Shown piece after piece: positions 1 through 64,000 of a DNA stretch of 64,000 nucleotides. The stretch spans positions 1,922,001 to 1,986,000 of the forward strand of contig JAFCMP010000001.1 of NCBI GenBank assembly GCA_017506865.1. Reading direction: 5' to 3'. Both the position numbers and the translations under genes were made by a program. Each line of letters begins with the position of its first letter. Position 1 is the first letter of the stretch. The notes beneath the pieces were generated by a model. The model was not told where the DNA came from. It saw only the letters and a list, made by a program, of their open reading frames with translations, and did no database searches. The DNA is from Tribonema minus. Taxonomy: Eukaryota; Sar; Xanthophyceae; Tribonematales; Tribonemataceae.

Positions 1-141
1 CATATAATCCATCTTGTTGACACAAACCTTGTTCGCAGCAGTTACACTAGCAGGTTGTTGCTTTCAGCACGCAGGCATTTCGCGCGCCAGCGGCTACATG
101 ACACCTGCATGCTTCTCCAACCACTACCCTGCACCTTGCAG
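1..141 (+). other. Upstream intron or 5' region of the helicase gene
   Basis: The first 141 bases end in a good splice acceptor (pyrimidine-rich, then CTTGCAG) directly before the Gly/Arg-rich coding exon. The true start codon of the helicase therefore probably lies outside the window. The frame is also open upstream from an ATG at 55, so a start at 55 without splicing cannot be excluded. Nothing else is visible here. Confidence 0.45.
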
Positions 142-900
142 GACTCTCGCAGAGATCGTGGTCCTCCCAGAGACCGTGCTCCCAGAGACCGTGATGCCGC
201 GCCGGGGGCAAGAGGAGGGAGAGATGGTGGTTACAGGGGCGGCGGCGGCGGTGGTGGCTACGGTGGCGGTTCCGAGAGGGGCTACCGCGGGGATAGCGAC
301 GCCGGATATAGAGGGGGACGGGGGGATGTCAGGGAGCAACGAGGGGGGGACAGGCAGCAAGGGGGGGAGTACAGGGGGGGCGAAAGCAGGGGAGAGCGCA
401 CGGGCGACAGCAGCGGTTACAATAGAGGCGAGCGCGGCGGGGGCTACAGAGGTCGCGACGGCGGCGGCGGGTACGGGGGAGAGCGGGGCGCGCGCAGCTA
501 TTCACGAGACGGCGGTGGTGGCGGCTATGGAGGCGGCCAGACGGGTGAAAGGCGAGACTCCGGGAGGGGCGAGCGAGGGGGGTACAGGGGCGCGGAGGGG
601 GGAGAGCGGGGCGGCGGGTACGGGGTGGGAGAACGGGGGGCACGCAGCTTCACGAGGGAAGGCAGCGGCGGCTACAGAGGAGAACGGACGGGCGACAGGG
701 GGGACTCCGGCAGGGGCGAGCGCGGGGGGTACAGGGGTGCGGAGCGGGGAGAGAGGGGCGGCGGTTACGGGGGGGAGCGCAGGGGATACGGGGGGGGGGA
801 GCGCACGGAGAGGCGGGACTTCGGCGGCAGGGGGCAGCAGTACGGGGACGCGCAGAGGGGCGGGGGCTATAGGGCCGGCGGCAGCGAGGACGGCGACGGC
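142..900 (+). other. Purine-rich RGG-repeat coding tract
   Basis: The sense strand is almost pure G/A/C with many runs of 4-9 G, coding for repeated GGYRG, GERGG and RGDSG units. RGG/GYRGG domains bind RNA and promote condensation in other proteins. The G-runs could form G-quadruplexes in DNA or mRNA. The composition also makes long open shadow frames on both strands. Confidence 0.75.
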
Positions 901-3900
901 GGCAGCAGCGCTCAGAGGGTGGGGAACAGTGAGGAGTGGTCGCCGGACGGCGCCGTGGTGCCAGCGCCGCTGCCGCTGCTGGGCGAGACGGTGACGTACG
1001 CGAGCACGACGAGCGCGGAGGAGGACCGCGAGCACTTCTTCAGCGCCAAGCCGCTCAAGGACATTGGCACGGACGCGCTTGCGATGGAGGTGGGTTGCGC
1101 CGCTGCTATTCACGATACCAACGCAGTTGTTGTCAACATTTCTTGTTGCCAGATATGTTGCAAGCAGTGGCAGATGGAGGTGGGTGCGCCACTGCTGCTG
1201 GAGATGCCGAGGCCGGTGATTGTCCATAATCTCACTGATACCACTTCACGTACCTTAAGTATATCGCAAGCCAGTGGCAGGCAGCGAGCCGCCGGCGGAG
1301 ACTGGACGGCGTGTTAGAGTTGTCACAGCAACGGCCTAGAAGCTTGACCTTTCTTCCATCTGCCTGTCATGATGATGGTCACGCAATACACGTCGCGATG
1401 TTGCGTTTGGTTGTCAGCCAACACAGACTATTCCAACATCATGCGTGCGACAGGCCCTGCAGTCCTCAGCATGACTCTGCCATGTAAATCCTGTTGTGCT
1501 CGGTGCTGGTATAATTTTTTAATCATATGAGCATATTTGTCAATGCTGCTCATCGCAAGCGTCGCGAACGCTGGCTCGATCACGAATGCATGGACGCGGC
1601 AGGCGCTGACAGTCCTCGGCATGATGCGGCCCAGCCATGTCCAGGCCGCGATGCACCTCTTGGCGCTGGGTCTCCTGTGCCAACCATAACATCATATGAG
1701 GCAATGGTGCTGACAGGGGGCATTGCAAGGCTCGTTCGCAGCCGGCCCAAACGTCAATTCATGCACGTGACGTGAACTATCAACTGCATGTTGACATTGT
1801 GAATTCATGGCCACGTAACGTGAATTCATGCACGTGACAGGCGCTGACAGTGCTCGGCATGACGCGCCCCAGCAAGATCCAAGCCGCGGCGTACCGCTCC
1901 GTGCTGGAGGGGCACCACTGCGTCATCGCGGAGCAGACGGGCAGCGGCAAGACGCTCGCGTACCTGCTGCCGCTGTTCCAGAGGTGGGTGCTTAGCGCTC
2001 AACTATTTTTGTAAACAATGTTCTTCGACTTGATCATCAGCGGAGCAAACATGAAAAAGTAGGCAGTGGCAAGACACGCTCGCGTACCTGCTGCCGCTGT
2101 TTCAGAGGTGGGTGGACGTTGACAGCGCTCGACTGTTGAAGTAGTCTTCCAAGTGTTATTCAAGTTGATGATTTGCGGAGCAGACGGGCAGCGGCAGGAT
2201 GCTTGAAGTACTGTTACAGCGGTCTTCGAGTGGGTACTTGGTGGGGAAGACAGGCAGCGGCAAGATGCGCGCGTATCTGCTGCCCCTGTTCCAAAGGTGG
2301 GCGCCTGGCCTCAACTGTTGAAAGTTTTTCTACAGAGTTGAAGCTGTTGATGATCGACACCACCTGGTCGATTCAGCTTGCAAATGGACCGCTGTCGCCA
2401 TGAAGCTTGCGATGCTGGCAGCCGGTCTCGTCAGAGGTGCATGCACCACTCACGAATGGAGGCGCAAGCCACTTCCACCAAACGCCTGGTTCTGCATTAT
2501 CAACAAGTTGAAGTGAGTGTCTGCGCTGGCACGTCACCTGTTTACACGAGCCGAGGTCTACGTGTGCGCGCAAACTGGTTTGATGTGCTCACCTTGCGCA
2601 CGCTTCCAGTGTCAAAGGAGCAGGGAGCTCAGACCATGTAGCACCGCAAAACAGCGTAGTACAGTCAATCGCCATCAATTTAAGAATATACTCTCCAACG
2701 GCGACCAGTGCGGGACAGCCGGCAGCGCACTTGTTTATCAGCAACTGACGCCAAGCCAAAGTGTAACGGCATCAAAGTCCAGCACAGCAGTGCTGACCCC
2801 CCCCCACACACACACACGACCCACCACTCCCCAGGCTGAAGGCTGAGGAGCGCGAGGCGCAGCTGACAACGCCGGCGGCACCTGCCGCAGATGAGGAGGA
2901 AGGAGAGGAGGGGGGGTCGGCGGAGGGGGTGGCGGAGGACACAGCAGCAGCGGCGGCGCAGAGCGGCGGCAAGAAGCGGCCTAATAGCAGGGCCGCTGGC
3001 AGGGCTCAGCCGGGCCGGCCGCGCGTGCTCATTCTCTCGCCGACATCGGAGCTGGCGCAGCAGGTGCGCCAACACCGCTTCCGCAGACAACAGGGGACCA
3101 GGAATAGATGTTTTTGCAGGCCCGCGGAAGCCGGCAGTGTGCCAAATCACACCCCGTGCTGACAGGCAGCCAACGAGTGTTAGGCACAGCTGCCGTAGTG
3201 GCGATAGCTGGTAGGCACAGATGACAACAATAACTTAGTACTTCAGAACTAATATTATAGGAAGTGTGCTGATGCACAGGCATGTGTGTGCGCGCTGCAG
3301 CTGGGGGTGAACCGCCTTGTCGAGCGGTGCTACGTGTACCCGCTGTCTCGCCGACCTCGGAGCTGGCGCAGCGGGCGCGTCGTCGCCGCCGCCTTCGCAG
3401 TGCCGATTGAGCATGCGCTACGTGTTGATGCATGCGCGCTGCTAGCCCTAACGCTACTACCCTAGCCCTAGGTTCAGATTGGCTTGGCCGTTTGCTGGCA
3501 GTAAACAAGTCCGAGCACAATAACATACTGAAGTATTGATGCATGTGCGCTGGCGACGATTGAAGTTGGTTTTGGGAGGGGCTACTGGTGAGGGCTTTGG
3601 CCTGGTGCATGTCACGTCCGTCGACCGCTGTCGTCAGCGCTGGCGGCAGCAGGCGCGTGCAGTCGTAAGCTCTGCGTAGGTAGGCGCATGTGGTGTATGT
3701 AGAGTGTGTGTGCAGCATCTGGATCATTCCTGAAATATCAGTACGTGTGGGTGGGTGGGTGGGTGGGTGTGGGGGAGGGAGGGGGGGGGGGGGGGGGAGG
3801 GGAGCCGCAGCAGGGTGGAAGCAGTGTGGAAAGTGTCGGCAGGGCTGCATCCGACGAGCCTTGTGTGCCGACGCTGTCGCCAACGGCGCCGCTTGCCGCA

Positions 3901-6900
3901 GGCGCAAATTCAGCGCTTCTCAACATGGCTTGCGCCTCCTCCTCTGACGCGCGCGGTATCGCCTGTCCTGCGCTGCTCCGATGCCGCGCCAGGTCCACGC
4001 TGTCGTGCGTCAAATCTCCGGCGGAGTTACTCGTACCTCGACGACGCGTGTACATAACGTTAACAAAGTACACAATACATTGGCGGGGTCACGGAAAGTG
4101 GCGCCGCCGTAACCCTGCATATCTGTACGATCAACCCCTTCCGCGCGAACGTAAACCACCCGTCGTGCACTGCGCCAACGCTGCGCCACCAGGTCCACTC
4201 CGTCGCGCGGCGCATCTCCGGGCGCGGCACCGCTGCGCACGTGCTGCTCGACGGGCGGCGGCGGCGCGCGCAGCCAGGCGCGAGAAGCGACATGCTGACT
4301 CAGAGGCTGCAACACGCCGCCGCCTCGAGCCTGCGCAATCTGCAGATCTGGTTGCACGTGTAACAAACACCTGTCCTGCGTCGACGCTGCCGCCGCGCCA
4401 GGTCCACTCCGTCGCGCGGCGCATCTCCGGCGCGGCACCGCTGCGCACGTGCTGCTTCACGGGCGGCGGTGGCGCGCGCAGCCAGGCGCAGCTGCTGGCG
4501 GAGGGCGTGGACGTGTTGGTGGCGACGCCAGGGCGCGTCGGCACGCTGCTGGAGGACGGCTCCCTGAGCCTTGCCGACTGCCGCGCCGTCGTTCTCGATG
4601 AGGTGCGTGGGTACTTTGTTCAGACTGAAAAGGGTGAACGGTCATTTCGATTCATCATCAAGACAATGATTCCAGCTTCAGGAGAAGGATAACGCGGGCT
4701 ACTTCCAGGTCACAATGACGGAGCGTCGGCACGCTGCTGGAAGACGATTCCCTCAGCCTGGCGGACTGCCGCGCTGGGGGTCTGGCAGGCCGCGCCTGCG
4801 CGAGGCAGACTGTCTGCCGCGCTGTGAGGCGCGACAGCTGCGCTGCTCGGCTTCAGCCGGTGATGTGGCCCCAGTGAGCGGGGCGGCTGTGTCGATACAC
4901 GCGCCGAGCTGAGCGCTGACATGATGCACGCTGAGCGCTGTTGCATTGCTGACCGCTGACACGATGTGTGCTGAGCACTGACACGATGTGCGCTGGGCGC
5001 TGACACGACGTGAGCGTCGACGCGTTCCCCACACGCCGGCGAGCGCTGATGCCTTCTCCATCCCATCAATGTACACCCCCCCGGGACATCATAATAGTTC
5101 TTGTCTTGCGCCGACATATGATTACGAGATGGAAAGCTTTAGCTTCAGCTTGAGCTAGCGCACTGTATGTATGCATGCGGAGCGCTGACGCATGGCGTAG
5201 TGTCGCCGCCGCCCCTGCATTCGGACGTCCTGTTCCTGGACTAGACGTTCGAGCTGGCGCTGAGCGCTGATGCATCGCACGCCGAGCGCTGACGCATTGC
5301 ACCGAGCGCTGACACAATGCATGCCAAGCGCTGATGCATGGCGCCGTGTCGCCGCCCCCCACGCAGGTGGACGTCCTGTTCCTGGACGAGACGTTCAAGC
5401 TGGCGCCCATTGGCGCGCAGGCGCCCGACGGCGCGCAGTTCCTGTTTGTCACGGCGACGCTGCCCACGGAGGTACAACAAAAACATTCATTGATGCTTCT
5501 GATAGTGATCAGTAGTGCGCGGATGCCGTGTGTAGTAGAGTCCATGAGCTTGGGTAGTCTTGTGGTCCAGCAGAAACAATACAAACACTGCGAAGTATAT
5601 GTATACACGTTGTGTGTGATGATATGTATATGATCATCACCGCGGTGAGGTATTGCCACGCCAGCGGCAACGACAGCCTCGCAGGCGTGCGGCGGCGCGC
5701 AGTTGCTGTCTGTCACGGCGACGCTCCCCCACGGACGCAAGGCTCGCCTCAGGAGCGACGCCGTATGTTGTAGGCTCAATGTTGTAGGCTCAATGAGCAT
5801 GGGTAGTCTTTTTTGGCGCTGTCAAGGCCACTGACACTTGCTGCGGAGTAGATACCACCACGCCAGCGCCAACGGCAACCTTGCTGGAGCGCGATGACGC
5901 GCATTTACTGTTTGTCACGGTGATGCTCCCCACGGACATGACGCCTTGCCGTCGTAGACAGATTCCCCTGTTGTGAATGAGCACATGTCATTGTCCAGTA
6001 CCTGCAAGTGCAAGTAGTCTCTCCAGTCAGCAGAGGTCGACGACGACTCGCTGCGCAGTGCGTGGCACCGCAGCAGTGGCGCAGAGCACCCTGGGCGCTG
6101 CTGTAGGCTGATGCAAACTGCTGCAGGATGCTTCAGGTTTTGAGCCGCACGCCGCAACGCTGATTCAGCTGCTGGCCCAGTGCTTGGGTTTTTGCACACC
6201 CACCCAGGCATGCAGCATCGCTCAGCGGCCGATGCCTTGATCGCAGACGCGACGGCAGCAGCGCTCAGACGCTGCGCTCGTCCACACACCCATGCAAGAG
6301 CTCGCTGGTGATGCTGCGCTCGATGCTATCAGCAGCAGCAGCTGCATCGAGAAATTGCTAGAGGCTGCTCCGCACCGCCGCTGATTACTCAACCAGTTCA
6401 GAGACGCCCCATTTTCACCCCTTACCGCGCGCTGCATCATTCTTCAAACTTTGTTTATTTTGATTTTTTGCTTGCGGCGTCGCAGGTAGCGGAAATGGTG
6501 AAGGCGGAGTTCCCGGGCACCAAGTTCATCACCGGGCCGGGCCTCCACAGGGTCGCGCCCGGCGTGGAGGAGGTGGGCGACTCTCTCCGTGGTGCTGAAA
6601 CTTCAAGTGATGGAGTAGTACGCGCATGAGCACTGCTGCTCACAGCAGCGGGCATGCGCGAGTGCTGCCGTTCGCAGGGGCGCGCAGTATCGCACGATGT
6701 CGTTACTTTCCGGCCGTGCCGCGCGCGTGCAGTGGGTGACGTGCCGTTGCATCCTCAACTGCAGGGTGTGACGCACGCCTGTTTCAAGCATGGCACGGTG
6801 CGGATGGCCTTGCTTGATAGAGGATTGTCTCAGCTATGCCGCGCGCTCGCAGTCGGTGACGTGCTGCTGCATTGTCAACTGCAGGATGCCACGCGCCTGG

Positions 6901-9900
6901 CTGTGACGGGGCATGGTGTCATGATTTTTACGGTCTCTTTCTCATGCGCTGGCCAAGTGCTCTCAGCACAGGCCACGTCCATTTGCACGTGATATCGCCA
7001 TCTTTCCGTGGCGTTCCCCCATTCTTTTCTGTGCTGACGCCGCTCTCGCGTTTCCTGCGTGCCGCACGCAAAAACAGGTGCTGGTGGACTGCAGCGGACC
7101 CCCGGAGGAGGCCAAGAACGAGGCGACGGGCGCGGCGCGCAAGCGCGAGGCGCTCATGACGCAGCTCACGCGCCGCAGCGGCGCGCTGCGCACGCTCGTC
7201 TTCTGCAACACGATACGCTCCTGCCGCGAGGTGCGTGTGGCGCCGCTGCCGAGCGCTGCTGCTGCGCGCTGCCGCTGCTGCTGCCGCCGCTGCTGCTGCT
7301 GCTGAGCGCTGCTGCTGAGTAGTGTGCGCGTCAGCAGTGCCGCCGCCGCTGAGTCTCCTCGGCAGCGCATGTGATTCGTTTGAAGCAGTGAAATGGATGA
7401 CCAGTGCATGCACACCCACGTCTCCTGCAAGACGTGTAGCTGTGAGGCTGGTCTACTGAAAATGCTGCTGGCGGTGCTGTGGGCGGCGGCACTGCTGTAT
7501 GAGCACTGCTGTTGATGTCGCACATGCGCGCCACACAGCGGCGCACCCCTCTTGCACGAGCCCTCAGATTAGGTTTAGCGTCAGGGCTTCGCAAGCGTAC
7601 CAATGAAACCAGCTGCACTCATCATCAGCACGTCAGCAGTTATGTAGCACGCTCGTCGCTGCCTGACCGCAAAATTCCATCTCTCTCTTTGGGTCCACGG
7701 CCGTAGGTCGAGAACACGCTGCGAAGAACGGACCGGCGCTCGGCGCGGTTCTCTGTGCTCGCGTACCACTCCGCGATAGACCCCGCCGCTGCCACGGCTA
7801 ACCTGCGAGAGTTCTCGCGCTCGAACGCGCTGCAGCCCATGATCCTCGTCTGCACGGACAGGTGAGAAGGCGGGGGCTTGCATACGGGTTGAAGTAAAAA
7901 ATTCAAGTTAAGTACCTTTGAAGTAGAGAGTTGTCGCGCTCGAGCGCGCTGCAGCGCATGCTCCTCGTCTGCACGGACAGGTGAGACGGCCGGCTGGCAC
8001 ACATTCTGAAGTATACAGCTCCAATATCTTTTGATTCGCTTCCACATACATCAAGTTGAAGTACCTTGAAGCAAGTTCTCGCGCTCGGACGCGCTGCAGG
8101 CCATGATCCTCGCCTGCACGGACAGGTGAGAAGACGGACGCGTGCATACAATTTGAAGTATGAAGTTCAAGCTGAAGTAACCTCGAGGTAGAAAGCTGAC
8201 GATTAGAGACTGTGTGTAAAAGTATGCACTTCTTCAGAATATGAAGTCGTTTCTGCTTATGGGTACTTCAAAATTTAGGGTTGGGTCGGGTTAGGTCTAG
8301 GTCAGGGATGCCTGGCGACGGCCCGGTGCCCGCTCGAGCTGTGCCTGATGCGTGCCATCTCCGCGTCATCAGCACCACTTGAAGTGGTGGCATTTAAGGT
8401 AGCGGCACAGCAGGCGCTGTGCCGTCCGTTGCCAGCATGCTGTCTGTCAAGCTCGTGTCGCCAGCCCCCTTTCTCGCCACCCATGACTCCTGCGCTCACG
8501 GGACTCCTGCGCTCACGGGAGCTTGCAGTCTCCTCGTGGGTGTGCGCCGCGGTGATGATCAGATATGACGCGCAAGGATGCTCTTGCTGCGCTGTCCGTG
8601 TATCTTACCATCCACATGACCTTAATATGCCGTTTGTATGCATGCGTGTACATGCATTGGCCCGTACACGCCAGGCCTTTGAACACGAGCCGTTTCTCGA
8701 GACGGCAACGAAATCAGCGGCTGTGCCTGAAGTGAAAGTAGGGCCAGGGTCGGGCGACGTTGATCTGTAACGGCCAGGGGCAGGGTTGATATTATCAGGG
8801 TTAGGGCTAGGATCAGGCGGTGCAAATCTGTATCAACTTGCCTCCCCTGGCTCGTTTCCCCGTGTTGCCAGGTCGAGCCGCGGAATGGACTTCGACAGCG
8901 CGTCGGTGGATCACGGTGAGCGCCGCTGTATACTTGATGTTGAAGTTTGTGTCTCTCTACGCGCTGTGATCAAAACCGCGCGTTACTGAGACGTGCACAC
9001 AGATGCTTCGCAGCCGTGTTACAGCATCTGGGGTCATTTGCGCGGTCGTGTAAACCTAACCCTAACCCTCAACAGGACTCTGCCGCACAGGCGCTCATGG
9101 GCGCACATACTTGCAGTACAAATGCGTCATCGCTGCCGAGGATTGCAGGTTCAGGTCAAGGTTAGCCCTAAAAGTAGAATTTGGGTCAGCTCTGACACTA
9201 ACGCTGACTATAACCCATGGCCGAAGACCTAGCGCGAACTCTGGCGTCGATCGCTGGCGGGGCAGCTGGATACCTGAGCTTGTTGCGTTGCTGTGCGCCA
9301 TTGCTGTGACTGCCGCCGCCTTAGGGTTGGGGGTAGGGGTTAGGGTTAGCTCTAAACCTACTACATTAGCGCGTATGACCGCAGGTGCCCAGAGGGCCCA
9401 GGAATCGTATCGGCAGCGCCGTCGTGCTGGCGCGCTCGTCATGCTGTTGCGTCGCCAGCTTGGTCAGGTAGTGCGGGCTAAAACTGCGGCGACATCATCT
9501 TTAGCATCATGGGCAAAGCAACTCGGGCCACCTCCCTCCCCAACACCGGCCCCACTGGCCCCCCCTTGGGGGGGGGGGGGCGAGAACTTCAACAGCCACT
9601 TTGTTCATACCATCCGCCCTTGCAGCTGACGTTGCCATTGCGCGTCAACGCGTCGCGTAGCGCTCACGCTGCAGCCGCTGGTAGAGCTTGCCGCGTGTCA
9701 GTTATGATCAGCGACACCCCCTCGGTGCCGCCACGAGTTCATCGACAGTAGCGTCTCCTTTTGCGGCTGCGAAAGACGAGGTTCATCAAGGGCGAGGCTC
9801 AGCGTTGCAATCAGGGGGTGCAGATAGGGGTCATTGAGATCACGGACCTGCCGGCCTGCTCACGAGCTCAGCTTTAGGTTGAGGGTTAGGGGTAGGGTTA

Positions 9901-10933
9901 GGGTTAGGGTGAGGGTCCGTAGAGCGCTGGTGCGCGCTGCGCTGCTCTGCCTCAAACATTGCGCACGCACCTGCCAACCCCATCTACTTGTCATGCTGTG
10001 AGGTTCAGCCTGTGCTTACGCCCCCCTTTTTTCCCTTCAATACGTGCAGTGGTCCTGTACGACTTCCCCAGGGACCCCATAGAGTACATGCGCAGGGTCG
10101 GGCGTACCGCGCGCGCGGGCAGGAAGGGTGTCGTCACCGTGCTGGCATGGGTGAGTGGCCCTGCTTCAATGCGGAACCATTTGTATTTTGCAAAGAGATT
10201 ATGTACCCATGATACAAAGCAGTATATTCATAGATGTACTGTCTTCAAGGCTCATACATGTGACACACCTACCCTCTGGGCCTTCACGAAGTACACGAAC
10301 AAGGTAGCTACATTTGAGCACTTTTGAGGTAGTTCAGATAAATGCTTGACTTCAAGGCTCATGCGTGTAATAATTTATCCGGATGTTCAGTAGTGGCGTA
10401 CTCTGTGCTGGTGAACTCGGATTGATCTGAGGTGCTAACAACTGCGCGCGCACGTTAGAGTTATTTGCAGCCTGCACTGCGCATGGCACTTTCTGCCCTG
10501 CGTGTCCACAGACGCAGACGCTGCCTCCCGTTCCTCAACAAGCACACGGTGCTTGAGACATTCGCGCTCTGCCATGCCCCATGTGAAACCAGTGATGCTC
10601 ACGTCGCCAGGAGCAGCTGCTGCAATGGTAGGCGCGCTCGCAGCAACGTCTGCAAAGCACCATTTGGCAAGCCGGGAGGCGCTGTGCATATGCTGAACTC
10701 CATCTTTGACATAGTTCACTCTTAGTATGGCTGCCACAGCGGCCAAGCTCTGCCAGCTGAGAGTGGTTTCTGAAAAAAACCTATTGCTTATTTCTGATAT
10801 TGAGCTTTCTTTTGCTGGTGTGTGCTTGTCATCGCTGTGTGACTTGGTGATGCAGGGCCGTCAAGTGCCTCTCGCGCGCGAGATTATGGCCGGCAACAAG
10901 CTGGGCAAGAGGCTGCTGGCTCTCGAGGAGTAA
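142..10933 (+). CDS. RH50: RH50-like DEAD-box ATP-dependent RNA helicase, 5' partial, 11 exons
   Basis: Exons: 142-1089, 1841-1983, 2835-3063, 4402-4602, 5367-5471, 6486-6572, 7078-7230, 7707-7861, 8872-8915, 10050-10150, 10856-10933 (TAA). Their sum is 748 codons and every junction keeps frame. Exon 1 encodes about 280 residues of RGG/GYRGG repeats, then the Q-motif region. Motifs in order: AEQTGSGKT (motif I), PTSELAQQ (Ia), ATPGR (Ib), LDEVD (II, spanning the exon 4/5 junction), VTATLP (III), LVFCNT (IV), [12 protein letters not shown] (V, spanning exons 8/9) and VGRTARAG (VI). DEVD, SRGxDF and the tail [11 protein letters not shown] match plant plastid helicase RH50, which acts in chloroplast rRNA maturation; that role is inferred from family. 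An RGG domain at the N-terminus is unusual for RH50 and suggests an added RNA-binding region. No transit peptide is seen because the 5' end is missing. Confidence 0.9.
1160..1660 (+). repeat. Exon-edge copies in helicase intron 1
   Basis: Around 1170-1190 a copy of the end of exon 1 with its donor recurs (gatggaggtgggt, then gcgcc). At 1451-1490 and 1603-1660 there are two degraded copies of the start of exon 2, including its acceptor AG. The 1603 copy repeats GCGCTGACAGT.CTCGGCATGA and the following CGGCCCAGC with substitutions. The real exon 2 starts at 1841. Confidence 0.75.
2060..2305 (+). repeat. Three degraded copies of helicase exon 2 end plus donor
   Basis: Units at about 2060-2118, 2174-2232 and 2240-2305 repeat the Walker A coding end of exon 2 (ggcagcggcaagac, then ctgctgccgctgtt) followed by the donor gaggtggg. 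The copies carry frameshifts and stops, so they are not usable coding exons. Confidence 0.85.
3336..3390 (+). repeat. Copy of helicase exon 3 end
   Basis: This segment repeats the motif Ia coding end of exon 3 (ctctcgccgac.tcggagctggcgcag) in intron 3, about 300 bases downstream of the real exon end at 3063. The copy's reading frame is broken. Confidence 0.8.
3765..3803 (+). repeat. G homopolymer and GGGT tract
   Basis: A GGGTGGGTGG stretch is followed by a run of about 20 G within intron 3. It is low complexity and a likely site of sequencing-length error. Confidence 0.8.
3975..4305 (+). repeat. Two copies of helicase exon 4 start
   Basis: Units at about 3985-4035 and 4165-4305 repeat the acceptor and start of exon 4 (cgcgccag, then gtccac.c.gtcg). 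The second runs through the equivalent of [13 protein letters not shown] with small indels. The real exon starts at 4402. Confidence 0.85.
4728..4785 (+). repeat. Copy of helicase exon 4 end
   Basis: This repeats the segment coding for [18 protein letters not shown] (cggcacgctgctgga, then gactgccgcgc) in intron 4, about 130 bases beyond the real donor at 4603. Confidence 0.8.
4895..5340 (+). repeat. GAGCGCTGAC minisatellite with exon 5 start copy
   Basis: Intron 4 contains about a dozen GAGCGCTGAC(A/G) units spaced 20-40 bases apart, many followed by a short ATG- or CAT-containing segment. A degraded copy of the exon 5 start lies at about 5205-5260 (cggacgtcctgttcctgga followed by an in-frame stop). 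The real exon 5 starts at 5367. Confidence 0.8.
5640..5950 (+). repeat. Two copies of helicase exon 5 end
   Basis: Units at about 5645-5720 and 5850-5945 repeat the motif III coding end (gcgcagtt.ctgt.tgtcacgg.gacgct.cccc). Each begins with a shared segment containing cacgccagcg. They lie downstream of the real donor at 5472. Confidence 0.8.
6712..6920 (+). repeat. Tandem pair of about 122 bp in helicase intron 6
   Basis: Two units (about 6715-6800 and 6837-6920) share gccgcgcg, cggtgacgtgc.g.tgcat and tcaactgcagg. Unlike most repeats here, they show no resemblance to either neighbouring exon. Confidence 0.65.
7915..8135 (+). repeat. Two copies of helicase exon 8 end plus donor
   Basis: The exon 8 end (CTCGTCTGCACGGACAG before GTGAGA) recurs with intact donors at 7981 and 8126. 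These are 119 and 145 bases apart, counting from the real donor at 7862. About 45 exon bases are repeated each time with few substitutions, so these donors could in principle compete with the real one. Confidence 0.9.
9325..9915 (+). repeat. Telomere-like TTAGGG tracts in helicase intron 9
   Basis: Short imperfect GGGTTAGGG runs occur at about 9325-9350 and 9885-9915, with CCTAACCCTAACCC at about 9055-9070. All lie within one intron, so they are interstitial rather than a chromosome end. Confidence 0.75.
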
Positions 10934-12153
10934 TATTCCTCAGCGATCACCGCGGGCACTGGGCTTCAATATACTTGCAGTGCCATCCATGGCTTTTTTG
11001 TTCAATCATACTATGGTTGCCACCAGCATCAGTGCCATAGTAGCTGCCCTGTCGCAAATGCCTCCTTCGTCTCGGGCCTGCTTTTGGCTCAGCACGCTCA
11101 CAACATGGCGATTCTTTCAGATCGTGTATCTTCTCACTGGTGGCCTGCCTGTGCTGTGCTTGTCTGCCTCTGCAACGGTCGCACGGCCTGAGCTGTGTCG
11201 GCACTTGTCATGGCAATCTTGTGGACACATCAAGCATAGGGTCACTGGACTTCACATCTGCATGTTCCGCAGTGCCTTGGCACTCTGTCTGCATGTTAAC
11301 AGTGTGGGCCCTGGCGATTCAATGCCGGACAGAGCCTGAGAGTCCATGTTGTACTTAGTCTTCTACCAGCGATGGAATCAACTTGACTCAACCATGACCT
11401 CGAGAGAATTGCCTAACCCTAACCCTAAGCAGCAACGGCGGCAGCGCCCTGTCTGCAGTCTGGAGCCCCCCTTGTGTAGAAGGAGTGGCGTCAGTGCGCA
11501 GCTCGCCAGGAAAACAATGCGGGCAGCGTAGGCATGGCAGTAGCATTGTCTCAGCGATGAGTGAACGCGGTCATTACGCCACTGCCGCGCCCTGTGTGCC
11601 AGGTGTGTCAGGGCAAACATCATTCACTGCGCGCCTGTCACTTGGCAACATGTCTCGCCAACAATGGCTAGGAGCTTCAGGTGTCAGAAATCGATGTGGC
11701 TCCTGTTGATGCATTCTGAAGAACTCAAGTGAGCAAACTCACATTTCATCATGGCTGGCCAGATGCAGTCACAGGCCATGAGACCGTGCGCATTGCTGTG
11801 CTCTGCAACTCACAATGCCCCAAAAATTGAAGTCAAGAACTGGGTGAGGAGTGCCTCAGCATTGGCAAAGCGCCACAAAAACCTGGGCGCCTGTCCATCA
11901 TGGTGCATACGCGAAGGCGCGCGCAATCCATCCTCAAGGTCCGCAGCAGCCACTACCTTTGACAGAAGCTGCAGCAGCGCAGCAGCGCAGAGTACAGGAC
12001 GCAAGCATTCCACTCTCAGCAGGCCAGGGCATCACAAAAGCACGGCAACGTAACACCGACGCACGCGCCCTTTGCGCTCAACACATGCTCTGATCTACAA
12101 AAATATACTTTCAAGTACTGGTAACGCCGGCGGCAGCGCGCGCGCGCGCGCCG
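10934..12153. other. Convergent 3' intergenic region
   Basis: This separates the stop of the helicase (+) from the stop of MCM6 (-). It has lower GC than the exons, one short CCTAACCCTAACCC tract near 11412 and a CG dinucleotide run at about 12136-12150. No further gene is supported; the open frames are short and lack recognisable domains. Confidence 0.6.
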
Positions 12154-28809
<16,656 letters not shown>

Positions 28810-29154
28810 GGTTTCCTGACGCCCCCTGTCACCGGCTCGCGTCGCCGCTCCTCCTCCTCTTGCTCAGCTTCGCGCGCAATTCAAATCCACTTGAAGTTGA
28901 GTGTGCGACTGATGCACCTCGAGTGCCCGAGACAGCCAAGCGCCTAGAAGCAAAGGTTGATTTCAGTCGTACATAGTCATACTAATCAATCATACTGATC
29001 GGTTGCCCTGCAGTATCAGTAGAGCGTAGAGCTCTCATGTGGCGGCCCAGAAAATTCTGGGACCTTTCCCTCGTGACCTGACAAGCTGGGGCCACGGTTC
29101 TTCGAGGAGAAAAAAAGAGGCGCGTTAGCAAGAGGTGTGACGCGCAGCGCCGCC
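28810..29154. promoter_or_regulatory. Bidirectional promoter region, MCM6 / M14 carboxypeptidase
   Basis: This interval separates the two divergent start codons (28809 on minus, 29155 on plus) and must contain both 5' regions. A short inverted repeat CCCAGAAAATTCTGGG lies at 29046-29061 with TTTCCCTC just after it. No clear TATA box was seen. The functional assignment is positional only. Confidence 0.6.
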
Positions 29155-32100
29155 ATGGTGTGTCGTCATCCGCTCGGATCGCGGCTTCCGTTGCTGCTGC
29201 AACTGCTGTCTCTGCTGCTCTGGGCTGTACTGCTGCAAGCCGAACCGTACAAGCTGCGCACCTATGCCGGCATAGAGCAGGAGCTGGAGGCCATGGCGAA
29301 AGCTTATCCGGACTACGTGGAGGTGTACTCCGCTCAGGACCGGTACGGCATAGATTCGCCTGGCGACTGTGGTGAAAAACCGTGTCAGCAGTGGGTGCTG
29401 CACATCACGGACTTGGCGACGCTGGAGGAGGATGTTCAAAGGTGCGTGAGAGGATCGGTAGATCCTGTTGTTGGTTTATACAGCTACACACCATCTTAGG
29501 TTGTAACCCTTCCACTCACATCGTAGTTTAGCGCATGAACCACAGGCCCCCATCCATAACTTTCTGCCCTTTAAAGCAGCCAGCCAATTTTCGCTCTCTG
29601 AAAACTTGACGTTTGAGCTTGACGTTAAGCTTACCTGGTATGTAGCAGGTGCGCGGGTCGCACAGCGACACCCAGCAAGAGCCTCGAAACAGCTCATCAA
29701 TCGTCGACCTTTCAGCGGGTAGCTGACTCCGCCCACTGGCACCTGCACTCACCCTCTCGGCTGCAGACTGTCACGCGGTGCCAGAAAAAGTTCACAGCAG
29801 CAGCAGCCTCTCCGAGTGTCAGCTGAGGAGGCTTAGGGTTAGGACGTTGGTCATGTAACTGTTAGGCAGCAGATCTGACGCTTTCAAACAACCGAGATGC
29901 CTGAGCAGCACGGCCGCATGCAATGCGTTCACCAGGTTCGTTGCACCATGGCTGTGTGCGTTTGAAGTATGTACTTTACTTTGAAGAATGTACATCAATT
30001 TGAAGTATGTATCTCAAGTTGAAGTATACTTACTTAAATTAGAGAGACTCCGTGGATCTCTCACGTATGCGTCGCCGGCGAACACTTGGCGCAAGTTGCG
30101 GCTCCTGCAGCGCTGGGACGGCTGCAGTTCTTAGAGTTAGGGTTAGGGCTAGGGTTTGGGCCAGTAGATGCGGCTGGCGGGTCGGTGCTACGGCTTCCTG
30201 TTACACGTGTACTTGCACCGGAGCACTGCTGCTTCAAGCTCACAGCGGCTGTGCCTGGGTAATACTTGCGCATCCTGTACTGCATCTCAAAGGTCGTCGA
30301 CAGTAGCGCAATGGCTATGTGCGCACGGCAGCGCTCAAAACGAAGCCCGCACGGCTCGCGCTCGTCTCACAGTACTGACAGTGTCTTGCGTTTTTTCACT
30401 TGAATTCTGTCATGCGTGCCCCCTCCCCCCTTCCCCCGGCAGACCGGAAGTTTTCTTCAGCGGGTGCTTGCACGGTGAGTGCAGATGCATTGTTGCAAAT
30501 GAGCTGCGCAGCGCCAACAGATGGCATGCGTCATCGCCGTGCTTTGGCTCCGACTTTGGTGCAACTGTTTGTCCATATGTGTGCGCAGTCAGTCCCTGTG
30601 TGATGAGTGCACATCAAGGTGTCTGGGGGTGGGATTAGGGTTGAGCCCTTTTGGTAGGGCTAGGGGTGGGGTTATACGTAGGGTCCGCGCACTTGGTACT
30701 ACAGCACGCTGTGCCCATGTGGTGTTTATGCAAGTTAAATCAATCTGAACGCTCCACATGGCGTACCAGCTGCTTCCTCATCGCTGATTGATCGACGGTG
30801 ACTGCGCCACCAATGGGCCTGCAGTCAAGACACGACTCTCATCGGGACGCGGCGGCGAGGGCTGCAGCTGCACAGTGGATACCGATACTCATGTCAGGCA
30901 GCCACTGATGGCAGTACTGCGCGCAACATGGCATTGCAGTGCTGGTGGTGTGCGGCTTCAGGCGCCGCTTGCAGCTGCTCGTGGCACTGTGTACGCAGAG
31001 TGCCGTGCTGCGCCCAAACTCCCCCAAACGACGCCTGCCCGAGAGGCGGCACCGCCGCCCCGCGGCGATGACCATCACACGGCGGCGCACCGCAGCGGCG
31101 CTCACAGCCCCCCCCCCCCCCCCCCCCCTCCCCCCTCGTGCACTTCCGCGCCGCCGCCGCCGCCGCCGCCACTGCCGCCGCCGTCGCCGCTGCCGCCGCC
31201 GCCGCAGGCGACGAGGTCGTCGGCCCGCCGACGCTCATGGAGACGGCGTGGCTGCTGCTGCGCGCCGCGGCGTGCGCGCGCAGCGGCGGCGGCGCCGCTG
31301 ACTGCCGCGACCCGACGCTGAGCGGTGAGGCGGGGGCGCGGCGCGTGCGCTGGCTCTCGCGGCTCGTCGCGACGCGCAGCCTGTGGGCGATGCCCGCGAC
31401 GAACGCGCTGGGCTTTTACAGGGGGCGGCGCGAGGAGTCGGGCATCGACCCGAATCGCGACTTCCCGTACCACCAGGACGCGGAGCAGTGCATGCAGGTG
31501 AGTAGGATGGAGTCAGGGGGTATGTAGGGTATGGGCTGCGCTCAAGGGTTAGTAGGTATTAGCGCGCGGCGGCACGAGGAGGCGGGCATTGACCCGAACC
31601 GCGACTTCCCGTACCACCAGGACGCGGAGCAGTGCATGCAGGTGGGTAGGGTGGAGTCGGGGGTGTGTAGGGTACGAGGTTTACTCCAGGGCTAGTGGGT
31701 AGTAGCGCGTGGCGCTCCAGGACTAGCTGGTAGTAGCGCGTGGCGGCCGGATGAAGGGGTTGTTGGCCCCAACCGCGACTTCCCGTACCAGCAGGACGCG
31801 GCGCTGTGCATGCAGGTGAGTAGGGTAGTGGGGGGGGGGGGGGGGGGGGCTGCTTGAGTGCGCACGCCGTTCCGTGTGCTGCCCTGCACAGCTGTTGCGC
31901 TCAAGTACATAGTCTGCGGGGACTGTCGCAAGTACATGGACTCTAGTGAAGGTGTTCGGTTCGGTGGAATATGGTAAGAGCCGAACCAAAATTGAACTTC
32001 GGTTTCGGTTCGGTGTGGTCACCGAAGTTGACCGAACTCAGTACAGGACTTCAGTTCGGATTTACCGAAACCGAATTGACATCGAACTAGTAATCCATCG

Positions 32101-35100
32101 TGCAGTAAATGGTAGATAGGCGATGGAAAGTATGTACTCGTTGTCTGAAAACTTGTTTCGGGGCGTTTCAGGTCCCCCCAGGCAAACTTCCTTTAAGTAC
32201 GTAGGCAAAGGTGTTCGGTCTACCGAAGTGAACCGAATCGAACTGCACCGAACGCACGAACACACAAGTGATCCTCGTCGCTTTTGCCTTGAGAACGTCA
32301 GTGGAATATTCATCAATGTGCTCTACCTTCAGTCTGGAAGTCGTGCCACAGTCGACCGGTCAACATCAATACCGAAACGTGCCAAAAGGACGGTGCGCGA
32401 ATGTGCTGGCGATCAGCGTCTGATCCAGCGCGCGCGGTCAACGAGGTGTGGCGCAAATGCAGCTTTTGTGCACACGTCGATATTTTAAAAGACTTTTGAA
32501 TAAACTTTGAATACCCTGCTGCAGCATTCAAGCATAGACCATATATGTGTTGATACGGGCATCCCCTCTCGCAACGCTCAACAGCACCCCCCCCCCCCCC
32601 CCCCCCCCCCCCCCGCAGACGGTGACTGCGCGCGCAGTCAACGAGGTGTGGCGCGAGCACATGTTCCAGCTTGCGCTGACGTTCCACGGCGGCATGGTGG
32701 CCATCGCGTACGAGTGGGGGGACCTGCAGCACCCCAAGAAAGGTATGCAGAATGTACGAAGTGACTGCGTACAGCGCAGCTCGCTGCTAATATATGACGC
32801 TTGGCCATTGACTGCAGCAGCGGCGGCAACGGTTATTTGTGGAAGGCATTCAATCTGACGGCTAACCCCGCCTTGTCACCTAGAGCTCTACGATCTTTTG
32901 ATTCATTTTTCATGTGTGTGTAGAAGTACATGTACAATTCATTTGGTTTGCCAGCCTCAATAACCTGTCATCCCAAAAGTTGTACTTAAGAGTATGTACG
33001 AGTGGGGCAACCTGCAGCACCCCGACAAGGTGCGTCAACGTGCAAAGTAACTGCGCACAGCGCAGCTTGCTGCATGTACGTGTATGTATTCGGTACAAGT
33101 GCAATAATTCGGGTTTCAAATTGCAACACCTGTCACTCTAAAAATTCATGTTCGCGATGTTCGCGCCCTGAGCGAGAATTAATAAATAGTACAAGTCGGC
33201 AACCTGCAGCACCCCTGCAAAGGTGCGTCAACGCAGAAAGCTACTGCGTACTACTTGTAGCACTCCAAAGGACTCTGAACTTGCACATGAGTATAGTCGG
33301 GCTTCGCTAGTACATGCCAATCATCTGGGCTTTTTCGCGCCCTGAGCGAGAATTAATAAAAAGTACATGCATGCTGCTTGAGGTGCACATTCTCAACTGT
33401 TTCTCCGGTCCTGATGACGTTGCGTCACAATGCTTTGTGCAGTACTGTAGTTTGTTTTTCCCCGCAAAGGTGCGTCAACATACCGGGTGCTGCATACAGC
33501 GCAACTTACTGCGAAGCACTCTATTTCACGCATACGAGCTGTAGATGTGAACAGTATTCATTCGATACATGTACATGGCATCCATTGGTTTATCTGTCAC
33601 TATAACCTTTTTCCTCAAAAGTCATACTTACGAGTGGGCAACAAGGTCGCCTGAGCAGGTGGGCCATAACCTAACCTTAACTGTAACCTAGTCGCATTGC
33701 AGCATACTTCAAAGTATGTTCATCAGTGTGGTCTTGAGTGACCACGCCTAAGTCTTCTTGTGACGTCAATGGCGATGCTCGCAACACAGACTTCTTGTGC
33801 GCCGGAGGCAAATCTCATAAATCTGCAGCATCCAGGACTGCACAGCTGCAAGTACACACTTCAAGTACAAAGTTGAATACGTATATAAGTGTTGAACAAT
33901 GCACATCTCTTGCGCTGGCATAGAAGAATGTGTACAATTTCGTCGCAGAGTGAGGTGCAACGTCAACCTCAACTTGTGTGCGTGCAGCAGCGCGATTTGT
34001 CCCATGCGCGCGCGCACCAAAACGACAAAACGCCTGCACGCAGCCTGACGCTGACCCTGACCCAAGTAAAATGTGCTGCACACATGACCTTGCCGTGGTG
34101 CACTGTGCGTGCAGCGGCACACCAGCGCGCACGGCGTGTTGCTGAAAGGCAAGCGCAACGGTGACATCGATGTGTGTTAAGTGACCTTGACCCTGCTCGT
34201 TGCTCGCGCCCAAACAGGCGGCACACCAGCGTGCACGGTGCGCCGCTGCGTCGAAGCGCAATATTGACTTGAAGTTGTGAATACTGACCTTGAAGTTGCT
34301 CGCTGCGCGCGCGCTCTACCAGGCGGGCACGACGCGAGCCCCGACGATACGGCTCAGGCGAAGCTCACCGCGGCGATGAGCGCATACGCCGGCGGCTTTA
34401 GGGCGCACGGCGATGATTTTCCGTCCTACCCGCACGCGGTAAGTGTCGAGTTGACAGCGTACACCCACCTGCGCGCTTTGAAGAACGCGAGAATCTGGTG
34501 TAGCACCACTTGGGCATGCTGGTGCCGCTGTTGGTGCTGGCAGAGATGCTGGGTGCAGCATGCAGCAGCCAAGGCGAGCGCGTACGATGGCAGCTTCAGG
34601 GCGCACGGCGACGATTTCCCGGCCTACCCGCACGCGGTCAGTGTGTACTGTACAATACTTCAGTTCGCTTTGTAGGGTGGAAGTACAATGCGTTCTGACA
34701 AGTATGAGTGCGACAACCTTGTTCAGCACCGCATTGGCTCGTTGCAATGCTGGGGGCGCAGCATTCAGAGGCCGCGAAGGCCGCATATACGGCGGCTTCA
34801 GGGCGCACGACGGCGTCTTCCAGTCGCGCCCGCACGCGGTCAGTGTACATCATGTAAACCTGCGCGCAGATACAGTGTATACGCACCTTCCAGTGTATGG
34901 AGCGAGGCATGTGGCGTAACGTACCACCGGCGTGCTGCCGCGGCACACATGGCGTCGTGGTACGTGCCCTCGCACTCCGGCGGCTGAGGAGCGCGCGGCG
35001 GCGCGTTTCTGCACCACTCGCATGCAGACAGTGTGCAACGTGTAGATTGCATGCGGGTGTGCTGGCGTAGCATCGTGTAGGCGCGCTGCTGCGACACACC

Positions 35101-38100
35101 GTGCGGTCGTGGCGCGCCAGCGGTGGTACCGATGCCGCAGCGCGACATACAGCGGCCGCCGCAGCTGGCGCTTAGGCTGTCAGCGCTCAAGTGCGCAGGT
35201 GCCGCGTTCGCGTCTCGCCTGCAGTGGTCATGCTCGTCTGTGTATTGGCGCGCACAGCACATGTGCATTCCTCGCAAGTCAGCCACAATCTGCATTCGCG
35301 CGCCATGCGGTGACGCTTCTTAGATTGCTGCCCACGACTGAGCACTGAAACGTCCGCAAAGATGGGAGCTAGGGTCAGGTTAGGGTTCGGTTCAGGTCAG
35401 CGCTCATCTCCGTTCCCCACCTTCGCTGACCCTGCAGCTCATAAATAGCCTCTGCCTCCCCTCCCCACCCCTTGGATTTCTCGTGTCAGACGCTCAACAG
35501 CCTGGTCTACCCCGTGGCAGGAGGGATGGAAGACTGGGGCTACGCGGGTGAGACACGTTTAAGTTGAAGTTTATGCACTGAGTTGAAGTTATATCTGCAA
35601 GTGATTCCCCGTCGCAGGGGGTATGGAGGACTGGGGCTATGCCGGTGAGACATGCACAATACTGCCCAAGTTGAATCTCATTCGCTGAGCTGAAGTTATG
35701 GCAACGAATGCTCCGCGAAGCGATTTCACTGTTATGCCTACACGTGCAGATGCTGTTGCCGTTTGCTGCGTCGCATATGCAGCACCGCTTATGATGTGTT
35801 GAACGGTTTCATACTTTCTGTTGCAGATTCTGAAAAGGATGAAGAGCACACACGCCCTCGCGCCTTCTGTGCGCTCTGCTGCGCCCTACGCGCACGTCTG
35901 CATGGACAGCGATTCCGCCTTCGTGTCTCTACACATGCACATGCTGTCGAAGGTTGCTGCGCTGCAGGCGGCAATGCAGCATCGCTCACCATGTTTGTCA
36001 GGTATAACAATTCCTGTCTCTTTTACACACCTCAAGATCAGTGGAGAGCGCACGTCCGCGCGCCTTCTGTGCGTTTTGCTGCGCCCGGTACACGCGCGCT
36101 CACATGCGGAGCGCAGGCAGCACGGGGCATTGCCACATGGAGCGGCAGTAGGCGCAAGGCAGATGCAGCATCGCTGCTAGCGTTGGGAGCAATTGGCGGG
36201 CACCAGAAGAAGTGATCGCAACCAGCTGTCCAGTCAGCGCGTCGGCGCGCAGGGTTAGGGTTAGGGTTAGGAGTTAGGGTTAGGGTTAGGGTTAGGTCTG
36301 CAGGGCTCGTCGCCGCACATGCAAAGGCCGCATCAGGCGGCGTTGCCGGGGCAGGCCCGTCGAACGTCCTCCAAATCTGCGGCAACCCCATGGCCTATCT
36401 GAGCCCTTCTGACCATAAAACACGCTTTCAGTGCGCCGCTGCTCTACGGTGTCAACGCTCAACCTGCTCCTCCGCGGCCGTCGCGGTCGGTCCGTTGCCC
36501 GCCGCGCCAGGGTCGCAAGACGGAACCACAGGTGACAATTTGGCTTGCAAAAACGCGCTCTCGGTGCGCCGCCAATGATAACAGCACTCAACACTGCTGC
36601 TTTGTGGCTGCATTTTCTGACCGCAAGAACGCGCTCTCAGTGCGCCGCTGCGGTGCGATAACAGCGCTCAACCTGCTGCTGCGCGATTGCATTGTGACCG
36701 CCGTGCCAGGGTCGTGGGATGGGCCCCAGGTGACGTGCCGGCCCCCGAAGGGGCAGTTCAAGCCGTACCCGCCGTTCAAGACGCAGTACCAGAACGGCAC
36801 GCTGCGGGCGTTCAACATCCTCATAGAGACCAGCGACGACAAGGTGAGCTAGCGAATGAGCTCATGCGCTGTGTGCTTCTGCAGCAGCGCACGTGAGCTA
36901 GTGGCCGATCGCGTGCGGCAGCAGGCGGCCTTCATCTCTCGACACGACACGATGCGCAGAGGATCTCAGTGGCACGCCGCGCGTGTTGAACATCCGTAGA
37001 GACCAGCGACTACAACGCGAGGCAGCGCGAACGAGCGCGCGCGCATTGTGCGCTTTTGCAGCGCACGTGAGCTAGTGGCCGATCGCGTGGGGCATGAGGC
37101 CTTCGTTGATCGACTCGGCTCGCAGTGCACGAGAGCGGCACGTACGCTGTGCGCGTTCAACATACTGAGAGAGCTGAGCGACTAGGGGGTACAGGGGGTG
37201 CATCCGCGCTGCGGGAGCGGAAGCGCCGCTCGAGCTCACGGCGAGAGCTTGCGGCCGGGCGTGCGCCAACATGATCTGCGAAGCACCTGCGGAGCGCGCG
37301 CCACGCCGCTTCGCTCGCGGAAAGCAGACCCACCCTGAGCGCTGCGCCACGATTCACCTCCGAGTACTCTCAAGGTGCGTGCGAGCTGGCGCTTGAAACC
37401 TGCGCGCAGGGCGTTGCTGAGCGTTGCGGATGGCGGCGCGTCGTCGCGCTGCCCGTTGTGGCTATCGATGGGCAGATCGATGAGCAGGATGGGAGCTGCT
37501 GACTGCCGAGAGGTGCCGGGCATCGAGGCAACAGCTTCACGGCGACTGCCGGCTGCGTGGTACGCATGTGTCGCTGCTGTCGGCGTCGCCGCCGCCGCCG
37601 CCGCCGCCGCAGCAGCAGCCCTGTGCGCGCTACCGAGGCTCTCCTGGACCCCCCCATCCCTGGCATCAACTGGTCTGCACGCATTTGCCACTGTTGAGCG
37701 CTGCAGCTGCCCCCACTGGCGGAGCTGGGCGACTCCGACGGCCTACAATTGCCCACGTCCAATCCCAATCTAACCCTAGTGTGAAGATCCCCTGTCAAGC
37801 AGATAAACGACTCCAACAGCCTATAATTGCCCAAGTCCGACCCTAACCCCAACCGTAACCCTGACCCTAAGGCCCACCTCTGTTGAGTGCTGCAGATGCC
37901 GCCGCAGTCGGAGCTGGGCGACTCGGACGGCCTGTGGTCGCCAAGTTTTTTTCCCTTGCCCTAATTATAACCCTGATCATAAACCTAACCCTAGCCTGAT
38001 CTCTTAAATCACCCTCTGCTGAGCGCTGCAGACGCCGCCGCAGTCGGAGCTGGGCGACTCGGATGGCCCGTGGTCGCCCACGTCCGACCCTTACCCTAAT

Positions 38101-41100
38101 GCTAACCCTAACCCTCAGGTTCATCGTCTGACAATGGAAATGCGCGCGCGTGTGCAACCTGACCTTAATTCTAACCCCAGTTTTAACCCTATCGCTGTGG
38201 TCCCCCTGCTGAGCGCTGCAGACACCGCAGCAGTCGGAGCTGGGCGACTCGGATGGCCTGTGGTCACCCACGTCGCCTGACAACGGCCACGTCGCGCGCA
38301 ACATTCGGCTCGCGCTCATGACGCTCGACGCGGTGCAGGCGAGTGCTAGCCCTACTACTTCTTATCTTTAACCCTAACTTCAACCCGACCTTGGCTGTTA
38401 AATCCAAGAATGGCCCTCATGATGCTGGGCGCGGTGCACGCAAGTGCTAGCCCCCTGAGCAACATCAGGCTCGCGCTCATGACGCTCGACGCGGTGCAGG
38501 CGAGTGCCAGCCCTAACCCTAGCCCTGACCCTATGTCTAGCTATCAACTAAAAAAATGGCTCTCATGATGATGGATGTGGTGCAGGCGAGTGCTAGCCCT
38601 ATTCTAAACCTAATTCTAGCTTTAAAATTCTGGCCCGCATGATGCTAGACGCGGTGCAGGGGAGTGCCAGCCCTAACTCTAGCCCCGGCCCTAATCCTAG
38701 CTAATTACCCAAGAATGGCCCTCATGATGCGGTGCGATGCTAGCCCTAGCCCTAGCCCTGACTCTAATTCTAGCTATGAACCCAAGCATGCCATTATGCT
38801 GCGGTGTAGGCGAGTGCCAGCCCTAACGGTAGCCTTAACCCTAACCCTAACCCTGGCTGTCAATCCAAGGATGGCCCGTATGACGCTCAACGCAATGCAG
38901 GAGAGTGCCAGCCTAACCCTAGCCCTACTCCTAACCTTGGCTACCAATCTGAGAATGGCCCGCGTGATACTATCAGTGGTGAGCGCATTTGCTGGTGGAA
39001 GGCACCGGCGGCTAACCACACCTTGTCACCTGGAGCTCTACGATCTTTTGCATTGTCTCCAGTACCCCAAACATGGCCCTCATGATTCTGGATGCGGCGC
39101 AGGCGAGCGCCAAGTAGCTACGATCATGGCCCCAGCCCTGAGTGAACCGGCACAACCCCTGACACCGACCCCAAGCGCTCTAGCACTGATTCTGATTGTA
39201 ACCATCAGCAAATAAGCGCTGATCCTGGCCCAGTTCCGGAGCGAACTAGTCTCAGACTAGCCCTGATGCTAGTTGTGACTCATACGCAAATCAGACAAAA
39301 AACTTGACGTCATGCAGCAAGTTCCTTTTCATGACCCCGAGCGTCTCTCTTCCGTGTCGGGGGCTTGGCAGTGAGCGCAGCTGCGCCGTCGGCATCGCCG
39401 CGCTGCGAGCGTGCGCTGCACACAGCCGCTGTCGAAGCGCCGCAGGCGGTCGCACAGCATGCTGCTCTGCTGGTACTTGGCTCGTAAGCCTGCCGCACAA
39501 GGCCACGCGGCGCACGGCGTAGAGGCGGGTCGTGTAATGCTGCACGGTTTCATACCAATCCCTGCCTGCGCATGCATGCACACATGCACGTGATCGCCGG
39601 CCCGCCGCTGCGCGCGCCGCCGCCGCGGCGAACGCTGCATGCTTTCACGCCAATTCCTGCTGTCGCTGGCATGCACAACCTTGCGCGCACGCTGCCCTGC
39701 CGTTCGCGCCACCGCCGCGCCGCACGCAGCCGTACGTGGAATGCACACTGCCGACCAAAATTCATGAATTCACGTGAACGCTGACCCTGTTCCTCACGCC
39801 GCCGCGGCCGTATGTGGAGTGGAGCGAACGCTGCCAACCAAAATTCATGAATTCACGTCAACACCGATCGGCGCCGCCGCTGTCGACCAAGATTCATGAG
39901 TTCACGTCAGCACTGATTTGCGCCGCCGTCGCCGCCGCAGCAGCCGTACGTGGGGTGGATGCTGCCGACCAATGCATGAATTAACACTTGGATCCCCTCC
40001 TCGCCCCGCCGCCGCAGCCGTACGTAGAGTGGACGCTGCCGACCGTCGCCGCCGCCGGGCTCAACGCCACCGCCGCCGCCGCCGCGCCCGACGCGTGGCT
40101 GTCCATCGACGCCGCCGCCGCAGCCGCCGGCGGCAGCAGCAGCAGCAGCGACCTCCTGCATGTGAGCTGGCGCGTGGGGGGGTGCTTCCAGGTGGAGAGT
40201 ACGCGACTCATCTTCGGGCGCAAGAGGGGGAAGGGGGGGCGGGGGCGGGGGCACGGTGGGGGGATGCCGATGCCGCCGCGGCGCTCGCGGAGAGCGCCGA
40301 GTACGCCAGCGACGCGATGAGCGGGCGCTGCAGGCGCGTCACATGAATTCATTTGAAGTATACACTTGAAGTATGTGTACGAACTGCGGAGAGCGCAGAG
40401 TTTGCGAGCGCGGCGATGAGCGGGTGCTGCAGGCGCGTGCTCCCATGATGTGCCATTCAGAAATGATGCTGCTCTGCATGAACTTATACGTATAATTATT
40501 CATCAACGAGTGAAGTTTGCGCCATAACATGAGCATGAGTCATCACACGAGCTGGTATGCACATGGCGTACGCTCTCCTGTCCCATGAGTGCCCAGAGTG
40601 CCAGCCGCACGAGCACGCTTCCCCCAGCACGCAGAACATGCCTACCGTATGGCGTGCCGCATTGTACCCTGACTTCTAACCCTTACCCTAACTTCGAGCA
40701 AGCGGGGGCCCGATGGCCTGGACAGCCATGTGGCCACAGGCTGTGCGGCATACCTACTGTATGGCGTGCCGCATCAAACCCAAAGTTCAGCCAGAATCCT
40801 GATTTCAAGCAGATGGGGCCCTGACGGCCAGGGCCGCTACATGGCCATGGGCTGCGCGCCCATACCTACCGTATCGTGTGCCACCTCAACTTCTAACCCT
40901 TTACCTGATTTTAAGCAGGTGGGGCCCCGATGGCCACGGCGGCTACATGGCCATGGGCGGCGTGTACAACGCGACCGTGGGGCTGGGCAAGCTCGCGCCG
41001 GGGTTGTACTTTATGATGGCGGAGGCGGTGGTGGACCAGGACTGGGCCAACAGCACGCGTCCCGTGTTCCCCGAGAAGCCGCCCCAGAGGTGCGTCACCA

Positions 41101-44100
41101 GTTGCCTTTCACACAATCGTGACCCGTGCACTTCACGAGAGCATGTCACACAAACCGTGTTGCCCAAGATGCCGCCGCAGAGGTGCGTCACCAGGTGCCT
41201 TTACCGTTACCGTAACTATGACCCGCGTACTTCATGATCGTGGGACTATGGTACACGCATCATGGGATTAAGAGACACCTAGGCCGACGCCACGTGCCCC
41301 GTGCTCCCCAAGAAGCCGCCGCAATGGTGCATCACCAGTTGCCTCCCAATATACTCTAACCCACGTACTTCATGACGGTGACAAAACGCAGCCCGTGCTC
41401 CCCAACAAGCCGCCACAGAGGTGCGTCACCAGTTGCCTTCAACATTCCCGTAACTCTGACTGATGTACTTTGTGATGGCGGCGGCGGTTGTGGGCGGACC
41501 GCGGCCCATGACAAGAGGCGCGTCACCAGTTACTTTTTTCCCTAACTCTGGCCCACGCACTTCATGATGGCGGCGGCACTTGTGGACTGAGCGCACAAAA
41601 CGCTTTGGATTAGGGTTAGCTAACCCTAACCCTAACCCTAACCCTAACCTTCACCCGCAATCCACCCGGAAGTCGCCGCATCAGTGAGTTTACCTGCACC
41701 GCAAACCCTGACCCGACGTACTTTGTGTGATGGCGGCGGCAGTTGTGTGTGTGTGTGTGGGGGGGGGGGGGCACCCCGGGGGAGGGGGCGCACGCAACCG
41801 GCGCTCCCCAAGAAGTCAAACATACACCAACTTTCTAAAGACGGAAGCCGACAAAGACTAGGCACGCCAAGGCATCAGCTGCCGCAGAAGTGCGTCGCCG
41901 CGGTGGCGAGCGCCCTCAGCGCGCCAACCGCGCACATCGACGCGTCGACGAGACTCGTTTGTGGTCGTGATGGTGCGCCAGTGCGCGGGGAAGGGGCGAA
42001 GCGCCTGCCCCCCTGGGATGACTACTGCGAGGCCCTGAACTGCATGCAAGCACCGCTCCGCCGCGGTGGTCTGCGCGTTCGCGGACACCCGCCTTGCTGA
42101 GCGCTGCTTTACTGTGACGCCGCTCTCTCATTTTCAACAATGTGTTTTGTTTCATATGCCAAGAGGCGCGGGTGCGCCTCGCTCATTCCGAACGGCTCAA
42201 CCCGGGAGAAGGGGGTGGGCGGGGGGGAGGTAGTTGCAGCCTGGTTGCGGCAACCCAGAGCGCGCGCAGAGATTGCACGGCTCAGCATAGCCTGTGTGTG
42301 CAGAACTAGGTTCAGCAGCAGGGTCGAGATTCAGGGTTAGTGTTAGGCTATCAGAGAACCATGATGGCGGCAACGCCTCAATTGCCGCCATAGAGAGGGC
42401 GTGGCGTGCGACGCCCGCCCTCACGTGGCTTGTGAGATGGGACCATGGCAGTGCTAACAGCAGCGCATACCAAGAAAGTGGTTACCAAAGAGATAACAAA
42501 AGCCGTGTTGTATATATGAGTTCTACATCAAAAGCTATGTGCGGCTCCAGTCTCAACGCCGTGCGCTCATGCCGCCCTGCTCATGCCCCCCCCCACCCCA
42601 ACCCCCCAAAAAACCCCTTTCCCCGGCTTCCCCCGCAGCCACGTCGTCAACACGCGTCACCTGAAGCTCTACAATCTTTTGATTCGTTTTCATTGAATAC
42701 TGACGCCGCGCACCTCGCGCCGCTTCGCTCATCCCCGCCCCCCAACCCCCCCAAACCCCCCCCCCAACCCCCCCCCTTTCCCTGTCCCCCCCCCCCCCCC
42801 CGCAGCCACGTCGTCAACGCGCGCACCAACCCGCGCTGGCGCTTCGAGCAGAACGGCCGCACAATCCAGGGGCGCGAGCGCTGGCGGTCCAACCCCATCA
42901 TCGTGCGCGTCAAGGGCGGCGGCGCAACTGCTGGCAGCAGCGCTCAGCCGGAGGGCCTCAGCGTGGCGCTGGCGCCGCCGCCGCTGCCGCCTTCGGAGAC
43001 GGCGGCGCCGCCGGCGGAGGGGGCAGGGGGGGAGGAGGGGGCGCCGGAGGCGATGGTGAGCGCTGCCGCCGCTGCTGCTGCTGCTGCGCAGCCGTGCTCG
43101 CCTGCACTGCATCGCTCAGTGCGCACGCAGCGACGTGACGGCGGGAAGGAGCCGCCCGTGTTGAGTGCGCATTCGGCAGGGCACGCGGGCTGGCACTCCA
43201 TATGGTATCATGTGTCGGGTGGCCGATTGAGCGCGGTCGTGACAGAGGACCGGTGCGGCGGCGCAGCCTCTGGCGCTGCTGCCGCGCGGCAAAAGTGAGC
43301 AGTGCAAGACAGTGTGCAGCAGCGCTCAGCACCGACATTTATTCTCACGCACAGCGCGCCTCTGAGCACTTGCGACGGACTGCAGCCGCTCAGCAGCACC
43401 TCTCACCGCCCGCAGCCGCGCCTCGCTCCCTCGCCTATCGCGACAAGTGATTCCGGTGCGCTGCGCTGCGCCCTCCGCCCTCTCCGCAGGCGCCGAAGGG
43501 CACGACCGAGCCTTCCGAGCCGGGGACCACGTGGGCAGGCAGTCAGCAGCAGGGGGGCGCATCCCCGCCGCAGGAGGCGCCCCCCCTCTGGTTCGTCGCC
43601 GCCATGATGGTGGCGGTGGCGGCGGCGGCGGTCGCGGCGGGGTGCTGGTACCGCCGCCGCTCGGCGTTCGTGGTGAGTGCGGAGCATTGCTGCAGGAAGT
43701 TGAAGTACGCGTGCACGTGTTGAAGAGCCCGGTCCAAATGGTGTTTGGACAAGAAAATGTAACATTGGGGTTGGTACCGCCGCCGGTGGGCGTTTGTGGT
43801 GAGTGCGGAGCGTCACTGCAGAAGTTGAAGTGCACGGTCGCGTCTCACGCGCGCACATGATGAAGAGCCCGGTCGACGGTCGGAAGAGAAAATACAACAT
43901 GACGCACAGAGAGACTTGGGGGTAGAGACGGAGCTAGGAATTGGGCTAGGGGTAGCTGGAAGTCGAAGCGTGGCACTCGAACTCCGCTTCTTGACCACAG
44001 CTTGAGGTGGGATCATAGCGCTCATTGGACACAAAGCGTCGAGGAAAGGCGGCCACGGCAGCCTAGGCTGGGACTGCTGCGGCCATCGTCGTGCGTTTGA

Positions 44101-45126
44101 GGTAGGCAGGACAAGGCAGCGCGATGACGAGATCGCAGCATGGCCGTGCGATGATGGCAGCACATGAACCTCATATGCCGTTGTTTGTGACATGTAAATA
44201 ACTCCCCGAACATACCAGTCCATGTATGGTTCAATAGCCACGGTCGCGACAGTGCGGCGGCGGCTGCGGCAGTGCCAGGCGGGGGCGCTGGCACTGCTTG
44301 CCGCTGCTGCACTCTTGCGTCGATGCCATCGACCGAGGCGCACCGCAAGCTTGGAGCATCTCGGCGGCATCATCTCAGCAGAGCAACCACCCGCGCGCTC
44401 AGGCCCAGACCACGGCACTCCTTTTTCCCGTCACCTGCGTGCAGTACAGCTCCACCTTTTCTCAACCTCACTGCCCCCAGCCCCCCCCCCCCCCCCCCCC
44501 TCCATCGCCTCGCACCCTGCGCAGCGAGCAATCAGCCTCGCGCTCACATGCGCACACCACGGCATGTTGACTCCTGTCCCCTGCGTGCAGTGCAGCTCCA
44601 CCTTTCCTCAACCCTCACCGCCCCCACTCATCCATCTCCTTCGCCTGCATACAACGCAGTTTCACCTTTCCTCAACCCTCAACCGCCGCCGCCGCCCGTT
44701 CGTCCCCCTCTGTCGCCTCGCGCTCTGCGCAGGCGACAAGGGCGGCATCATCGCAACGGAGCAATCAGCCTCGCGCTCACGGGCGCACACCACGTCATTA
44801 TTTTGTCCGTTGCCTGCTTCCAGTGCAGTGCAGCTGTACGCTTTCTCACCCCTCTCCGCCCCCACTCGTCCCCGCTTCGCCGCTTGCGCCCTGCGCACCT
44901 TTCCTCACCGCTCTCCGCCCCGCCGCTGGCCCCGCGTTGCGGCTTGCGTCGTGCGCAGGCGTCCCGGAAGAGCGCTGCCGCGGCGTCAGCGCTCAACCCG
45001 TTCCGCCGCACCAGCCTCGGCGCCGGCGACTACGCCATGGTGCCGCTCGGCGATCACGGCGGCGCGGGCGGGGCGCTCACGTTTGGCGTCGAAGAGGAGG
45101 ACAGCCTGCGCGCGGAGGCCCTCTGA
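29155..45126 (+). CDS. Membrane-anchored M14 zinc carboxypeptidase, 13 exons
   Basis: Exons: 29155-29441, 30443-30474, 31208-31497, 32619-32742, 34323-34438, 35490-35547, 36710-36843, 38222-38338, 40018-40333, 40919-41089, 42806-43055, 43490-43672, 44959-45126 (TGA); about 750 residues. A Leu-rich signal peptide is followed by the M14 fold: HGDE gives zinc ligands H106 and E109 across an exon junction, NRDF has substrate-binding N189/R190, FHGG has ligand H226, and LIETSDDK has catalytic E342. Exon 12 carries a hydrophobic helix (WFVAAMMVAVAAAAVAAG) then YRRR, so the enzyme is predicted type I membrane-anchored with an extracytoplasmic catalytic domain and a short tail. It should trim C-terminal residues from peptides. 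Intron 8 uses a GC donor. Exon 9 has a frame break in a G-rich stretch (40215-40262). Confidence 0.88.
29960..30040 (+). repeat. TTGAAGTATGTAC spacer repeats
   Basis: Four imperfect units of (t)ttgaagtatgtac occur in intron 1 of the carboxypeptidase gene. The same 'ttgaagt' words recur in AT-richer spacers of many introns in the window, in both orientations. Confidence 0.7.
31555..31825 (+). repeat. Two copies of M14 exon 3 end plus donor
   Basis: Units at about 31558-31650 and 31722-31825 repeat the coding for GIDPNRDFPYHQDAEQCMQ and the donor. Donors fall at 31498 (real), 31641 and 31815. The first copy keeps about 75 exon bases with very few changes. Confidence 0.93.
31829..31850 (+). repeat. 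Poly-G run
   Basis: A G homopolymer of about 18-20 lies in intron 3 directly after the last exon 3 copy. Confidence 0.8.
31945..32265. repeat. TTCGGT/ACCGAA-rich AT-richer insert
   Basis: Repeated GGTGTTCGGT and ACCGAA words occur in both orientations (31949-31965, 31985-32060, 32207-32263) within a segment visibly lower in GC than its surroundings. It resembles the subterminal repeats of a small DNA transposon, but no clean terminal inverted repeats or target duplication could be fixed by eye. Confidence 0.45.
32587..32614 (+). repeat. Poly-C tract at the M14 exon 4 acceptor
   Basis: An uninterrupted C run of nearly 30 bases is followed by GCAG and exon 4 at 32619. It must serve as the polypyrimidine tract. 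Confidence 0.9.
32797..32912 (+). repeat. Dispersed repeat A, copy 1
   Basis: A segment with GCTTGGCCATTGACTGCAGC, then AAGGCATTC and CACCTAGAGCTCTACGATC plus TTTTGATTC. Related copies lie at 38995-39056 (+), 42653-42692 (+, short) and 57798-57925 (minus orientation). It is not related to adjacent exons, so it is a dispersed family rather than an exon copy. Confidence 0.8.
32990..33495 (+). repeat. Three copies of M14 exon 4 end
   Basis: Units near 32995-33060, 33195-33240 and 33465-33500 repeat cgagtggggcaacctgcagc with acccc and a donor (gtgcgtcaac), then a shared intron segment (gcacagcgcagc). They interleave with dispersed repeat B. Confidence 0.8.
33160..33370 (+). repeat. Dispersed repeat B, two copies
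   Basis: TTCGCGCCCTGAGCGAGAAT followed by TAATAAA(A/T)AGTACA occurs at about 33162-33195 and 33320-33366. Inverse-orientation copies lie at 55775-55825 and 55910-55955. The 33320 and 55775 copies share about 48 bases, including GGGCTTTTTCGCGCCC, a potential hairpin. It is probably a small mobile or processed element. Confidence 0.8.
34555..34845 (+). repeat. Two copies of M14 exon 5 end plus donor
   Basis: Units at about 34570-34645 and 34780-34845 repeat ggcttcagggcgcacggcga and the cctacccgcacgcggt donor region. The frame is altered in both. Confidence 0.92.
35605..35650 (+). repeat. Copy of M14 exon 6 end plus donor
   Basis: This repeats aggactggggctatgccgg and the donor about 100 bases beyond the real donor at 35548, coding GMEDWGYAG. 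Confidence 0.88.
36251..36296. repeat. TTAGGG telomere-like tract
   Basis: Seven near-perfect GGGTTA units, with one interruption, lie in M14 intron 6. Confidence 0.92.
36415..36700 (+). repeat. Copies of M14 exon 7 start region
   Basis: The acceptor and start of exon 7 recur at 36498-36537 (gccgcgccagggtcg, then ggaaccacaggtgac), about 200 bases upstream. The intron segment before it (ctcagtgcgccgctg and gcgctcaacctgct) recurs near 36420, 36550 and 36635. Confidence 0.82.
36890..37185 (+). repeat. Two copies of M14 exon 7 end
   Basis: Units near 36985-37080 and 37155-37185 repeat acatc.gtagagaccagcga plus the downstream intron segment cgcacgtgagctagtggccg. They are degraded relative to the exon end at 36843. 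Confidence 0.78.
37685..38070 (+). repeat. Three copies of M14 exon 8 start
   Basis: TGAG(C/T)GCTGCAG followed by cggagctgggcgactc(c/g)ga occurs near 37693, 37873 and 38021 before the real exon start at 38222. The units are about 140-200 bases apart and separated by CTAACCC-like spacers. Confidence 0.92.
38395..39115 (+). repeat. Array of about nine M14 exon 8 end-plus-GC-donor copies
   Basis: Copies of ctcatgacgctcgacgcggt and gcaggcgagtg(c/g)(t/c)agcc recur near 38410, 38475, 38560, 38640, 38715, 38790, 38875, 38955 and 39075. Most keep the unusual GC donor (CAG/GCGAGT) of the real junction at 38338/38339. CTAACCCTAGCCCTA spacers separate them. Confidence 0.92.
38995..39056 (+). repeat. 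Dispersed repeat A, copy 2
   Basis: This shares GGAAGGCACCGGCGGCTAAC with CTTGTCACCTGGAGCTCTAC and GATCTTTTG with the copies at 32797 and 57798. It interrupts the exon 8 copy array. Confidence 0.85.
39720..39990 (+). repeat. Three or four copies of M14 exon 9 start
   Basis: Units near 39723, 39804, 39878 (partial) and 39935 repeat cgcagccgtacgtggagtgg and the ctgccgacc segment (coding PYVEWTLPT), each followed by 'attcatgaattcacgt' spacers. The real exon starts at 40018. Confidence 0.92.
40380..40450 (+). repeat. Copy of M14 exon 9 end
   Basis: This repeats gcggagagcgc.gagt, then gcgatgagcggg and gctgcaggcgcgt. It supports the exon end being at about 40333 and hints at a second GC-type donor (CAG/GCGCGT). 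Confidence 0.8.
40690..40860 (+). repeat. Two copies of M14 exon 10 start
   Basis: Units near 40697 and 40806 repeat (a)gcag.tggggccc.gatggcc with a tacatggcc segment, about 110 bases apart, upstream of the real exon at 40919. A shared cctaccgtatggcgtgcc segment precedes each. Confidence 0.9.
41150..41545 (+). repeat. Four copies of M14 exon 10 end plus donor
   Basis: Units near 41160, 41301, 41394 and 41505 repeat gtgctccccaagaagccgcc with cagaggtgcgtcaccagttg (coding PVFPEKPPQ). The last is much decayed. Confidence 0.92.
41611..41650. repeat. Telomere-like tract with inverted centre
   Basis: TTAGGGTTAGCTAA is joined head to head with five CCCTAA units. It has the same junction type as 17085-17126. 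Confidence 0.88.
42585..42692 (+). repeat. Copy of M14 exon 11 start fused to dispersed repeat A
   Basis: A C-rich tract, then cccgcagccacgtcgtcaac repeats the exon 11 start. It runs directly into cacctgaagctctacaatc and ttttgattcg of dispersed repeat A. The real exon starts at 42806 after another C-rich tract. Confidence 0.82.
43770..43835 (+). repeat. Copy of M14 exon 12 end plus donor
   Basis: ggtaccgccgcc.gtgggcg with tttgtggtgagtgcggagc repeats the exon 12 end and 5' intron about 127 bases downstream of the real donor at 43673. Confidence 0.92.
44365..44950 (+). repeat. Four or five imperfect intron units before M14 exon 13
   Basis: Units with gcaatcagcctcgcgctcac, cgcacaccac and (t)gcagtgcagctccacctttc recur near 44375, 44525, 44590 and 44760, with a weaker unit near 44880. 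A poly-C run of about 18 lies at 44480-44500. The units resemble the pyrimidine-rich region before exon 13. Confidence 0.75.
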
Positions 45127-46993
45127 ATGCACGCGCTGCGCGCACGCGCGCTGTGAGCGCTGCTGTGAGCGTTGCTGTGACCGCAGCGCACCGGCTTTCA
45201 CATGCGCAGGCGGGGGGGAAAGTCCTGCACGCGCAATGGCCCGCATCGCCCGCGAGACTTTGTACGATCTACGGTGGCAAGTGCCGGCGGCGTGCGCCGC
45301 GATAGAACCTTGCCGAGCGCACACGCCTCCTGTCTGCAGGTCAGCGGCAGCAGCGCCGTCCAGCGCCGCGCTTGGCGGGAAGGTGGTGTGCGCAGGGCCC
45401 GCTGCCATCGGCGGCGCGCCGTTGCCTGCGGCGCTTCAGCTGCGACGCAGGGCTGACTGTCCACGTCGCCGGCGCGGCGGCACGCCGCTGTCCGTGTCGC
45501 GTGCGCATGCGCGTGCGCCGCGACGCGCAGCAGCGGCGTGCTGCGCGCCCTATGCCGCCGCGGCTGCGGCCGCTGCTGCTGCTGCACGAGCAGCTGTCGT
45601 CAGTCAGTGACAGTGTGCTGCGTCTGCTGGCCACTCCGGGGCGAGTGCGCGCGCGCGCTTCTCTGGGCACCGCCGCTCCACAGGGGAGGCAGTCATCCAG
45701 GAGCCCACTCGCTGCTGATTCAGCCATCCGCGCGTTCCGCCTCGGCACGACGCGCCGCCGCGTCAACGACATGTGATGTCGCAGCGCGTGCCTCCGCTGC
45801 TGAGTTCAGGGCACCGCCTGCTGCAACTCTTGTGCATGCGGCAGGCAGGTGTGGGGGGGGGAGGGGGGGCTGGCATTGCCCAGACGGCATGCGCGGACAG
45901 CAGTCGGGTGTTGTATTTATTGCGCTGAGCGGCGCCATGAGTTTCATGTTTCTCTGCTCACCATCAGCTGTGTGATGATGAGCATCATCACAGCACACAT
46001 CCCACCTGTAGTTTTCTAGTTTCTCGGTAATGTTCGGTCTTGGGGGTAAAGGGGGTTCCAGATTTCCTGGGGTAGGGTCCTGAATTGGAATTTTTCTTAT
46101 CCCCAGGGTCCGGTGGATGGCCCCTTGGGGTCTCCGGACTTGTGCACGAGCGTATGGTAGCAAACAGTGAAGATGGGCATGCAGCCCAAGCCAACCATTT
46201 GCGGCAGGATTTGCCCAGCAGCAATGCTCAGCCCAAGGTCAGAGAGTCCCAGGTTGACTCAGTTGTTGGTAGAACCACTGGTGCGGCTTCTGCCAGCACG
46301 TGACTGGCAGCAGAAGCTGGCGGCGGCTGTGGCCGGCATTATATCGATGAGGCTGGCCAAGACACAAGTGATTGTTGGTGATGAGAATGAGCGAGCACAC
46401 CGTGTTTTTCTGAAGTGTGCATGACAACAGCTTACGATTACTTTCATGAGTCCTCTCTTAAATTGTTTTTGCTTCAATGACTTCATGCGGCTTGTTTGCT
46501 TACGCCGGAATCAGGTCATGTTGCTGTGGTGATTCATGCGATCTGAGTGGTGCAAGTTGAGGAAGTATGCTTGCAACTCCGAGTCTTCTGCATGTACCAA
46601 CAGATTTGATCACATGCAGTAGATGTGGTCCTCTTCTTGTATGGGAGAACATACCTAAGAGATATCCCAGGGTCGTCATGGTTTGCAGCATGCGCGACAC
46701 CATTATGTGCGCACCAGTACATAGTTTACGCATCTTGGGGATATCCAAGATGAGTCGACGCGGGCAGTTAGTTGGCTGTTTCTGGAAAGCCAGTTCCCGG
46801 GAACCAAGAACCACAGCCTGCGCACCTGCACGTGCACGGGAGATACACGAGCACAGCGCGCTCATTGCCAGCTGTCACATCAGAGTGCATACTTGGTGGC
46901 ATCTGCAGGCTCCCTGTGCCTTGGCAGCGGGAGAATCTCTCTATTTGAGCCGATCTCCGACAAGCAAACCCATCTGCTTGCGAGGCAGTCAAC
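45127..46993. other. Intergenic region between carboxypeptidase and AlgH genes
   Basis: The first about 650 bases stay very GC-rich (TGAGCGCTG-like repeats, then CCG/GCTGCT tracts) and include the 3' flank of the carboxypeptidase gene. From about 45960 the GC content falls. No conserved domain was recognised in any frame, including the minus-strand frame at 46500-46865. It must also hold the promoter of the AlgH gene. Confidence 0.6.
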
Positions 46994-49900
46994 ATGGCCG
47001 TACAGAAGCTCTGTGTGTTGGCGATGGCACTTCTGTGCGCCGCAGTGCAGGGGTTCGTGGTAGTATCACCGCGCATTCTCTGGCACCAGAAGGTGAGAGC
47101 CTTGAAAATTTCCTTCTTTTCATCAGTCGGCAGTTGCCCTCCGCCGTGCCCTCTTCGCTCATCATGCCCACCCTGTGCGTACTGATGGCTTGCAAGCTGC
47201 GATGCTAACCCCACAGGCGTCAATGCTATGACGAACACACGTGACAAGCACAGAACTGCGTACCTACCGCTTGTACGTGGTCTGCTGTGGCTGGATCCAC
47301 TTTCAATCAGTGACTGAATTCATGATCTGCAGGTGCAGCCTCTAATGTCCGCGCATGGAGATGAGGAGCTGGACGTGATTCCAGATGTCAAGCAGGTATG
47401 AAGCAGCACCCCTTCCCGTTGTGTGCAGCAGCTTTGCGAATTTGAACCTGTTATTCCAAAGATCAACAACACGCAAGAATCCTGGTACCGCTCTTTGATC
47501 GCGCGGTGGTAGGCTGCATCATGCTCGCGGGAGTCAGCGAGAGATCCACGCGCAGACTGGCGAGCGATCGAGGCACCTGCGGCTCTTGCGCTGTTAAAAT
47601 CGCCACAAAATCGTGCTGTCGTCGCGAGTCACCTCTACTCAGAGGTGTCTGTGTATGGATGGTCTACATGCCAAGGGCATTTGTACGAGTCTTCGTGAGC
47701 TGTGCGGGAAGCACTCCTTCTTTGATTGATATTCCTATTGAGCCTCACTAGGGCTGGCGCCAATCGCTGGTTGTCACGGGACCGGCATGTCGAGGAGCAC
47801 CGGCCAGTACCTCTTGTCAACTTCAAAATGCTTGCGTACCTACGACCCGCGCGAATTTCAAAGTTGGCTTTGTGCACGCCAGATATGTGTGGCATGGCGT
47901 TGACAGTCTGTACTGAGAACCGCCGTCTCGTCCTTCTCGTGCGCTCTAGGGCTCACGCAGCTGGCCTGCCCAACACGTTCGCCCAGCCGTTGTGGCATGC
48001 GCTTGTGCATACCAAAACGGCAGCGGCGCTAGTGTGTAGCAGCCTCCACTGTGGATCTGGTTTGTATGTATATGCCAGCTATGTGTATTCCGTGCGTCTC
48101 TCCTGAGCTGGCTCGGTAGGCGGAAGCCGGCGCTCACCACAACCTTGCACGACAAGCAAGCGCCGCGTGAACCTCATCCCAATCCCCACCTACTTCAAGC
48201 CTCCATGTGAACTCTCATCGCGTGATCCCAATCCCGATTGTGACCCGAAGCCTCCATGCTACCTCTGATCCTGAGCTTTGTCAGCACACCACGCGGCCTG
48301 AATTCACAGCGCCCGCCGCCGAATGTAGAATGTGCGCTGGATGTAGCGACTTCGCTGCCCTGGCGTGCGCGCTGCGCACGCCGCGCGGACAGCCGTTCTC
48401 TCGTGCGGGCAGCCCCGCCGCAGCTCTCATAGGTAGGGTAGGGGTGAGGTTTCGACAGGGCGCATACATAGCGTGCGCGACCCCGACTCACCGTGAGCAC
48501 GCGCATATGCGCACCCGCCTCTGTCGCCGCGCCTGTCCGGCAGGGGGGTGTGCCTGACTCAGTGTCGCGGCGTCCCGAAGGCCCACACTCCCCCTAACCC
48601 TACCTCTAAGTACGCAGCGCCGGCAGCGCACGACGCCCTGCAGTGCTCTTCCCCGCGCCTGATGTGCCATCGGAGCTTCTCGCCCCAGCCCTGACCCTGA
48701 CCGTGTCCCCCAATCGCCCCCCCCCAAGCGGCATGTGCGCTACCCCCGATGCTGACCCTAGCCCGAAGCGCATCGCACCGGCAGCGCGTGACGCCGCTTT
48801 GCGCCAGATGTGCCAGAGGAACGGATGCGCGCGTGTCGCGCCAATCTCAACCCTACCCCCGACCGCATCGCATTGGCAGCGCGCAGCACCATGTAGTACC
48901 TACCTCTGCATTCAACGCGCGGGCAAACGCGCTTGCTGTGTTGCTCATCTCGGCCGCTGGATCTGCTGGTGAAACCGCTTGCGCCGCGCGGCCGGCTGGA
49001 CTGGCACGCACTCCTTAACCCTAACTCTGATATCAGCCCGAACTTTGACCCCACCCCCACGTGCTATAGAACGAAACCGGCAGCGCTCGACGCCATTACC
49101 CACATCCGCCTCTGATGCATTCGGTAACGCTTGCGCCGTAAGTGCACCGAATCGGCAGCAGCGCTCAGCGCCCTGTGCTACTCACCTCACCTCGCCTCCG
49201 CATTCCATCTGGTGGCAAATGCTTGCGCCGCACTGTCAGTTGGATTGGCGCGCATTCCGCGCCAACCGCAACCCCATCTTCAACTTGAATCATCACGCTG
49301 GCAGCGCTCAGCACCGTGTAATACCCACCTCCGCATTAAACGTGCGGGCGAACGCGCTTGCTTCATCACTCATCTTGTGCTGGTGTGAACGATTGCGCCG
49401 CGCACACAGCTGGACTGGCGCGCATTCCGCGCGAACCTGGTGCGCCGCAGCAGGGAGGAGGGGTTCGGCGGCAGCAGCGCGGCGGCGGCGGCGCGGCGCA
49501 AGTGGCGGGACGACGCGTGGGCGCACGAGATAGGCGTCGTTGAGAAAGGTCAGCCTTGGGGTCAGGGCTAGGGTTAGGGTTAGGGTCAGGATTACGTGCG
49601 GTAGGGTTATGACAGTTTTCATGTTGAGAGCAGGATGCTCTCGAGATAGGTGTAAGCGCACGCGATAGGCGTCGTTCAGAAAGGTCAGTGGTGCGATCAG
49701 GGCTTGGGAACAGGGTCAGTGCGAAAGCTAGGGTTCCAATGAGGCATGGGGGTTCAAGTGAGGGTGTCAAGCTGTAGGGACATTGTACCTAGAAAGATTT
49801 CTGTTAGGATCAGGGTTAGAGTTGGGGTAAGCGGAATTTTTTCAGATGGTTCGAGCAGGATAGACGTCGTTGAGAATTTTTTTTTATGTTGGCGCCACAA

Positions 49901-51712
49901 TCGAGATAGGGTTGGGGTGGAAGTCAGGGCTGAGATTTGGCACAGGGTTGAGGTGAGGGATTTTCAGCTGGACCTAGATTGTAGCCTTAGGTGTACAGTT
50001 GCAGCTGACGAGCGAGCCGAACTCACCGCGCTGGCGCAAGGCACGGATCATGCCAGACCTGTGGCGATTTCATATCTGCAGAGTCGCACACTGCTGGCTT
50101 GATCACAATGTGGGCGCCATCCGACGTGCGATGGGCCTGAGGCAGACGACAGCGACGCATACTACATATCAGGTGCTTATGGTATGTACCCGAAGTGATG
50201 GCCACAGCCCTAGCAGCAGTTATTCACACACACACACATATTATAATATGTGCTTGTCTACTATTTGCATACTTCAAGTCCTTCCATAGAAGTATACACA
50301 TGGATAGGCTGCGGCGGTTGGGCGGTGTCAACGGCAGCATGGCAGCATGGCTCAGTCCATGCACATGCACGTGCACAGAACGTGTGCCCGCATTCCATCT
50401 GCGCACAGCAATTGTCCAGCGACTCGCACTTCAAGCCAGTGGGCGGACACAACACGCACCGTAGAAAGAGATAGTTCACAGTGACAAGACACGATGTCAC
50501 CCGCTCCTCTCATGCATGTGAGTTGTGACGGCGCGTGCTAATATGCTGAGCGCTGCCACTGACGTTGTGCGCGCAGGCTGCGTGCTGCTGGCGCACGAGA
50601 CCCTGCAGGGCGTGTTCCACCAGACCGCGGTGCTCGTGCTTGACCACGATGACAACGCGGGCACCCTTGGGCTCATTTTGAACCGGCCGACAAAACGGAG
50701 GTGAGCTCAGTTTAGGGTGTGCATTGATGCAGGGGTTGGAAACAGGGCGAAAACGGAGGTGATCTCAGGGTTAGCATTGCTTCTGCAGCCATGTAGGGTT
50801 AGAAGTAGGGTCAACGTGGCGGGTTTGGGTCCATATAGGCTAGGGGGGTTGCATACTCTAGGGCTCATTCTGAACCTGCCGACATCACGGAGGTGAGATT
50901 GGTGTAGGGTCCCCATGTACCTCAACCCTAACCCCGACTCTGACCCTAGTGTTAGGGACAGGGTCGCAGTAGTTAGAGTTGGGGTTGGGCCACCGCTAAT
51001 GCTAGGGTCAGAAACAAGGGGTTTTCGGTGTGCTGGGGCTACCGCTGGCTCATGTTGCACTGTCTCAACACGGCGTTGAGCTCAGTTGAGTCAGGGCCAA
51101 GGTTAACGATAATACTGAGGGTAGGGACAAGGTAGGGGGCCGCCCCGCGGGGCCTCGGGCGCGACATGCAGGCGGCCTTTGGTCAATACCTACATACCTA
51201 CCCACTGCTGACACCTGAGCGCTGACGCTCTACAGGTTGTTCACCAACCCACCGCCTGTTGATAGTCGATACCAACCAGCCTACTCATGTTCTGAGCGCT
51301 GACGCAATGCAGGATCGCCGGCGTGCCGGGCCTCCGGCGCGACATGCAGGCGGCCTTTGGGCACTACCCACATACCTTGTATCTTGCTGACCCCTGCGCG
51401 CTGACGCCATGAAAATACTCACTTGCCCACTGCTGACTGCTGAGCGTTGTCGCGATGCAGGATCGCCGGCGTGCCGGGCCTCGGGCGCGACATGCAGGCG
51501 GCGTTTGGTCAGTGCGCCGTGCACTACGGCGGGCCCGTGGGCGCGGGCGGCATGACAGCGCTTCACGGCGTCAAGCAGGCCAGGGTACGTACGCGACGCT
51601 GCGCATAGTATACTTCAATGGATACTTCAACTGAAGTATGTACTGATGTTTGCAGCATGTTTGCAGCTGCATGTGCCTGGGAGTGAGTAGCAGCCGTGTG
51701 CGTCTGCACAGC

Positions 51713-51790
<78 letters not shown>

Positions 51791-54700
51791 GGTGAACAGG
51801 TGAGGTTGCATGCATGCAAAACAAGCTTCTGCACTGTGGGCGGGAGCGTCTGCGCGTGCGCGGGGCTGCCGCAGCGCCGCACGGCAGTGCCCAACCCTGC
51901 GGCGCGCATCGTCAGCACCGAGCAGAGCGAAAGTACGCAACGCAAATCACCCACAACGCACGCGCGGTTGGGCCCTGCGTAGGGGCAGCCAGGTTCCGTC
52001 ACCGTTTCATGGCTGTGCGTCATTGCTGAGCCTACATACACGAGAGCAATATTGATTCGAACTCTTCCACGGTGAAAACACAAGGACAGAGAAGTGTACA
52101 ACGTACAGGTTTTGGTCGCTTTGAAACAAAGTCACACCGCTTCGCTCGCTCGCGACCCCATCCAGGGCGGCCAGGAGATCGCGCCGGGCCTCTACGTGGG
52201 CGGGTTTGAAGACCTCGTCAGGCTGGCGCAAGAGGTGACGCACCCCGCAACCCTACTTGTCACCGCGATGCCAACCCTAGATATTCGATCCCATCACGCA
52301 CTGGCGTGTGCGCTTGTACTTGGGTACCGCTGTGAAGACATGTTGAAGTGCTTGGCGCAAGAGGTGACGTGCCTTGTCGCAGTCAGCGCTCCCCTTGATC
52401 GGTCTCGTCCGCGAACGCGCGAGCGTGCGGCCTTGCGCAGCAGACGAAGTGCCGTTGTATCAACATGCTCGTGCGCGTCGTTGCGTGGGACACTCAAAAC
52501 ATGCTGGTGGTCGAGTCAGCAACGCAATGAGCGGCTTATTGAGTGCGGAGCGATGCATGACGACAGCAGAGTTGTTTATGTGGTGACTCGCATCTGGCTG
52601 ATTCCTGAGCGTTGCCGCGCGCGCCTGCATTGCCGCAGCGACAGATGAAGCAAAAGCCATCAACGCTAGGATGAACATGAAGCAAAAGTCATCAACACCA
52701 TTGGCAGCAATGCTATGACATTTTGTTTCCGAAATAGGTTTGAATACTTGTCTAGTTTTTGATGTGACAAATGGCTGCTCCTGAGCGCTGCGCATGCCCC
52801 CCTCAGGGTCAACTTAGGTTTAGGGTTATGCCAGGCAGCGTCGATGGCTCCAGCCTCCATGAATTGTCGACGGCAACTGTTTGTTTGCACCAGAAATGAA
52901 AACATCGCGCCATGAAAACGATGGACACGATATAAGTACATATCAGCTGATGCTGAGCGTTGTGCACCCTGCGCAGGGCCGCGTCGACGGCTCCAGCCGC
53001 CACGCTTTGACAACGGTGACAATTCAACAAGTATTTCAGCAACAGAAATGAAACCTCTGTTATCATATGATCGCAATGGCAATGATATACGTACAGGTCA
53101 GCTGACGCTGAGCGTTGTGCACCCTGCGCAGGGCCGCGTCGATGGCTCCAGCTTTCATGCAGTGTAATGGTCAAACCAATGCCGACACATGATGCTCTAG
53201 ATGAACATAGATAATTGAGATGACATCTACTGGCTGATGCTGAGCGTTGTGCATTCCCCGCGCAGGGCCGCGTTGACGGCTCCAGCCTGCGCCTCGCGCA
53301 CGGCCACGCGGCGTGGGGCCCCGGTCAGGTGAGCGGAAAACCTCACTTGAGGTTGAACTTGTCTCGCACGCGTGCCCTGGGCGTGATGGCTTGCGCGCTC
53401 TGCAGACGCCGCCTGCCAGTCCACGAAAGTGCGCGCTGCGACAGGGTCGGGACCGCGTTGCGGCGACTCGTGGCATCGGCCTCTGCTGGAATGCGGTCGT
53501 TACGTAGGCTGCAGAAGGCACTTTCTCGACAGAGCCGTTGTGCTGGACCGAAATGTGCATGCTGGGGTCAGAGGTTATTTGTACCATTGCGAAGCCCCCG
53601 CAGCGTGCTCGTTTGTGCGCACTGTTGCCCATTTGCTGAGCGCTGCAGCTGCTGCCGCGCGTGCGCCGAGCAGCCAGCGTCGCGAGCGATCGGCTCATGC
53701 ACACAAGGCGCGCTCAGGGCCGGGGTCATCAAACGCGCTGAGCGCCGATACTTCTCGAAAGCCCCTCGACACACGCTCACACGGCGCGGCCCCCCGAGGA
53801 AAGCGCTCTGAGGGAGAGCGCACGACTGCGCTGCACAGGGAGGCGCGTGCGCCGCCGTGCGCTGCCGCCGCCGCCGCCGCCGCCGACCGCACCGCATTAT
53901 GCCACGCCCATGTGCCTGCAGCGTAAATCGCGACTGAGCCATGCTGCGCTGCCGCCGCCGCCGCCGCCGCCGCGCAGCTGTCGCGCGAGCTGCGTGCCGA
54001 CTTCTGGTACCTCGCCGCCGCGGCGCCGGCGCTTGTCACGGGCGCCGGCGCGGCGGGCCGCGCGCCCTCGCGCATGTGGCACCAGGTATGTATGTGCGCA
54101 TTGTTTGTAATCCACTGTAGTGTTGCATATGTGCATTGTGTGACTGTATGTAGGTCCGCACGCACACGCCCCCCGCTGGCGCTGCGTCATGGTTGCCGCA
54201 GCAGCAGCACGCCTGTGGGAGCTGTGCTTTACGCGTGGCGGTACAGCGCTGCGCGGCAGCAGAGGCTTCTGCATGTGGCAGTCAGGGGAAGGCGGATTGC
54301 GCAGCCGCGGTGGTCGTGACTCGCAGCCCATTTGTGCTTCCATGTTCACACCGCCAGCGCAGTTGTTTGAGGAGGGGGGGTCGTAGATAGGGGATGTCAG
54401 CACGGTGCGCGCGCGCAGCCGAGCGCAGACCGTCAGCCCGCCCGCTGATGTTCGCGCGCGTTTTCTGCTCTGCGGTGCGCCTTTGCGGAGCTTCCTTGCG
54501 AGGCGCTTGTGTGCGCTCGGTAGTGAGGTCCCCGATAGCGCTGCCACGCAAGGGCGCGCAGAGCGACACACCTCAGAGCTGCCGGAATGAGTGGCACAAG
54601 TTATCATCTTTTGTGGCATCAGCGCTCGATACACATCAGTGCTCAACAGTTTCAGCGCTTCAGAAGTGGCGCGCCGCTGCGGGCCCTCGGCATCTCAGTG

Positions 54701-55187
54701 CACAGCACCTCTGTCAATGCTCATTCGCAATATGTACGAATCTGAAGTTGCCGCAATGAATCCTCATGGTTCTGCCTGTGCTCTTTCAGTCGCACGATAC
54801 GAGTTCAAAGCTGCCGGGACGCACCCCACGTGCTCGTCGTCTTGGCGGCGCGCAACAGCGCAGGCAGCAGTGCTCATCATCGCCCTTCTTCTCTCGGCTT
54901 TGCTTTGGTGAACGGACAAGTCACAGCATCGCGGCGGCAGCGCGCTCAATGAACATTGCTAAATCGTCAGAGTAAGCAGCAAGTTGCTTTCATGAGCAAT
55001 CTTTGAAATCCTGAGCCCTTCTTGAACTACCAGGAATGCGTCATATTCCCACAGTCATCGACGCCCACAGAGCCAAACTCTACAACAACCGCACACATCC
55101 GTCGTATCGTCAACCTTTCTGCTCTTGCAGCTGCTGGACCTTATGGGCGGCTCGTACGCCGAGGTGGCGCGCCGCAACAGCACCTGA
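46994..55187 (+). CDS. AlgH/UPF0301 (DUF179) family protein, probably plastid-targeted, 9 exons
   Basis: Exons: 46994-47092, 47333-47395, 49410-49548, 50577-50700, 51461-51584, 52166-52234, 53266-53328, 53978-54085, 55131-55187 (TGA). They sum to 281 residues with consistent phases. Exon 1 is a hydrophobic leader ending CAAVQGFVV, compatible with a bipartite plastid signal (cleavage before a Phe, as in stramenopile and haptophyte ASAFAP-type signals). The family core is spread over short exons: [90 protein letters not shown] and [22 protein letters not shown]0301 proteins are bacterial YqgE/AlgH relatives kept in plant and algal plastids; their biochemical role is not established. Plastid location is inferred. 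Confidence 0.88.
48965..49265 (+). repeat. Two copies of AlgH exon 3 start
   Basis: Units near 48970-49015 and 49215-49262 repeat gcttgcgccgcgc, then the (c/t)tggactggcgcgcattcc coding start. The second also keeps an acceptor-like CTGTCAG. The real exon starts at 49410. The rest of this 2 kb intron (47396-48960) shows no gene; it has scattered CCTAACCC-like words. Confidence 0.85.
49650..49885 (+). repeat. Two copies of AlgH exon 3 end plus donor
   Basis: Units near 49650-49690 (gcacgcgataggcgtcgttc, then agaaaggtcag) and 49858-49880 repeat the HEIGVVEK coding end. TTAGGG-like words lie between (49568-49588). Confidence 0.85.
50730..50900 (+). repeat. Two copies of AlgH exon 4 end plus donor
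   Basis: Units near 50738-50765 (cgaaaacggaggtgatctca) and 50860-50897 (ctagggctcattctgaacc, then tgccgacatcacggaggtga) repeat the [11 protein letters not shown] end and donor. Confidence 0.85.
51125..51372 (+). repeat. Two copies of AlgH exon 5 start
   Basis: Units near 51130-51190 and 51292-51372 repeat (g)atgcaggatcgccggcgtg with ggcgcgacatgcaggcgg and cctttgg. The second has an intact TGAGCGCTGAC, acceptor and start. The real exon starts at 51461, about 160 bases on. Confidence 0.93.
51717..51791. repeat. TG/CA dinucleotide microsatellite
   Basis: About 35 TG units with two TGCG interruptions lie in AlgH intron 5. Confidence 0.95.
52350..52378 (+). repeat. Copy of AlgH exon 6 end plus donor
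   Basis: cttggcgcaagaggtgacgt repeats the exon end (coding LAQE) and donor about 120 bases downstream of the real donor at 52235. Confidence 0.8.
52770..53160 (+). repeat. Three copies of AlgH exon 7 start
   Basis: Units near 52775, 52948 and 53103 repeat gctgagcgttgtgcaccctg with cgcagggccgcgtcgacggc and tccagc, the last two nearly perfectly. The real exon starts at 53266. Spacing is about 155-175 bases. Each copy has a plausible branch motif and acceptor. Confidence 0.94.
53845..53977 (+). repeat. CCG tracts before AlgH exon 8
   Basis: Two (GCCGCC)n runs at 53862-53885 and 53948-53975, each preceded by gcgctgccg, lie directly upstream of the acceptor CGCGCAG. The pair looks like a duplicated pyrimidine-tract segment. 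Confidence 0.8.
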
Positions 55188-55774
55188 GCGGTGCCGCAAG
55201 AGCACCTGAGCGATGCTGCAGCAGCAGCGCCTGAGCCGTGCTGTGCGGCATCGCAGCAGCGCTCAGCCCGCTGGGGCAGCCACTGCGGCAGTGCGCGCCA
55301 TGAACGAAGGCGGCAGCGCGAGTTGAAGAGACAAGGCGGCATTGCTCAGTAGCAGCGTGGTGTTGTGGCAGTGCTCACACGCACCAGCGCCGCGCTGGAC
55401 AAATATCGGCGGTTGGTGACGGCCCTCGCGTCACGTGTACATTGCGCATTTGAAGCGTGCTTTGGAGAGAAGAATAAGGTAGCACTCGGGCGCGGATGCG
55501 CGGGCGGCGGCAGCTGTTGTAGAGCGCGTGTGTGTGAGAGGCTGAGGCTGTAAGTAATGTGTTGTGTGGCCGTGAGCCTGCCCCCCCCCCCCCCCTTCCC
55601 CCCCTGTACAATTGCCATTGCCAAGGCCTGCCTGCCAAGAGATGTAGAGAGGCAGTGCGAGGCAAGACGACAGCACGGCACGCACGACGCCCGGATGTGC
55701 GCTGCTGCAATCATAAGGTACACGTAATCATGAAACACTTTAGTCAAGGTGCTCTTGTCCCCGCAGTCAAGATG

Positions 55775-55955
55775 CTCTATTCTTTGTACTTTTTATTAAT
55801 TCTCGCTCAGGGCGCGAAAAAGCCCAGATGATGGTCTAACTTGATGCTGCTGTACGGAATCTGCATGTCGTGTGACTTCTGAAAGTGTCTCAACTTTGTA
55901 CTCTTTGTACATCTTTGTACTTTTATTAATTTCGCTTCGCAAGGGGCGCGAAAAG
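55775..55955 (-). repeat. Dispersed repeat B, two inverse copies
   Basis: The reverse complement of the element at 33160-33370 occurs at about 55775-55825 (nearly identical over about 48 bases) and at 55910-55955 (diverged). Confidence 0.82.
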
Positions 55956-56099
55956 CCCTCTCTTTGGATGTGCACTCAATGCAACATTCCTTCTCCGAAG
56001 AGAGACTCAACCGCAAACAGGCTTCCCCCTCTTCACACTACCACCAACACCCCACAACCAAACCCTACTTAGGGTTGCCCAGCCGTGAAGCACACTTGT

Positions 56100-56475
56100 C
56101 CCGTCTTAAAAAAAATTTATGCAGGCCTGGGTCGCCTTTGACAGCGCCCAGAACTGAGGACCATGCTGACACGTCTGAGTCACGCCTCTAGGCAAAATGA
56201 TCACTGGGCACCAGGCACTGGTGCTAAGGGTATCAATGCTGTTGCTACGAAGAGTCCAACCCAACCCCAACAAACCCCACCCAAACCCCGATCGGTCCCC
56301 ACTATCATGGTGCACCAAAGTGCCTAAGCTACTGCCTCTACACGACCAGACCCACTTTGAGGCCTCCCGTGTCTCTGCCAAAATGGTCCTAACCATGAAC
56401 AGCTTTGTGCAGGCCTGGGCTACTGGTAGCAGCGCCCAGAACTGAGGACAATGGTTATGGATCACTAAGTGCCAG
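56100..56475. repeat. Tandem pair of about 300 bp
   Basis: The segment gcaggcctggg, then agcgcccagaactgaggac and the following gatcact.g..ccaggcactg are present at about 56120-56225 and 56410-56490. It is unrelated to any identified exon. Confidence 0.8.
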
Positions 56476-56731
56476 GCACTGGTGCTGCAAAGGCTGATGC
56501 TGTCACTTCAGCAAGCATATCTACTAAAACCCGCCCTTCTATTTGCTAGTGTTACCCCCCCCGGTGTCCCCGGCCGCACACTGGAACACCTGCCGCGAAC
56601 TCCTTCCTCCTGCTGCTCCTGCTCCTGCTCCTCCGCGCCGCTCCCGCCAAGCAGCTGCCGCCGCCTGCCCCGTCGCCGCGCACAGGCGCCGCTCTCTAAC
56701 CACATGCCTTGGACAACACTCCGCAGAGTTG

Positions 56732-57485
56732 TATGACTAACAATCAGGGGTGCCGCGAGGCCCCAAGATAGTGTCCTTGTGTCGGTTGTGGGTTGAAGGC
56801 GTGCGCCATCGCCGGCGGCAGGGACGGCGGCGGATAGGCTCCGGTCTTCGACGGTGTGGTTGCAGGTGTTGGTGTTCGCGTTGATGATCTTGCCGCAGCA
56901 GGCAGCAGGCTTGACACTCGGTCGCTGCGTCGGCGTAGGCCACCAAGCAGGCGAAGCCGCCACCTGCCTGCGCCGTCGCCGCATCGCTGACCCTCCACAC
57001 GGACAAGACTCTGAAAGAGTGTGTGTAACAACAATCAAGGGTACCGCTAGGTCCCAAAATAGTGTCCAGATGTGAGGTGCTGGGGCAGCAAATGCGGTGT
57101 ACGGCGGCAAGTGCTGGTGGAGGCAGCGCAGGTCCGATGTCCACAGTCGCCGATGCAGCAGTCGGGGCCAGAGGTGCCAGCAGAAGCTGCGGTTTGCCGC
57201 CACACGAACAACACTCCATAGGAGTAGGGTCAACAATCCAGGGTGCCGTGAAGCCCCGGGATAGTGTCCTTGGTGGCGAACTTCAAGCGCAGGTTGGTCG
57301 GCACATGGCGGAAAAGGCACGAGCCCTGGCGACGGCCGAGCAGGCGTAGTCTGCAGCAGCTGTGCACAGCTGCATGAGCCCCACTCCTTCTGCTTCAGCC
57401 ACGGATCAGCTCGAAGAGCAATTGGTATGACAATCAACGGTGCCAAAAGGCCCGAAGATAGTATCCTTGGGTGGCGTGAGGGGAG
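56732..57485 (-). repeat. Four-copy array with a conserved DTILGP-GT-DC reading
   Basis: Units of about 55 conserved bases start near 56735, 57025, 57225 and 57425 (gacaatcaa.ggtgcc, then ggccc.a.atagt.tcctt). On the minus strand each can read KDTI(L/F/P)G, then GT.DC. It has the look of an exon-end array whose parent exon was not identified; the largest minus-strand open frame (56508-57713) runs through it in other frames. Confidence 0.65.
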
Positions 57486-57797
57486 GGAAGTAGCTGCTCG
57501 TGCTGCTTGAGAGGCGAACTGCAAAGCTTTCCATGTCCTTGCCGATGCCGCGAGCTCGAACGTAATGCTCCTCTGGCCTGCTGGTGCTGTGTGATAAGGG
57601 GCTCCAAATGTGCGGCTGAAATGTGGCAGGTGCTGCTGCGGCGCGCCAGATGCACCATGGCTGGTGAAACATGCTAGGCGCGCCAGACAAGTAGCCCCCA
57701 CCCTCCACTTCATGGCGCTGCCATTGTACCTCTATGCCGCTCGCCCTGCTCGAGACCTCATGAGCTGCGCAAGCTACGGCGACCTCAGCCAGTTGCA

Positions 57798-57925
57798 CAA
57801 CTTGATAAAAACGAATCAAAAGATCGTAGAGCTCTGGGTGACAAGGGATGGTCAGCCGCAAGTGCCTTCCACCAATCACCGTGGTCGCCGCTGCTGCAGC
57901 AATTGGCCACGAGTCAAACAGTACC
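57798..57925 (-). repeat. Dispersed repeat A, inverse copy
   Basis: The reverse complement of 32797-32912 at high similarity, including GAGCTCTACGATCTTTTGAT and GGTGGAAGGCAC. This is the longest copy seen. Confidence 0.85.
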
Positions 57926-58137
57926 ACCGTATGATGCGAAACTGGCGTGATGGTGTGCGGGCGGCTGAACGCTCTCCGTGACGCCGTGGCGCAGGCTGTC
58001 TGCGCATGGACAGCTTGTGGCCTTGGGCCCAAGAAGTGTGCTGTCAAGTCATGACAGCGATCCAAGCAAGCTCCGTGGCTGAACAAGAAGAAAGTCTTTG
58101 TTGTGGGTGTCCAGTTGATTTATTTTGCATGCAGCAT

Positions 58138-58186
58138 CGCTCAGCGCGACCCGCTGAGCATCAGCGCGACCCGCTGAGCATCCACT
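58138..58186. repeat. Tandem 22-bp duplication
   Basis: cagcgcgacccgctgagcat is present twice back to back. Confidence 0.9.
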
Positions 58187-58607
58187 CCAAATCAATTTCC
58201 CACCTCAACTGGGAGTGTGTTGAGCTCAACATTTGTTGATCTTCCGTTTAAGATGAACTTTAACTTCAACTGTTCCCACAGTGCTCAACTATGCATTTTT
58301 GCACACATTAGCACACCGCTGCCACCAGGACTAGCACTTGAAACTAAACTATTGCGCCAAACACGTTGCGCCAGTGACTTGCGCCAGTTGCGCCAGCTGC
58401 CGGCTCAAGTGACTCGTGGCGCAAATGGCGATACTCGCAAGTTTACTCACGAGTATTACTTGTTACTCGCAAGTTTACTCGTGGGTCTTGCCTAGAGTTA
58501 GTTATAACTAGGGTTAGTCATGGCCGTAACCCTAACATAGCCCTTATGTGCCTGAATAGTGACTGTAGAAGCACTAAGCCTTGCTAAGAGTAGCGCCAGT
58601 TGCGCCA

Positions 58608-58627
58608 TGGCTAAACCAGTTTAGCCA
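58608..58627. repeat. 9-bp-arm inverted repeat
   Basis: TGGCTAAAC and GTTTAGCCA are separated by two bases, inside a stretch with repeated TTGCGCCA words (58340-58680). Confidence 0.7.
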
Positions 58628-58854
58628 GGGCTCGAAACCTGACGTCAGTTGCGCCAAGGCCGCCTGAGTTTAGACGCTAGCCCCGGCTGCCACAGGCTGG
58701 TGGTTTAATGATGGTCATCACGGGGCGCCCACTGGTTGCACGCTGTCGTGTGCTCTCAAGTCTCACAGTGGGAAGAGGAGGGTAAGTGTCGCACAGGTAC
58801 CGAGAGGCCATGCATCGACACAACACGCGCACAAGGGCCTAGTTTGAAACTACC

Positions 58855-59345
58855 CGATGCTCGTCTGAGCACTGCTGTTTTTTCAGCATCATGCTCAAGT
58901 GGCGCACCAAGATGCGTTGCTCAGAATCTGGCGCAACTAGCGCTTCCGTTGTCCATCAAAGCATTTACAGCTTCTTGTAACATACGTTTTCCACTACAAA
59001 CCACCACAGGTGCTTCCTGTTTGTGCCACACGAGCCCTCAGAATATGCAACTGACATGCAGCAGCCCGGCCCTCCGCCGTACGCTGATTGGTGGTGTACG
59101 TGTCGTCCCAAAGCAGAGCGGCCATAAATTGAAACGATGCTCGTCTGAGCACTGCTGTTTTTTCCGCGTCATGCTCGAGCACCAAGGGGGAAGGGAACCT
59201 GATGCTACCAAGTAGAGCTTCAAGTTTTGGCTTATTTGTGGTGCCACATCAGCGCTCAACATTGTGTAACCGATCTGCATTAGCCCGGCCGCCCTCAACG
59301 CTGATTTGTCGTGTACATGTCGTCCCAAAGCAGAGCGGTCAGCTC
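58855..59345. repeat. Tandem pair of about 225-280 bp
   Basis: gatgctcgtctgagcactgc with tgttttttc recurs at 58855 and 59137, and cgtcccaaagcagagcgg recurs at 59103 and 59321, preceded by cccggcc and gctgatt. No exon relationship is evident. Confidence 0.82.
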
Positions 59346-60293
59346 GCATTGGGCTTGCGTATGCATATGGTAGCCCACCACGTGTTTGCCTTATTGTTTT
59401 CGAGTCCTTGTGGGTCATGACATACATTTGAGCTGCACGCAGCAGCTCTTGTTGCATGCACCATCACCACCGCTCAGTGCATCGTGAATCGCGACTCGCG
59501 AGAAAGCATAGACTGGCAGGCACATGCTGTATGTAGTGTGCGCTATCGAAGCAAAGAGGGCAAGAAACCGCACACGCAAGAAACCGATCACATGCCAAAG
59601 GACAGCAAAATGCTATGAGATGACACATGCACTCAGTACAAAAAAACATTAAATTTGATAAGACAAGCGAGCCAGGCCCGGCAAGCCCATATCCGTGGGC
59701 TCTCCCACGCAACTTTGGACATCTGTCAACCTTTGTACACACAAGCACCACAGCAACCACACAGCTGCCTGTGGTGTCAACGCTCAGCTCTATGCTGCGC
59801 CGCAGTAGCTCGAACACGACACCTCACCGCTGGAGGTACGTAAGCCGCCGCCTGCGCCGTCGCGCTGCGCTCTCGAGTTTGTAGCGAGCTGAGCAGTGGC
59901 TACGCGATCTGAGCGCTGGCGCACTGGCTTTAGAGTTCCGCCTGCGCAGGGGGCCAAAGGGGGGCGCGGGTACGGCCGCGGATGAGAGCTTAGCGGTGGA
60001 GACTTTGGGCGAGCGGCGGCACGCGGCGCGGCGCGCAGCGCCATGTGACAGGCTTGAACTTGTGCGCGCTGCATTTACACTTCAACTTCAACAAGCTGCA
60101 AAGTGGAATGTACCGCTGCTGTGTGTGCGCTGCACCGGGTTGCGTGTGGCTCCTCTCGGCCTCGGCGACGAGAAGATGCGAGTGTGCACTGCCTGTAGCC
60201 ATACTTGACGCCTACATCACTAGTAGAGCATACACCCTACCCTGCTGCTGGAGAGACGCGGACAGTGACCATCTCTCTGCACTGTCTAAAAAG

Positions 60294-60315
60294 GGTTAGG
60301 GTTAGGGTTAGGCCA
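60294..60315. repeat. Short TTAGGG telomere-like tract
   Basis: Three GGGTTA units. Confidence 0.85.
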
Positions 60316-60844
60316 CATTTTCCGCATGCTCACACAGTGTTGGCGGCAGGGATCTTCATGCTCGAACAGTATTGGCAGCAGAGGAAACCGCCGGTACGCA
60401 GCCCTTTGCACCGCGGTGAAATCCGGCATTGGTCACGTCTTTGCGTCTCGACAACACAAATCCAGCACAGAAGCTGGCGCCGCGGTGTGCTCAGGCTGCT
60501 GCAGTCGCCGCCAGAATGCTACCGCGCGCAGCAAACGCACGCCAACGACGCTCGTTTCAACCTACGCACCGTCATGAAAGCAGCGCTCCGGGGCGCGCGC
60601 TCGTCACTGCGCGCACACGTGTCCACGGCGCTCAACCTGACGCGCACGCAGTCTGCCAACGCAACCAAGCTGCGTCCGCATTGCGCGTGCATGGGCAGCG
60701 CGGATGCACCCGCGCGTTGTGCGATCGCCGCGCTGCCCCCGACGCTGCTGCCGCGCGCAGCAGACGCGCCGACGACCGCACTAGGTGCGCTGCCGCGCAA
60801 GCGACGCGCGCACATGACATTCATATGGCATTTACATGAGTGAG

Positions 60845-61015
60845 GGAAGTGCACGGACCTGCGTCCCCAGTTGCGCCTGACACGCGTACATAGCATCCGT
60901 ATGGCATTTACATTAGCAAGGGAAAGGCACGGACCTGCGTCCCCAGCTGCGCCTGACACGCGTACACGGCGTCCGTATGGCAGTTACATAAGTAAGGGAA
61001 TGGCAGTTACACAAG
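60845..61015 (-). repeat. Two copies of the exon 3 end of the acidic coiled-coil gene
   Basis: Units near 60852-60925 and 60926-61000 repeat cacggacctgcgtccccag, then tgcgcctgacacg and the following intron. They lie about 75-95 bases apart and downstream (in gene direction) of the real exon end at 61030. Confidence 0.9.
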
Positions 61016-61029
61016 GGAAGGGCACGTAC

Positions 61030-62835
61030 CTGCGTCCCCAGCTGCGCCTGACACTCCCCGAGGCGCGCCTTCAGGCCGTCCATCTCGGCCTGCATGCCGA
61101 GCTGCTTCTGGTGCATCTCGTTCATATAGTCCTGCGCAACACAGGGAGCGTCGCCATAGAAGTTGAAGCTTTGATCCCCCATGCGCGCAGCGACGGCGTC
61201 GGTGCGTTGTTGAAAGCATGAGGCCTGTTATTTGAGCGTGGCAAAGGCATTGCGTCGGCGCGCGGTACAGTAGCGTAGGCACATGGTATTGGCGGCAGCG
61301 CACGCGTGGCACAGGCGCGGCGGCGTCTGGCGGCGCAAAGTGCCGCAGGCGCCGGCTGCCGGCTTGAGTGGTGTGAAGCATCGTCTCAAGTGCTCTGACA
61401 CCGACGCCTTGCCACTCAGCGGTGTCTCGTGTACTGTGCAATCAGGCAGACGCGTCGGGGCGCCAGCGTGCGCAGCACAGCCAGCGGCACGCATGCCATG
61501 CGTATTGATGGCACCCAACGCGTTCTTGGTGGCGTGCGCTGCGGGTTACGCGGGCATGTAATCAGAACCTCGCCGGTCTGCTGAGCACTGCCGTAAGCGC
61601 GCCTCGGCGCAGCCTTCACGACCAGCCAAGGCACAGAGCGCTTTGGAGCATGCGAATTCCAGGCGCACGTTCACAGTGTTTGGCACGTGTTTGAAGCCTA
61701 CACTGCGAGCTGTCAGCCCGGTATCAGGCACCATTGAAAAGGGGCTCTCAACGGGCGGCTGATCAGTCTGTCATCGCATGACGCCTGGCCTGCGTTCGTA
61801 CGCAGCACAGGTGTGATATGGCCGGGACGCGCACACCGCTCGCCATCACGTGAAAACCACGGCGCAGCTGTATCGCGCAGAGCTCCGGGCCCTTGTACAT
61901 CACCTTGCCGCAATATGCGGCGCACGTCTGAACAGTCGGTGCACACACGGCTCCCCGTTACGTGGGAGTCATGGCGCAGCTGAACTGTGGTGAGCTCCAG
62001 GCCCCGGCATCACGTCACCGCCATACGCAGCGCAAGTCAAGCGTCGGTGCGCACGCCGGCTCACCGTCACACGAGAGTCGCGGCGCCGCTGTATCGCGCT
62101 GAGCTCCAGGTCCTTGTGCATCACATAGCCGCGCCATATGCGGCGCAAGTCGCAACAGCCGCTGTGCATACCGGCTCACCGTCACATGCGAGTCATGGCG
62201 GCGCTGTATCGCGCTGAGCTCCAGGTCCTTGTGCATCACCTCGCCCTGCAGCCGCGACACCTTGTCCATGAGCTCGTCTACTTTGGCGGCCACCGTGGCG
62301 TCCGACAGCCCCTCTAGTATCTGCTTGCGGTATTCGTCGAAGATGTTGTCCTCGTCTTCCCACTCTCTGCATTATGGACGAGGGGCGTGCAACAGCAGGG
62401 TGTCGTTCAGCGTGATCGAGGCTGCAGTAGTGTGAGTGTGCGCGACACCATTGTCGCCTTGTGGTAACTGGTACGACCCTTGATGTCACATTTGTCTTGC
62501 ACCACACGAGATGCATCGCAGCATGTACCGCGACAACATCATTTCGCACACGTTGGGATTTTCGAGGTCTCCACTTGAACATTATTGATGTACAGCACAA
62601 CTCACCCGTCGAAGCCCTCCAGCACAAAGTCTTCATCGTCGAACTCATCAAATTCTTCCTCTTCCTCTTCCCAGTCCTCGTCGTCATCGTCGTCGTCGTC
62701 GTCCTGCATGTCCATGTCTTCGTGATCATGCTCATCTTCAGCTGCGACAACGGCGACGGCGCCGGCGACAGGCGAACGTACCAGCGCCGCCAGGAGCGCC
62801 ACCGCAGCTAGAAGCGCAAGCCCCCGTAGTCTCAT
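61030..62835 (-). CDS. Secretory acidic, coiled-coil protein, 3' end not found
   Basis: Exons in gene order: 62606-62835, 62186-62366, 61030-61131, with consistent phases. Exon 1 has a Leu/Ala-rich signal peptide (residues 1 to about 26) then a strongly acidic stretch including eight consecutive Asp and six Glu, with DEDW and LEGFDG. Exons 2 and 3 predict alpha-helix with heptad-like hydrophobics (VDELMDKVSRLQGEV, then MHQKQLGMQAEMDGLKARL). Together this suggests a secretory-pathway or lumenal acidic coiled-coil protein of unknown function; no family was recognised. The poly-Asp codons are a GAC/GTC microsatellite. The third exon ends in a perfect donor, so at least one more exon lies below 61030. 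The gene is divergent from the plus-strand gene starting at 62931, which has a similar N-terminal layout. Confidence 0.7.
61845..62180 (-). repeat. Three copies of exon 2 end of the acidic coiled-coil gene
   Basis: Units near 61850-61945, 61960-62060 and 62065-62180 repeat cagctgtatcgcgc.gagctc and the caggtccttgtgcatcac segment with donor side cgtcac (coding HKDLELSAIQRRHDSH). Spacing is about 105-115 bases. The real exon begins at 62186. Confidence 0.92.
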
Positions 62836-62930
62836 GGTCCCCGCGGCGTCCTTGGATGTTGCGCGAAAACAAACTGTTTGAAGTTCCCAACTTCCATGAC
62901 AAACTGTGACTGTCAGGTGCGCATCCGGGC
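62836..62930. promoter_or_regulatory. Compact bidirectional promoter of two secretory-protein genes
   Basis: Only about 95 bases separate the divergent ATGs. It contains TTGCGCGAAAAC (E2F-like in form) and two ACAAACTGT words at about 62868 and 62900. No TATA box was seen. The assignment is positional. Confidence 0.55.
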
Positions 62931-64000
62931 ATGCAAGGCATGAGGGCGGAGCGGCTGGTGGTGCTGTCTGCGCTTCTGCTGGCCCTGCTGTGCCTGCGGC
63001 TGGCGCCCGTAGCAGGCCAGGAGGAGGAACAGGCCGCCGTCGCAGAAACGGAAAGCTTTGACGAAGCTGGCGGGGGTCTCGCAGCTGAATACACAGCACA
63101 GGATGAGGACGAAGACGAGGAGGATTGGGGGTACGTGGATCAGTGATGTGCGACATTGCATGCAGATTCATCGACAGGTCGAGCCTCCAAATCTTGCAGG
63201 ATCTTCATGGCAAATTTACCAGTCGTGTTGCACAACGGCTTACTGGGACATGTGGCCTGGCCACCGTAATTGCAATGGCGATGCGTTAGCAGCGCTTTCT
63301 CAGTTGCCTGTCAGCTTGCAGAATGCAGTACGATTGGCACTTCGAATTTCAACCATGCATGTACCGTGGATGCAAAGTACCAGGAAGGCCGCCTCACCCT
63401 GTTGCAGCAGGCTAGCCAAACTCTGAGATGATACGCGGTTCTTCAAAAGGTTTTTGCAGGCCACATGACTCTCTGGAACCCAGGGATCTAAATACGGTAA
63501 GCATGTTGAACATGACGCGGACGGTGCAGCACGGAGGTGACACGAGCAGACTTCACTGAAGTGCTAGATTTCTGAGTTTCTTCTTTCCTCATAAATGTGT
63601 GCGCCAATGCCGTCCGAGCAGGGACGATGACGAACGCTCCTGCTCCAATAGCTCCAACGCACGCACCTTGATCGTGCTCACCAAAGATGATACTGTTCAC
63701 ATTATTGTAACCAAGAGCTGTCCTCTCCCGCAACGATGCGCGCGCGACCACTCTAGGTACACTCCCTTGTCCTGAACTTTTGTTTGCTTCGACACTGCGG
63801 GCGCAGGCTCTTTAGGAATAGATATGACTTTCTCCCGCAATGTCTTGTGCGCAACCGCTGTACACTATGTACCCTGTTCTGAGTGTGGTGTTTCCCTTGA
63901 TGATGCGCGCGCGCGGCTCCTTTCCGAGCAGGGACGACGACGACCCCGCCAGCTCCGACGGCATCCGGCGCCACTTCCTGCAGGGCGCCACCGCGGCGAA
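62931..64000 (+). CDS. Secretory acidic protein, 3' truncated by window end
   Basis: Exon 1 is 62931-63130 (ATG at 62931 or, more likely, the second ATG at 62940); exon 2 starts at 63930 and runs off the window. It has a Leu-rich signal peptide ending APVAGQ, then a Glu/Ala region and an acidic end DEDEDEEDWG, which joins in frame to DDDDPASSDGIRRHFLQG. No family was recognised. The layout (signal peptide, acidic run containing ED-W) resembles the divergent neighbour and could reflect shared ancestry or shared lumenal role; that is a guess. Confidence 0.65.
63595..63680 (+). repeat. Copy of the start of the next exon
   Basis: gtccgagcagggacgatgac and the following c.gct...ccaatagctccaacg resemble the start of exon 2 at 63921 (tccgagcagggacgacgacg with ccagctccgacgg). 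A weaker relation of the preceding cgatgcgcgcgcg words occurs near 63735 and 63903. The rest of the intron (63131-63929) shows no gene. Confidence 0.78.

Follow-up and report, generated by a model that had tools for sequence, protein, structure and literature searches.

Introns of some Tribonema minus genes carry ordered copies of their own exon edges, suggesting tandem duplication at exon-intron borders

We analyzed a 64,000-nt stretch of Tribonema minus contig JAFCMP010000001.1 (positions 1,922,001 to 1,986,000, forward strand), hereafter called the window. Two of its genes, encoding MCM6 and a DEAD-box helicase and containing 21 introns between them, served as test genes; the exons of each join into a continuous conserved protein (Table 1). 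Two of the other four genes were identified, one as AlgH-like (PF02622) and one as a peptidase M14 (PF00246). Exon 1 of the helicase gene contains an in-frame coding repeat with a period of 147 (463-779), which is distinct from the intron copies described below.

Table 1. Test genes, their exons and the exon-edge copies mapped in their introns (window positions)
Feature	Position	Strand	Remark
MCM6 gene, 13 exons	12154-26796	-	phmmer match to PDB MCM6 (28vy_6, E 1e-47); joined exons give one continuous MCM6-like protein
MCM6 exons 1-7	26688-26796, 24818-25177, 23950-24078, 22308-22579, 21414-21570, 20462-20584, 18708-18813	-	5' end of exon 1 not fixed
MCM6 exons 8-13	17925-18016, 17222-17281, 15946-16101, 14353-14502, 13535-13678, 12154-12900	-	
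MCM6 exon 1 end + donor	26575-26628, 26388-26435, 26276-26340	-	three copies
MCM6 exon 2 acceptor + start	25263-25333	-	one copy, upstream of homology-favoured acceptor 25177
MCM6 exon 2 end + donor	24644-24726	-	one copy
MCM6 exon 3 end + donor	23256-23829	-	array, at least 6 copies
MCM6 exon 4 end + donor	21861-22223	-	three copies
MCM6 exon 5 end + donor	21216-21251	-	one copy
MCM6 exon 6 acceptor + start	20650-20678	-	one copy
MCM6 exon 6 end	20300-20369, 20126-20179	-	two copies
MCM6 exon 8 acceptor + 11 nt of exon	18109-18148	-	one copy
MCM6 exon 8 end	17706-17759	-	one copy
MCM6 exon 10 acceptor + start	16191-16541	-	three copies
MCM6 exon 10 end + donor	15425-15849	-	copies
MCM6 exon 11 end + donor	14165-14228	-	one copy
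MCM6 exon 12 end + donor	13295-13462	-	two in-register tandem copies, period 120
DEAD-box helicase gene, 10 exons	390-10150	+	ends not fixed; Pfam PF00270, sub-threshold PF00271; exons join in frame
Helicase exons 1-5	390-1089, 1841-1983, 2835-3063, 4402-4602, 5367-5471	+	
Helicase exons 6-10	6486-6572, 7078-7230, 7707-7861, 8872-8915, 10050-10150	+	
Helicase exon 2 acceptor + start	1603-1669	+	one copy
Helicase exon 2 end	2062-2107, 2175-2203, 2248-2296	+	three copies
Helicase exon 3 end	3346-3372	+	one copy
Helicase exon 4 acceptor + start	4193-4281	+	one copy
Helicase exon 4 end	4720-4774	+	one copy; z 3.3, under the z>4 cut of the junction scan
Helicase exon 5 acceptor + start	5223-5260	+	one copy
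Helicase exon 5 end	5680-5936	+	two copies
Helicase exon 8 end + donor	7926-8125	+	two copies

The junction scan scored matches against random segments of other introns (cut at z>4), with reverse-complemented queries as a control. Direct copies combining the edge of the adjacent exon with its splice site, hereafter echoes, are present in 18 of the 21 introns of MCM6 and the helicase, including all 12 introns of MCM6, whereas the control gives none at the 42 junctions. Thus, the echoes described in the original prediction, which put them at roughly 34 of 46 introns in six genes, do exist in these two genes. At the same cut, matching-side copies accompany 15 donor junctions and 8 acceptor junctions among the 21 introns.

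Outside the window, 17 of 40 introns from ten genes carry echoes at a stricter cut (z>5; control 1/80), with marked unevenness between genes. Echoes occur in eight of nine introns of a myosin gene and in all three introns of one MCM gene; at z>5, none was found in the 16 introns of four other outside-window genes. An MCM gene on C334 stands at 0 of 5 introns. Use of the exon part alone as query yields a copy in 33 of 61 introns (control 0/122). A weaker excess is seen with exons predicted ab initio at 20 random loci (29/126 donors, 25/130 acceptors), where 14 of 244 tests give a wrong-side copy, perhaps due to mispredicted exons. Echo arrays are found on several contigs, and genes are nearly all-or-none for them. 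The description of echoes as pervasive therefore holds for some genes only, and to speak of a genome with such arrays in most of its introns is an overstatement.

Copies lie on the side of the intron that matches the copied edge, as had been claimed. With 70-nt tiles at a threshold of 22, 70% of donor-junction tiles have downstream copies and 0 of 56 have upstream ones, while 43% of acceptor-junction tiles have upstream copies and 0 of 53 have downstream ones; at the laxest threshold, 18, an upstream match also appears for 5% of donor tiles. Where both kinds can be compared, the donor-edge copies come first and the acceptor-edge copies second in all 34 pairs. Each junction has one to seven copies, spaced by a median of 147 nt (interquartile range 118-182). 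The duplicated segment measures approximately 150 nt across the border, with a median of 55 nt of exon and about 92 nt of intron, and only one of 87 copies extends to the far end of its exon. Exon breakpoints are common to the copies of one junction, differing on average by 9.8 nt compared with 16.9 nt after shuffling (0 of 2000 shuffles as low).

From the sequence, we infer that the outermost splice sites are those used. Joining at the outermost junctions gives a conserved protein for both MCM6 and the helicase, and use of an inner donor would usually introduce a stop codon (29 of 34 placeable copies with an intact GT). At MCM6 exon 2, the acceptor of the upstream copy (25333) reads through in frame and is the one chosen by an ab initio model. 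The GT is kept in 37 of 52 donor copies and the AG in 21 of 28 acceptor copies. In 23 of 40 cases, the score of a donor copy equals or exceeds that of the corresponding real donor; the medians are 8.2 for copies and 9.8 for real donors.

The copies look as though they decay like neutral DNA, without visible constraint. Divergence in the 52 donor and 28 acceptor copies is 13% and 11%, respectively, in the exon part and 21-25% in the intron part, and the GT of donor copies is no better kept than its flank (0.88 versus 0.87), as is also true of the AG. With codon frames taken from a codon model rather than from annotation, here and in the double-change counts below, copy-exon divergence at codon positions 1, 2 and 3 is 0.094, 0.100 and 0.191. 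This 1:1:2 pattern would follow from free drift in the copy combined with drift confined to third positions in the exon.

Ages within one array differ, as originally proposed, with copies ranging from 0 to 41% diverged. The copy nearer to the exon is the younger in 49 of 64 pairs, the older in 14 and tied in one (Spearman 0.50, n=76). Pairs in one array are not independent; with each array taken as one unit, 14 of 20 have a first copy that is younger than the last, and 5 have one that is older. On the donor side of MCM6 exon 10, divergence rises with distance from the exon through 0.06, 0.13, 0.18 and 0.22, and a fifth copy deeper in the intron stands at 0.35. The gradient is broken in some arrays, such as the donor side of MCM6 intron 1 and intron 1 of a kinase gene.

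Sister copies share few changes beyond chance at codon positions 1 and 2, with 28 double-changed sites where 28.6 are expected, 12 of them to the same base (about 9.5 expected). Such independent changes imply that copies were taken successively from the exon. At position 3, 75 sites are double-changed (40.2 expected), 52 to the same base (about 13 expected), an excess that would arise when the exon itself changed later. Among 34 adjacent copy pairs, the mutual distance exceeds that of either copy to the exon in 19, is smaller than both in one and is undecided in 14; in the array of MCM6 intron 3, the first pair departs from such a ladder. A homogenized tandem satellite was rejected, since copies are not closer to each other than to the exon (1/34) and double changes occur as independence predicts.

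Originally, tandem duplications of 60-200 nt were proposed to arise at random, without junction targeting or preference for the exon as template, and to survive only where they straddle a junction with the outermost sites kept. Much of this picture stands: the copies are local, direct and junction-straddling, they lengthen introns, they decay in a neutral-looking way, and inner donors usually lead to stops. Duplication everywhere followed by selective survival fares worse. Intron interiors and intergenic DNA should tolerate duplications equally, so that the near-absence of repeats there counts against it: the window has no local direct pair in 6.6 kb taken as intergenic and four pairs outside junction families in 19.9 kb of intron, compared with 20 junction families. 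This small sample, from one window, points to fewer duplications per base in such DNA than at junctions. Likewise, 44 of 62 repeat families contain a junction, versus 22 expected from random placement, while 13 are intron-only. When only families with intronic parts of at least 85% identity are counted, 6 contain a junction and 7 are intron-only (expectation 2.2), and the junction families show no excess. Detection bias toward junction families looks small, as 98% of 20 remain detectable after 10% drift is added to the exon side, in a test that starts from already detected families. The intron-only families and the tolerated coding repeat in the helicase are in keeping with random duplication, as are the 67 of 157 local pairs at random loci that touch no strong predicted exon. 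However, random duplication within arrays would yield copies descended from each other rather than from the exon, and it should also produce harmless whole-intron duplications, of which there is no sign (acceptor-before-donor order in 0 of 34 pairs). We consider the random model unlikely. Duplications might instead be coupled to transcription or splicing, starting at exon-intron borders in genes that are active during replication or in the germ line, for instance through polymerase pausing at splice sites or an exon-edge nucleosome. Local repeats in the window are confined to exon-intron borders, genes are nearly all-or-none, and the nucleosome core is close in size to the 147-nt spacing of echoes. 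Nonetheless, this spacing is broad, and MCM genes of presumably similar expression differ (12/12 introns in MCM6, 0/5 in the gene on C334), making such targeting improbable as the explanation.

The frequent retention of GT and AG, and the many donor copies that match or outscore their own donor, might suggest functional decoy splice sites maintained for control of intron retention or nonsense-mediated decay. This is very unlikely given that these dinucleotides fare no better than flanking bases, that the median donor score is lowered, and that divergence at third positions is roughly double that at first and second ones, as expected of an unconstrained copy. Mobile elements, introner transposons included, are a still poorer candidate for the builder of these introns, despite the short GGTTAG-type stretches common to introns of different genes. 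Among the 61 introns of 12 genes, the matches listed between different introns (25 pairs) are short, at 21-49 nt, and every array derives from its own exon. A filtered scan that covered the window, three MCM loci and 20 random loci finds no local inverted pair of at least 38 nt; under laxer settings, the window gives 25 inverted pairs within 1.6 kb. Tandem structures are error-prone in assemblies, yet assembly error does not make copies that are 0-41% diverged with a codon-position signature, and their occurrence on several contigs likewise renders stuttered repeats a scarcely credible source.

We judge it probable that these arrays arise by tandem duplication of border segments in units of approximately 150 nt, with the exon serving as preserved master template and introns growing inward. 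A segment straddling the exon-intron border would be duplicated in tandem at the border, presumably through slippage or unequal exchange at the DNA level. Splicing would continue to use the original outermost site, leaving the mRNA unchanged, and the inner copy would be dead on arrival. Purifying selection would keep the exon edge intact and thus make it the best-matched template for the next round, such that exon conservation may be the very reason for its repeated copying. That round would again copy the exon-proximal unit in register and insert the product next to the exon, separating it from the preceding copy. Because new copies would always be placed on the exon side, donor arrays would grow from the 5' end of the intron and acceptor arrays from its 3' end, with older copies pushed toward the middle to form a ladder rather than a mutually homogenized satellite. 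A ratchet is a plausible additional step: the reciprocal deletion would leave the exon with decayed sequence and be eliminated. The observed foundation of this border-ladder model comprises the presence, sidedness and order of the copies, their neutral-looking decay and age gradient, their independent derivation from the exon and their common breakpoints. The model accounts for repeated copying, and not for the junction preference of the first event or for the near all-or-none distribution among genes.

Known reports of internal gene or exon duplication concern whole exons or coding repeats; echoes likewise duplicate within-gene segments, but only 1 of 87 copies spans to the far exon end, and their behavior is non-coding. 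In intron gain by AGGT tandem duplication (PMC3443670), a new intron is made inside an exon. There, as in Tribonema minus, splicing keeps a local tandem duplication out of the mRNA, although that process creates an intron whereas echoes lengthen existing ones in recurrent, age-graded arrays. The AGGT model also implies that the 5' end of the intron copies the downstream exon start and its 3' end the upstream exon end, and echoes have the reverse order in 34 of 34 pairs. A potato RdRp gene is reported to have undergone duplication across an intron-exon boundary (PMC4974935); here too the segment spans the boundary and inherits splicing signals, but that case is a single event yielding a new intron with a new donor, while echoes reflect numerous events in each gene, with the outer sites apparently retained. 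Introners (PMC9860276) are dispersed families of similar introns. They resemble echoes in the large-scale addition of intronic sequence, but echo introns have only short stretches in common and each array comes from its own exon.

As a tentative extension, some genome domains may be subject to a border-specific duplication process that copies roughly nucleosome-sized segments across splice sites, in every case using the exon as master. Introns would thereby grow inward from both ends and hold a dated ladder of past exon states, including synonymous sites, through a mutational mechanism that is splice-site-anchored and independent of transposons. Transposons usually receive the credit for intron lengthening, where it is explained at all; here, intron length is traceable to borders of the intron itself that were copied repeatedly, and each array has an internal clock. 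The ladders raise the question of what predisposes an exon-intron border to duplication. They would allow intron growth to be dated, past synonymous states of exons to be recovered, and the mutation of a single sequence to be compared side by side between its coding version and its dead copy.

Splice junctions in MCM6 and the DEAD-box helicase gene were placed by protein continuity and not by the repeats. MCM6, on the minus strand, was identified by phmmer matches to solved MCM6 chains, and the helicase, on the plus strand, by PF00270; their 13 and 10 exons give continuous proteins, with GT-AG at each listed intron, and together provide 21 introns with 42 junctions. Each junction window (45 nt of exon and 25 nt of intron) was compared with its own intron, using 100 random segments of other introns as the null. 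At z>4, direct copies of the exon edge and its splice site, here termed echoes, are present at 15 of the 21 donor junctions and at 8 of the 21 acceptor junctions, such that 18 of 21 introns carry at least one; reverse-complemented introns gave none at the 42 junctions. The sides are strictly kept at a tile threshold of 22: copies of donor tiles are confined to the downstream side, with 0 of 56 upstream, and those of acceptor tiles to the upstream side, with 0 of 53 downstream. Thus, the original prediction of junction copies lying in the intron on the matching side is confirmed for both junction types. Low-complexity stretches were filtered in the tile test, the inverted-pair scan, the local-pair counts of the window and the random loci, the family counts and the drift test. 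At MCM6 exon 2, an echo supplies an alternative acceptor (25333 vs 25177), for which homology favoured the outer site and the ab initio model took the inner one.

Successive copies are spaced by a median of 147 nt (IQR 118-182; n=87, from arrays of 12 genes). This is about the size of a nucleosome core, a match that may be coincidence. The nearest copy includes ∼55 nt of exon, and the remaining ∼92 nt of the unit are intron. The exon breakpoint is shared among copies from the same junction, with a mean difference of 9.8 nt compared with 16.9 nt after shuffling (0 of 2000 shuffles were as low); the exon parts in kinase intron 1, for example, measure 35, 33, 35 and 33 nt. Of 87 copies, one extends to the opposite end of its exon. 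Spacers without a match between young copies could reflect non-tandem copying at a distance, but this option was set aside: the unit is otherwise tandem, and by eye the spacers appear as fast-changing TTGAAG-type repeats within it. TTGAA/TTCAA words occur in both orientations at 2-10 per kb in the introns of 12 genes (∼1 per kb is estimated from base composition), and are located where the duplicated units change fast. Local duplication is also tolerated within an exon when its length is a multiple of three, as in exon 1 of the DEAD-box gene. This coding repeat is listed below with other sequence features.

Coordinates of repeat features and of presumed intergenic segments
Feature	Stretch	Positions	Description
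Acceptor-side copy	L046 (sampled locus)	2800-3273	ASSEGARFHADYVSSAVA upstream of ASSEGVRFHADYVSSAVA; stretch starts 7 kb past the sampled myosin stretch
In-frame coding repeat	Window	463-779	Period 147 (49 codons); glycine/arginine-rich exon 1 of the DEAD-box gene
17-nt minisatellite	Window	26505-26562, 26628-26677	MCM6 intron 1; intronic portion of the echo unit at exon 1
(TG)n tract	Window	51716-51791	38 repeats, 94% match
Short telomere-like TTAGGG/CTAACC arrays	Window	9874-9916, 19451-19490, 20084-20118	Inside modelled introns
Short telomere-like TTAGGG/CTAACC arrays	Window	36251-36296, 41620-41649	
Presumed intergenic DNA	Window	10935-12150, 26870-29240, 45780-48800	From gene models

The copies decay as unconstrained sequence, as had been anticipated. 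Exon-derived sequence has diverged by 13% in donor copies (n=52) and 11% in acceptor copies (n=28), intron-derived sequence by 21-25%, and the GT and AG dinucleotides by 12-12.5%. Divergence at exon codon positions 1, 2 and 3 is 119/1271, 128/1282 and 244/1278 (0.094, 0.100 and 0.191), a pattern consistent with a copy that drifts freely over its whole length and an exon that drifts at third positions alone; coding constraint on the copy would give a larger third-position ratio. Among 34 placeable donor copies with an intact GT, use of the site would introduce a stop ahead of the copy's donor in 29, and the insertion would be out of frame in 17 and in frame in 17. A role of the copies as functional decoy splice sites was rejected because their splice sites are kept no better than the flanks.

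The copies within one array differ in age, again as predicted. Of two copies, the one nearer to the exon is younger in 49 pairs, older in 14 and tied in 1 (Spearman 0.50 over 76 copies), and counted by array, 14 of 20 follow this gradient and 5 oppose it. Lax alignment matched echo-free genes too, and strict alignment was therefore used for order and pair distances. Among 34 adjacent pairs, the mutual distance is greater than either copy's distance to the exon in 19, smaller than both in 1 and undecided in 14. In the longest array, that of MCM6 intron 3, the changes in each copy and the mutual distance are 3, 5 and 4; 4, 4 and 8; 4, 4 and 8; 4, 5 and 8; 5, 8 and 10; and 8, 8 and 14, such that five pairs fit a ladder and the first does not. 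Double changes, with expectations computed from position-specific divergence rates, number 28 at codon positions 1 and 2, compared with 28.6 expected under independence (same base in 12, vs ∼9.5), and 75 at position 3, compared with 40.2 expected (same base in 52, vs ∼13). The excess at position 3 is as would be seen with later changes in the exon itself, once both copies had arisen. The double changes and pair distances therefore indicate that copies were taken successively from the exon lineage, and the copies retain older synonymous states of the exon. One myosin intron, whose donor-side and acceptor-side arrays come within 23-28 nt of each other, suggested that the whole intron is the duplicated unit, but none of 34 pairs supported this in the order test.

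According to the original prediction, tandem duplications arise at random and survive only where they straddle a splice junction. The unconstrained decay of the copies agrees with this model. However, duplications falling anywhere and retained wherever they do no harm should also occur in intron interiors and intergenic DNA, and no local direct pairs were found in 6.6 kb presumed to be intergenic. In 19.9 kb of MCM6 and helicase intron, 17 of the 21 intron-only pairs overlap junction families, and 40 pairs touch exons. Local repeat families in the twelve genes number 62, of which 44 include a junction (a donor in 28, an acceptor alone in 16), compared with 22 expected from random placement; the others are exon only (5) or intron only (13). 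When families are limited to those with 40 nt or more of intronic sequence at 80% identity, the ratio of junction to intron-only families is 19 to 13 (7.8 expected); it is 16 to 8 (6.7 expected) at 60 nt or more, and 6 to 7 (2.2 expected) at 85% identity. After 10% drift is added to the exon side, 98% of 20 junction families remain detectable, and thus bias toward detecting conserved exons looks limited, in a test that starts from families already found and leaves older, lost ones outside. MCM6 exon 13 has no junction family. If introns were once shorter, a larger share of junction events would be expected, so part of the excess may be historical. Initiation is probably biased to junctions, by an amount that is uncertain.

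The genome comprises 158 Mb in 554 contigs, and the window (C1:1922001-1986000) has a GC content of 59.3%. The chlorophyll-binding family has at least 92 matches in the genome, and the organism is therefore a photosynthetic eukaryote; for the one match examined, the top-scoring solved chains are those named LHCI and ACPI/CAC. A genome search for the cryptophyte phycoerythrin alpha family gave no match, and its controls likewise matched nothing.

We sampled twenty 10-kb stretches at preset places and three MCM loci found by protein search. Pfam matched 9 of 10 exons submitted from the random loci. A set of 40 introns was taken from seven Pfam-matched random-locus genes and the three MCM genes, with junctions from the ab initio model and main exons picked by hand, excluding copy-like predicted exons. 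Loci left out were L015 and L019 (few exons, with a Pfam match), L012 (no Pfam match) and ten others whose predicted exons were not put to Pfam. At z>5, copies are present at 15 donor and 12 acceptor junctions, and 17 introns have one or more (1 of 80 in the control). Their distribution over genes is nearly all-or-none. The original prediction that most introns genome-wide carry arrays holds for myosin (8 of 9) and the MCM gene on contig C445 (3 of 3), but fails for the carrier, choline transporter, tubulin-tyrosine-ligase-like and C334 MCM genes (0 of 16 introns at z>5). Echoes are found in 3 of 4 kinase introns, 1 of 3 in the MCM gene on C156, 1 of 2 in Sec5 and, weakly, 1 of 3 in GcvP. L012 is echo-rich, with 11 of 25 junctions positive. 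A stricter test using the exon part alone was positive in 33 of 61 introns (controls, 0 of 122). The signal is weaker when every strong ab initio exon of the random loci is included (29 of 126 donors and 25 of 130 acceptors, with none in the reverse control), and copies lie on the wrong side at 14 of 244; of 157 local direct pairs there, 90 touch such exons, which make up 12.7% of bases. Exon GC does not separate the genes and was rejected as the reason for their difference. Three nearby loci, a small sample with regard to any cause at domain scale, yielded one clear extra echo, which lies beyond the myosin gene. Contig C1 carries echo-rich and echo-free genes ∼0.5 Mb apart (L010 and L009).

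These arrays resemble tandem-duplication intron evolution, which works similarly. In the AGGT model of intron gain (PMC3443670), however, the order of copies would be the reverse of that seen here. Introners were rejected because introns of different genes have only short stretches in common, most of which seem to be telomere-like. The pair distances and double changes do not fit a homogenised satellite. The nearest single published case found is a potato gene in which one duplication reportedly crossed an intron-exon boundary (PMC4974935). A literature search of titles and abstract openings, with few subscription journals covered, returned no description of arrays of junction copies graded by age.

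The best supported mechanism combines tandem duplication at the border, outermost splicing, neutral decay and an exon-edge template. The border unit would be duplicated in tandem, splicing would use the outermost sites, and the inner copy would decay neutrally. The exon edge would then be re-used as template for the next copy, because this edge, preserved by selection, stays the closest match to the nearest copy. The event itself may be slippage, unequal sister exchange or break repair. On the boldest reading, transcription- or chromatin-linked targeting could start duplication at a border. It is also plausible that the process acts as a ratchet, since the reciprocal deletion would bring decayed sequence into the exon.
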